Positions 1 through 64,000 of a DNA stretch of 64,000 bases are shown here, one piece after another. Location: the NCBI GenBank assembly GCA_027605045.1, contig JAQFWX010000036.1, positions 62,001-126,000 on the forward strand. Reading direction: 5' to 3'. The notes beneath the pieces were generated by a model, which did no database searches, had not been told where the DNA came from, and worked only from the letters and a program-made list of their open reading frames with translations. This DNA comes from Phallus indusiatus (lineage: Eukaryota; Basidiomycota; Agaricomycetes; Phallales; Phallaceae). Position 1 is the stretch's first letter. The number at the start of each line of letters is the position of its first letter. The position numbers and the translations under genes are program-made.

Positions 1-3000
1 GTCAAACCAAAAGAAGAAAAAAATCGACGTGTGTAAAGGGTGTCATGCGAGGGTGGGGAGATAAGAGCGGATCGAAATCGAAACGACGAGGAGAATACGA
101 ATGTTCATGCCAGAGAGTGAGAGTGAGAGAAAACGAAAACGGGAAAAGGTGGGGGAAGAGGATATAGAAGATTGTTATCGGAGGCTGACGCGAAGTGGGA
201 TGGCGCTCCAGACGTGGGAGAGACGGCGCTGGAATCTGCCAATATGTTCTGCGTATCTCATGTATGCCTCCTCTGGGAGATCGAGCATGCCTGTGAATGG
301 GCAGCATTCGATATCGTTTTCGACGGGTAGAACGGTTAATAAGTCTGCGACGCTGATGCGGGTGCGCGGGCTGGTGGGATCTGAGAGGAAAGTGCGCGAG
401 CCAAAATGTTGGAATGGGCAGACATCGATTGTGCGTTCATATGAATTGTGGTTTCGTGCGACTGTAATATTAGAAGAAAGTAAAAAAAGAAATGTTAGAA
501 CAAAAAGAATTAATAGAGTAATTAAGTGGCACTTGCGTTGTACGAGGACGACCTGCTGACGGACGAGGGCGACTGCAAGAGTACCGGAGTTCATGAGAGG
601 TGGTTTTGTTTGCAGCTAGGGAATATAGAGAGAAAAGGAACAGAAATAATATGGCTGAGGCTGGACAAGACTGGGGGATCAATTGGGCAAACTTTTGTAA
701 TGAGTAAAAACAAAATTGAAAGTGGGGGGTCTGGGTGTTTATATCAGGACGGGCTGGTAATTTTTTTTTGAGAAGAAAGAATACAATGGCGGGGGGCGAA
801 CACCCGTAACCCGTAAACAAAGGGTTGTGTCACACCCAACCAATTGACGGTGTATTGGTTATGCAACACATACACACGCCCACACACGTCCACACGTGAC
901 CGTCTCGGCTGTTTCTCTGCTACTCCGATCCGTCCTCGTCCTCCGATGCTGAGTGGGCCTGAAAGGACTGGCAGATATGACCATGGATGACCCTGCACTC
1001 TCTCTATCCCTTCGTGCGCTGATCTCTATTATGGCACACCCTTGTTTCTTGTCTCTTCTTAACCCCACACCCGTGCTCAGAACGACCCGCACATAGACGG
1101 ACTACCACATATGTAATCAGATCCAGCACCCAAACCAGCACTACTTACCAGAACAACCCTTTCCACTCCGCCGCGTGTTTCCTGTTGGCTCCTAACGCAA
1201 ATACTTACTGGTGAACAACCTGAGAACAACCTGCGCCTGGCTGCCTGATTCTCTGACTCCAGGTTTCAGATGCGTTTTCTCCTTCCTTTTCCGTCGTCTT
1301 ATCATATCATTATATCATCAAACTGGCAGCCTGCTTTATACTACTCGTAACCTTGCCGTTCTGCTCAATCAAACAATCATCGAATCAAAATCTCGACGTT
1401 TCCTTTTATTTCTTACTTCCCGGAACGTTGTTTTAATTATAGCATATTTTGAAACGGATCTAATGTTTTCTGAACCGAATAAGCACGTCCTCTTTTTCTA
1501 CCATGGCTGATTATAATCATCGCTTTTTGCGATATCGAAACCTACCGCGACCCACGCCGAAAATGCACTCCGTCCGACGGTAGTTTTTTTTGAATAAAAA
1601 AAACATGCCATTCTTTTTTTTATCCGCGAGCTTATCTCTTCCGTCCCAACCCCGCACGGACAGCGAAGACCAGGCTAAACAAATTACAAACAGCAAACAG
1701 CAGCAGCACAATGCCGTACTTTAGCCCCATGGCTATTCTTACAAAAGAAGGAAAAAATGGAATAACAAAACAAACAAACGAACACAGTCTCTGATAGCAA
1801 GCGGACGTGCTTCCTAATTTAGCTTCTCCTTGTTGTTCCCTCATCCTAAAACAATCATTTTTCGTTTCGCCATCCGCATCAAATTTTTATCCGTATCAGC
1901 TATCAAGACTACGACTCTCGACTAGGGAATTCATCAGTTTTAACCTATACCAACCTAACTGTTCCACCTTGTGCTCCAGTTCCGGTTGCTTTTCGGCTCG
2001 TGCCCTAGCTTAGCCAAACTTGCCCTCTACAGACCCTGTTCATGAAGGGAAGGGCCGATCCCTTTTTGTGTCAAAAAGTGCCAGACGGTGCGCTTTTTCT
2101 GAATATAAAATGTATGGACCAAGTGAGTCATAAGTGTGGTTTTTGGGTTGGCTTTCTTCATTTTTTTCACATTTCATTTTCATTATTCCGGTAATCACGT
2201 ATATGGTATTACCGCTTATGGTTACCCTCTCACTCTCGAACTTTTGGTCTTGACCTTTTTGCATATTGCGACCGGGTATCAATTTCTGTATCCAATCATC
2301 CTGATCTTTCCGTTATGGATAGCTGAATAGGCATCTCTATTATTGATTGTTTATTAACTTTGGGGCGAATGGGGCCCAGTTGCATTTGGTTGAGCGGCTC
2401 CCTGTACGCAGCTTGTATTCCCTTTTACTCTTTTTAATTTCATAAAGGGATACCCTAATTGTTCGCGGTATCTTTTATCTTTTCTTATCTTGGGTTCTGG
2501 CTGGCATTAATTGCTTGCGTGCACTGAGAAGTGCGGGTGTCATTCATGTTATAAATGAAGAACAACGGCGAGCTTCTAGCACTGAGCACGTACATAATAC
2601 TACTTTGCGTAGTACATGTATATCTGTCGGTGCACACGCCTTTGGCATTGAGTCTCAAAGGCGTAAATGGGACAATGACAAAAAGAAAGGGACAGTTTTT
2701 TCACATATCGTCACGTTCTTGAATCCGAGGAATTTGACAAAACCAATTACTGAACGAGTTCTAGCCAGTTTGAATTTGACTTTCTTTGTGTGTGTGTGTG
2801 TGCATTGTACATCGGCGTTGGGCTTCTATTGCTTCGGAAATCTTTTGAGGCTACAATCGGTGTGTGATTCTACTTTTTTTTTGTCCTTTTTCTTTCGTGC
2901 TAGTGAACCAGTTTGTTTTGTTTGCCCCTTTCTTCCTTTGTCATAATTCAATTGGATTGAGCTGACAGATTCGGATTCGGGTTCGAGCTCGGATTCGGGT

Positions 3001-3400
3001 TCTGGAGCGCGGTCGGTGATGCATTGATGTGGTGGCACATGGCTTGCGTCGAACCAACTTGTAGCCGAAGCTCCCATTGAGCAGTTGAGCCGTCGAATGT
3101 GGATATTCATATATTTTTATAATTATGAAGCGTGCTCTTTTGAACCCGAGTTCGACTGTCCTCAACCTAAATTAAGGTATTTGTCAATGTACTTGAATGA
3201 AAGGGCCCAGGTACCCGACGCGGGCCTAAGAAAATTAAGAATCCCTTTCAAAGAAAATCATTACACATCTCATCATCAGTAATCTGGATTCTGGACTGAG
3301 TGCATGAAAAAAAAGTAAAGGAAAATACCCAATTACCCGATGCCCTTTCATAAATGCTTTGTTTGTTCCTAATCGAGTTCATTTTGATTTGACGTGGTCC
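1..3400. other. No supportable gene
   Basis: I see no gene I can defend here. The open frames are short, overlap on both strands and lack recognisable motifs. The minus strand at about 170-590 has a possible splice acceptor (a tattacag on the complement near 465) and an open stretch to about 175, so a terminal exon of an unknown gene cannot be excluded. Several T-rich and C/T-rich tracts (for example near 1587, 1612 and 2875) and a short GT run near 2787 are present. An imperfect ttcggg-type hexamer repeat lies near 2970-3003. Confidence 0.4.
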
Positions 3401-3405
3401 AAGTA

Positions 3406-3624
3406 TTAGTCGTACAAAGGTGAAGGACTTCGGACAGACGCGTGACGAAGTGACTTCATCGCGGCCTGCCGCTTCGCGTCACCGACAATGATCCATTCAC
3501 CAGCACCACCAAAACGAACTTTGAACGACAAATACGCGCAGGGCTTTTCTTTCGTACCGTCTTTCTTTTCCAAAATGTTATGAACGATTATATCTTCCGA
3601 TTCCGATTGACCAAAGGCTACCAC
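3406..3624 (-). pseudogene. Fragment X (unidentified conserved coding fragment)
   Basis: Open frame of 72 codons with no recognised domain. Its segment FGGAGEWIIVGDAKRQAAM is shared, with small changes, by pieces at 57690-57755 and 63915-63980 (plus strand) and a decayed piece at 15225-15310 (minus strand). Because the piece recurs and is always cut at different points, I call it a dispersed remnant of an unknown gene. Here it lies head-to-head with the Etp1/BRAP2-like fragment that follows, and the same pairing recurs near 15.3 kb. The function is unknown. Confidence 0.4.
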
Positions 3625-3744
3625 ACTACTTCTCCGAGTCCCGAGTCCGAATCCGATTCCTCATTGGCCCAAAACATCTATTTGAAAAACTACTCTCGCA
3701 CCGCCATTTAGCGACTTATATTCATCATTATACCGATTTCAATA

Positions 3745-4413
3745 ATCAAGGAAAGACGACGAACCATTGAGGTTCGGGAGTATTGTTATTGATTGGCTGG
3801 ATTCGGAAGAGCCTGAGCCTAGGAGTCTGATTTGAGAATGGAACAGGAGAATACTCAAGCTTCTGTTTCTAAACTTCAACGTAGGTTTTTGAATCTTATT
3901 TTTTCTCTTTAAGGATCTAATCCTACTTTCTCGTGGAGAAGAATAAACCTGTTGTAAGGAACGTAGATTAATCCAGGCCACCAACCCTCCAAAACGCATA
4001 TCCTCTCACAAGGAAGCACATTCTTCAACGATCATGACCGGAAAGAAGAAGAGGAAGAGGGGGAAAATGAGAACACCTACTCTTCTTCTACAAATGAATT
4101 TGAAAAGCCACTGAAATTAGATGCCGTTGTTAAAGTGGGGGATTCAAACGATGGAACGACTCTTGCTGTTCTTGCTGTGTCGTCATATATGACTTTTATT
4201 GCTCTTGCTTCGGAGAGTGTGGCGCATTTGAGGATGATTCGGTGACTAAACTCCGTTTTTCTTGGGTCTTTTGGGAACTAACGATCTGTTCTGTCCTTTT
4301 AGCGATTCGTCGCCAAATCGATCAATAGTGTTGCCCAAGCTCAGATCCCGGGACAACGCCGTTCTCTTCTCACAAGAATACAATGGCCGGTCGTTCAATG
4401 TCTTAGAGGTACG
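3745..4413 (+). pseudogene. Etp1/BRAP2-like N-terminal fragment 1
   Basis: N-terminal exons of a BRAP2/Etp1-type ubiquitin ligase (family order: RRM-like BRAP2 domain, RING, UBP zinc finger, coiled coil). The first block gives RFGSIVIDWLDSEEPEP, then a stop and a frame change near 3827. An acidic linker follows (4030-4090), then the domain core with LKLDAVVK, SYMTFIA and HLRMIR. An intron with gt..ttttag (about 4243-4301) joins DSSPNRSIVLPKLRSRD and SQEYNGRSFNVLE, which matches the conserved SPNRS..L.F and EYNGRPFN segments of the family. Compared with fragment 2, four or five residues are missing after SYMT. The RING and zinc-finger parts do not follow, so the gene is truncated. I expect no functional product. 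Confidence 0.6.
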
Positions 4414-4439
4414 TGCGTATATACGTAACAATCCGTGAA

Positions 4440-5280
4440 ATTCATCGGAATTGAATCAAGCGATGCCACATCTCTGGTTATATCCGTCTGGCCACCGCTC
4501 AGGGCAATTTACACGAGCCTAGTTGTCCTCCCATGATAGGTTTTGGTTGCTCTGCTTCATTCCAAAAGGCTCGTCACATCCTCCCGATCAGTCGTTCAGG
4601 TCTTTCCACCCAGAAACAGCACCCGGGACTAAATGAACTCCATTCTTCCGATTTGTTCCACTACACCTGCAGGGCCTTTCAATTGCGTTTTTGATGGTGA
4701 TGATAATAGGCGGCCCGCTCTTCTAGATGCCGCATTGAGTTGTGCTCTAGGTATAAAGATCCATGCGGTGACAACCTCTTCTACATTTCAACGTACCACA
4801 GCTACCAATCAATCCCAATATTCCTTTCAATACCTCCCGAACAAATTTGACAAACTGAATCGACCGACAGCACTGGCGCTGGGTGGACACACGTCGGAAG
4901 GGCCAAGGCCATAATCAGACGTGCATAACGCCTTTATCAATGCCAAGACGAGTACATACTTGTATTGCAATGTACGCAAAATAACTTAGAGGATAGTGGG
5001 CTGATTCAACTCGCAGAAGTCTCTTATTATGTGTTTGCACGGCTTTGGGCAATGGCTGAATATCTCAGATTCGTGAAACCAGGCGCGAGGCGAAATCATG
5101 CATCCAGCTCGATGAGAGAGTGAGACATGTGTCTGTCTTCGTGCAAGAACGCGAATGGAGTTCAGTTTTGTTGATCAATGCAGCGCATCTTGGATATCTG
5201 ATGTCGATCCAAAAGCCGTTCAGGCTAGGATGGTGGCATGAGCTGGTCGGCAGACTTTCTTGGTAATGTTTAAAGTTCAC
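4440..5280 (+). pseudogene. Relic of the Arp9-associated repeat
   Basis: Decayed sequence without a continuous frame. The block at 4940-5240 is recognisably homologous to 58730-58970 (plus strand) and to the complement of 19570-19800, the last of which lies at the end of an actin-related-protein-like relic. The shorter block near 4797 (gtaccacagctaccaatc) matches 58556. A 93-codon open frame at 4633-4914 shows no known domain. I regard the whole stretch as a partly deleted copy of the same duplicated segment, not a gene. Confidence 0.4.
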
Positions 5281-5487
5281 GGCGGCGTTGTAATCACGGG
5301 CTATGGAATACTCTTCCTACACAATGATTTAATTGACAAAATAAAACATACATGTATTGAGACAAAATTAAACGGAGAGGTAATTTCAGATGGGAAGAAA
5401 AACCAAATAAAGACAAATTCGGACTAGTCGAGAATGTGATTCCAGCGATTGTAAACACCTCGTAAAATCTGATGTTAGCGAAAAGTG

Positions 5488-8380
5488 TTACTTAGTCTCA
5501 TGAGCGTCGACTGATCCACCCCTTGCTTCATCGCCCCCTCCGTCCTTAACTTCAACATCCACTGCTTCATCATCCTCTGCTGTATGATAAGATATGGAGC
5601 TACCAGTATCTTGATCAGAATCTTGCAAAAAAGTGAGAAATTAATGCAGCAATTACGACTCAATTAGGCTCACCATTGGATACATCGCCTGATTCAACTT
5701 GAATAGGACATATCAAAGGCAGACCGCAAATACGAGCACCTTCATCGCTTTCTGGATCGATGCCCAGCACAGCATGAGCCTCCTGAATATACTCAAAATC
5801 TCTATAATCAATATTGAGCACACGGAGGGTTCGACGAATTTGAACTCTGAATGAGTTTGAGTCGAAACCGAAAGTCTCCATATCAGAATAATATAGTCTC
5901 TCGGACCCCGAACGATCAAGAGACCAGTATGTATCCAGCATTTCATCGCACACTGCTAGTTTCGAAATAAACAAGTATAACTCTTTATACCCGGAGGTTC
6001 CAACCGAACATCTGAGACTGGAAGGAATCTGGATGTGCCACGAGAATCCAGTAACTACATTGGCCGTATGTTTGGATAAAATCATCGATACAATGACACG
6101 ATAGTAGTGGAATTGGCATACCAACGCAAACATTACGAGCGCAATGATAACAAGACTCGTGCATTCCATCGGTTCTTGCAAGTAAGCAGCCAATTTGACT
6201 GACATATGCACAGGCCAATCGTTTCCAGGCAGCACCATTCGAATATCCAACATCACATTCAACCACCACTGTCTGGATATCGTCGATAGCCGAAATGCCT
6301 GCTGCATCTACAGGAATGCGAATCCTGAAAACATTCAGGTAATATTCAGTACCGCAACATGATGGGAAATGTGCTATACCTGAAATGTTCGCCACAATCA
6401 TCGACGGTCAATTTTGTATGCAGTATTTTATCACGAACAAACCAATCCAATGGTGATGATTCTTCGCATTGAATAAACCATAACATTGTTGTGTCCGAAG
6501 CGTCGAGTGTATCGTTGTGTCGATCGGCTAATAAAATATAACCAGTGTAGACAGAATATGTTGGTCCGGAGACGTCCTTCCATATATTGACACATATGAC
6601 ACGATAGAGATCCCATAAGAAAGAGGGGTCCAAGGAAACATTCGATCTTGGGAACAAACGCAGCATATTTACTCTTTCCATAATCTTGTTCGACTCTGGA
6701 GATATACCGTTAATACGTACCACCGTCCACTGAGTAGCAGGAACAACTTGTAGGATATTCGGCGACCATTCCTGATTTTGAAAAATGAATTCATAATAAT
6801 AAATTTTCATGTGTTTAGAGATGAAAAAAATGAACTAACAAATACGACAAGCACGCGTCCGTCTAGAACATTCACATAAGCAGAGGCAAGATATCCATCC
6901 TCACGGCCTTTGAAACCGATAAAATCGCGAAAGAATCTCAGATGCCGCCAAGATATAATGGCGTGGCGAGATATACCCTTTGCCACGTAGTCACAGCCTT
7001 CCTGTAAGCGTAAGGCAAACGGTAAGATACAAACAATTGGCGGAATCGTGGTCGGTTCAAGCTCACAAAATAAGACAAATCCTGAGATGTATTTGAAGAA
7101 GAAATTTCATCAAATATTGTGGCTACTCACTGCATGGCGCAAATCCATGTACCGACCCAATGTATCGTTGAATCTTGAACTAGATTGTTCAAACGGAATA
7201 CACCATGCTATATACATACAATAGTAAGTTTTAATTTTCATCCGTGAAGTGACATGAACGAACGGTTGTGAAAGACAAGGCCAGGGCTTTCTTTTGATGT
7301 GATTGTGCCGAATAGCTGCAACACATTTGGATGGCTTGCATGAAGAATGAGCTACAGTTTATAACTATTTCGCAAGAGACGAGTGTATTACCGAAATCGC
7401 GAATATAACTCCTTTTCTGCTTTGAATCTCTGTTGAAAGAATAAGAATAGATCGACAAAGTGGCAGTATTTTGTGACACGCACGGAATCAGCATCGTGGC
7501 CTTTGTAGACACGAACCATCCGTGTCTGACTCTCTTGTTTCCATCGGACCTCCCAGTGTTCAACTTCAACTTGTCCATTCGAGATATTCTTGAGCGCGTA
7601 TAAATCGCCCGGTCTGATTCTTTCGAACTGGCCACTTTCAGAAGAATTCAAAACACGAACGAGCAATCCGACTTACCCCAGAGTCCATGTTGCCTTGGAG
7701 ACGTATGACACCCGTAAACTAGATATAGGACTGGAATGAAACCAAGATCTGCGTCAGTATATTCGTGCCCACCATAAGATTGATCCGACACTCGTCTATC
7801 TGACTTTGATAACGTGTCAATGAATCTTTTTCACGTGCAGCTGCGAAATATTTCCGAAGGGGTTTCAGTTTAGATGATTTATTGAATGACTCGAGATCAT
7901 TTGAGATGGCTAGCAAGCATCTGTTTAAGTGGATTCAGGCTGGTAAGTTTCTTATATGAGCAGAATTGCATACCTGTAAAATTCTTCACAACCTTTCTCA
8001 AAGCTGTTGAATGAATCTGGCGCGGCTTCATAATCCTTTTCGGTTTCCTCATGAAGCAGTCGAAGAATATTCGTGACTTTGATTGTCAGAGTCTTGAAAT
8101 TGTCTCGGTTTTGTTTCATTTGCTTAATTTCTATCAGCATTCACGAGTCGAGATTCAATGACTGACTCACTTGGACAGGCTTTAGTAGAACCTTGACTAG
8201 TTCCGCTGCACCCTTTAGATATGGGAACGGTAGGAGACCCCCCACTACACTAGCTAATTCAGCAGCCCGGAAGGCGTTAGATACCCAGTCGGTTTCGCTC
8301 TGAGTAACAGATACTGCGGTTGAAGCTGATGCCTTATGTTCATTTTGGGGGATACGAGAGCTCTTCTTTTGAAAAACCAT
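5488..8380 (-). CDS. Array copy A: MLKL-NTD-like / pseudokinase-like protein
   Basis: Multi-exon gene read on the complement with the same 14-exon plan as copy B. Exon 1 (from ATG 8380) carries DWVSNAFRAAELASVVGG and PFPYLKGAAELVKVLLKP, the first helices of an MLKL/HeLo-like bundle. Exons 2-4 (about 8115-7690) complete the bundle. Exon 5 (about 7648-7507) has the kinase-like strand MVRVYKG, followed by HPNVLQLFGTITSKESPG. The micro-exon (DLSYF) lies near 7070. Exon 11 is about 6775-6387, exon 13 carries TYWSLDRSGSERL, and the last exon (5488-5621) is acidic and ends in HETK. I find no stop or frame break when the conserved splice sites are used. Exon 5 has an extra VE duplication (GQVEVEHWEV). 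Its closest relatives by eye are copies I and G, also on the minus strand. Product function unknown; membrane or cell-death activity is inferred from the N-terminus only. Confidence 0.75.
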
Positions 8381-8439
8381 ACCTGGAGATGGACCGTGTA
8401 TATGGGGTGAATCGATTCGTGCTGTTATTATTTATATAT

Positions 8440-8500
8440 GTCATATGTGCGCTTGTTCTATGCCTGTCAAGGAGAAGCTGCCTCTGGGAACCGCAACTAA
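8440..8500 (-). promoter_or_regulatory. Conserved family 5' element, copy A
   Basis: On the complement, about 65-120 nt upstream of the ATG, lies agaggcagcttctccttga followed by caggcatagaacaagcgcac. The same element precedes the other copies at a similar distance and is the best conserved non-coding sequence in the array. It is probably a core promoter or transcription start region; no TATA box was assigned. Confidence 0.5.
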
Positions 8501-8639
8501 CTGCACCGCCGCATCAAATACGCATATGCCCCCATTGACTGTACGAAGGAGCGACGCGCAACGAAGGCAGTCAAGTTGGTAAAGACCTCGAGTGTTGTGT
8601 CATTCTATAGCATATCCATTAGCAAACAGCCTACACTCT

Positions 8640-8995
8640 CAGACCGAACGTACCGCCGTATTCTTCATTCAAAGCTCGGACTCGGAGGAAGCTCGCTGGA
8701 ACCAGGGTATCATTTCACGGGCGCCAGAATCCATCTTACTTTAGTACCCATCGCAGTAGACGTGATACGCGTTCGTCGTTCTTATCATTCTAGCCTAGTC
8801 TAGCTCGGCCGCGGCACCATAACGTCCTGAGCCTCTTTTTCGTTCTAACTTTCCCTTACGATCAATCTGACGCGTCAATTTCGCCATCGCTTGTAGTATC
8901 TGAGTCCTCGAATTGACCGTAGACACAATCGGCGTACTCAAGTCAAGCGGATTTCCTGCTGAGGCAGCATGATAGTGACAGTGTGAATCAATCAA
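8640..8995 (-). pseudogene. Relic Y (tail of an unidentified gene), copy 1
   Basis: Complement of 8800-8995 encodes STPIVSTVNSRTQILQAM then AKLTRQIDRKGKLERKRG. Homologous pieces lie at 21400-21720 (plus) and 50590-50930 (minus). The 21.6 kb copy continues RYGAEGWNDTNRHDRTQTP and ends in PPPTFE plus a stop, suggesting the C-terminus of a charged, probably disordered protein. I do not recognise the family. In all three places the piece sits upstream of an array copy or of an exon-1 relic, so it travels with the repeat unit. Confidence 0.4.
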
Positions 8996-8999
8996 TCAG

Positions 9000-9600
9000 T
9001 CAACAACACTGCCGTCCCCAATCGCGACATGGCTATTTATCTGAGGAAAAAAGGGACTATCCTACCGGCCTATGGGGGCTATAATTGCTACGCGGGCCTA
9101 TATAGTATTATGTAGGACTTTTTTCCTGATATTACTGTGTCTGGGTGAGTTTTGAACGTGAACGCTATAGTTTCAACTTATCTTCATTAGACTCGTCGTC
9201 TATCTGTCATTGGTCTCCGTGGGTCTCTGTTCTGTTTTTCGTAGGTCTGATCGTTAATCTTTGCTGCATTGGCTACTCGTTCGTATTTGTTCCATGAACA
9301 ATGGCCCTGTATTTGTTTTCGCCCTCAGTTTGCAAGCGGGTTTTAGCACTTTTTAACTTATCAATCTTTACACTCTGCGTTCCCGTTCGATCCAACTACA
9401 AGATTCGTGAGATGTTTTTGGATGTACTGGCTTTGCGAGAACGTTCCCAGTTGTCCCGGCCCAACCTTTATTTCGCTATCCCCGGAGATTTCTTCTGCAA
9501 TTGACAAGGATCTCTTAGAACGATATAATAATGTTTGTCAATGATACATGCTTTATTATTCAAAATACAATATATAAATCATAGTTTCCTACTAGTCTTC
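9000..9600. other. Intergenic, nothing recognised
   Basis: Neither strand shows a frame with family motifs. The 67-codon open frame at 9301-9504 has no homologous partner among the repeats of this window and no recognisable domain. Confidence 0.4.
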
Positions 9601-9629
9601 TTCTCACCCTTCACATTATTCTCGCTCTC

Positions 9630-10535
9630 GCTCATATGTAAAGATACACCAGCCGCCTCCTGCAACACTCCACACCGTCATTCTTATCGCCAGCAGTAGC
9701 AGTGAATATCTTCTCTTTCACGTCCAAATAAACTATCAAATCCCGCACCTGTTCCTCCAACTCACCAACTCTCATCTCAGTCTTTTTCCTCTCCACCTCA
9801 ACCATCTGCGCTTTCTCCATAAGCTTCTCACACCGCTTCTCGATCCTCGTTTTCTCGCGCTGCTATCCTGCAACCTGCTCTTCCTCTCTCTCTTTCAGCC
9901 GATTAATGTCATTTCTGTTAAGCTCCTTTCGAACCATCAACTCTTTCTCAAGCACGTTAATCTAATCCTGCGCGCGCGGATGTAAGCATATACTCCAAAT
10001 GGCTCTGCTGCTGTTCATAACAATCCCGCTGCGAATCCAACTGCGACGTAAACAGATACAATCATTCAATTCCAATCACTTTCATCTTTTCAGCATGCAT
10101 CGAATCCATAGACGTAGGACCTAACCTTGACCCATCCGCATCACTCCCGATCGTAGTCGTGGCGGTAGCATCTGTCATAGCAAAAGCAGAAGGCACGTCG
10201 ACAAGTTTCCCATCCGTCTGTTTTATTCTGAACCAACCAATGTACATCCCGTCGCCCGCGTAGCCCCAAACTCGCTGCGTTTCGAGTTCGAGAGAATACA
10301 AATGCATCGTCAGCTCGTATTGTGCGGGTGCATGGGCTCGACCGTATCGTCCACAGCCCACGTTCCCGCAGATCAGACGAATCCAGAAATTAGACGTCGA
10401 AGAGCAGTCAAAGCAGACGGATAGAGAAGGTCCATTTTGCGAGTCAACAGCGGTTTGACTATGACGTTGTGCTGTTGTTGTGCCATGTGCCGGAAGACGT
10501 GTTTGGGAATACTGACACACTGGCCTGGGACATCT
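9630..10535 (-). pseudogene. Etp1/BRAP2-like C-terminal half
   Basis: Read on the complement. The exon begins after an intron acceptor (attgcag, about 10530) in the second half of a RING finger (CRCPRPVCQYSQT). The UBP-type zinc finger follows: CFDCSSTSNFWI, LICGNVGCGRYGRAHA, YELTMHLYSLELETQRVW, with the Cys/His ligands visible. After about 10065 the frame meets several stops, but coiled-coil pieces remain (QLDSQRDCYEQQQSHLEYM; then at 9820-9640 VGELEEQVRDLIVYLDVKEK), as at the C-terminus of BRAP2/Etp1. In the family this region binds ubiquitin and oligomerises. The missing N-terminal half is represented by the separate fragments at 3.7, 15.4 and 62.5 kb. In-frame stops make this a pseudogene. 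Identification of the UBP finger is firm. Confidence 0.7.
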
Positions 10536-10714
10536 GCAATTCAATACACAAATCGAGTCAGCAGATCGATGAAAAGGAAAGTGTAATGGAATATGCTAAC
10601 CTGCTGTCTCCTCACTTGGCTAAGCATATACAATAGAAAGTATGCGAACACGATACGGTAACAAGTCCCGTAACGAACATGTCCACACGCTCAAGACAAA
10701 ACAATCAAACTGCC

Positions 10715-11080
10715 TTAGTCAAAATACTTGAGCTCTCTTGTTACCTTGCACAATGTCTGCTTATATCTTCCACATAATGGAGCAGTCACCGACTGAGCTT
10801 GACATTGCCGTAACATATCGTTACTCGTATAAGGTCGTCCGGTTCTTCTGAATGTTACCCCGGTTGTGGCTACAACTTGACTCATCTGGTGTACTCTTCC
10901 GGATACTGCAAACTGTAGACAATGCGGAGACGCACTCGCCTTCTGCGACAACGCGTTCAGTGGGGTAGAGAGTTTTGACGCAGAATAGGTTGAGATCAAT
11001 ATACGCCGGCGATTGAATGCAAGGGCAAGGGCGCATCTGGCAGATGCGGCAATGCGGCTACTTACTGAATTAGACAACAT
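10715..11080 (-). CDS. Hypothetical ORF with presequence-like N-terminus
   Basis: Open frame of 121 codons beginning MLSNSVSSRIAASARCALAL, followed by further Arg and Ser residues and almost no acidic residues, which resembles a mitochondrial targeting presequence. The remainder (to ELKYFD) shows no domain I recognise, and an intron may lie inside it. It is divergent from array copy B, about 150 bp away, and could be the first exon of a gene broken by the repeats or a chance frame. Confidence 0.25.
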   Translation of the reverse strand: MLSNSVSSRIAASARCALALAFNRRRILISTYSASKLSTPLNALSQKASASPHCLQFAVSGRVHQMSQVVATTGVTFRRTGRPYTSNDMLRQCQAQSVTAPLCGRYKQTLCKVTRELKYFD

Positions 11081-11104
11081 TTCTTAGCTGCTGCGTCGAG
11101 TCCT

Positions 11105-11225
11105 AGAGGCAATACAGGAAGCTTCCTGACAGGCATAGGAAAAGCGCGCATTCAAGCTATAAATATTGATGTAGTTCGATATATCACATAGTCGGTGCAG
11201 CACTTCGCGCTACATAATCTGTCTC
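11105..11225 (+). promoter_or_regulatory. Conserved family 5' region, copy B
   Basis: Contains agaggcaatacaggaagctt, tcctgacaggcatagg and aaaagcgcgcattcaagc about 80-125 nt before the ATG, followed by gtcggtgcagcacttcgcgc and aatctgtctccaaag next to the start. The same ordered blocks precede copies C and H and, in diverged form, A, D, E, F, G and I. Confidence 0.5.
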
Positions 11226-11231
11226 CAAAGT

Positions 11232-14075
11232 ATGGGTTTTCGAAGGAAAAAATCTCCTAATACCCAAAAGGAGCCCGGGCCATCAGCTTCAACCACAGTT
11301 CTGCAAAAAGAAACCGACTGGGTGTCTAATGCTTTCCAAGTCGCTGAATTGGCTAGTGCGGCTGGCGGTCTTCTGCCATTCCCATATCTAAAGGGTGCAG
11401 CAGAGCTAGTTAAGACTCTGCTAAAGCCTATTCAAGTGAGTCAGCAATTGGATATATGGAACTCAGCTGATGAAGAATCAGCAAATGCAACAAAATCAAG
11501 ATAATTACAAGGAGCTAACAACTACTGTCACAACAACCCTGCAGATACTCCACGAAGAGACTAAGAAGAACTGCGAAACCGCGCCCTCGTTGGATTACTT
11601 TGAAAAAGATTGCGAAACATTTTACCGGTATGCAGTTCTGCTCCTATAAATACCGAGACCTGAATCCGTTCGAATAGATACTTGCAACACATATCCGACG
11701 ATCTCAAGTCATTCAATAAATCGGATAAACCGAGATTCCTTCGCGGTTATTTCACAGCTGATCGTGAAAAAGATTCGTTAGTGCGATATCAAAATGAGAT
11801 AGAAAAGTTTCGGCGTAATCTTATGGTGTGCACAAATATATTTGAAGCAGCTCTAATCTCATTCAGTGGCCTATCTAGTTTAGGGGAATGATACGTCTAC
11901 AAATAAGCAGCAACACAAACGAGATAGACTCTGATGTAAGTCGGGTTAGTCGTTCGTGTTCTGAAGTTTTCTGAAAGTAACCAGTTCGAAAGAATCAGAC
12001 TGGGCGATCTAAATGTACTTAAGAATAGCTCGAATGGACAAGTTGAACACTGGGAAGTACGGTGGAAACAAGAGAATCAGACACGGATGGTTCGTGTCTA
12101 CAAAGGTTGGGATGCTGATTCCGTGCGTGATGCAAAAAGATACTGCCCCTTCTTCGCTATATTCTCATACTTTCAACAGAAATTCAAAAAGGAAAAAGAG
12201 TGGTATTCACGATACCGGTAATACACTCGTCTCTTGTGGAAAAGTTATAAACGGTGGCTCATTCTTCGTGCAAGTCATCCAAATGTGTTGCAGCTATTTG
12301 GCACAATCACATCAAAAGAAAGCCCCGGCCTTATCTTTCACAACCGTTCGTTTATGTCACTTCACGAGATGAAAATCAAAACTTTACGATTTATGTATAT
12401 AGCGTGGTGTATTCCACATAAACAATTCGATTCAAAACATAGCGATGCATTGGGTCGGTACATAGATTTGCGCCTTGCAGTGAGTCATCACAATATTTGA
12501 TGAATTTTTTCCTCAAATACATCTCAGAATTGGTGCTTTTGTGTAAGCTTGAACCGACCACGATTCCGCCAATTATTGGTATCTCACCGTTTGCCTTCTA
12601 CTTACAGGAAGGCTGTGACTATGTGGCAGATGGTATATCTCACCACGCCATTATATCTTGGCGGCATCTGGAATTCTTTAGCACGTTTATCGGTTTCAAA
12701 GGCCGCGAGGATGGATATCTTGCCTCTTGTTATGTGAATGTTCTAGACGGACGCGGGCTTGTTGTATTTGTTAGTCCATTTTTCTCATTTCTAAACGCAT
12801 GAACGCATGGAGAATTATTATTGTGAATTCATTCTTCATTATCAGGAATGGTCGCCGAATATTTTACAAGTTGTCCCTGCTTCTCAGTGGACGACGACGC
12901 ATATTGACAATATGTCTGGAGAGGAGTTCACCAAGATTACGGAAAGAGTAGACATGCTGCATTTATCTGAAAAGTTGAATGTTCCTTTGGACCCTTTATT
13001 CTTATGGGACCTCTATTGTGTCATAAATGTCTTTAGATGGAAGGATGTCTCTGGACCAGCATATTCTGTCTACACCGGTGACATTCTATCAGCCGATATA
13101 CACAACAAAATACTTGACGCTTCGGACGCAGCTATATTAGGGCTTATTCCATGCAAAGATCCATTAGACTGGTTTGTTAGTAATAAAATACTGCATACAA
13201 AAGTGACCGTCGAAGATTGTGGTGAACATTTCAGGTATGACACGTTAATTCTTATCATGTAGCAGCACTGAATATCACTTGAATGTTTTCAGGATTTGTG
13301 TTCCTGTAGATACATCAGGTATTCAATCTACCTATGATCTCCAGACAGTGGTTGTTGAATGTGATGTTAAATATTTGGATCGTCCTGCCTGGGAACTATT
13401 GGTTGGCGCATATATCAGTCAAATTGGCTGCTTACTTGCACGAGCCGATGGAATGTATGAGTGTTGGAATGTTTGCGTTGGTACGTCAATTTCACTACTA
13501 TCGTGTCATTTGTATAGATGATTTATTCAAACATACGGTCGCTGTAGTTACTGGATTCTCGTGGCACATCCAGATTCCTTCCAGGCTCAGGTGTTCGGTT
13601 GGAAATTCTGGGTATAAGGAGTTATACTTCTTTATTTCAAAACCGGCAGTGCACGATGAAACGCTGGATACATACTGGTCTCTTGATTGTTCGGGGTCCG
13701 AGAGGCTATATTATTCTGATATGGACACCCACGGTTTCGACTCAAATTCATTCCGAGTTCAAATTCGTCGAACCCTCCGTGTGCTTAATATCAATTATGA
13801 CGCGTTTAATTATATTCAGGAGGCTCATGCTGTGTTGGGCATCAATCCAAAAAGCGATAAAGCTGCTCGTATTTGCGGTTTTCCTTTAATATGTCCTATC
13901 CAACCTGAATCAGGCGATGTATCCGACGGTGAGCCTAATTGAGTCGTAATTGCTGCATCAATTTCTCACATTTTCGCAAGATTCTGATCGAGATACTGAT
14001 AGCTCTGAATTTTATCATACAGCAGAGGATGAAGCAGAGGGTGGATCAGTCGACGCTTGTGAGACTGAGTATTAA
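11232..14075 (+). CDS. Array copy B: MLKL-NTD-like / pseudokinase-like protein, 702 aa
   Basis: Reference model. Exons: 11232-11435, 11482-11627, 11678-11825, 11879-11935, 11985-12122, 12180-12217, 12275-12345, 12403-12479, 12528-12542, 12608-12769, 12846-13234, 13293-13480, 13548-13928, 13981-14075; phases agree throughout and the sum is 2109 nt. Residues 1-166 form a predicted helical bundle (DWVSNAFQVAELASAAGG; PFPYLKGAAELVKTLLKP; then EKDCETFYRYLQHISDDLK) resembling MLKL_NTD/HeLo-type domains. Residues 186-267 look like a kinase N-lobe (MVRVYKG; FKKEKEWYSRYRHPNVLQLFG), with no glycine loop; I see no HRD or DFG later. Residues 299-352 and 353-545 are unknown. Residues 546-671 hold TYWSLDCSGSERL and INPKSDKAARICGFPL, a pattern I associate with uncharacterised agaricomycete proteins. 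The tail is acidic. A role in death signalling is inference. Confidence 0.8.
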
Positions 14076-14089
14076 TATCACTGCAGTCA

Positions 14090-14235
14090 CATCCGCCACT
14101 AGTAGTTTGGTAGTAAATTTGTTTAAATACATGCATCTATGTTTTATCCTACAAATAAATTATTATAGGAATATTATCTTCATAGACCGTAATTCCACTG
14201 TCGCCATGAGCTTTGAACCCTGTACAGAATAGGCT
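14090..14235 (+). repeat. Conserved family 3' flank
   Basis: Sequence with ttgtttaaatacatgcatct, gttttatcctacaaa and atcttcatagaccg, ending near a degenerate cctgtacagaa. Equivalent blocks follow copies C (19390-19520), H (54550-54650) and, inverted, A (5330-5370) and I (59040-59150). It marks the 3' side of the duplicated unit and probably contains the transcript end. Confidence 0.5.
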
Positions 14236-14339
14236 GCAGCTGGCAATCGATTCACATCATGATTATTATCGGTCAAGTACGGGTTTACCGTTCTAGCCTT
14301 GACACCCTTCACAGATCGACCGACACCTGACATCTAAAA

Positions 14340-15150
14340 TGCGTGCACTTCATGAATATTAAAATTGAAGCGGTCCTATTCATGTTCTCAAACACATACA
14401 TATTCACGGTCACTGTGATTCGTCTCGCACCTGATTTGACGAATGTGAGATATCCAGTGATTATCCACCTGTCGCCTACAGCCGCGCAGACACATAATAA
14501 GCGTCTTCTGCGAGTTGAATCAGCCTACTATTCCCCGTATTATTCTGCACGCATTGCCTACATACTTGTATTCGTTGACGAAGAACATTATGCATATGCA
14601 GGGTAGCATGGAACACAAAGTGTTACCGGCGACTCGTTAGGCTGTTTACGGCGACGACCCAGACGGGTGAACAAGATGTATTTCCTGTAAACATCAGAGG
14701 CTAGCCTCTACAAATCGTCAACGTCAATACCCACCAGTGCTTCTACCTGTGAACAGCAACAGATATCATCTTCATTCAACGGCCCACATTTTCACCAGAT
14801 GCAAGTGCATCATCCGATTGTTGGACACCTTCGGACTCGGCACGAGACTGTGTGGTTCACGAGAACGATTGATGTATTTAGCGGAATTGAGAACAACCGT
14901 TTTCGTAAAAGATTGTCCACCCTGGGTGTTGAGGGTGTTTTGCGTAGTTCAATGCGTGTTGGCACCCGAGGCTCCTGTTATCTCTGTCTAAAGCGCTCGA
15001 AAGGGAAAAAAGAGTACTGTATACACAGGATTGGTGAAACGCGAAGAAAGTCACTGACACCGACGCCTGAGCGAATATATCGTCTGCTGGACTTGAAGCT
15101 TGATGACGATAACGCTGGACTTCCGAGAAGCACCTAGCAGACATCCGAGC
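14340..15150 (-). pseudogene. Actin-related protein (Arp9-type) relic 1
   Basis: Complement strand. Near 15110-15040 the reading SSRRYIRSGVGVSDFLRV resembles the N-terminal nucleotide-binding strand of actin-related proteins (consensus like VVI..G...IRAGLG...L). Near 14715-14590 VYRKYILFTRLGRRRKQ and ESPVTLCVPCYP match relic 2 at 20.3 kb. The central FNVAAF block of relic 2 is missing; the sequence jumps directly to the C-terminal block (14590-14350). Frames are broken in several places, so this is a degraded pseudogene. The Arp9 identification rests mainly on relic 2. Confidence 0.45.
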
Positions 15151-15224
15151 AAAAACACGCCCACATGTTCACCGTAGGACGTTGGTGCCGTGCCGGCACC
15201 TTCGCTCACTAACTAATGGTGAAT

Positions 15225-15310
15225 TCACCACGGCCTACCGCTTCGCGCGCGCTACCGATCTATTCACCAGCACCACCAAAACGAGCTTTGAGCGACAAAC
15301 ACTAGCAGGA
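15225..15310 (-). pseudogene. Fragment X, decayed copy
   Basis: The complement reads LSLKARFGGAGE followed by a stop, then a diverged form of the GGAKRQAA segment. It matches 3406-3560 and, as there, is head-to-head with an Etp1/BRAP2 N-terminal fragment. Confidence 0.4.
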
Positions 15311-15439
15311 ATATTTCTTTTTATCTTCCTAAAACCACACGTAGTACTAAGTCCGGGACCGAGTCTTTATTGGTCCAAACATCTATTTGAAAAACTACCC
15401 CTCGCGCCGCCATTTAGCGACCGATACTCATTATTATAC

Positions 15440-16170
15440 CGATTCTAACAACGAAGGAAAGACGACGAACGATTGATTCATTGAGATTTGGAAGTATCGT
15501 TATTGATTTGCTGAATTCGGGAGTCAAGAGCCTGAGCCCACCGGGTCTGATTTAAGAATGGAACAAGAAGCTTCTATTTCTAAACTTTTGTGTAAGCTTT
15601 GAACTTTATTCTTCCCTACGAAAGTTTCTAATGTTACTTTCTCGTAGAAAAGAATAATTTGTAAGGAACGCAGATAATCCAGGTCACCAGCTCTCCAAAA
15701 CGCATATCTTCTCACAAGAAAGCACATTCTTACCCGAAGGCGTTGTACACATCTATCGACACAACTCACAACTATGATCAAAACAACGCGACTTTACAAT
15801 CATGACCGGAGAGAAGAAGAGGAGGAGGAGGAAGAAACGAGACCGCCTACTCTTCATTTCAAAACCCATTGAAATTAGATGGCGTTGTCAACATGGAAGA
15901 TGCAAACGATGGAACGAAACTTGTTCTTGCTGTGCCGTCGTACATGACGCCTGTTGATTTCATGACTTTTATTGCTCTGCTTCGGGAGTATGGCGCATTT
16001 GAGATGGTTCGGTGATTCATTCAGTTCTTGTTTTCCGGGATTTTGGGAGGATTAATGATTTGTTTTGTCCTTTTAACGATCCGTCACCCAATCGCTCAAT
16101 AGTGTTCCTTAAAGTTCAGATGTAGGGACGACGCCGTGCTCTTCGCACAAGAATACAATGGTCGTCCGTT
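15440..16170 (+). pseudogene. Etp1/BRAP2-like N-terminal fragment 2
   Basis: Homologous to 3745-4413 and extending over the same exons. Recognisable pieces are FGSIVIDLLN (15487), LPEGVVHIYRHNS (about 15732-15770), PLKLDGVVNMEDANDGTK, VPSYMTPVDFMTFIALLREYG and DPSPNRSIVFLKVQM, where a stop interrupts the frame (near 16126). QEYNGRPFN is present just before homology ends at about 16170. This copy keeps the TPVDF residues missing from fragment 1. Downstream lies the promoter block of copy C, so the RING and zinc-finger exons are absent. Non-functional. Confidence 0.6.
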
Positions 16171-16284
16171 CAACACGCCCAGTAGGGTTGAAAGTTTTGA
16201 TGTATGAGACTGTTAAATGTAAGTCACTAAGCCGGAGGGCAAGCACGCATCTTAACGCAATGCAGCTCCAATTGGACGACACTG

Positions 16285-16405
16285 AAGTTCCCAGAGGCTA
16301 TACAAGAAGCTTCGTGACAGCCATAGGAAAAGCGCGCATTCGACATATATTAAAGCATCGATATAGTCGGTGTACCACTTCACGCCGCACAATCTATCTC
16401 CAAAG
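16285..16405 (+). promoter_or_regulatory. Conserved family 5' region, copy C
   Basis: Contains agaggctatacaagaagctt, cgtgacagccataggaaaag and cgcgcattcgacatatatta, then gtcggtgtaccacttcacgc next to the start. The arrangement is nearly the same as upstream of copies B and H. Confidence 0.5.
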
Positions 16406-16406
16406 T

Positions 16407-19231
16407 ATGTGTTTTCGAAAGAAAAAATCTCTTAATCCTCAGAAGGAGCCCGGGCCATCAGCTTCCACCACAGTTCTACAAAAAGAAACCGACTGGGTGT
16501 CTAATGCCTTCCAAGTTGCTGAATTAGCTAGTGCGGCTGGCAGTCTTCTGCCATTCCCATATCTAAAGGGTGCAGCAGAGCTAGTTAAGACTCTCCTAAA
16601 GCCTATTCAGGTGAGTCAGCTATTAGATACATGGAACTCGACTGATGAGAAATCAGCAAATGCAACAAAACCAAGATAATTACAAAGAGCTAACAATTAC
16701 TGTCACAACAATCTTGCAGATACTTCATGAAGAAACTAAGAAGAATTCCGAAACCACGTCCTCATTGAATTACTTTGAAAAAGACTGTGAAACATTTTAC
16801 CGGTATGCAGTTCTGCTCGTATAAATATCAAGGCCTGAATCTTGTTCGAATAGATACTTGCAACACATATCTGACGATCTCAAGTCATTCAATAAATCGG
16901 ATAAACCGAGATTCCTTCGCGGTTATTTCACAGCTGATCGCGAAAAAGATTTATTAGCACGATATCAAAATCAAATAGAAAAGTTTCGGAGTAATCTTAT
17001 GGTGCGCACAAATATATTTGAAGCAGCTTTAATCTCATTCCAGTGCCACATCTAGTTTAGGGGAATCATACGCCTACAAATAAGCAGCAGCACAGATGAA
17101 ATGGACTCTGATGTAAGTCGGGTTAGTCGTTGGCATTCTGAAGTCTTCTGAAAGTGGCCAGTTCGAAAAAATTAGACTGGGTGATCTAAACGTGCTCAAG
17201 CATAGCTCGAATGGACAAGTTGAACACTGGGAAGTACGATGGAAACAAGAGAGTCAAACACGGATGGTCCGTGTCTACAAAGGTCGTGATGCTAATTCCG
17301 TGCGTGATACAAAAAGATACTGCCGTATTTTCGCTATATCTTATACTTTCAACAGAAATTCAAAGCAGAAAAGGAGTTGCACTCGCGATATCGGTAATAC
17401 ATTCGTCTCTTGTGGAATAGTTATCAACGGTAGCTCATTCTTCGTGCAAGTCATCCAAATGTGATGCAGCTATTCGGCATAATCACGTCAAAACACAGCC
17501 CTGGCCTTGTCTTTCACAACTGTTCGTTTATGTCACTTAACAAAATCAAAATTAAAACTTACTATATATGTACATAGCGTGGTGTATCCCATTCAGTCAA
17601 TTCAATTCAAGATTCAGCGATACATTGGGTTGGTACATGGATATGCGCTATACAGTGAGCTGCCACAATATTTGATGGAATTTCTTCTTAAAATATATCT
17701 CAGAATTTGTCTTTTTGTGTGAGCTTGAACCGACCACGATTCCACTGATTGTCTGTATCTCACCGTTTGCCTTACGCTTACAGGAAGGCTGTACCTACGT
17801 AGCAAAGGGTTTATCTCACCATGCCATTATATCTTGGTGGGGTCTGCAATTCTCTCGCCATTTTATCGGTTTCAAAGATCGTGAGGATGGATATCTTGTC
17901 TCTTGTTATGTGAATGTTCTAGACGGACGCGGGCTTGTCGAATTTGTTAGTTTGTTTTCTTTTTCATCTCAAAAAATGATTGCTATGAATTCATTCTTCA
18001 ATATCAGGAATGGTCGCCGAATATTCTACAAGTCGTCCCTGCTAGTCAGTGGGCGATGGTGCGTATTAGCACTCGAGAGGAGTCGGCCAAGATTATCGAA
18101 AGAGTAGACATGTTGCGTTTGTCTCCAAGGTCGAATGTTCCTTCGGATCCCTCTTTCTTATGGGATCTCTATGGTGTCATAGATGTCTTTATATGGAACG
18201 ACGTCTCCGGATCAGCATGTTCTGTCCACACCGGCGACATTCTTTTGGCCAATATACACAACGATACACTCGACGCTTCGGACGCAACTACATTAGGAGT
18301 TATTCCATGTGGAGAACCATCATCATTAGACTGGTTCGTTCGTAATAAAATACTGCATACAAAATTGACCGTCGAAGATTGTGGTGAACATTTCAGGTAT
18401 AGCACGTTTCCCATCGTGTAGCGGTACTGAATATCACTTGAATGTTTTCAGGATTCGCGTTCCTGTAGATACAGCGGGCATTTCGGCTACGGACGATCTC
18501 CAGACAGTGGTGGTCGAATGCGATGTTATATATTCGGATTATGCTTCCTGGGAACGATTGGCTCGTGCATATGTCAGTCAAATTGGCTGCTTACTTGCAA
18601 GAACCGATGGAACGCACGAGTCTTGTAAGGTTCACATTCGTAAGGTTTGCGTTGGTACGCCAATTCCACTACTATCATGTCATTGTATAGTTGATTTTAT
18701 CCAAACATACGGTCAATGTAGTTACTGGATTCTCGTGGCATATCCAGATTCCTTCCAGGCTCAGGTGTTCAGTTGCAACTTTTGAGTATACAAAGTTATA
18801 CTTCTTTATTTCGAAACCAGCGGTGCACAATGAAACGCTGGATACATACTGGTCTCTTGATTGTTCAGGGTCCGAGAGACTACATTGTTCTGATATGGAG
18901 ACCCTCGGTTTCGACTCCAACTCATTCAGAATTCATCGAACCCTCCGTGTGCTTAATGTTAATTATAGAGGGTTTGAGTATATCCAGGAGATTCACAATG
19001 TGTTGAGCATTGATCCAAACAGCGATGACGGTGCTCGTATTTTAGGTCTTCCTTTGATAATTCAACCTGAATCAGGCGATGTATCCGACAGTGAGCCTAC
19101 TTGAGTCGTAACTGATGCATCAATTTCTCACTTTTTCTCAAGATTCTGATCAAGATTCTGATAGCTCCATATCTTATCATACAGCAGAGGATGGAGCAGA
19201 GGATGAGCAGAGGATGAGCAGAGGATGTTGA
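16407..19231 (+). CDS. Array copy C: MLKL-NTD-like / pseudokinase-like protein
   Basis: Same exon plan as copy B, and close to it in sequence. I start at ATG 16407 (MCFRKKKSLNPQKEP), equivalent to the copy B start; the frame is open further upstream, but that part is the conserved promoter. Exon 1 ends at 16610. HPNVMQLFGIITSKHSPG is present, the micro-exon reads NLSFC (17705-17719), exon 10 has LSHHAIISWWG, and exon 13 has TYWSLDCSGSERL but lacks two residues near SFRIHRTLR. The last exon, from 19143, contains a tandem expansion of gaggatgagca units (19187-19228) that shifts the frame, so the tail ends early (HTAEDGAEDEQRMSRGC) at 19229-19231 instead of the SVDA-type end. Otherwise open. Confidence 0.7.
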
Positions 19232-19569
19232 AGTAGAGGACGGTGGGGGCAATGAAGCAGAGGGTGAATCAGTCGACGCTCATGAGACTAAGTAAAGCTT
19301 TCACTAACATCTGATTCTACGGGGTGTTTACAATCACTGCAGTTACATTCACAACTAGTTTGGTGGTGTTTTCCTCGCACCTCGCAATATCTCTCCATGT
19401 AAATCTGTTTAAATACATGCATCTGTGTTTTATCCTACAAAACACATTATTGTAAGAAGAATATCTTCATAGACCGCGCTTCCACCGTCGCTGTGAGCCG
19501 AACCCTCTACAGAAAAGTCTGCTAATTGGCTCTAATTATGATTGTGAAGGACATGTTCACCGTCTTAGC

Positions 19570-20725
19570 CTAAGGCCCACCCGATATCTGAGATGTGTGC
19601 GCTTCATTAATAATTAGAATCGAAACGGTTCTCAAACGCATACATACATCCACTAGAATTCGTCTCGCACCTGATTTGACGAACCTGAAATATCCAGCCG
19701 TTGCCCACAACCGCGCAGACACATAAGAAGAATCCCCTGCGAGTTGAATCAGTACAGCATTCCGTATGTTATTCTGCATGCATTACCTACACACTTGCAC
19801 TGGCGTTGACGAAGACATTATACATATGCCGCGCCCAATGACTCCAACGATGTCCCGATTGATAATCCCAGCACCATCACCGTCTCGCCAGATTTGACGG
19901 GTTAGCTCTAATAGCTGGGTATATAGTTGTTCTTCTGTGTATGTCTCTCCTTCGGAAATTGCAGCTATGTACTAGGCTGTAGTGCAATTGAATAATATGA
20001 GTTCAATAGGTCTCGCATTCAAGGTCGACGTGCGTTGTATGGTGATATTAAACTAGAGACTCCACAACAGGCGTAATCGTCATTCCAGAGTAAGATACGC
20101 CGATCACAACGCCACTGAAAACATTCGTCGAGTATATCTGCATCAGGGGACGTTCTACAAGCATAAACGCCGCCACATTGAACCGTTGGAAGAATAGCTG
20201 GTCTAGTAAGTCTTGTGTTGGGCGTGGGCAGCATGGGATACAGAGTGTTACCGGTGACTCGTTCTGTTTACGACGAAGGCCCGAACGCGTGAACAAGATG
20301 TATTTCCTGGATATAACCATCAGAGGCTAGCCTTTACTAGTCGATACTAGTACCGCTTCAACCTGAGACCAGCAACGGACATCATCTTCATCAACGGCTA
20401 ATATATTCCAACATTTTCACCAGATACTGGTGCATAATCTAATTGTCAGACACCTTCGCATTTGGCACGGGACTGCGTGGTACTGATGTGTTTAGCGGAA
20501 CTTGGGACAGCCGTTTTCATAGAAGATTTTCCACCTTGGACGTTGAAGGTGTTTTGCGTAGTCCAACGCGTGCTGGCAGCTCTCTGTCGTAAGCGCTGGA
20601 AAGGGAAAAAGAAAAGTATGGTATACATACAATGGGTGGAACGCGGAGAAAGTCTGCGGAATATATCGTCTGTTAGACTTGATGACGATAATGCTCACGT
20701 GCGAACGTTTAGTGGATGAGGCCGT
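19570..20725 (-). pseudogene. Actin-related protein (Arp9-type) relic 2
   Basis: Read on the complement. The N-terminal piece near 20700-20660 contains the VIVIKS-like start. The central piece at 20320-20050 is the clearest: SRKYILFTRSGLRRKQNE, ESPVTLCIPCCPRPTQDLL, FFQRFNVAAFMLVERPLMQ and VFSGVVIGVSYSGMTITP. It matches the actin-fold pattern F..FNV.A......L.LY....+TG+V+D.G....VP, with the Arp9-like variant in which ERP replaces the actin segment. A C-terminal piece (IAAISEGETYTEEQLYTQLL; IWRDGDGAGIINRDIVGV) follows at 19960-19810, after a stop. In-frame stops and frame changes make it a pseudogene. Arp9 is a subunit of SWI/SNF-type remodellers; assignment to Arp9 among the Arps is from memory of its motifs. 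Confidence 0.55.
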
Positions 20726-20974
20726 GCCTGCCTGCCCAAACGACCTATAAGGGATGGGACTCACCCAGTAGGACTCTCCTGAAACTGTGACCGGACCTTT
20801 CAGTAGCATTAAGACGCTGCCTATGCTCAGCAGATATCCGGTGTGACCCTTCCTTTCACTATCAAATAAACCTAGGAGGAGGATCTTGCATTGACCTGAA
20901 AGCGGCTGGAAGACCATGCAAGCGGACATTTTGACGCAGTGCAGCCACTTCTGTGCAGTGCCATCTGCCATTCC

Positions 20975-21345
20975 ACCTTCTCAGAGGCAATGCAACAAAC
21001 CTCGTCGACAGGCATTCAAATATTCAATATTCACAGCCCAAGGGAAAGCGCATGTTTGATGCTTACAAAGCAAAAAACATCGATGGCTCGATATGAATAG
21101 ATCAATTTGTCCTATGGTCGGTGTAGCACTTGCCACTTCGCGCGCACAAGCAACTTTTCTGGAAGATCTCGTAACCCCCAGGAACATAGTGCCATACCAC
21201 AATACAAAATGAAATTGAATGGGTATCGAATTCCTTGAGGGTCGCTAAATCGGCTAATGCGATGGGGGGTTCTGTAATTCCCATATCTGAAGAGTGTAGC
21301 AGATCTAGAGATAGTCGGGACTCTCCTGAAACCTGTGCAAGCGGT
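20975..21345 (+). pseudogene. Array relic: 5' element plus exon 1
   Basis: Begins with the family 5' element (agaggcaatgcaacaaacct, gacaggcattc, gggaaagcgcatgtttg, gtcggtgtagcacttgcc) and continues into a decayed exon 1 (NEIEWVSNSLRVAKSANAM, then frame-shifted pieces of the PFPYLKGAAE segment). It is most similar to the relic at 51000-51197, sharing the same substitutions and the same downstream sequence (relic Y). No later exons are present. Confidence 0.55.
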
Positions 21346-21394
21346 TGGGCTACCGGAATGGAATGATCAGCTGTTGTTACTGTGTCCCCCTAAA

Positions 21395-21720
21395 TGATGC
21401 TATCTCTTCATAAAGTAACATTGACACTGCCTTAGCAGGAAATCGTCAGCTTGCCAGTGACCCGAGTACGCCGATTGCGTCTACGGTCAAATCGAGGATA
21501 CTACGAGCGATGGCGAAGTTGACGAGTCAGGTTGATTGTGAGGGGAAGTTAGAATGATGAAAAGGTTGAGGACTGACGGATTTAGGATGGCCCATACTTG
21601 AGCTTGAGCGTTATGGTGCCGAGGGCTGGAATGATACGAATCGACACGACAGGACTCAAACGCCCATAGAGGATGCTGTGCTGTTAAGTGCTGTTCCGGC
21701 GCCCCCTCCGACCTTTGAAT
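21395..21720 (+). pseudogene. Relic Y, copy 2
   Basis: Second copy of the unidentified tail: STPIASTVKSRILRAMAKL-type sequence, then RYGAEGWNDTNRHDRTQTP, ending PPPTFE plus tga. Same order (exon-1 relic, then Y) as at 51.2-50.6 kb on the other strand, so the two are copies of one rearranged segment. Confidence 0.4.
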
Positions 21721-21984
21721 GAAGAATACGGTGGTATGTTCAACCTGGAAGTGTATGCTAGTTGTACATTTTATGCGTGCTTTACGAATATGCTATAGAA
21801 ATACACGACACTCCACTCGAGGTCTCTACCAACTTACTGCTTTGGTTGCACGTATTTGCTTCCTACTTACGTTGTTCACAGCCACAAATCAAGTACCGAA
21901 GAAGCCTTTTGACCGTTTGATTGGAAAGTCAATGCAGTCGAGTTCGAAGGAACACGTGCGGTTAATTTTGGTTTACCGCGGTTC

Positions 21985-22040
21985 CCAGAGGCAGTTTCTC
22001 CTTGACAGGCATAGCACAAGCGCACGTTTGACACATAAAT
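21985..22040 (+). promoter_or_regulatory. Conserved family 5' element, copy D
   Basis: cagaggcagtttctccttga followed by caggcatagcacaagcgcac, about 50-105 nt upstream of the ATG, matching the complement upstream of copies A, G and I. Confidence 0.5.
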
Positions 22041-22089
22041 AATAACGACAGGAATCGATTCACCCCATACGTACGATCCATCTCCAGGT

Positions 22090-24987
22090 ATGGTTTTTAA
22101 GAAGAAGAAGTCTCTTATCTCCCAGAAAGAACATGAGGCATCAGCCTCAACCGCAGTATCTGTTAAACAGAGCGAAACCGACTGGATATCTAATGCCGTC
22201 CAGGTTGTTGAATTGATAAGTGCGGTGGGGAGTTTTACACCATTCCCATATCTAAAGGGTGCAGCGGAGACATTCAAGGTTCTGCTAAAGCCTATCCAAG
22301 TGAGTCGGCCATTTGATCTCCACTCGTAATTGCTGATAGAAAATCAGCAAATGAAACAAAACCGAGACAATTATAAGACTCTGACAATGAAAGTCACGAA
22401 TATTCTCCGACTTCTTTTTGAGGAAACCGAAAAGGATTATGAAGCCGTGTCAGACTCATTTAACAGCTTTGAGAAAGGTTGTGAAGAATTTTACAAGTAT
22501 GCAATTCTGCTCATATAAGAAATTTACCAGCCTGAATCCACTTAAACAGATGCCTACGAGACATCTCAAATGATCTCGAGTCATTCAATAAACCATATAA
22601 ATTAAAACCCCTTCGGAGATATTTCGCAGCTGATCGTGAAAAAGATTCATTGGCACGTTATCAAAATCAGATAGACGAGTGTCGGATCAATCTTATGGTG
22701 CGCACGAATATGTTTGACACAGATCTTGGTTTCATTTCAGTCCTACATCTAGCTTAGGGGTGTGATACGTCTCCAAACAGGCAACAACACAGATGAGATG
22801 GACTCTGGTGTAAGTCGGATTGCTTGTCCGCATTTCGAAGTCTTCTGAAAGTGGCAAGTTCGAAAAAGTCAGACTGGGCGATCTAAACGTGCTCAAGAAT
22901 ATCTCGAATGGACAAGTTGAACACTGGGAGGTCCGATGGAAACAAGAGAGTCAGACACGGATGGTCCGTGTCTACAAAGGGCGGGATGCTATTTCCGTAC
23001 GTGACACAAAAATACTGCTCCTTCTTCGCTATATTCTCATACTTTCAACAGAAATTTAAAAAAGAAAAGGAGTGGTATTCGCGATATCGGTAATACACTC
23101 GTCTCTCATGAAACAGCTATCAATAGTAGCTCATTCTTCGTGCAAGTCATCCAAATGTGATGCAGCTATTCGGCATAATCACGTCAAAAGAAAGCCCTGG
23201 CCTTGTCTTTCACAACCGTTCGTTTATGTCATTTCACGAAATTCAAAATCCAAACTTACTGTTATATGTATATAGCGTGGTGTATTTCGAATGAAGAATA
23301 CCGTCATGGATTCAAAGATGTATTGCATCTATGCGTAGATGATTACCGTTTAGTGAGTTGTCACGCTATTGACAGCGACTTTTCCTTAAACACATACTAG
23401 GGAGCATCCTATTCTGTGAGCTAAAATCAATCATAATCTCATTCATTGCTTGTATCTCATCATCTACCATATGCTGAAAGGAAGGTTTACATTACTTGGC
23501 AGCCAACATATCTCACCACGCCTATTTATCATGGCAAAACCCGTCGTTCTCTTTTACGTTTGTCCGTTTCAAAGATCGTGAGGATGGATATCTTGGCCGG
23601 TATTATGTGGACCTTTCAGAAGGATATGGGGTGATTGCATTTGTTAGTTCACTTCTTTCGTCTCAAAATGCCTGCAATGATTATCTTGTGTTTCAATGTT
23701 AGGATTGGTCGCCGAAGATTCTACAAGATGTCCCTACTTATCAGTGGCAGTCTACAGCTATTGACAATAAACCTCATGAGCTCGCAAAGATTATCAAAAC
23801 GCTGGATTCGCCAGAAATGTCCAATACTCTTCCGGATCCATTGTCCTTATGGAATATGTATGGTGCAATACGCATTAATGTTTGGCAGGACGTCTCCGCA
23901 CCAGCATATTCGGTTTATATCGGCGACATTTTATTAGCTGATAAACACAACGATCGACTTGGAGCTTCGAATGCAGATTTATTAGGGTTTGTTCCATGTA
24001 AAGAAACATCGTCATGGGACTGGACCGTTCGCGATGAAAAGTTGCATACATACTTCAAAACGGCCAATAGGTTGGCCGTCGACAATTGCGGTGAATGTTT
24101 CAGGTATTACCTATTTTCCATTATGTAGCAGTACAAAACACTAATTTTATCGTAATGCCTTCAGGATTCGCGTTCCTGTGAATAGAGCGGGTGCGTTGAC
24201 TACGGAAGATCTCCAAACGGTGGTGATTGAATATGATATTCTATATTCGGATCGTGCGACTTGGGAACGATTGACTCGTGCATTTGTTAGTCAAGTTGGC
24301 TACTTGTATGCAAGAATCGATGGAATGCAGATCTTCAATAGAGTTTGCACCGGTGTGTCAATTTTACACGGGCTGTGGTCATCATAGAAAATTCTAAGCA
24401 AATGATCTCCTTAGTTACTGGGTTCTCGTGGCACCTCCAGATTCCCAAGAGGCTCGAATGTCCGACTGAAGCTTTCGAGCATAATGAATTATACTTCTTT
24501 ATTTCCAAACCGTCAGTACACGATGAAACACTGGATACGTATTGGTCTCTTGATCCTTCAGGATCCGAAAGGTTGGCTCGTTCCAATACCGACACCTTCG
24601 GTTTCGATCCCGGATCGTTCAGCATTCAAATTCATCGAACCCTTCGCGCGGTCTATGTTCATAGATACGACTTTGAGTTACTTTGGAATGGCCACGCGGT
24701 GTCAAATATCGATCCAGAAAGCAATAAAGCAGCTCGTATGTTGGGTCTTCCTTTGATTCAGCTTACTAGATCCTGCGATGTATCAGACAGTGAGCTCACT
24801 TCAGTCGTATCCGATACATCAACTGATTTTCCTTTTGAAAGTTTTCGAGGATATCGTCCTTATTGGGGAGGATGAAGCAGAGTCGGTCGATGTTCCTGAG
24901 AACATTTCACCTGACATTCAAACTTATCCCACGACGAAATACTTCTATTCTGATTCAATCACGGACAAGACGTGCGCCTTTGAATAA
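22090..24987 (+). CDS. Array copy D: MLKL-NTD-like / pseudokinase-like protein
   Basis: Open through all 14 exons. Exon 1 is 22090-22299 (VFKKKKSLISQKEHEAS; ETDWISNAVQVVELISAVG), exon 2 starts at 22348, and exon 3 (about 22553-22695) includes PLRRYFAADREKDSLARYQ. Kinase-like pieces MVRVYKGRDA and HPNVMQLFGIITSKESPG follow. The micro-exon is GASYS. D belongs with E and F in a second subtype: LHLCVDDYRL in exon 8, EGLHYLAANISHHAYLSWQ in exon 10, VVIEYDILYSDRATWERL in exon 12. The tail exon starts after gaaag (24840) and reads FEDIVLIGEDEAESVDVP; the final residues and the stop (24985-24987) lie in, or next to, sequence from a LINE fragment, so the C-terminus seems to have been rewritten by the insertion. 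Reading through without the last intron would end at 24875 instead. Confidence 0.72.
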
Positions 24988-25175
24988 TTTCCTGCACAGA
25001 ATAGGGAAAGCGGAGTCCCCAATGTGCCCAGCGTGCGGAATGGAAAAAGATGTGCCACACTATCTCATGAGATGCCCGAGATATGACCAGCACAGGCTCA
25101 AGATCCAAATGCACTACCGGCATCACGCTGTCTCAAGAAAGACTGCTGACATCTCACATCTCCAGGCGCAATGAA
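24950..25175 (+). mobile_element. 3' remnant of a LINE-type retrotransposon
   Basis: In frame 3 the sequence reads LNNFLHRIGKAESPMCPACG, then KDVPHYLMRCPRYDQHR. This is the C-terminal zinc-knuckle pattern (LHRI.KA.SP.CP.C...E...H.L..CP.Y...R) found after the RT/RNase H region of many fungal non-LTR elements. Only this 3' end is present, as expected for 5'-truncated target-primed insertion. I could not define a poly-A tail or target-site duplication. It abuts the last exon of copy D. Confidence 0.6.
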
Positions 25176-25194
25176 GCTCCTGTTCGAATATGTA

Positions 25195-25265
25195 AACAAA
25201 ACCAAGAATAACGTTTGCCGGACTCGATGACGATAACGCTGGACTCCCGAAAAGCAGACATTTGG
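25195..25265 (-). pseudogene. Small Arp9-type N-terminal relic
   Basis: The complement reads SSVIVIESGKRYSW, matching the starts of Arp9-type relics 1 and 2 (VIVIKS...RYI). About 20 codons only. Confidence 0.35.
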
Positions 25266-25420
25266 TATTTCACAGAGCAGGTTTTGACTAAATAACAATG
25301 GTCCATAGACTTCACTCAGGCTCAATTCAAAGTACGGCTACTTTGAAATTTCTGAGATTTCATCATACTCTGTCAAATTTATATTACTGGGGTATTGTTA
25401 TTTAAAAGTGCATTCTACTA

Positions 25421-28258
25421 CTATTTGAGCTGCTTCAAATAACGCGAAGCTTTACCAAGTGCCCATATTGTGAACGAGAACTTGAAATTGGGATAGGCGA
25501 TGCTGCAAGTCTTATTGAAAATACCCTCTACAGCTTCTTGAGCCCAAGAACCGTCCTAGATATGACTCTTGTTTACAAAAGGCAAATAGCAGGGGGTGTG
25601 GACGAGACTTACGGGAAGTTGCCGATCCGTAATAAGCTTGACACCTTTCTCGATTGCTTCTCGCTTTGGATATTTACCATGAATAAGCGCAATCACAGCC
25701 CATGCTGTTTGGACCACCTGAGTTTGCTCATGTTCTACCCATTCTCCATCCTCGCATGACTAGGTGTAAATCAAAATTTCGGCGATCGCGTTCAAGAGTC
25801 TTATCATAAAAAAGCATACCTTATAGCTTTCACCCCAGCCACCATCCGCACGCTGTTTGCTCACTAGGAACTCGCAAGCCTTGCGTACAACACCACTTGT
25901 GTCATATGTTTCACCAACAAGCGACAATGATTCCAAAGCGAACATAGTTGCATAAGTGAAACAGATGCCCCAGCTTCCAAACCAGGCTCCGTTCCGGTGT
26001 TGGGCTTTGTGTAAGAATTTGATAGCACGATTTGTGGTCGCTCTGGATGCCGTACACTGAGCATCATTTACTTATCAAAAGAGAAAAGACATACTCGATA
26101 TCTCCGCGACGATAATCGGGATAGTGACGTTTGAAGATGGACAAGGCGGTTAAGACCGAGGTCGTGCATTCAGGGTAGTTGTATTCAATCATAATGTTAC
26201 CTGACAGATGAGTATTAGATCACAACATAATGAAATGTGAAGATTGCCTACCAAACACCTCTGCAGGATTGATGTACTCCAATAATGAAGGCCCACGGAT
26301 AGGCTCATAACTTGCAAATCCACCATTGCTGTTTTGCATCGACAGCATAATATCAACAGCATCGAACATCCGACGATCAGAAACCACTTTAGGGGTATAA
26401 CTATTTCATAAAATATTCCGGTTCTCAATATGGCTCCAGTTGTATACTAGCGTAAAACTCACGACAAGTGCTTTTGAAGATATATAACGGCCTTTAGCCC
26501 TCACCCGTGCAATCACTAACGGTGTATCCTTGTTCTTTAGTCGAGAAAGGCCAAGCTCCTTTAGTAGCTTGTCGATAGGCTTTTTCATAATGAATGGGGT
26601 TATCTTGAATTTGGGTATTATCTAGCCAGTCGAGAGCTTTTAAGCATGCTTCGTGATTCTCTTCGTCCTCAGCCAGACCAGATTCAACCAAGGCTTGTGC
26701 AATAAAAGCCTATATTGAAAAGTTATGAGACTGGAGAAACGAATGGAGTATATATTAACCAACGACTTACAGTATCCCATAGCTGACTACCATTCGTTCC
26801 ACACATCCGCATACCCTGAGGACCTATCCACATGAAATCCTTGCGTTTCAATTCATGCATCTTGTATGCATGACTGTCCTTGCCCTCCACTAGATATCGA
26901 CAGACCAGATTCACCATTTTGTTGACGGGTCCCAAATCCTGATATGATGTGTTCTCGTCTTCTTCGCATACCATACGATACACAAGATCAAGCGCCTTTC
27001 GTCGTAAAGGTGGAATAGAGCACGATTCGTACGCTCCAAGAACGCCGTTCAGGAAGTCCAATAGTTTTGTATGAGGGACATACAAATCAACATGACAAAC
27101 ATTATTCCGGTGTTGAGGCCAGTCAATTTTGTAGTAGTCGTCGACATATAGCTCCTATTCTTGATGTTTGAGTGTTATGGTAAGATGTGTGAAAGACTTG
27201 TAAGAACCTTTCTCAATTCCAAGATTATAGGTGATTCCGGAGCTTGATAACGAAGACCGTAGATATAGCTGGATTTGATTAAGAAAATCAGTTTTTTCTA
27301 AGGCAGATCACAATGCTCGCCTCATAGGAATGTATACTTGACGCGTATGAATCCACCAACGGTGAGGATGTATAGGAACTGAATCAGGTAACAACCTAAC
27401 AGCCAAATCGTTCTCAATTCAACTCATTTATAACAAACACCAACTAACCATAATTCTGGTGGAATGGGATTGTTGCCTTCCCAGTCGTATACGTTCAGAA
27501 GAGATAGCCAGAATTTCCCCCAGGAAGGCACGGCGGCTGCCCCACCTTGTACCATACACTCAACGAGCGCGTCGAGAACATGACAAGTAACCAAACATAC
27601 CTAGTTTGTATAACGTACGTCTTGCCTTTTCCATAACCGGATGGTCTGCACTGGCACCCAGCAACCTTGCAGCAGTATAATTGAGAGCAGTACCAAACGC
27701 CGTCGAAGGTCCTTCAATATGCCTAACCAGAATCTTCGGGTCATGTCCTGTGCATTTCTACGGACACTAACTTACAATCCCCATCCTCCGTCTTCAGGAT
27801 GAGCCAAATTCATAAGGTACCGAATAAGCTCGGTTTTTTCTTCCTCTTCAAAGGGCATTTCCGCAACGTACGATCCGATAACCAAACCTGGTATGAGGAA
27901 CATTGGACCACCATATTCGCCTGGCCAGTGACCATCTGGAGCTTGAAGAGCTTTCAGAAACTTGAAACCTTTTCTAGCAGCTGACAACGGATCTTTTGCA
28001 GGCGGGTAAATAGGTAAGTTCTGAGCAATGCGTAAATACGAGAGCCCGAATAACAACAGCCTCAGAGAGACCAATCACGCTAACCGTGTCTAGACCAAGC
28101 CAATACTTGTCGTAGGTCGTTTGAGGCCATGCAGCACATTCTTCGTCTGTTTTGAGGTAATGCCAGATGTGTCGTCCATTGTCGTCTGCTTTGAGACGCC
28201 AACGAGAATAGTCAGTTTTGTCGTTCGCGTCTTTTGGGACTCTTTCCGCGGCGAACAT
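25421..28258 (-). CDS. ERG7: Lanosterol synthase (2,3-oxidosqualene cyclase)
   Basis: Cyclises 2,3-oxidosqualene to lanosterol in ergosterol synthesis, at the ER/lipid-droplet membrane. ATG at 28258 ([20 protein letters not shown]); exon 1 is 28085-28258, exon 2 is 27776-28020, and further introns lie near 27600, 27450, 27280, 27170, 26740, 26440, 26220, 26080, 25770 and 25590; stop at 25421-25423. QW-type repeats are visible ([43 protein letters not shown]). The catalytic Asp lies in VSDCTGEG (26500-26514) where animal and yeast enzymes have [23 protein letters not shown] and [14 protein letters not shown] also fit the family. The length, about 730 residues, is normal. No stop or frame break was seen. 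It starts the minus-strand housekeeping block between the two array arms and does not resemble its repeat neighbours. Confidence 0.92.
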
Positions 28259-28597
28259 GGCGGAACTGGAAAAGGAAGGAAATAAGGGAGAACGATCGAA
28301 CGACTCGAGAACGAATATTTCATTTTAGCGCGTGGGTATCAACACCATCATCATCAGTGACCGTATGAGAAATTTCACGAGGGCACCATTATATTTATTC
28401 AATGGCACAATAGTATCAAAACTAGATTTCATCTAAATGGGGAGCATCTCTTAATATGCGTAAGTAAAGTTACTTGTAGCACACAGAGCAAAGTCAGTAA
28501 ACATTTTTAAATTTGTAGATGCCCGAAGGGAAGAAACGCCCTTCATTTTTTAGAAATATTCGAATAAGCAAGAATTTCCTTCATTTTCCACAACGCT

Positions 28598-31188
28598 TTA
28601 AAGCTCCCTAGACTCGTCTGCATTAAGAATCAACAGAGTGAAGAAACGGACTTGATCTGTCAGAGCGACTGCGGACACAGCTAAAACAGCGTTAATGTTT
28701 AGCAACTGAAGAGATAACTTTTATCATACCTTCGTTCACCGAGTGAAGTCCGTCTATAGAATAAACCGCTAAGATGAAGTTAGGATAGCCATATTTATCC
28801 AAAGAAATATATTGATATACCATCTGGCCTATAAAAGGGACTGTAACTTCAGAGATGAAGAGTTAAGTAAACGTCGTGTCGTGCTCTGATAGAGAAAATG
28901 GTATCATACCGGAAAATATGAGGCGTTAAACGCCAGTAGTATCGCGTATCTACAGGAGTATAAATTAAACGGTTTTTGGGATGAAATATACCCGTACCAG
29001 TATCTGAAATAATGATAAGTACAAAAACGCAACGTCACAAACTATGCTACATACTAACTGAGCTTATTCCCGGCGCAATAACGAGCTACAAAAAACATCC
29101 TCATCTAGGCCTTGTCTTCTAATTCAGATACTCACCCTTGATTGATCAAACTCTGAGTTTGCAATTTCTTGCTCGAACATAGCTCTAATGGTGGAGGACA
29201 GCAATGACCACGGTTTAGCATTGCCCGTGGGCGTTGTAGGAGCCGGTTCGTAACCACCCTTGAAGGCATCGAAGACAACAACGCTTCCTGACCCGGCCGA
29301 GGAAGTGGTATTCTCAAAGAAGCTAAGTTCCAGACTGTACTTCTCGGCTACAGGCTTCAGAACGGAATGGATGTGTGTTTTGACAGCGTCTAAAGAGCTG
29401 CAAGAGATGAATGTCAAATGCGAGGCATAAATGAAAGCGATATAATATTACCTTGCTGTGTCAATGCGGTGATTCACCACTGCAGTTGCTTGTTCAGGAA
29501 GCGCATTAACCTTTACACCGCCTTGGACCAGATCAATTGCTTGGGTAGTCTGTATTAGATATTTCATTGCCGGAAGATCGGCCAGAATCGTCTTTTGAAC
29601 TCGGGCTAAAGCCTCGTCGGAAGTTTGGGATTCTAATATGTCACTCTTCAAAGACGACGGAATGCCTGCGGTATGAACGAGGCACTGGATAGTCTCGTAT
29701 GCCGCTTGATTGCGAAGTAGCTGAGGTTCGAAAGGGTTTTCTTCTATTGCAACCAAGAGTTTGGAGAGTAGACCAATGCTCTGGGTTTCATTGCAAGTGA
29801 GTCCAAACTGTGTGCTGTTTGCTGGTGAACAAACACTTACTGTGTGATCAGGGGGCTGACTAGAATGTCCTCCACGAGCATTCACCTCAATACCGACATT
29901 CAAATATCCCTATAAAATATCGATCGTCAGGGACGGAAGAACCTGCGGATCAGATTGAGTTCTACCTTTTCGCTAGTGCTCGGGGTAACGACCGCACTTC
30001 CGTAAGCGATCATAGTGCTACCTAAGGATTGTTAATTGTCGATAATTCAGAGGGCTATTAGAGCTGACCTCCTTCATCAATGGCGAGAGCAAATCCATTT
30101 TCGCCATAGTTTTCCAGCAGATATTCACTTATGTGACCGGCACCCTATAGATAATTCTTCAGTACAAGTGAAATAGTCAGGACAACTAGACGAACCAAAT
30201 TTCCGCCAGCCTCTTCGTCAAACCCAAAGGCTAGAACTATGCTCCTTTCAGGCTGAAACCCGCTGTCCAATAGTGTTTCTATTGAAGACCTAAAGCGCTT
30301 TAGTATAAATACCGATGATTGAGTGAGGAAAGTAGTACATGATAGAGATCAAAACCCCCTTGTCGTCGATGGTTCCCCGCCCCCATATGTATTTACCTTT
30401 GAGTTTGATTTGTTGAAAAAAGGTTTGCTATAGAGAAGCATAAAGCAAGTCACATACCATCGTAAAAGCCAGAGAAGGGACCATGAATCCATTGATCAAT
30501 AGTTGAAGGTTCAACCGGCACGACATCTGGTTTACTAATCATTATCACAGAGCAAGCTATCCGCTTTCTTGAACTTTACCTTGATGAGCTGCTAAAAGCA
30601 GTGGTTTCAAAGACGGATTTTTACCCTCCCAGTGATACACGAGCCCATAGGTGTTGATTTTCGTTAGGTCAAGTTCATCGTGTCTGACGAATAAATTAGT
30701 TATCTTATTGCTGGAACACGCACATACGTGTCATGAACGTACATTAAAGGGAACTCATCTCGAAGGTACTCATGGAACCGTCTAAATGGTTTCCATCGTG
30801 GATCTTTACCAATAGGGCCCATTTCGTCATGAGATATTGTACGCAATTTGATTGCGCCAGACAATGACTCGGCTACCTGTAGTTTGAATTCTTCACTGCT
30901 GTGGAGTTCCCTGAGCTGGGCATGCAAGTTGGCGTGTTTAACGGGAGTTTTGCTCTGAACTTGGGGACATATCGGTTCATTGCTAGGGGAATACGGACTC
31001 GAGTTTTGAGGGAAGTATGTGGGCAGCACAGTGGAGTATTTGACAAACAAAGCAGTCGTTAAAACCAAGGTTACGAGCCAGTGCCATTTAGAGATTGTAT
31101 GACCCCGTCTGCAAAAACCGCGTTCCGCATTATCTTTGAGGCCTGCATCAGCAGTCTCAATATCTATGGCGGGACTCTTTAAGGACAT
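28598..31188 (-). CDS. M20 carboxypeptidase, CPS1/Gly-X type, copy 1
   Basis: Zinc metallopeptidase of family M20 removing C-terminal residues from peptides in the vacuole or secretory route. ATG at 31188; a signal anchor at residues about 35-52 (WHWLVTLVLTTALFVKY) follows a short cytosolic N-terminus, as in yeast Cps1. Metal and catalytic motifs appear in order across many exons: AHQ then DVVPV (zinc His/Asp), IWGRGTIDDKG (bridging Asp), AFGFDEEAGG (general base Glu and ligand Glu), AIDEGG, the lid/dimer domain with GGHSSQPPDHT (29448-29870), DTRYYWRLTPHIFR, and the C-terminal ligand His in DGLHSVNE. Stop at 28598-28600 after ADESREL. No frame break was found. It is the oldest or most diverged of three tandem paralogues; each is followed by its own intergenic spacer, so they are separate transcription units. 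Confidence 0.88.
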
Positions 31189-31627
31189 TAAGATATTCGA
31201 TTCAGAATAAACCTGGGGTTGTGTAAAGTCGAGGGGAAAGTTGGAGCTTCGGATCCTCGCGTAACAACATCTAGGTGCAGGCGCCTGTAGGCAATGATAT
31301 TATTCTCGAGACAGGATTCATAGCCAGACCGTCCTGAACCAGCCCGGTTACCGAATCCACTTGATATTCCAATTCGTTTTCACATGATTTCAGATGAACA
31401 AGTCAACCGAGGAAATTGCGGAAACTGTAAGCGACGTGACATGCGTGATACTTGGATGCACGGCGGCTATGTGAATGGCATCCAGCTTTTGTTTACTAAG
31501 AGGAAGCAGTTAACACAATCCAATGAAGCAGGCATATATCTCCGTCGTAGCCAATCTCGTAGGACTTCCATATATGGTCTACAAGAGCTTCACGTCAATG
31601 TTGCGTCAGTGTGTTGAGCCACTTTAA

Positions 31628-31690
31628 CGCGATCGCCGCTGCAGATTCGAACTTTGCATGCACAAAGTTCGTGGTATGAGAAATATTAAG
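31628..31690 (+). pseudogene. Nudix gene 5' relic 1
   Basis: gcgatcgccgctgcagattc and the following acaaagttcgtggtatgag match the start of the Nudix gene (gcgatcgccgctgccgcagg, then gcacgttcgtggtttgac, 55899-55938). A short piece between M20 copies 1 and 2. Confidence 0.4.
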
Positions 31691-31890
31691 TATGTGAGAG
31701 CTGTTATAAGCTGGGTTGTATTGTTCAAAACGGTAGACATCTTCAATTCGAGATCAAGAAACTTTGTGGAGTAGACTGGCCAAAATAACGCAGTATATAC
31801 TAGTACATGTATATTCCATTACAACCGAAGGAAAAAACAAAGGCCCCTTCGGTTTTGCATCTCGTTTGAAATAAGGGTGTCCCACAATGT

Positions 31891-34493
31891 TTAAAGTTCT
31901 TCTGTCTCATCCGCATTCAGAATCAGCAATGTGAAGAAACGGACTTGATCTGTTAGAGCGAGCGCAGATATGGCTAAAACAGTTTTGACACACAGCAACA
32001 TTTAGAACTAATGTTAATGACATACCTTCGTTCACCGAATGAATCCCGCCAATAGAATAAGCCGCTGAAATGGTGTTAGAACAGCATATCCATCCAGAGT
32101 AACCAGTACATCTTACCATCTGGTCTAAAGAAGGGACTAAACCTTCAAGAAGCAAAGAGTTTCGAGTAAACATCGTGCGATGTTGTATTAAAAAAGATCA
32201 TCTCACCGGAAAATATGAGACGTTAAACGCCAGTAGTATCGCGTATCTAAAAGAATATCAAGCCAGTTGCGGATTCGTTGAAATGAAAAGGCATGTACCA
32301 GTATCTGACTTGATGCTAAGCAAAACAAAATCACGCCAACTATAAACTATGTTACGTACTAGCCGAGCCCACCCCCGGAGCAATAACAAGCTATGCAGGA
32401 CGAACATCCTGATCTCATCGATAGGACAGAAATCTGATAACTTACCTTTTGATCCAAACCCGTATCCAAGTTCGCTTGTTTGAATATAGTTCTGATGGTG
32501 GAAGACAGCAGTGACCACGGCTTGGAATCACCTGCGGGAGTCATAGGGGCCGGTTCGAGAGAACTGTTGAAGGCTTCGAAGACGACAACACTTCCTGGGC
32601 CGGTCGATGAAGCGTTGTCCCCGAAAAAGTTGGACTTCAGATTGTATTTCTCAACTACAGGTTGTAAAACAGAATGGATGCGTGTTTCTACAGCCTCCAC
32701 AGAGCTAGAAGAAATGGATATCAAGAAATATTTAAAAGTACAAAGACGCATAATTACCTCGCCGTGTCAATGCGGTAATTCACCATTGCAACTGTGCGTT
32801 CCGGAAGCGCATTAACCTTCACACCGCCTCTGATAGTATCAACTGCCTGAGTTGTCTGAATTAAGTATTTCATTGTCGGGAGATCAGTCAAGATCGCTTT
32901 TTGAACTCGAGCCAGAGCTTCATCGGAGATTTGAGATTCTAATATATCATTCTTCAGGGATAACGGAATGTCTGCGGTATGGACAAGGCATTGAACAGTC
33001 TCGTACGCCGCTTGATCACGAAGTAGCTGAGGTTCAAAAGGATTGTCTTCTAACGCAACTAAAAGTTTGGAGGTAAAACCAATGCTCTTGATTGTAATAG
33101 TAAGTCTTGTAGAGTCTTGTCTCGCGGATGAGGGAACCCTTACTGTATGATCAGGAGGCTGGCTGGAATGTCCTCCAAGAGAATTGACTTCGATACCGAC
33201 ATCTAGATACCCCTATAATTGTTCGGTGCGGGAGACTTGCAAGTTGTGTCAACGTTTACCTTCTCGCTGGTGCTGGGGATAATGACCGTACTATCATAAG
33301 CAATCATACCGCCACCTAGGGAAATATTGGCTATCGGCGATTTAAAAAAACATATACTGAGAGCTGACCTCCTTCATCTACAAGAAAAGCGAATCCGTTT
33401 TCGCCATACAATTCCAGAAGATATTCATTTATGTAGCTGGCACCCTGTGAGATCCTTAGCGCTATGATAGTGACATTGATAAAGAAGCTAGACGGACCAA
33501 ATGTCCACCGATTTCTTCGTCAAAGCCAAAGGCTAGAACAATACCTCTTTCGGGTTGAAACTTGTTGTCCAACAATGTCTCTATTGTGGACCTAAAGCGT
33601 TCGATTGAGTATAAATACCAGTCATTGAAAGAAAAAGATAATACATGATAGAGATCAAAATCCCTTTGTCGTCGATAGCTCCTCGTCCCCATATGTATTT
33701 ACCTTGACTGGTCGTTCAGAAAGGCCCGCTATGGAGAAACCGTGAAGCAAGTTATATACCATCGTAATGACCAGAGAAAGGAGGATGCTTCCATTGATCA
33801 GCACTTAATTCTTCAACCGGCACAACATCTAATCATTTGTCAGGACAACAATTTCGCTCGAATTTCAAAGGAGTTTCTACCTTGATGAGCTGCGAGGAGC
33901 ACCGGCTTTAAAGAAGGGTCTTTACCATGCCAGTGGTACACGAGCCCATAAATGTTAACTTCCGTTAACTCGAGTTTGTCATGTCTGGCGTTTACATAAA
34001 TCTGCTACTCATCATTGAACACGCGCATACACGCGTTGTGAACGCACATTAGAGGGAACTTATCCCGAAGGTACCTATGAAAACGTCCAAATTCTTCCCA
34101 TCTTGGATCTTCACCAATAGGCCCCATGTTGTTGTCAGTTACTGTAGGAATTTGAATTGCGCCGGACAATGACTCGGCCACCCATAATTTGAATTCATCC
34201 AAGCCGTAGAGATCCTCGAGCTGGGCATACAAATGAGCGTGCTTGATCGGGGTTTGACTATGAAATTGGGGACATATCAATTCGTCGTCTGGAGGGTGCG
34301 GAATCGAGTGTCCGAAAAAGTACGTGCACGACGCAGTAGAATATTTAACGATGAGAGCAGTCGATAAAACCAGGGTTACGAGCCACTGCCATTTGTAAAT
34401 TGAACGACCCTGCTTGCGAAAATTGTGCTTGGTATTATCCTCGAGGCTCGCTTCAGCAATTTTAACGTCCCTGGTGGAATCATTTGAAGACAT
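31891..34493 (-). CDS. M20 carboxypeptidase, CPS1/Gly-X type, copy 2
   Basis: Paralogue of the copy at 28598-31188 and closer to copy 3. ATG at 34493 (MSSNDSTRDVKIAEASLEDN); signal anchor WLVTLVLSTALIVKY at residues about 36-50. FGRFHRYLRDKFPLM precedes the catalytic domain. AFGFDEEIGGH (near 33515) holds the catalytic Glu pair, and VDEGG follows near 33370. The dimerisation domain contains GGHSSQPPDHT (near 33160). The zinc-His exon ends in AAHQ. The last exon ends ADETEEL with stop 31891-31893. Predicted anchored in the vacuolar or secretory membrane with a lumenal catalytic domain. No frame break was seen, although I did not verify every splice junction. Confidence 0.85.
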
Positions 34494-35159
34494 TAAGAGA
34501 GAGCAGTGATTGAGAAGGGTGTGTAAATCCCAGGGGAAAGGTGAAAATATATAGAGAACTCAGACGCCTGTAAACCGTCGTGAGCTCACAATATTATTCT
34601 CTACAAGTCCGTAGGTAAACCTTTTAAAACCCAACCAGTTCCCGAATCCACTCGATATCCCAATCAGAATTGGCATACTTCCATTAATGAACAAGTCAAG
34701 CGAAGAGATTGCGGAAATGGGAAACGTCACATGCGTGAAAGGACATGGCGATTATGGCGAATTGTATCGATGGGCTGTCAATTCACGTTAAGAGTAAAGA
34801 AGAATATTCCCCGCCCCAGTGGGATCTCACCTGATCTCAGCAAATCCGGAACACAGTTGACTTTGAAAGGTGTGGTGAGAAAGGTGGCTCAAAATATTGA
34901 AATTTATGCCCAAAGCTGATGTTGAGCGCTGAGCTATCAATCGTTCCATGCTGAATATATTAGTATGAAAACTTATGAGATTCACTCAGTCCCGTTGACA
35001 GAATTCCGGGTTCATACCTCCGACGATGTGTGGATGTTGTCATAACCAACCTTTTGAGTCGTCGGTGCATTGTTGTATGTAGAGTATAAAAACCTAGGAA
35101 ATCATTCAGATAAACTCAATATACGGAGAGCAGCTGTGATCTTTGTTTACATTACAATC

Positions 35160-35450
35160 GGTATCAAGCAACGCACAGACAATGGCTTTGCAAACGATAA
35201 AGACTACTAGTGCTTCTTACTGCCATGTCGGAAGCGCATCGCAAATACCCTTGACACTACTCCGACACTCCACTGGCAGTCCAACACGAGTCAGTAGAGA
35301 TTGCACCCTCAGATTCGGTTTCGAAATATACGCGCTGAGTTACTTACATAACACTGAGTGAAGCCCGCGACACCGTGACTATGCCGCCGCCGTGCTTGTG
35401 CCCACGACGATGTCACAACTGTCCGAGTCATTCTATAAATTTCAAATGTA
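35160..35450 (+). pseudogene. Nudix gene 5' relic 2
   Basis: Contains tcgcaaatacccttgacact followed by actccactggcagtccaac, and later gactatgccgccgccgtgct and tgtgcccacg, in the same order as codons of the Nudix first exon (PQIPLHTPLTP; EAIATAAVLIPL). Frames are lost. It lies between M20 copies 2 and 3. Confidence 0.45.
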
Positions 35451-35694
35451 TAGCAGGGTAATGGTCGTATGGTTGTATCGATCAATGTTGGAAGAGAGAA
35501 TTTGTGGGGCGTTTATGCACCGGCATTGCTCACAGCACCAAACTTAGCACTGGGAAGGCCTTCAAAGTTCGCATTTAAAGCTTTACATGGTAAATAATCC
35601 AACGATTTCCAGAGCAGGTCTAATATGCACCTATCGAAGCCAATCTCGTGAGGACGCTGCCATATATGGAATATAAAACCCTCATGTCAGTATG

Positions 35695-35760
35695 TTATGC
35701 GCGATCGCCGCTGCAAATTTGAACTTTGCACGAAGTTCGCGGTATGAGAAATGTTAAGTA
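35695..35760 (+). pseudogene. Nudix gene 5' relic 3
   Basis: tgcgcgatcgccgctgcaaa then cacgaagttcgcggtatgag, homologous to the Nudix start and to 31628-31690. It lies immediately upstream of a spacer block (35830-35940) that is nearly identical to 31770-31890, so the two belong to one tandem duplication. Confidence 0.4.
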
Positions 35761-35946
35761 TTTGAGAACCGTTACAAACTTTTGTTTAGAACGGTATTTA
35801 TTCAGTATCAAGAAAACTTATGAGTTGGACTGGCCAAAATGACGCAGTATATACTAGTACATGTATATTCCATTACAACCGAAGGAAAAACAAAGGCCCC
35901 TTCGGTTTTGCATACATCTCGTTTGAAATAAGATGTCTCACAATGT

Positions 35947-38553
35947 TTAAAGGTCTTCGTTCTCATCCGCATTCAGAATCAGCAATGTGAAGAAACGGGC
36001 TTGATCTGTTAGAGTGACAGCGGATATGGCTAAAACAGTTTGAATGCGTAGCAACATTTAGAGCTGATGTTTATATCGTACCTTCGTTCACCGAGTGAAT
36101 CCCGCTGATAGTATAAACCGCTAAAATGGTGTTAGGACAGTGTATTCATACTGAATAATAGTGTATCTTACCATCTGTTCTAAATAGTGGACTTAATCTT
36201 TAAAAAGGAGAGAGTTCGAGTGAACATCGCGGTGTGTTGTGGAGAAGAATTGCCTTACCGGAAAATATGGGGCGTTAAACGCCAGTAGTGCCGCGTATCT
36301 ATAAGGATGTTAAATCAAACATGCTCGTTTCGGGCCCGTTTAAATAAAGGTATGTACCAGTATCTGGATCTATGGTAAGCACAACAAAATCACACAGACA
36401 CTGGAAACTATGTCACGTACTAGCTGAGCCCACCCCCGGGGCAATAACGAGCTACGGAGGATGAACGTTGAATATCCTGATCTCATCGATAGGACAGAAA
36501 TCTAACAACTTACATCCAAACCCGTATCCACGTTCGCTTGCTCAAATATAGTTCTGATAGCGGAGGACAGCAGTGACCACGGCTTGGAATTACCTGCGGG
36601 TGTCTTGGGGGCCGGTTCGAGAGCACTGTTGAAAGCTTCGAAGACAGAAACACTTCCTGGACCAGTCGATGAAGCGTTGTCCCCAAAAAAGTTGGGCCTC
36701 AAATTGTATTCTTCAACTACAGGTCGTAAAACGGAGTCGATACGTGCTTCTACAGCTCCCACAGAGCTAGAGGAAATGGATATCAAGAAATACGAGGAGT
36801 TGAAAGTTTGAAGACGCATATTACCTCACTGTGTCAATACGATAATTCACCGTCGCAACTGTGCGTTCAGGAAGGGCATTAACCTTCACACCACCCGTTA
36901 TAGTAGTAATTGCCTGAGTCGTCCGAAGTAGGTATTTCATTGCTGGAAGATCATTCAAAATCGCTGTTTGAACTCGAGCCAGAGCCTCGTCGGAGGTTCG
37001 AGATTCTAATATGTCATTCTTCAGGGATGACGGAATGCCTGCGGTACGAACAAGGCATTGAACAGTTTCGTACGCCGCTTGTTCGCGGAGTATTTGAGGT
37101 TCAAAAGGATTGTCTTCTAATGCAACCAGAAGTTTGGAGACAAGACCAATGCTCTGGTTACAAAAGTAAGCCTCCCAAAGTCTTGCCTTGCAGATGAGGG
37201 AACCCTTACTGTATGATCAGGAGGCTGGCTGGAATGTCCCCCAATAGAGTTGACTTCAATACCTACATTTAGAAGCCCCTATAATTGTTCGATCATCGGA
37301 GACGGGTAAGTTATGTCAGGGATTACCTTCTCACTGGTGCTGGGGATAAGGACCGCACTACCATAAGCAAAAATAGCGCCACCTAGGGTATATTGGCCAT
37401 CGGCGATTTAAAAAAACATATACTGAGAGCTTACCTCCTTCATCTACAAGAATACCAATTCCGTTTTCGCCATAAAGCTCCAGGAGATAATCATTTATAT
37501 AATTGGCACCCTGATGAGAAAAATTTTCAGTGCTATCATAGTGAAAATTAATAGAGAAGTTAAACAAACCTTACGTCCGCCGATTTCTTCGTCAAAGCCA
37601 AAGGCTAGAACAATACCTCTTTCAGGTCGAAACCTGTTGTCCAACAATGTCTCTATTGTGGACCTAAAAGTGTTCGGTTGAGTAAAAGTACTGGTCATTG
37701 AAAGAAAAAGATAATACATGATAGATATCAAAATCCCTTTGTTGTCGATAGTCCCTCGTCCCCATATGTATTTGCCTTGATTGTTCGTTCAGAAAAAGGT
37801 TCACTATGGAGAGAGGCTATATACCATCGTAATCGCCCGAAAAAGGTCCATGATGCCATTCATCAATAGTTGTTTCTTCGACCGGTACAACATCTAATCA
37901 GCTATCAGGACAAACAATTTCGTTCAACTGACATTTCAAGATTGTTTTTACCTTGATGAGCTGTAAGGAGCACCGGCTTCAAAGAGGGGTCTCTACCCTC
38001 CCAGCGATATACGAGCCCATAGGTATTAATTTTTGTTAAATCGAGTTCATCATGTCTGTCAGTCAGATTTGTTATCTTAAACGCGCACACATGCGATGTG
38101 AACGCACATTCGAGGGAACTTGTTCCGAAGGTATCTATGAAATCGTCCAAATTCTTCCCATCTTGGATCTTCATCAACAGGGCCCATGTCGTCGTCAGTT
38201 ATTGTAGGAATTTGAATTGCGCCGGACAGTAACTCGGCCATCCATAATTCGAATTCTTCACTGCTGTAGAGATCCTCAAGCCGAGCATACAAATGGGCGT
38301 GTTTGATGGGGGTCTGACTCTGAAATTGGGGACATACAGACTCGTCATCTGGAGAGAGAGGACTTGTGTGTCCAAATAAGTACGTGTACGACGTAGTAGC
38401 ATATTTGACAATGAGAGCAATCGATAAAACCGAGGTTACGAGCCACTGCCACTTGTAAACCGAACGGCCCTGTTTAAGAGGAGCGTGCTGGGTGTTATCC
38501 TTGAGGCTTGCTTTAGCAATTTCAACGTCCGTATTGGAAGTTTTTGAAGACAT
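35947..38553 (-). CDS. M20 carboxypeptidase, CPS1/Gly-X type, copy 3
   Basis: Third tandem paralogue. ATG at 38553 (MSSKTSNTDVEIAKASLKDN), signal anchor WLVTSVLSIALIVKY, FGRFHRYLRNKFPRM, then TAHQ and, after an intron, DVVPVEE. The bridging-Asp motif reads IWGRGTIDNKG, with Asn where copy 1 has Asp after the catalytic Asp. AFGFDEEIGG lies near 37595. The last exon ends ADENEDL with stop at 35947-35949. Over the exon at 36502-36811 it is very close to copy 2 (SISSSSVGAVEARIDSVL against SISSSSVEAVETRIHSVL), so the copy 2/3 duplication is the younger one. Apparently intact; role as for the other copies. Confidence 0.85.
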
Positions 38554-39189
38554 TGGGTAAAGAAAGGTGTTTGAAGCCCAGTGGGATCTTAGGTGAAAAT
38601 ATATGGAAAATTCAGACGCCTACAAACCGTCGCGAATTCGCGATATCATTCTTCACAAGTCCGGAGTTAGACCTTGAAAAGAACCAATTTTCAAATACAC
38701 TCAATATCACAATCCGAATTGACATACATACTTTCATTAAAGGAACAGGTCAAGTGAGGGGGTGGTACATCACATGCCTGATGGACCACGGCAGTTAATA
38801 TGAACTATATTTATGAGCTGTCAATGCACGTCAAGGGCAAGAAGAACATTCTCCGCTCCAGCAGGATTCTTCCTGTCACTGAGAGGCAAAGTGTAACTCA
38901 ATTGACTTTGAAATGCGTATGGTGAGAAAGTCCGGTAGAATTACTTACCCAAAGCTGATGTTGAAGCATTAATCGTCCCATGCTAATATACTAGAAGGTT
39001 CAGTGTGATCAACTGACAGGATCCCTCTATTCAGTTTGTATTCAACACAAGAAGGGAAGTTCGGAGATCTAAAATCGCCTGTGGAGTCATTAACAAGTGT
39101 CGTAAGGGATAGGAAATTCTTCCTACCAATAATTTATGCAATCCAATATACGCAGCGAAGCTGATATCGTTTACGTTACTTACTGACAA

Positions 39190-39460
39190 GAAATACGCAA
39201 ATCAATGGCTATGATAAGGTTCAAAGATTGTTTGTACTTGTTGCCGCTATGTCGGAGCTTGAACTTGAAGCACCTCCGATACAGAACTCCACTGAGAATC
39301 CGATTTTTAATGAACGAGTCGGTAGAGAACGCAATCTCAGATCAAGTTTATGGGAATACACGCTGAGTCGACAGTATCGTAGTGGTCTTGCCCCCCTTGT
39401 ACGATGTTACAACATTAGACGTCAACGGACAGCTGCGCATTCTACATATTTCTAGTCCAA
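39190..39460 (+). pseudogene. Nudix gene 5' relic 4
   Basis: Contains cactgagaatccgattttta and atgaacgagtcggtagagaa (compare cggagaatccaatctttgct and gaacgactcggtgaagga in the Nudix gene), then LDVNGQLRILHIS, equivalent to CNVNGQPGILFQV. Frame changes separate the blocks. It lies beyond the start of M20 copy 3, as expected if each M20 duplication carried the same piece. Confidence 0.5.
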
Positions 39461-39848
39461 AGCAAGCTAAGAACGCATCCCTTGGTCACATGGACGCGTC
39501 GGTCAACTTTCAAAAGCGAATTTGTAGGACGTTTGTGGTCTCAATACCGATGCCGTTCACAGCACACACTCAGCACCGGAGAACCTCTTGCCAATTGGAT
39601 TGTAGAGATTGTGTGGCTAAGCTTAAGCTTGGGGGAAAGCGTTTCTAGCCTTGTAGATTTAACAAAACACGGCTATCAACTCAAACTGTCATTCAAGCCT
39701 CCCGAAGGCGATGCATGAGGTTCCTTGACAGGTATAGCCTGGGGAAAGCGCGCATCTGAGGCATACAAAAAGCGTTGATATTATAGGAGGTCGAATTGTT
39801 CTATAGATAAGTGTGGCACTCTACATACACACAGTTTGACTCCAGGAT

Positions 39849-42656
39849 ATGCTCGTTTTTCGGAAGAAAGAATCTCTTAACCCTGAACATAAGGTCATGC
39901 ATGTTATGCAAAATGAAGCAGACTGGGTATCTGATGCCTTTCGAATCGCTGAATTGGCTAGTGCCGCGGGGGCTTCTGCCATTCCCATATTTAAAGGGTG
40001 CAGCTGATCTAGTCATAACTCTACTGAAGCCTATTCAAGTGAGTCAATCATCAATCATTCGATAAATGAAACTTGACTTGAAGCGCTGATGAAAATCAGC
40101 AAATGCAACAAAACCAAGATGGTTATAAGATTTTAACAGTCAACGTCACGACTATTCTCCAAATACTCCACGAAGAGATCAAAAAAGATCCCGAAACGGT
40201 GTCGTCGAATCACTTTGGAAAAGACTGCGAAGCCTTTTATCGGTATGTAGTTTTGCATGTATAAATATATGGAGGCTTGTACTTATCACCTTGAAATAGC
40301 TATTTACAGCTTATTTTAAATGACCTTCAGTCACTCAAGAACAAACCGGAGAAATCAAGACGCCTTCGCAGATATTTCACAGCTGATCGTGAAAAAGATC
40401 GCTTAGCACGTTATCAGAAACAAATAGAAGAGTTTCGGGACAATCTCTTGGTGCGCACAAATTCATTTAACGGGGCTTTTAATCTCATTCTGGTCTCATA
40501 TTTAGCTTAGGGGAGTCATACGCCTGCAAATAAGCGGCAATACAGACGACACGACCTCTCATGTAAGTCGGATTGATCGTCTGAGCTCTGAAGTCTAATT
40601 ATAGCCAGTTCGAAAAAGTCAGACTCGGCGATTTAAACGTGCTTAGGAGCAGCTCGAACGGGCAAGTTGAACACTGGGAAGCCCGATGGAGACACGAGAC
40701 TCAAACAAGGATGGTTCGTGTCTACAAAGGCAAGAATGCTAATCCCGTAAGTAGTATAAATCATACTACCACTCACCTTTTGCCATATTAATCTTATATT
40801 TAACAGAAATTCAAAGCAGAGAAAGAATGGTACTCGCGATATCGGTAATTCACTTGTCTCTTGTGGACTAGTTACAAACAGTAACTCATTCGATTCATAC
40901 AAGGCATCCAAAACTAATGCAGCTATTCGGTTTAATTGTGTCCAACGACAGCCCTGGTCTCGTATTCCACAACTGTTCGCTTAATCGCCCCCTTTAGAAA
41001 CCAAACTCAAGACTTACTTTTACATGCGTATATGTAGCGTGGTGTATTCTGGGTGAAGAATACTGTCAAGGATTCGATGAGTTATTGCATCTATGCGTAG
41101 ATGATCACCGTTTAGTGAGCTGCCATGTTATTGACGGTAATTTTTTTAAACCAGGCTATGCCAGGGAACATCCTATTCTGTGAGTTAAAATCAATCATAA
41201 TCTCATCCATTGCTTGTATCTCATCATCTGCCTTATGCTGAAAGGAAGGCTTACATTACTTGGCTACCAATATATCTCACCACGCCTATCTCTCATGGCA
41301 GAATCCGTCATTCTTTTTCACGTATGTCGGTTTCAAAGATCGTGAAGATGGGTATCTTGGCCGTTATTATGTGAATCTTTTGGACGGATCTGGGGTAATT
41401 GCATTTGTTAGTTCAGTTCTCTCGTTTTGAGATGCATGGCAAAAATTACCTTGTATATCAATATTAGGAATGGTCGCCGAAGATTCTACAGGATGTCCCT
41501 ACTTATCAGTGGCATTCTACAGCTATTGACAATAAACCTCATGAACTGGCAAAGATTATCAAAACACTGGATTCGCCAGAAAGGTCTAGTACTCTTCCGG
41601 ATCCATTGTCCTTATGGAATTTGTATGGTGCAATACGTATTAATGTTTGGCAGGACGTCCCCGCGCCAGCATATTCTGTTTATATCGGTGACATTTTATT
41701 AGCTGATAAACACAACGATCGACTTGGAGTTTCGAATGCAGGTCTATTAGGGTTTGTCCCATGTGAAGAACCATCATCATGGGACTGGACCGTTCGTGAT
41801 GAAAAGTTGCATACGTACTTCAAAACGACGAACAGGTTGGCTGTCGATGATTGCGGTGAATGCTTCAGGTATTGCCTATTTCCCATGATGTAGCAGCACA
41901 GAACGCTAATTTTATCGTAATACTTTTAGGATTCGCGTTCCTGTGGATAAAGCAGGCGTCTCGACTACGGAAGATCTCCAAACGGTGGTGATTGAATATG
42001 ATATTCTATATTCGGATCGTGCGGCTTGGGAACGATTGACTCGTGCATATGTCAGCCAAGTTGGCTACTTGTATGCAAAAATCGATGGAATGCAGATCTT
42101 CAATAGAGTTTGCACCGGTGCGTCAATTTTACACAGGCTGTGGTCATTATAGAAGATTATAAGTAAATGATCTCCTTAGTTACTGGGTTCTCGTGGCACC
42201 TCCAGATTCCTAAGAGGCTCAAATGTCCGACTGAAGCTTTCGAGCATAATGAATTATACTTCTTTATTTCCAAACCATCAGTACACGATGAAACACCGGA
42301 TACGTACTGGTCTCTTGATCCTTCTGGATCCGAGAGATTGGCTCGTTCCAATACCGACACCCTCGGTTTTGATCCCAAATTGTTTAGCATTCAAATTCAT
42401 CGAACCCTCCGTGTTTTCTATGTTTATAGACACGACTTTGAGTTACTTTGGGATGCCCATGTGGTGTCAAACGTCGATCCAAAAAGCAATAAAGCAGCTC
42501 GTATGTTGGGTCTTCCTTTGATTCAGCCTAGATTCCGCGATGTATCAGACAGTGAGCTTACTCCAGTCGTATCCAATACATCAACTGAGTTTCATTTTGA
42601 AAGTTTTCAGGGATATCGCTCTTATTGGCGAGGATGAAGCAGAGTCGGTCGAATAG
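39849..42656 (+). pseudogene. Array copy E: frameshift in exon 1
   Basis: Near relative of copy D. Exon 1 (ATG 39849, LVFRKKESLNPEHK; ADWVSDAFRIAELASAAG) loses frame in a G-run near 39963-39972, and the correct LLPFPYLKGAADLV segment continues in another frame. Every later exon I checked is open: exon 3 (RRYFTADREKDRLARYQK), the kinase-like MVRVYKGKNA, HPKLMQLFGLIVSNDSPG, micro-exon GTSYS, exon 10 with TNISHHAYLSWQNP, exon 11, and VVIEYDILYSDRAAWERL. The tail FRDIALIGEDEAESVE ends at 42654-42656. A single small indel is thus the only defect seen; it may be a recent inactivation, a sequencing error in a homopolymer, or bypassed by another start. Confidence 0.65.
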
Positions 42657-42659
42657 CCG

Positions 42660-43335
42660 GAGGCCCGTCAATATCTTTTCTCTCTTCTTATCAACCATAT
42701 GTATATTTCATCTTTATTCTAAGTATTGTGGGAAGAATATCCTGGCCCGTATCGCGGTCACAATTTGAGACGTGTGATAGTGTTGAGCGTGAAATTTTTG
42801 CTAATGGATTCGTATTCTACGAATATAACCTTAAGGTCGTACTGGCTAACCCTCTGTGCAGGTCTCAGTATACATATCGCACCCCCTGGTAGACACTTTA
42901 ATTCAAGTAAACTACAAGGACATCGCCATGAACCTTGAATCTTGTATAGAACCGTCTATCAAATGGTTCACATTATGGTTATTACACAAATGTTTAGTTT
43001 GCGAGCCTGGATTCTCTAATTTATATCTTGTGTGCTGCATAAGTATGCTATAGATTAACATCCGGACCCGAGGTTTTTGTTAACTGTTCAAATCTTCGTC
43101 GCACGTCCCCGAGTCATCCCTTGATATCGTCACCGTTTGCAGCTAAGCACTCAGCACAGGAGAAGACTAGTTAAGTAAGCGCTTTAAATCCACCACACTT
43201 GAACGCCACTACCAACCTTGCAGAGGCGATGCACGAAATTCGTTGACAGGCATAGCCTGGAGAAGAATGCATGTTTATATCTTGAAAAGCGTTGATATTC
43301 TATAGTGTCGCACACCATGGCACACAACAATTAGT
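42660..43335 (+). other. Intergenic, with copy F 5' element
   Basis: No gene recognised in 42660-43190. At 43215-43275 lies a diverged family 5' element (gaggcgatgcacgaaattcg, ttgacaggcatagcctggag) that serves as the upstream region of dead copy F. Confidence 0.4.
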
Positions 43336-43344
43336 CACCAGGGT

Positions 43345-46150
43345 ATGCTCGCTTTCTGGAAGAAACGATCTCTTAACGTTAACCCCCAGCAATATCATAA
43401 TAGGGCCATACCCGTAATACGGAATGAAAGTGACCGGTATCCAATGCTTTCCGGGTTGCTGAATTGGCTAGTGCGGCCGGGCCGCCGGGGGGCTTCTACC
43501 ATTCCCATATCTGAAGGGCGCAGCAGAGTTAGGCATGACACTGCTCAAGCCTATTCAAGTGAGTCAGCCATTGAGTATGGAACTTAACTCGTAAGTGCTG
43601 ATGAGTTTAAATCAGCAAATGCAACAAATAAAGACGGTTACAAGACTCTAATCAATGTCACAACTATACTCCAATTACTCCATCATGATGAGAGATCAAG
43701 AAGGGTTCCGAAACCGTGTTCTCGTTCAATTATTTTGAACAGGATTGTGAAATCTTCTACCGGTATGAGATTCTGCCGTAATAGATATATCAGGGCTTCG
43801 GCTTACCGGTCTGAATCTGTTCAAATAGATACCTAGAAAACATTTCAAATGACCTCAAGTCATTCAATCATAAACCAGAGAAATCAAGATTCCTTCGGAG
43901 ATACCTCACAGCTGATAATGAAAGAGATCGTTTAGTTCGTTATCAAAATCAGATAGCGGAGTTTCGAAACAACCTTATGGTGCGCATAAACATACTTGAC
44001 GCAACCTTTCGTCTCATTCGTGTCCCATGCCTAGCTCAGGGGTCATACGTCTACAAATAGGCAACCATACAGATGACACGGACTCGTATTGGTCGCCCGC
44101 ATTTTGATGTCTTTTAAAAGTAACTGGTTCGAAAAAATCAGACTCGGTGACCTAAATGTGCTTTGGAGTAGCTTGAATGGGCAGGTTGAGCACTGGGAAG
44201 TCCGATGGAAACAAGAGAGTCAGACGCGGATGGTTCGCGTCTATAGAGGCGAGAATGCTATCCTCGTACGTGGTACCAAGAAATACTATCGCTTCTTTTC
44301 GCTATGTTAATTCTGTATGTTTTACAGAGATTTAAAGCAGAAAAAGAATGGTATTCGCTATATCGGTAATACACTAGTCTCTTCTGAAATAACTATAAAG
44401 AATAGCTCAATCTTCATGTAAGTCATCCGAAAATGATGCAGTTATTCGGTTTGCTCACGTCCAAAGAAAGCCCTGGTCTGGTCTTTCACAACTGTTCGTA
44501 TCCAACGCTTTAAGGTATCAAAATCAAAACTTAACATTATATGACGTATATGGCGTGGTGTATTCTGCTCGATGAATACGATCGAAAACGTGGCGATGCA
44601 TTGTGTTTGTACACAGATGATTACCATATAGTGAGTTGTCACGATGTTTAATAGTAACAATTCCTTCTCAAAACACTTGTCAGGGATCGTCTTATGCTGT
44701 GAGTCTGAGAATATCATACTCAGTCCCATTTATTGCTCATCATCTGCTTTCTCCTTACAGGAAGGTTTACATTACGTGGCGACTAGTATATCTCACAACG
44801 CCTATTTATCATGGGAAAATGCACCATTCTCTTCCACATATATTGGTTTCAAAAATTGTGAAGATGGATATCTTGGCTGTCATTGTGTAAACCTTTTGAA
44901 CGGGTGCGGTGTTATTGCGTTTGTCAGTTCAATTTCTCATGAGAAACGCATGAGATGATTACCTTGGATTTAGGAATGGTCTCCGAATATTCTACAAGAT
45001 GTCCCCACGTATCAGTGGCAGTCTACAGCTATCGATAATGAACCCCATGAACTGGCGAGGATTATCGAAACGCTGCGTTCTTCAGAACAACCCAATATCT
45101 CAGACTCACTGTTCCTATGGAGTTTGTGCGGTGCAATACGTATTTATGTTTAGCGCGACGTCTCCGCACCAGCATATTCTATCTACACTGGGGACATCCT
45201 ATTAGCTGAAAAACGCAATGGTCGTCTTGAGGCTTCGAATGCAACTGTATTGGGGTTCATTCCATGCGAAGAGCCATCATCAGTGGCCTGGTTCGTTCGT
45301 GATGAAAAGTTGCATACATACTTCAAAACGGCGAATAGACTGTCTATCGAAGGTTGTGGCGAGCATTTCAGGTATGGCGTACTTTCACCCATAACGGCAT
45401 TGAGAACCAAATTTATCGCAACGGTTTTAGGATTTGCCTTCCTGTGGATACAGCAGGTGTTTCGGCTACCAAGGATCTCCAAACATTGGTGATCGAATAC
45501 GATATTTTTTATTCGGACCATACTGGTTGGGAACGATTAACTCGTGCATATGTCAGTCAAGCTGGTCACTTACACGCAAGAATCAACGGAATATGCACTT
45601 TTAATAGGTTTTGCGCCGGTATGTCAGTTTCACTGTCATAGAAGATTCTATCTGAGGGCGCTGATTCCATAGTAACTGGGTTCTCGTGGCACCTCCAAAT
45701 TCCTACCAGACTCGGACATTCGGTTGGATCTTCTGAGTGTAATGAACTATACCTCTTTATTTCAATACCATCACTCCACGATGAAACCCTGGATACGTAC
45801 TGGTCTTTTGATCCTTCGGGATCCGACAGGCTAGACTGTTCTGATACCGACACTTTTGGTTTCGATCCAAAATCATTCAACATTCAAATTTTTCGAACTC
45901 TCCGTGTAATCGATTTCTATAGGGATGACCTGGAGTTACTTCTGAATGCTTACGTGATGTCGAATATCGATCCTGAAAGCAATGAAGCTGCTCGTATTTT
46001 GGGTCTTCCTCTAATGTGTCTTCAACATACCAGTGGACTAGGCAACATATCGGACGGTGGGCCTGCTTCCAAATCGTGTCGTAATTGCTGCATAGATTTC
46101 TTACTTTTCTGATCTAATCAAGATACTGCTAGCTCCTATTATACAGTGGA
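43345..46150 (+). pseudogene. Array copy F: degraded pseudogene
   Basis: Aligned to D and E throughout but broken repeatedly. Exon 1 changes frame after NESD and again in a GC-rich run near 43475-43495. Exon 2 loses bases after caaatgcaacaa and reads into a stop. Exon 11 has a nonsense codon at 45151-45153 where D has the Trp of NVWQDVS. Retained landmarks include MVRVYRGENA, micro-exon GSSYA, TSISHNAYLSWEN, VIEYDIFYSDHTGWERL, and a C-terminal domain with TYWSFDPSGSDRL and IDPESNEAARILGLPL. The relative preservation of the C-terminal exons suggests recent death or gene conversion. Confidence 0.8.
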
Positions 46151-46394
46151 AGATAAAGCGGGTGATAAAACAGGATGAGGCAGAAAATGAAGGGAAGAAC
46201 AAAGTAGAGATTGCATCATTTGATGTTCCCAAGACTGAACAGAGCTTCTCACCTAGCTTTACAAAGTGCACTTGGAATCACATTGCCAACGTTTTCTTCG
46301 CGCCAGACAATATCTTTCCCCTTCCCTTTGTCCAAATACATGGCTTATCAATTTCAATGAAATCATTTTAGGAAGAATATCTTCAGAGCCCGTG

Positions 46395-46685
46395 ATTCCA
46401 CCGACCGTGAAAGAGATTGTCTGGTACGTTACCAAACCAGAGAAAAAAATTTCGGAATAATCTTCTGGTGTGCATAAATATATTTGACATCGCTTTTGGT
46501 CTTGTTTCAAGTTCTGTATTTAACAAGCTCAGGGTGATCATACGTCCACAAAGAAGCAGCGATACAGATAAGACAGCCTCTCATGTGAGTTAAACCTCGG
46601 CATTCTGAAGTCCTCTGAGAAATCAACCAGCTTGGAAAGGTCCGACTTGTTGATCTAAACTTGCTTAGAAGTAAAGTGACTGCAA
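46395..46685 (+). pseudogene. Array relic: exons 3-5
   Basis: Begins inside exon 3 (DRERDCLVRYQTR), continues through the exon 3/4 intron with its CA-rich donor region, exon 4 (LRVIIRPQRSSDTDKTASH), and a decayed exon 5 start (LERSDLLI-type against FEKVRLGDL). It directly follows copy F and is a separate, older copy because F already contains these exons. Confidence 0.55.
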
Positions 46686-46689
46686 TCAA

Positions 46690-47255
46690 AATGCACGCTT
46701 GCCCTCAAACAAACGTAGTACTAGCAGTGACTTGCGAAAGGCTACTCTAGTACTACCGTGTGTGCTTGCCATGGTGAAGGAAGACAGTATTGAAAGTACG
46801 AACATCCTTCAAGTTTGCTTTCCAAAGAATTGATCGATGCGTTCACTAGAATATGTAATATATTGAGACGTGTAACAAAAGCACTTTCAAGTTGTAAAGA
46901 CCGCGGGTGTTGTATCCTTTGCAAAGCACATAGTAAATCTATCTTAAAAAAGCCTACACTTTTTGAACATATCATGTTTTTCATTCAAAGCACAAGAGCA
47001 AACCTCTTAGTGACCCTTACTTAACCGACAATAGTGATCGGCGGAGGACTTTTCCTTCGCAACCCGGAAGATCAAATCAACCATAGTTCACAGCGACGAC
47101 GAAGATATTTTTCCTACGATAAAACGTACATGCATTGGGAAAAAAGGATAAGACGTTGTCAGGCATGAGGAAAACGTCAGATAAAGATAATCTCGACCTA
47201 TAGTCGTGATGCAACTCCTGCAATTGTAAACGCATTGTAAAGTTTAAGGTGAAAA
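46690..47255. other. Intergenic, nothing recognised
   Basis: A region between relic exons and the 3' end of copy G. It contains two overlapping open frames of 69-80 codons on opposite strands, with no recognisable motif. The last 150 bp resemble the family 3' flank on the complement (aaaacgtacatgcattggga). Confidence 0.35.
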
Positions 47256-47258
47256 GTT

Positions 47259-50105
47259 CTACTCAATCTCACAAGCATCCACTGATTCATCTGCTTCGTC
47301 CTCTGCTGTATGATAGTCTTCAGAGAGGCTATCCGTATCTTTATCAGAACCTTGCAAAGAGTAAAAAATTAATCCAGCAATCATAATCCAGGTAGGCTCA
47401 CCGCTGGATGCATTGCCTGGTTCAGGTTGAATAGGACATACTAAAGGGAGACCTAAAATATGGGCAGCTTCATCACTTTCTGGACTGATACCCAACACAG
47501 CGTGAGCACGCTGGATAAACTCAAAACCATCAACACCGATACCAAGAAAACGGAAGGTTCGATGAATTTGAACTTTAAATGAGTTTGAATCGAAACTGAG
47601 GGTGTCCATATCGGAACAATATAGTCTCCCGGACTCCGAAGGATCAAGAGACCAGTATGTATCCAGCGTTTCATCGTGCACTGCTGGTTTCGAAAGAAAG
47701 AAGTATAACTCTTTATACTCGGAATTTTCAACCAAACACCTGAGCCTGGAAGGAATTCGGATGTGCCACGAGAATCCAGTAACTACAGTGACAGTATATT
47801 TATTTAGATAAGATCATTTTTACAATGACACGATAGTAGTGGAATTGGCGTACCAATGCAAGCCTTACTAACACAAACCTTACTAGACTCGTGCGTTCCA
47901 TCGATTCTTGCAAGTAAGCAGCCAATTTGACTAACATATGCACGAGTCAATTGTCCCCAGGCGGCACGATCCGAATATCTAACATCGCATTCAACCACCA
48001 CTGTCTGGAGATCGTCGGTAGCCGAAATGCTTGCTGTATCTACAGGAACGCGAATCCTGAAAACACTAAAGTTAATATTCAGTGCATGATGGAGAACATG
48101 CTATACCTGAAATGTTCACCACAATCTTCGACGGTCAATTTTGTATGCAATATTTCATCACGAACCAACCAGTCCGATGATGATGGTTCTTCACATGGAA
48201 AAAACCCTAATATAGCTGCATTCGATGCGTCGAGCGTATCGTTGTGTTCATCAACCAATAGAATGTCACCAGTGTAGATTGGATATGCTGGTCCGGAGAC
48301 GTCCTTCCATGTAAAGACATCTGTGGCACCATAAATATCCCATAAGAAAGAGGGGTCCGAAGCAACATTCGACTTTTGAGACAAACGCAGCACGTCTACT
48401 CTTTCCATAATCTTGGCCAACTCCTCTTGAGATATCATGCTAATACGCACCCTCTGCCACTGAGCAGCAGGGACGACTTGTAGAATATTCGGCGACCATT
48501 CCTGAATTCACAATAATAACTTTTCATGCGTTTAGAGATGAGAAAAATGAACTAACAAACGAGACAAGCCCGTGTCCGTCTAGAACGTTCACATAACCAG
48601 AGGCAAGATATCCATCCTTACAGTCTTTGAAACCGATAAACGTGCGAGAGAATGACAGATCCCGCCAAGATAAAATGGCATGATGAGATAGACTTTCTCC
48701 CACATATCGTAAGCCTTCCTGTAAGCAGGGGGCGAACAATGATACTACAATCAGTGGACTCGTGGTCGGTTCAAGCTCACATTTAAAAACGACCTCTGGG
48801 ATGTGTCTGAGAATAAAATTTCATCAAATATTGTGACAACTCACTGCATGGCGCCGATCTATGTACCGACCTAAAGCATCGCCTAGTCTTGGATTGAATT
48901 GATCAAATGGAATGCACCACGCTATATATGTATAATAGTAAGTCTAAATTTTCATTTTGTGAAGTGACTTAAACGAACGGTTGTGGAAAACAAGGCCAGG
49001 GCTTTCTTTTGATATGATTACACCGAACAGTTGCATCACATTTGGATGACTTGCACAAAGAATGAACTACCATTTATAACCTATGTCATAAGAGACGAGT
49101 GTATTACCGATATCGTGAATACCACTCCTTTTCTGCTTTAAATTTCTGTTGAAAGTAAAACATTATAGCGAAAAAGGAGTAGTATTTTTACCACGCACGG
49201 AAATCGTATGCCGACCTTTGTAGACACGGGTCATCCGTGTCTGACTCTCTTGTTTCCATTGGACTTCCCAGTGTTCAACTTGTCCATCCGAGCTTTTCTT
49301 GAGTACTTTTAGATCACCCCGTCTGATTTTTGTGAACTGCCCACTTTCAGAAGACTTCAGAACGCAAACGAACAATCCAACTTACATCAGGGTCCGTCTC
49401 CTCTGTGTTGTTGCCCATTTGGAGACGTATGACACCCCTGAGCTAGATATGAAACTGGAATGAAACCAAGATCTGCGTCACATATATTCGTACGCACCAT
49501 AAGATTGCTCCGAAACTCTTCTATCCGGGTTTGATAACGTGCCAATAATTCTTTTTCACGATCAGCTGCGAAATATTTCCGAAGGAGTTTCGATTTATAT
49601 GGTTTATTGAATGATCGGAGATCGTTTGCGACGTGTTGTAAGTATCTGTTTAAATGGATTCAGACTGGCAAGTATCTCATGCGAGCAGAATTGCATACTG
49701 GTAGAAGTCTTCACAACCTTTCTCGAAGCTATTAAATGAGTCGGACGTGATTTCATAATTCTTTTCGGTCTCCTCATGAAGTATTTGGAGAATAGTTGTG
49801 ATTCTGACTGTCAGAGTCTTATAATCATACTGATTTTGTTGCATTTGCTAATTCTCTATTAGGACTCACGAGTTGAGATCCAATGGCTGACTCACTTGGA
49901 TAGGCTTTAGCAGAACCTTGACTAGCTCCGCTGCACCCTTTAAATATGGGAATGGGAGGAGACCCCCCACCGCACTAGCCAATTCAGCAGCCCGGAAGGC
50001 GTTAGATACCCAGTCGGTTTCGCTCTGCATAACGGATACTATGGTTGAAACTGATGCCTCATGTTCTTTCTGGGGGATAAAAGACCTCGTCTTCTGAAAA
50101 CCCAT
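47259..50105 (-). CDS. Array copy G: MLKL-NTD-like / pseudokinase-like protein
   Basis: Complement strand, open through all family exons. ATG 50105 (MGFQKTRSFIPQKEHEAS), ETDWVSNAFRAAELASAVGG, then exons 2-4 at about 49850-49388. Exon 5 reads FTKIRRGDLKVLKKSSDGQ with MTRVYKGRHT, so this copy has Thr in place of Val before RVYKG. HPNVMQLFGVIISKESPG follows. The micro-exon reads RSFLN (near 48785). Exon 11 is 48499-48112 approximately, with DVSGPAYPIYTGDILLVDE. Exon 13 includes TYWSLDPSESGRL and ISPESDEAAHILGLPL. The acidic tail ends DESVDACEIE at stop 47259-47261. Convergent with F and divergent from H. Same inferred role as copy B. Confidence 0.74.
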
Positions 50106-50164
50106 AGCTGTCAGGAGATGGATCGCGCTTATGGGATAAACCGGTTTGTGTGAATATTATCTAT

Positions 50165-50225
50165 TTGTGTCAAACGTGTGCTTGTTTTATACCTGTTAAA
50201 GAGAAACTGCCTCTAAGAACCGCAA
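50165..50225 (-). promoter_or_regulatory. Conserved family 5' element, copy G
   Basis: The complement contains agaggcagtttctctttaac then aggtataaaacaagcacacg, 60-120 nt upstream of the ATG. Two substitutions (agaggc changed to tagaggc context, gacagg to aacagg) make it the most diverged of the active-looking copies. A minisatellite follows directly upstream. Confidence 0.45.
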
Positions 50226-50233
50226 TAAATGCT

Positions 50234-50387
50234 GACCAAAACTAGCTCACCAAAACTAACTCACCAAAACTAACTCTCCAAAACTAACTCACCAAAACTA
50301 ACCAAAACTAACTCTCCAAAACTAACCAAAACTAACTCTCCAAAACTAACCAAAACTTACCAAAACTAACCTACCAAAACTAATTGC
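50234..50387. repeat. Minisatellite, unit about 8-14 nt (ccaaaactaac)
   Basis: About a dozen imperfect units of ccaaaactaac, alternating with ccaaaactaactcac and ccaaaactaactctc forms. It lies exactly where copies A and I have a single gctgacgaaaag / aagcaactgc stretch, just upstream of the 5' element of copy G, so it is a local expansion in the promoter region. No spacers of independent sequence are present, so it is not a CRISPR array. Confidence 0.85.
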
Positions 50388-50589
50388 ACCGCCGTATCAA
50401 ATGCGCGTGTGCCCACGAACTGGACCGCATTGACTTTCCAACCAAATCATGATTAAAGGCTTCTTCGATACATGATTTGACACCGCAAGCACGAAGCAAA
50501 GACGTGCAACAAGAGCGGACAAGTTGGTAGAGACCTTGAGTGTTGTGTCATTCTATAGCATATCCATTAGCAAACAGCCTACACTTTCA

Positions 50590-50930
50590 GACCAAACTTA
50601 CCACCATCATATTCTTCATTCAAAGCTCGGAGGAGGCGCCGGAACAGCAACAGCGTCACTTCACGGCGTCAGAATCCATCTTACTTGATACCCATCGCAG
50701 AAGAGGTATTAGCGGTTTTGGAGTCATCAGTCCTGTTCGTCATTCTTATTATTCCAGTCCTTGGCACCATAACGCTCAGGCATGAGGCACCCTGAACCGC
50801 TTCCTCTCGTGATCAATCCTCCCCGTCGATTTCACCATCGCTCGTAGTATCCTCGAATTCACCGTAGACACAATTGGCATACTCAACTCAAGCGGGCGAT
50901 TTCCTGCCGAGGCAGTATCACCCGTGTCTC
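50590..50930 (-). pseudogene. Relic Y, copy 3
   Basis: The complement reads ASAGNRPLELSMPIVSTVN, then SRILRAMVKSTGRIDHERKR, homologous to 8800-8995 and 21400-21560. It is contiguous with the exon-1 relic at 51000-51197, in the same order as at 21.1-21.7 kb. Confidence 0.4.
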
Positions 50931-50999
50931 TATCAAGAGATAGCATCACTTGGGGGGCACAGCCACAACCGCCAATCATTCCATTCCGGTAGCTGAACC

Positions 51000-51198
51000 G
51001 CTTGGATAAAGTTCTAGCAGAGTCCCGACTAGCTCTGCTACACCCTTGAGATATGGGAGTGGCAGAAGCTCCCGCTGCATTAGCCAGTTCAGCGACCCTC
51101 AAGGAATTTGATACCCAATCAATTTCGTTGGTATAATAGTATGGCACTATGTTCCTGGGGGCTACATGTACAATTTTTCCTATTTGAAAAACAACCAT
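51000..51198 (-). pseudogene. Array relic: exon 1
   Basis: The complement starts with ATG (MVVFQIGKIVHVAPRNIV), then NEIDWVSNSLRVAELANAAG, and loses frame at ASATPISQGCSRAS, which is the PFPYLKGAAE segment in another frame. It shares derived substitutions with the relic at 21150-21345. Exons 2-14 are absent. Confidence 0.6.
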
Positions 51199-51552
51199 AC
51201 CTGAAAGTTAATATCATGTGCGTGCGGTGTGTGTGTGAAGTATTACACGGACTAATGGCAAATTGACCTATCCACATGATCAGCGTGCTTTCCCTGGACC
51301 TCAGGCCATGCCTGTCGATGAGCTTTGTGCATCGCTTCTGGCAAGGTGCAACGGCAGTTGCTGGCCCTCGGGGCTTGAGGGTAAGCGCGCATCTGAATCG
51401 AACAATATCAACTACTGACTGCTCCCAGAAGCAATTATCAAATACAAGCAGCAGAAAAAGCGCGCATTCGACATATATTAGAGCATCGATGTAGATCATT
51501 ATATCAAATCGTCGGTGCAGCACTTCACGCACACAATTTGTCTCCCCAAAGT

Positions 51553-54436
51553 ATGAATTTTCGGAAGAAAAGGTCTAGTCCCCAAAAGGAGCGTGAGGCA
51601 TCAGCTTCAGCTGCGATACCTGCTACGCACAATGACATCGACTGGGTATCTAATGCTTTCCAGGTGACTGAATTGGCTAGTGCGGCGGGGAGCCTTCTGC
51701 CATTCCCATATCTGAAAGGTGCAGCAGAAATAGTAAAGACTTTGTTGATGCCTATCCAAGTGAGTCGGTTATTAAATATGTGGAAGTTGACTAGGACTGT
51801 TAAGTACTCATGAAATCAGCAAATACAACAGAACCGAGGCGATTATAAGATTTTGGCTATTAATATCACGGCTATTCTTCAAATACTTCACGAGGAAACC
51901 AAAAAGCATCATGAAACTGCGCTCTCATTAAACTACTTCGAGAAAGATTGTGAAACCTTTTACCGGTATGTAGTTCTTCTACTCATATAAAATGCCTACT
52001 AATCTGAATCCATTCATACGGATGCTTGCAACGCATTTCAAACGATCTCAAGTCATTCAATAATAACCCAGATAAATCAAGACCCTTTCGGAGATTTTTT
52101 TTCGCTGATCGTGAAAAAGATTATTTAGCACAGTATCAAAACGAAATAGAAGAGTTTCAAGAGAATCTTCTGGTGCGCACAGGTTTATTTGATGTAGCCT
52201 TCAATCTCATTTCAAGTCTCATATCAATTCAGCTCAGGGGGGTTATATGTCTACAAATAAGTGGCACGAACGAGATGGCCTCTGATGTAAGTCGGATTGG
52301 TCGTCTGCATTTTCTAACTTTCTGAGATTCACAAGTTCAAAAAAATTCGACTTGGCGATCTATACGTACTTAGGAGCAGCTCGAGCGGGCAAGTTGAACA
52401 TTGGGAAGTTCGATGGAGACATGAGACTCAAACGCGGATGGTCCGTGTCTACAAAGGTCAGAATGCTACCCTTGTGCGTCGTGCCAAAAAAATATTGCCG
52501 CCTTTTTGTTGTGTTAGTCTTATACTTTCAGTAGCAATTCAAAGCAGAAAAAGAGTGGTACTCGCGTTATCGGTAATGCACTCGTCGTTTTGTGAGTAGT
52601 CACAAACGCTAACTCAAACTTCATGCAAGCCATCCAAACATGATGCAGCTATTCGGTTTAATCACATGCAAAGAGAGCCCTGGCCTTGTCTTTCACAACT
52701 GTTCGTTTACTCGTCACTTGTAGAAATCAAAGCCTGGATTTACCGTTATACGTATATATAGCATGGTGTATTCCGCGTAAAGAATATTTTCGAAGATTCG
52801 TCGACCCGTTGCGTTTGTGCGCTGATCATCACCGTTTAGTGAGCTGTCATGTTTATTGATGGCGATTTTTCCTTTTGACACATCCTAGAAATCATGCTTT
52901 GATGTGAGCTTGAATCTATCATGATTCCCTTCGTGTTGTATCTCATCGTTCACATTCTGCCTACAGCAAGGCTTACATTATATAGCAACCAGTATATCTC
53001 ACCATGCCCTATTATCATGGCGAGATTGTCGGTTCATTGGCCTATTTGTCGGTTTCGAAAATCGTGACGACGGATATCTTGGCCGTACTTATGTGAACAT
53101 TTTAGATGGACGCGGAGTTGTTGCATTTGTTAGTTCATTTTCTCATTGCGAAGCGCGTGAAAAAAATACCTTGAATTTGAATTTCAGGAATGGTCGCCGA
53201 AGATTATACGAGACATCCCTATTTATCACCGTCGTAGCATGGTTATTGACATAAAACCTCTTGAGGACTTGGCAAGGATTGTTGAAACAGTGGTAGACAT
53301 GCTGCGTTTGTTCAAACAATCCGGTACTACTACTCTGCTAAAACCGAAGTTCTTACGGGACTTCTATGGTGCCATAAATGTTTCGATTTTCCAAGACGTC
53401 TCCGCACCAGCATATCCTGTCCACACTGGTGACATTCTATTAGTTGACGAACACACCGATGCACTTGACACTTCAAATGCAGCTATGATGGGGTTTATTC
53501 CATGCGAAGAACCATTATCATTGAGATGGTTCATTCGTAATGAAAAATTACATACATACTTCGAAACGGAGAATAAATTGTCTGTCGAAGATTGTGGTGA
53601 ACATTTCCGGTATGGCATATTTTCATTATGTGGCAACACTGGATATCTTCCTTATCGCAATGTTTTCAGAATTTGCCTTCCTGTGGATACAGTAGGTATT
53701 TCAGCTAGCGAAAATATCCAGACAGTTGTGATTGAATGCGATGTTCTATATTCACGTCGTGCTACTTGGGCACAATTGGCTCGTGCATATGTCAGTCAAA
53801 TCAACTACTTACACGCAAAATTTGGTAGAAGGCGAACACGCGCCTCCAATAGTTATTATGCTGGTATGTTAACTTCACGATTGTCATGATGAAAGAATTT
53901 ATTCAAACATATGGGTCCCATAGTAACTGGGTTCTCATGGCACTTACAGATTCCTATCAGGCTCAGATGTTCCGTTGGAAATTCTGAGCATAAAGAGTTA
54001 TATTTCTTTATTTCAAAACCAACGGCACACGATGAAACACTGGACACATATTGGTCTCTTAATCTTTCGGGGTCTGAAAGGCTGAACTGTTCTGATATCG
54101 ACACCCTCGGTTTTAATTCAGAATTATTGAACATGAAATTTTTTCGGACCCTCCGTGGGTTTTATGTTTCAAAGGACCACTTTCACTCAATCTGGGACGT
54201 GCACAATGCGTTGAATATCGATCCAGCAAGCAATGAGGGTGCTCGTATTTTAGGTCTTCCTTTAATACGCACCATTGAAGCTGAATCAGGAGATGGATCA
54301 GACGGTGGGCCTACTTGAGTTCTTAGTTGCTGCATCAGTTTCTTACTTTCTGAAAGATTCTGAACAAGATGATACTTGTAGCTCCGAGTCTTACTATACA
54401 GCAAAGGACGGAGCAAATGATGAGAGGGTGGATTAA
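51553..54436 (+). CDS. Array copy H: MLKL-NTD-like / pseudokinase-like protein
   Basis: Open through the 14-exon plan and the most diverged intact copy. ATG 51553 (MNFRKKRSSPQKEREAS), DIDWVSNAFQVTELASAAG, exon 3 with RRFFFADREKDYLAQYQ. The exon 6 acceptor appears shifted 3 nt to ttcagtag, which avoids an in-frame tag. HPNMMQLFGLITCKESPG; micro-exon KSCFD; exon 10 QGLHYIATSISHHALLSW; exon 11 from 53188; IQTVVIECDVLYSRRATW; exon 13 TYWSLNLSGSERL and IDPASNEGARILGLPL. The exon 13 donor is gtgggc. Tail: DSEQDDTCSSESYYTAKDGA, then stop 54434-54436. Exons 8 and 10 follow the D/E/F subtype while exon 12 is closer to A/B/C, which suggests a mosaic. Same inferred role as copy B. Confidence 0.74.
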
Positions 54437-54439
54437 TTG

Positions 54440-55870
54440 ACGCTCATGACCATAAATAACGCTTCTAACATCAAACTTTACAAGGCGTTTACAATATCTG
54501 AAGTCACATTCACGACTAGTTTCCGCGCACCTCAAATCTCTCTCCCTATCAATATATTAAACGCATGCATACATGTTTTATCCTATCAAATAGAATATCT
54601 TTACAGACCGTGGTTCCACGCGAACCTTGAACCTTGCACAGAAAAGTCTGTTAAGGGGTTACCGGTCACCGTCCTAGGTTTACCGCTTTTCAGATCAACC
54701 AACCAACTGGTGTGCAAAATGTGTTGCATTATAACCGGAATTGAAAAGTGATCGTTTCACGTTTTCCAGGGTGGACACATGCGCCTTTCCACTGAGCTAA
54801 ATACCGCAATTTCCTTCTCCTCGCATTTATGTTCACGAATATGCAATATCCGGTCATTGAGTGAAGCCCTGGGGACACATGATCAGAATCTTTCGCGGGT
54901 CGGATGGGGCTCATTGTTCGCCGTGTTACATATTCTGCGTATATCGTAAATACAAGTATGCACTTATTGCGGCGTGACGAAGGTGTGTAAATACGACACC
55001 CACACAATCTTGGCCTCCTGGCCTCCTGACATGTGTCCAACGATGCCGTCCCAGTTGTGTTTCCAAAGCGCCAGCACCCTCGGTCAACTTGGTTCGACAA
55101 TACCGTCTGAGGATACTGAAAGGAGGCTCAGGGTCCAATTGGTAGGCTGTAATACATAATGGTCATCCTGAACACGGCCTTCCAACAGGCGGGTGGTTCA
55201 AGGTCGGTTGCTATCACCGAAAACCCAAATGAAAAGGTCATGCGGATGTAGCGAGACATATGAGAAGAATAGTACCGCGTGCTGTTTGAAAAGAAGCTGG
55301 CTTGTTTTGCTTTGGCACAATCCTAACGAGACGAATAAAATGACGATGGTGTCCATCCTCTTTTTGTCAAGCCTTATAGATGTTATCTTTTATTCCGACG
55401 TTCCATTGTTGAACAGTGTGCAAGAATTGGGTTTCGTCGCATGAATGATTCTGGATTAGATCATGACACGAAGGTGAAGGAAGGGCTAGCCGGTGGTACT
55501 TAGATACGAAACCGTGCCGATGGGCAGTTGTGCAAACGCAGGTGCTCGTGGTCTGGACGCAGTTTTAGGGAAGATCTTGAGAAAATGTTGGAAGGCGAAT
55601 GGCAAAATCATTAGCATGTAATTTCCTAACTCTTTCTTTCTGCAATAACGAGCCATGAGTTTCTGCGAGGATTGTGTAAAGAAAGTTGTCCACGGTGGAG
55701 AACACGGAAGGAAACGATATTCATGATGTTGTCACAACCAATCTCGTGAAGGCGCTGTGGTATATGGAATATATACGAAACATAAATAAACTCAATAGAT
55801 GGAGAGCATCATAGACTTTACATCACATTAGTGACAAATATTGAACTGATTATAAAGTAATGCACCAAAT
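54440..55870. other. Family 3' flank, then intergenic sequence
   Basis: 54550-54650 is the family 3' flank (aacgcatgcatacatgtttt; gaatatctttacagaccgtg). Beyond it, 54730-55870 has only short overlapping frames. A 61-codon plus frame at 54974-55159 and its minus shadow show no motif I recognise. The last 150 bp form the upstream region of the Nudix gene. Confidence 0.4.
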
Positions 55871-55888
55871 TGCTCCTTGCCACTTGCC

Positions 55889-56828
55889 ATGTCGCGTGCG
55901 ATCGCCGCTGCCGCAGGTTTGCACGTTCGTGGTTTGACCACCGCTACCGCTGCCAACACACCACAAATACCCCTCCACACTCCTTTGACACCCAACACTT
56001 TACGGAGAATCCAATCTTTGCTGAACGACTCGGTGAAGGATGCATCTCCAAATTCTGTTTTGAGTAAAGCTCGCTATAACAAAGACCACGAAGCTATTGC
56101 TACCGCTGCCGTGCTCATACCCTTGTGCAATGTTAATGGTCAACCTGGCATTCTATTTCAAGTTCGAGGCAAGCTACGAACCCACAGTGGGCAAGTTAGG
56201 TATGCAGTATTATATACATGTTTGGTTTCACAGAGTCTGACAATTATGGCCAGCTTTCCAGGAGGTAAGATAGACGAGGTCGGTGGACTGTTTAATTAAT
56301 TCACATACTCTCTAAGCTTTTTTCTCAGTCGGACAGGTCTCCTGAAGATGCGGCTACCCGAGAAACATGGGAGGAAATGGGTATTCATCCTAGAAATATT
56401 CATGTGCTGAATCGAATGGAATCATGGCAAGAACGTTCCCTCGTTGGTCTCCAGGTCCTTCCTATTATTGTAAGCATAGTGACACTGTCTAGTGTGTATA
56501 ACGTCTTATCTCATATATGCAGGGTTATATATCTCCATCACAAAATAACCATAATCCATCAGATCCTATACCTTCTCTCGAAATCTCATCATTAACGCTT
56601 TCAGCAACCGAAGTAGCCCACGTTTTCCATCTTCCCTTCAGTGAGATAATGACATCTACGCGACTAAGACGAGATTTCTTCCGGGGATCGCAGCCTTATT
56701 ACACCGTAAACGTTTCGGATAAAATACCTCTACCAGCGGCGACAGGCGACGATGATAATCGGTTGGAGGTGTGGGGAATAACAGGCTGGTACTTGTCGTT
56801 GTTTATGCGTGCCATGGGCGTATGGTGA
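55889..56828 (+). CDS. Nudix hydrolase, CoA diphosphatase type (NUDT7/8, Pcd1-like)
   Basis: Predicted to hydrolyse CoA or its derivatives to phosphopantetheine and 3',5'-ADP. Exons 55889-56199, 56254-56278, 56329-56469 and 56523-56828; phases agree and give 260 aa. Start MSRAIAAAAGLHVRG is presequence-like, suggesting a mitochondrial form. EAIATAAVLIPLCNVNGQPG, then the CoA-type signature RTHSGQVSFPGGKIDESD continuing into DAATRETWEEMGI (RExxEExG, metal-binding Glu residues present). QERSLVGLQVLPIIGY is the downstream substrate region. The end WGITGWYLSLFMRAMG is usual for this subgroup. A 25-nt exon carries the SFPGGKIDE turn. It is convergent with Vma12, with 59 bp between the stops. The last exon is partly duplicated at 62.9 kb, and 5' fragments lie between the M20 genes. 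Confidence 0.88.
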
Positions 56829-56887
56829 TTTTGCCGAGTTTTTTGCGAGTTAGTTAGATACTCTAGAGTAGAACCCATTAATCGATT

Positions 56888-57638
56888 CTAATTATTGTGC
56901 GAATAGTGGATGGCATCAGCTCGTCGTTTCCGCAATTTCGTGTCGTCGTCCTTTTCTTTCTTGACCGGCGCAGGGGTGATCTCAGTCTCCTCCGCATCTT
57001 CCAAAAGCTTCTCTCTTTTCTTCTTCTGGTCAAACTGCAAGCGTGTGCCCTTCGGAAGACGCGATTTGTCTTCACGCGACTGCCATATAATAAACAAGAT
57101 ACCCTCAGTCGCAGCGAGCATCAGTGCAACCGATAGAGCGAATAAAGCTCGCTAGCATCTCGTCAGTCAAAATCCCGCGTGCATTTTAATATATATCTCA
57201 TACCCATTCATCTCGCCAGCCAACATGTTTACTGGCCCACCAACTCGCAAAGCCCGTTCCTCCGATGCTGAAAAGAGCATTGACAAGCCCGATAATCGCT
57301 CTCCTATCACTCAGATTCTTGTGTGCTGTTTCCGCGGGATCCTCCGGAGATTCGTACTTTGGAAATTTCGAAAGAGGGGATGTGATTGTTCCGGAAAGAA
57401 GTGAAATCATGGCATAGTCATTCGCGTTCAGCTGTTTTCCGGCAAGTTGTTTACGAGCATCTTCCGTCCGAGCCCATTGCGAGATTTTTAGGAGGATTGC
57501 ATAGGATAATTCTACTTGATTTTTGAGCGGAACTGATAGCGCATCCTTTAATTCGTCCGGTAAAAGATCAACTACGACCTCGAGTTTTTCAGCCAAATGC
57601 TGTGGAATAGAAACGGTCGTGGTGGTCAATTCTGACAT
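56888..57638 (-). CDS. VMA12: V-ATPase assembly factor Vma12/Vph2-like, copy 1
   Basis: ER membrane protein that with Vma21 and Vma22 assembles the V-ATPase Vo sector. Exon 1 is 57204-57638 (145 codons, MSELTTTTVSIPQHLAEKLE) and exon 2 is 56888-57151 (acceptor gctag), giving 232 aa. The soluble part has PDELKDALSVPLKNQVELSY and QLAGKQLNANDYAMISLLSG. Two membrane segments, AIIGLVNALFSIGGTGFASW and ALFALSVALMLAATEGILFI, with RAIIGLVNALFSIGG typical of the family, are followed by a charged tail ending LRKRRADAIHYSHNN. Complete and in frame. Its start faces fragment X, about 50 bp upstream. A second copy lies at 63134-63862; this one keeps the longer C-terminus. Confidence 0.88.
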
Positions 57639-57689
57639 AGTGAAAGAAAGACGGTAAGAAAGAAAAAGGAGTGTCTTTGTCGTTCAAGG

Positions 57690-57755
57690 TTGTTTTGGTG
57701 ATGCTGGCGAATGGATCGTTGTCGGCGGCGCGAAGCGGCAGGCCGCGATGAATTC
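57690..57755 (+). pseudogene. Fragment X, copy beside Vma12 copy 1
   Basis: The frame FGDAGEWIVVGGAKRQAAMN matches the middle of the open frame at 3406-3624. No start codon precedes it between here and Vma12, so it is probably a truncated piece joined to the Vma12 promoter. It is included in the segmental duplication (63915-63980). Confidence 0.4.
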
Positions 57756-58133
57756 AGAGCCGGTATGTTCAATGTGTGGAGGTGTGTGGACGTACGAGCG
57801 CGAGTCTATTTGCCTTGTAAATCCCAAATGTCTGCTTTTCGGGAGCCTTCCCATCGCGTGCAGCTTTGTTTTATCATTAGATGATTCTCCTCCTTTGTGA
57901 GCATCTCTCAAACTGCGCGAATATACCTATCGGTTCAGACTTCGCACCAATGTAAGCCCGTGTATTCATTACTGGGCATGGCGCATAACGGCGACTCTTG
58001 CAGCATTTCATTCCAATTCCATGGGCCGATGCCTGGTTCTCCACCCCATTATCTGGAGGCTGTCTGTGTAGGAAACTTAGTCTACAGGTATGTAATTAAT
58101 AATAGATAGTTTAATCTAATGTGATGAACTTAC

Positions 58134-58170
58134 CTCTCTCTTAGTAGTTGAGTAGACGACTAAGAGAGAG
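58134..58170. repeat. Perfect 12-bp inverted repeat
   Basis: CTCTCTCTTAGT at 58134-58145 pairs exactly with ACTAAGAGAGAG at 58159-58170, with a 13-nt loop. It lies in non-coding sequence between Vma12 and array copy I, next to no recognisable promoter. No flanking target-site duplication was identified, so neither a terminator nor a small transposon end can be asserted. Confidence 0.6.
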
Positions 58171-58234
58171 TTGACGCGATTCGCGGTACGCGGGTAATGG
58201 GCGTGACGTCTCCTTCCTAATTCCAACAATCTGT

Positions 58235-58975
58235 GTGCGAGGCACGAATTTACCTTCCAGCGGCTGGCGAGCCTACACTATCAACATTGCGCAGTACATT
58301 CCCTTCCACGAAGAACAAGGCATCAACATTTATGCTGTCACGGGGAAAGCTAGTAACGAGCCCGACTCCAACGCTATCCCTTCAAGTTATGCATGTATAC
58401 TTTCCGATGATTTGACCCCCTCGAGATTCTGTGCCCTACAGTTACAGCCACATCCTCGGACGTCTATGTGACCTGCTGCTACAAAATGGGATGAGACAAG
58501 GCAGAACTCTATTATCCAAGCTTCAAGGATGGCGAACATCTTCAACATTTATTACGTACCACAGCTGCCAATCCGATTCCGAGATGCCCTTTCAATACCT
58601 CAAATAGAATTGGCAAAACAACTGAGTGGGCCGACGATGATTGCGCTGGGCTCCTCGATTGGGACATCGTTGGAGTCATGATGCAGCGCTACATATGCAT
58701 AAAACCCTTTGTCTACGCCGATGCAAGTGCATACTTGTATTGGCAATGCGTGCGGAATAATGTGGGGAATAATGGGCTGATCCATCTCGCAGGGGAATCT
58801 TGTTATGTATCTGCGCGGTTGTGGGCAACGGCCGGATATCTCAGGTTCGTTCAAATCAGGTGCGAGACGAATTCGAGTGAACGTATGAATGCGTTTGAGA
58901 ACATGAATAGGGCCATTTCGATTCTGATTATCAATGAAGCGCACGCATCTTGGATGTCGGGTGGGCGTTAAGGCT
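58235..58975 (+). pseudogene. Relic of the Arp9-associated repeat
   Basis: An open frame at 58235-58468 (NLPSSGWRAYTINIAQYIPF, then DSNAIPSSYACILSDDLTP) has no domain I can name. From about 58550 the sequence is homologous to 4797-5240 (plus) and to the complement of 19570-19860. The shared tgggacatcgttggagtcat (58664) corresponds to INRDIVGV in Arp9-type relic 2. The final block, 58730-58970, is the same as in the other copies. Frames are inconsistent across blocks, so it is a relic. Confidence 0.4.
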
Positions 58976-59250
58976 AGGACAATGAACCGTACTAACTATC
59001 TTAATGTGAGCCGATTCCCAGACGTTTCTGCACAGGGTTACGTTAAAGGCTCACGGCGACGAGGGAACCACTGTCTATGAAGATAATCTCCCTACAATAA
59101 TCTGTTTTATAGGATAAAACATACATGCATGTGTTTAAACAAATTACATAAAGGAATATTGTGATGTACGAGGAAAACACCACCAAACTAGTCGCGAATG
59201 TAACTGCAGCGATTGTAAACACGCTATGGAATCCGATGTTCGTAAAAGCG

Positions 59251-62170
59251 TTACTCAGTCTCATGAGCGTCGGCTGATCCACCCTCTGCTTCATCGCCCC
59301 CTCCGTCTTCTGCTTCAGCATCCTCTTCGTCATCCTCTTCATCCTCTGCTGTATGATAAATTTCGGAGCTATCAGAATCGTGATCAGGATCTTGTGAAAA
59401 AGTGAGAAATTGATGCAGCAGTTACGACTCAATTTAGGCTCACCGTCGGATACATCGTCTGGTTCAGGTTGAATAGGACATATTAAAGGAAGACCGCAAA
59501 TACGAGCACCTTCATCGCTTTTTGGATCGATGCCCAACACAGTGTGAGTCTTTTGGATAAACTCAAAAGCTTCATAAGAAACGCTGAGCACACGGAGGGT
59601 TCGATGAATTTGAACTCTGAATGAATTTGAGTCGAAACCGAGGGTGCCCATATCAGAACAGCATAGTCTTTTGGACCCCAAACGATCAAGAGACCAGTAT
59701 GTATCCAGCATTTCATCGCGCACTGCTAATATCGAAATGAAGAAGTATAACTCTTTATACCCGGAAGTTCCAATCGAACACCTGAGCCTGGAAGGAATTT
59801 GGATGTGCCACGAGAATCCAGTAACTACATTGACCGTATGTTTGAATAAAATCATGTATACAATGACACGATAGTAGTGGAATTGGCGTACCAACGCAAA
59901 CCTTACTAAGGCAAACCTCACAAGACTCGTGCATTCCATCGGTTCTTGCAAGTAAGCAGCCAATTTGACTGACATATCCACAAGCCAATCGTGCCCAGGA
60001 AGCATAATCCGAATATTCAACATCACATTCAACAACCACTGTCTGGAGATCGTCGATAGCCGAAATGCCTGCTGTATCTACAGGAACGCGAATCCTGCAA
60101 ACATTCAAGTGATATTCAGTACCGTTACATGATGGGAAACGTGCTATACCTGAAATGTTCACCACAATCTTCGATGGTCACCTTTGTATGCAGTATTTTA
60201 TCACGAACAAACCAATACAATGGTGATGATTCTTCGCATTGAATAAACCCTAATATAGTTGCGTCCGAAGCGTCGAGTGTATCGTTGTGTCCATCGGCTA
60301 ATAAAATATAACCAGTGTAGACAGAATATGTTGGTCCGGAGACGTCCTTCCATATATTGACACATATGGCACGATAGAGATCCCATAAGAAAGAGGGGAC
60401 CAAGGGAACATTCGATCTTGGGGACAAACGCAGCATGTTTACTCTTTCCATAATCTTGTCCGACTCCTTTGGAGATATATTGGTAATACGCACTCTCATC
60501 TGCGGAGTAGCAGGGACAACTTGTAGAATATTCGGCGACCATTCCTGATATTGAAGAAGAATTCACAATAATAATTTTTCATGCGTTTAGAGATGAGAAA
60601 AATGAACTAACAAATACGATAAGCCCACGTCCGTCTAGAATGTTCACATAACAAGAGGCAAGATATCCATCCTCTCGGTCTTTGAAACCGATAAAATTGC
60701 GAGAGAATTCCAGATCCCGCCAAGATATAATGGCATGGTGAGATATACCCTCTGCCACGTATTCACAGCCTTCCTGTAAGCAAAAGGCAAACGGTGAGAT
60801 ACAAACAATTGGCGGAATCGTGCTCGGTTCTCACAGAAAAAGACAAATTCTGAGATGTATTTGAAGAAGAAATTTCATCAAATATTATGGCGACTTACTA
60901 CATAGCGCGAATCTATGTACCGACCCAATGTATCGCTGAATCTTGAATTGAATTGAGAAAATGGGATACACCAGGCTATATACATGAATAGTAAATCTGA
61001 ATTTTCATTTCGTGAAGTGATATAAACGAACGGTTGTGAAAGACAAGGCCAGGGCTTTCTTTTGACGTGATTATGCCGAATAGCTGCATCACATTTGGAT
61101 GACTTGCACGAAGAATGAGCTGCCGTTTATAATTATTTCACAAGAGACGAGTGTATTACCGAAATCGCGAATACCACTCCTTTTCGTTTTTGAATTTCTG
61201 TTGAAGTATAAAAATATAGCGAAAATGCGGCAGTATTTTTTTGTCACGTACGGCACTAGCATCCTGGCCTTTGTAGACACGAACCATCCGTGTCTGACTC
61301 TCTTGTTTCCATCGGACTTCCCAGTGTTCAACTCGCCCAATCGAGATATTTTTGAGCACATTTAGATCCCCCCGTCTGATTCTTTCAAACTGGCCACTTT
61401 CAGAAGACGTCGAAACGCGAGCAAGCGATCTAACTTACATCCGAGTCCATCTCATCTGTGTAATTGCCTATTTGGAGACGTATCACACCCCTAAGCTAGA
61501 CGTAGAACTGGAATAAAACCGAGATCTGTGTCAAATATATTCGTGCGCACCATGAGATTGATCCGACACTCGTCTATCTGACTATGATAACGTGCCAATG
61601 AATCTTTTTCACGATCGGTTGCGAAATATCTCCGAAGGAGTTTTGATCTATATGGTTTATTGGAAGACTCGAGATTATCTGAGATGTCTCGCAAGCATCT
61701 GTTCAAGTGGATTCAGACTGGTAAATATCTTATATGAGCAGAATTGCATACCTGTAAAATTCTTCACAACCTTTCTTAAAGCTGTTGAACGAGTCTGACG
61801 CGGCTTCATAATCATTTTCGGTTTCCTCATGAAGCATTTGGAGAGTATTTGTGACTTTGACTGTGAGAGTCTTATAACCAACTTGGTTTTGTTTCATTTG
61901 CTTATTTTCATTTTCTATCAGCGCTCACAAGTCGAGGTCTGATGACTGACTCACTTGGATTGGCTTTAGCAGAACCTTGACTAGTTCCGCTGCACCCTTT
62001 AAATATGGGAATGGTAGGAGACCCCCCACCGCACTAGCTAATTCAGCAGCCCGGAAGGCGTTGGATACCCAGTCGGTTTCGCTCTGCATAACAGATACTG
62101 CAGTTGAAGCCGACGCCTCATGCACATGTTCATTCTGGGCGATAAGAGATCTCTTCTTCTGAAAACCCAT
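59251..62170 (-). CDS. Array copy I: MLKL-NTD-like / pseudokinase-like protein
   Basis: Complement strand, open through all family exons. ATG 62170 (MGFQKKRSLIAQNEHVHEAS), ETDWVSNAFRAAELASAVGG, exon 3 with RRYFATDREKDSLARYHS, exon 5 FERIRRGDLNVLKNISIGR with MVRVYKGQDA, HPNVMQLFGIITSKESPG, micro-exon NLSFS (near 60845), exon 8 with LGRYIDSRYV, exon 11 about 60545-60156, and exon 13 with TYWSLDRLGSKRL and IDPKSDEGARICGLPL. The tail (59251-59390) is the longest and most acidic of the family (EDEEDDEEDAEAEDGGGD), ending DAHETE. Very similar to copy A over exons 11-13. A 330-codon frame reading through two introns at 60035-59043 is not the product. Same inferred role as copy B. Confidence 0.76.
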
Positions 62171-62229
62171 GGCTGGAGATGGATCGTGTGTATGGGATAG
62201 ACCAGTTTGCGTCAATATTATCAATCCGT

Positions 62230-62290
62230 GTCAAACGTACGCTTGTTTTATACCTGTCGAGGAGAAACTGCCTCTGGAAACCGCAGTAAA
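62230..62290 (-). promoter_or_regulatory. Conserved family 5' element, copy I
   Basis: The complement contains cagaggcagtttctcctcga then caggtataaaacaagcgtac, 60-120 nt upstream of the ATG, close to the element of copies A and D. Confidence 0.5.
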
Positions 62291-62534
62291 CGCTGACGAA
62301 AAGCAACTGCGCCGTCGCATCAACTGGGCGTGTGCCCTCGAACTCGACCCCATGACCTTTCCAATCAAATGGTCAAAGGCTTCTTCGACACTTGATTTGT
62401 GGCTGTGACCAACGTAAAATACCAAGGAGGGACGTGCAACGAAGGTCAAGTTGGTAGAGACTTCGAGTACTGTGTCATTCTATAGCATATCCTTTAGCAA
62501 ACAGCCTACACTCTCGGACCAAACGTACCAGGAG

Positions 62535-62930
62535 CAATAAAAGTCATAAAATCAACAGGCGTCATATACGACGGCACAGCAACAACAGCAACAACAGCAA
62601 GAGTCGTTCTATCGTTTGAATCTTCTACTTTGACGACGGCATCTAATTTCAATGGGTTTTCAAATTCATTTGTAGAAGAAAGGTAGGTGTTCTTATTTTT
62701 CTCCTCCTCTTCTCTCCGGTCGTGATCGTTGACAAAATTTGCGATGTTTTAATTATAATTGTGAGTGTGTTCATATATGTGTACAACGCCTTCGGGTAAG
62801 AATGTGCTTCCTTGTGAGACGATGTGCGTTTGGAGGGCTGGTGGATTATCTGCGGTCCTTACAACAGATTTATTCTTCTCTGCGAGAAAGTAGAATTAGA
62901 TCCTTAAAAAGAAGATACTTATTACAAAGT
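62535..62930 (-). pseudogene. Etp1/BRAP2-like N-terminal fragment 3
   Basis: Complement strand. LPEGVVHIYEHTHNYN (near 62800), acidic NDHDRREEEEKNKNTYLSS, NPLKLDAVVKVEDSND, then TTLAVVAVVAVPSYMTPVDF, ending in FMTFIAPG at about 62535. A gctgtt-type expansion (62577-62600) adds residues relative to fragments 1 and 2. At 62918-62930 it is fused, in opposite orientation, to the truncated Nudix last exon, marking a duplication breakpoint. Confidence 0.6.
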
Positions 62931-63051
62931 AGACGTTTCGGATAAAATACCCCTACCAGCGGCTACAGGCGACGATGATAATCGGTTGGAGGTGTGGGGA
63001 ATAACAGGCTGGTACTTGTCGTTGTTTATGCGTGCCATGGGCATATGGTAG
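62925..63051 (+). pseudogene. Nudix gene last-exon fragment (duplicated)
   Basis: Reads VDVSDKIPLPAATGDDDNR, then LEVWGITGWYLSLFMRAMG, IW and stop. It differs from the intact gene (56705-56828) by few bases. The rest of the gene, including the Nudix box, is absent, so it cannot be functional. It keeps the convergent position next to Vma12 copy 2. Confidence 0.8.
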
Positions 63052-63133
63052 TTTTCCGAGTTAGTTAGATAGATACCCTAGAGTAGAAGCCATTAATAGA
63101 TTCTAATTATCATTGTGCGAATGGTGGATTGCA

Positions 63134-63862
63134 TCAGTGGCCGGCTCGTCGTTTTCGCAATTTCGTGTCATCGTCCTTTTCTTTCTTGATTGGCGCAGGG
63201 ATGATCTCAGTCTCTGCATCTCCCGAATGCTTCTCTCCTTTCTTTTTCCGATCAAACTGCAAGCGTGTGCCCTTCGGATGACGCGATTTGTCTTCACGCG
63301 ACTGCCATATAATAAACAAGATACCCTCAGTCGCAGCGAGTATTAGTGCAACCGATAGAGCGAATAAAGCTCGCTAGCATCTCGTCAGTTGAAATCTCGC
63401 GTGCATTTTAAGTAGTATATCTCATACCCATTCATCTCGCCAGCCCACATGTTTACTAGCCCACCAACTCGCAAAGCCCGCTCCTCCGATGCTGAAAAGA
63501 GCATTGACAAGCCCGATAATCGCTCCCCTATCACTCAGATTCTTGTGTGCTGTTTCCGCGGGATCCTCCGGAGGTTCGTACTTTGGAAATTTGGAAAGAG
63601 GGGATGTGATTGTTCCGGAGAGAAGTGAAATCATAGCATAATCATTTGCGTTCAGCTGCTTTCCGGCAAGTTGTTTACGGGCATCTTCCGTTAGAGCCCA
63701 TTGCGAGATTTTTAGAAGAGTTGGATAGGATAATTCTACTTGATTTTTGAGTGGGACTGATAGCGCATCCTTCAATTCGTCCGGTAAGAGATCAATTACG
63801 ACCTCGAGATTTTCAGCCAGGTGCTGTGGAATAGAAACGGTCGTGGTGGTCAATTCTGACAT
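63134..63862 (-). CDS. VMA12: V-ATPase assembly factor Vma12/Vph2-like, copy 2
   Basis: Near-identical duplicate of 56888-57638. Exon 1 is 63428-63862 and exon 2 is 63134-63373, about 224 aa. The membrane segments are preserved (IIGLVNALFSIGGAGFASWW; ALFALSVALILAATEGILFI). Changes are mostly conservative (EVVIDLL, YPTLLKISQWALTED). The C-terminus ends earlier, KLRKRRAGH, because of a small insertion (ccggcc) that brings in a tga, removing the last eight residues of copy 1. The frame is otherwise open, so it may be functional; which copy is ancestral is suggested by the neighbouring intact Nudix gene at copy 1. Confidence 0.82.
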
Positions 63863-63914
63863 AGTGAAAGAAAGACGGTAAGAAAGAAAAAGGAGTGTCT
63901 TTTCCGTTTAAGGT

Positions 63915-64000
63915 TGTTTTGGTGATGCTGGCGGATGGATCGTTGTCGGCGGCGCGAAGCGGCAGGCCGCGGTGAATTCAGCATTAGTGAAAGCCGGTAT
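63915..64000 (+). pseudogene. Fragment X, copy beside Vma12 copy 2
   Basis: GDAGGWIVVGGAKRQAA is recognisable, with a stop-like tga after gccgcgg. It continues to the window edge with a 10-nt insertion relative to 57750, so the duplication extends beyond the window. Confidence 0.4.

Follow-up and report, generated by a model that had tools for sequence, protein, structure and literature searches.

An array of nine homologous genes, designated copies A to I, lies within a stretch of 64,000 nucleotides of Phallus indusiatus DNA (hereafter the window), and raises the question of whether such a family serves fungal cell death or immunity. What triggers the cell-death sensors of fungi is described as a major question still open (PMC12881547), and how basidiomycetes recognise non-self is still poorly understood (PMC8229728). 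Judged from sequence, the family probably has a role in cell death or immunity, and the reading preferred here, given a probability of roughly 0.45, is that of a multigene family of single-chain proteins which would combine sensor and response and swap their tails.

The nine copies were found at the places and on the strands given by an earlier, sequence-only reading, and share blocks 150-300 nt long that are 61-94 % identical, far above chance. That reading had counted seven open copies with conserved exons, and a single 14-exon model indeed runs without interruption from ATG to stop codon in seven of the nine, with start and stop coordinates matching to the base in all seven. The open copies encode proteins of 701-729 aa and comprise copies A (5488..8380, minus strand, 721 aa), B (11232..14075, plus strand, 702 aa), C (16407..19231, plus strand, 701 aa), D (22090..24987, plus strand, 724 aa), G (47259..50105, minus strand, 711 aa), H (51553..54436, plus strand, 711 aa) and I (59251..62170, minus strand, 729 aa). 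All are intact under the model save H, which is open with a non-AG acceptor at intron 2; this is the sole exception to GT-AG among the projected introns of the seven copies, for which a projected site could be moved by as many as 3 nt where this produced GT or AG. The intron phases are 0,2,0,0,0,2,1,0,0,0,2,1,1, and the introns of copy B measure 46-76 nt. The splice model is backed by P0002, a relative of 424 aa from a public collection, which is intron-free and continues across junctions 9/10 to 13/14. Copies E (39849..42656, plus strand) and F (43345..46150, plus strand) are broken by frameshifts and stops. Two earlier estimates were not borne out: where three or more relics had been counted, a single one was recovered by tblastn outside the copies, an N-terminal piece of exon 1 (51012..51171, minus strand), and the nine spans, said to fill most of the window, total about 25.7 of 64 kb (40 %).

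Residues are numbered after copy B. The N-terminal region (residues 1-166, exons 1-3, 11232..11825 on the plus strand, dN/dS 0.24) shows the periodicity of helices in 14 of the 15 steps whose first residue lies at 19-145, which agrees with the helical part of its proposed identity as an MLKL/HeLo bundle; the family assignment itself did not find a match. MLKL, HeLo and HeLo-like families were absent among the Pfam matches listed for seven N-termini (25 of 31 families) and among the PDB profile matches listed (60 of 64, E up to 10), and no HeLo-type Pfam profile was found for five full-length copies (8 of 8 families inspected). The Pfam searches were run at E up to 10, at which the HMMER filters drop most matches above 0.1, and those listed below the cut-off for the N-terminus were helical or unrelated families (COG3_N, Med11, Dor1, BAR_3 and others). 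The N-terminus is thus best termed a putative MLKL/HeLo-type bundle by pattern. Neither NACHT nor NB-ARC, the NLR hallmarks, had a Pfam match in the five copies (8 of 8 families inspected).

The following segment (residues 167-267, exons 4-7, 11879..12344 on the plus strand, dN/dS 0.26) comprises a linker and a sequence resembling a kinase N-lobe. A PDB search with a profile of five copies gave A-Raf (E 0.0012) as the best among the matches listed, followed by KSR2 (E 0.005) and ABL (E from 0.015), all located within residues 179-316, and the proposal of an N-lobe-like segment after the helical part is supported by these matches. No Pfam kinase family scored above the cut-off, and a kinase C-lobe was not recognised, as PDB matches end by residue 322 among the matches listed. 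The segment is probably degenerate, as had been proposed: the HRD-aligned position reads SHHA in most copies, and the beta-3 lysine has Arg222 opposite it in the alignment with Src-Abl and Arg219 in that with A-Raf, both of which are arginine in 19 of 19 copies, although Lys225, near the beta-3 place, is kept in 18 of the 19.

A conserved module (residues 1-267, helical N-terminus and kinase N-lobe-like segment) is joined to a rapidly changing half. The dN/dS of residues 1-267 is 0.25 (95 % bootstrap 0.20-0.32), indicating strong constraint, whereas that of residues 268-671 is 0.63 (0.54-0.72), a difference reached in 0 of 500 permutations and persisting for same-clade pairs. The C-terminal half (in copy B residues 268-702, remainder of exon 7 through exon 14, 12345..14075 on the plus strand), which carries an acidic tail and is described from these rates and a partial model of a relative, behaves as the variable part. 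The copies also exchange their C-terminal halves near the boundary at residue ~267/268, and the N-half and C-half give sharply conflicting trees. In the N-half tree eight copies group as a single clade (support 99/97); the C-half rejects this clade (p-AU 6e-72), as well as the groupings of I with C136_153 (p-AU 3.6e-5) and of A with C184_887 (p-AU 0.028). Copy D resembles copy I over its first ~1.2 kb and copy E over the remainder, and copy I resembles C136_153 in its 5' part and C184_933 in its 3' part. Compared in 200-nt steps, the partner switch in both chimeras falls ~1.2 kb from the ATG, near the module boundary, where C184_887 has a less plain shift. The rate contrast between the halves, the conflict of their trees and the plainly chimeric make-up of D and I are new here.

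The 67-Mb assembly holds 74 family places, with exon 1 and exon 13 found together at 69 of them, and appears to contain two haplotypes. Between the same flanks these carry 15 and 12 copies, which supports the high copy turnover proposed from the window. The earlier reading had put forward an allorecognition (somatic incompatibility) locus, at which alleles of the C-terminal half would separate self from non-self mycelia and trigger death, and which would be expected to vary between strains. Across the two haplotypes compared, the locus is not invariant, yet nor is it uniformly divergent: counterpart copies are 84-99 % identical (1-16 % difference), against 95-96 % (4-5 % difference) for the flanks. 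Copies B (84.0 %), C (88.7 %) and C136_145 (89.6 %) are more divergent than the flanks and copy F is represented on the other haplotype by only a small remnant, as such a locus would predict, but D (98 %), E (99 %) and C136_160 (97.4 %) are closer than the flanks, and G stands at 93 %. If the assembly is a dikaryon, the haplotypes share one cytoplasm and divergent versions are therefore tolerated together; the 74 places also far outnumber the incompatibility loci of basidiomycetes, for which PMC8229728 suggests 3-5. We consider this explanation improbable. A slightly less doubtful one, though still unlikely, holds the family to be dispensable and under mostly neutral birth and death, the speed of the C-half being relaxed constraint and the chimeras ordinary gene conversion. 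Five of the 24 copies modelled in the window and at fetched loci are broken, and wherever local dN/dS rises above 1 its interval takes in 1, none of these stretches being significant, so that either relaxed constraint or positive selection could be at work in the C-half; set against this, the full reading frame over 14 exons is kept in the other 19, the N-half is strongly constrained and even the C-half stays below 1 (upper bound 0.72).

A further explanation, somewhat unlikely but deserving more weight than either of these, is a lineage-expanded family of kinase-like scaffolds that would signal, for example in development or stress, without killing, the helical N-terminus serving only for oligomerisation. 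It gains from the N-terminal Pfam matches listed, which were only helical or unrelated families below the cut-off, and from P0001 (hypothetical protein FB451DRAFT_1404676 of Mycena latifolia), in which the kinase-like piece and the tail lack an N-terminal match and can therefore exist without that domain. Against it, the present family evolves fast in its C-half and swaps its tails, behaviour that is unusual in conserved developmental scaffolds.

Under the preferred reading of single-chain sensor-plus-response proteins, the helical part would be a membrane-acting bundle of MLKL/HeLo type that the kinase-like segment keeps inactive. The ligands sensed by the variable half would be, for instance, microbial, viral or non-self host products. 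Their binding might then release the bundle, which would oligomerise, so that the hyphal compartment is killed or walled off, and the sensor repertoire would be renewed by birth and death through duplication, loss and tail swapping. A bolder and distinctly tentative extension is an immune repertoire of non-NLR type in a mushroom-type fungus, with tens of receptors per haplotype in which a conserved 5' death module (helical executioner and kinase-like switch) is coupled, by recombination at the boundary, to interchangeable fast-evolving 3' sensor halves. The family offers concrete testable candidates, with a conserved front half for killing and a variable back half as sensor, and the natural chimeras and the two haplotypes of one genome differing in copy content provide material for such tests.

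Among known systems, basidiomycete MLKL-like (BaMLKL) domains are described as having an extra N-terminal helix and annotations that also fall just below threshold (PMC9815663). The present proteins likewise begin with a helical domain, in which an extra helix (~28-46) before the next (~52-72) can be read by eye from the sequence pattern, but they lack a profile match to BaMLKL or HeLo-like effectors, and are partnered by a kinase-like piece and a new C-half where BaMLKL is described either alone or with a NACHT/NB-ARC ATPase. In animals and plants, MLKL consists of a four-helix bundle plus a pseudokinase (PMC12881547), the same order as here; this family differs in that only N-lobe-like sequence is recognised, that another ~400 residues of dissimilar sequence are present, that it occupies 74 places across two haplotypes and that it has no sequence match to MLKL. 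Some fungal HELL domains are joined to kinase or pseudokinase domains and, compared by description, share the two-part idea; the C-half diversification and swapping seen here are absent from that description (PMC12881547). In P0001 the N-lobe-like segment (29.1 bits) precedes the C-terminal tail (12.0 bits), as it does in the family copies, with ~170 residues fewer between the matched parts, and its C-terminal end is a predicted helix (432-458).

The nine stretches of the array (A, 5488-8380, minus strand; B, 11232-14075, C, 16407-19231, D, 22090-24987, E, 39849-42656, and F, 43345-46150, all plus; G, 47259-50105, minus; H, 51553-54436, plus; I, 59251-62170, minus) share one exon-intron layout when all nine are aligned, and the core of the sequence-only reading, that these are homologous copies, is sound. 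Copy B was spliced by hand and its junctions were projected onto the other copies, giving a family model with 14 exons, separated by 13 introns that measure 46-76 nt in copy B. The model is open in seven copies (A, B, C, D, G, H and I; 701-729 aa), with start and stop matching the claimed coordinates to the base, and the introns of these copies are GT-AG with one exception, at the acceptor of intron 2 in H. Copies E and F are broken, and tblastn outside the copies recovered only one relic, at 51012-51171, of the three or more that had been claimed. The splice model is supported by P0002, an intron-free relative of 424 aa found in a public collection (E 2.9e-43, 67% identity across 88% of the 123 residues searched), because it reads through junctions 9/10 to 13/14 without introns; this reading suggests a transcript as the source of P0002.

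The main new result is that the front of the protein is conserved and the back is variable and exchangeable. Across 19 intact copies (7 in the window, 7 elsewhere on the same contig, C136, and 5 on contig C184; 171 pairs), dN/dS was 0.25 at residues 1-267 (copy B numbering) versus 0.63 at residues 268-671, with separate bootstrap intervals, and the difference was reached in 0 of 500 permutations. The contrast was kept in the 66 pairs from one N-terminal clade, D and H excluded (0.27 at 1-166, 0.26 at 167-267 and 0.70 at 268-671), and therefore saturation of the N-terminal half is not its cause. The C-terminal half changes fast, short of demonstrated positive selection, since the windows with point values of 1.0-1.5 (281-310, 361-390 and 511-530) have intervals that include 1. 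The trees of the two halves are in conflict: the N-terminal half gives a clade of eight copies (support 99/97) that the C-terminal half rejects at p-AU 6e-72, a value for a group chosen from identities with those of the C-terminal half also in view, and not for a blind one. In two-parent scans copy D is I-like to approximately 1.2 kb and E-like beyond, and copy I resembles the family copy C136_153 and then C184_933, the switch point lying in or near exon 8, directly past the kinase-like segment. No Pfam family matched the C-terminal half above the cut-off, and the middling predicted structure of P0002 mixes strands and helices and returned no confident structural match.

The window corresponds to C136:62001-126000. 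The assembly (67.2 Mb, 206 contigs) gave 79 matches to a C-terminal exon query, which merged into 74 places (C136, 30; C184, 36; other contigs, 8), these counts being lower bounds; 69 of the 74 are preceded, at a distance of 1.2-4 kb, by an exon 1 match on their own strand. Judged by the flanks, the same region is present in two versions, one on C136 and one on C184, because the sulphite-reductase-like gene piece left of the array occurs at two places in the assembly, its own and C184 (96%), window 1-4528, directly left of copy A, is 95% identical to C184:880233-884835, and the right flanks are 95% identical across 9.3 kb. We infer that a dikaryon was assembled with its two haplotypes kept apart, one on each of these contigs. 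Self-genome DNA queries of 10-14 kb did not list their own place, and two also listed no C184 counterpart where one was expected; a 2.1-kb query from one such region recovered both. A segment of approximately 1 kb from the region of the sulphite-reductase-like gene (C136:55670-56742) recurs at 90% identity on three further contigs, C74, C78 and C88.

The array locus is dynamic and its divergence is not uniform, as seen in seven haplotype pairs. Between the same flanks C136 carries 15 family exons versus 12 on C184, where only a small remnant of copy F is found. Counterpart identities by position from local BLAST, which take in some flanking DNA, were 84.0% for B, 88.7% for C, 89.6% for C136_145 and 97.4% for C136_160 (the last two being further family copies on C136), and over the gene 93% for G, 98% for D and 99% for E. 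The C184 counterpart of B is a mixture, A-like over its first 1.2 kb (0.85-0.96 per 200-nt step) and B-like in its last 200-nt step (0.94 versus 0.88 for A), and is therefore an allele of B by position only.

The anatomy proposed from sequence, a helical bundle followed by a kinase-like lobe, was right in outline. Helix periodicity (100 degrees) exceeds strand-like periodicity in 14 of 15 18-residue steps starting at residues 19-145, and the reverse holds in 6 of 8 steps starting at residues 163-226. Profile searches matched residues ~179-316, which hold an RHPN...QLFG stretch, to PDB kinase N-lobes (A-Raf, E 0.0012, the best; Src-Abl ancestor, E 0.0021; KSR2, E 0.005); the Pfam kinase model matched two of five copies, below the cut-off. 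For the N-terminus, MLKL and HeLo models were absent among the matches listed, which were below-cut-off helical or unrelated families, and an MLKL/HeLo-type bundle there is unproven. The beta-3 lysine of the kinase-like piece is likely lost, since its position aligns with Arg222 when Src-Abl is the partner and with Arg219 when A-Raf is, and each of these is Arg in 19 of 19 copies; this falls short of certainty because Lys225 is retained in 18 of 19. Glu236 and Glu238 are invariant in the 19 copies, and the HRD-aligned place reads SHHA in most. P0001, a Mycena latifolia relative (FB451DRAFT_1404676), matches the family in the kinase-like piece and in the tail, with no match to the family's N-terminus; the last part of P0001 is a predicted hydrophobic helix (residues 432-458, pLDDT block means 76-91), whereas this family ends in an acidic Asp/Glu/Ser tail.

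What is demonstrated is a conserved front that includes a kinase-like piece, a back that varies, swapping between the two, and copy-number turnover. Beyond this, the back would act as the sensor and the front as an MLKL/HeLo-type response module. This reading is plausible by analogy, because the Goodbye/HeLo/MLKL-like superfamily is reportedly the commonest N-terminal domain class in basidiomycete NLRs, its MLKL-like members there having an additional N-terminal helix (PMC9815663), and kinase or pseudokinase domains are reported joined to some fungal HELL domains (PMC12881547). The family is not classed as MLKL or HeLo and may work similarly; the odds of the explanation are unaffected by the softer case for lysine loss, on which it does not depend. 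The allorecognition locus put forward earlier is a weak candidate, with 74 family places set against the 3-5 loci suggested for basidiomycete allorecognition in PMC8229728, and haplotypes sharing one dikaryon would need mutual tolerance of their copies. The 74 places are more in keeping with a role in sensing microbes or foreign matter.

Other genes lie among the copies. An M20-peptidase-like gene occurs three times in tandem mid-array (29145-38619, minus strand; Pfam M20_dimer in one of two ORFs tested). A VMA12-like ORF (Pfam match below the cut-off) occurs twice, at 57198-57683 and 63422-63907, both on the minus strand, one adjoining copy I and the other the next family copy to the right, and this looks like a duplicated unit including a bystander gene. 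Flanking DNA seems to move along with the family, because the 3.1 kb at 25208-28334 has matches of 93% identity at C184:781001-784139 and at C36:59337-62476, each of them close to other family copies.
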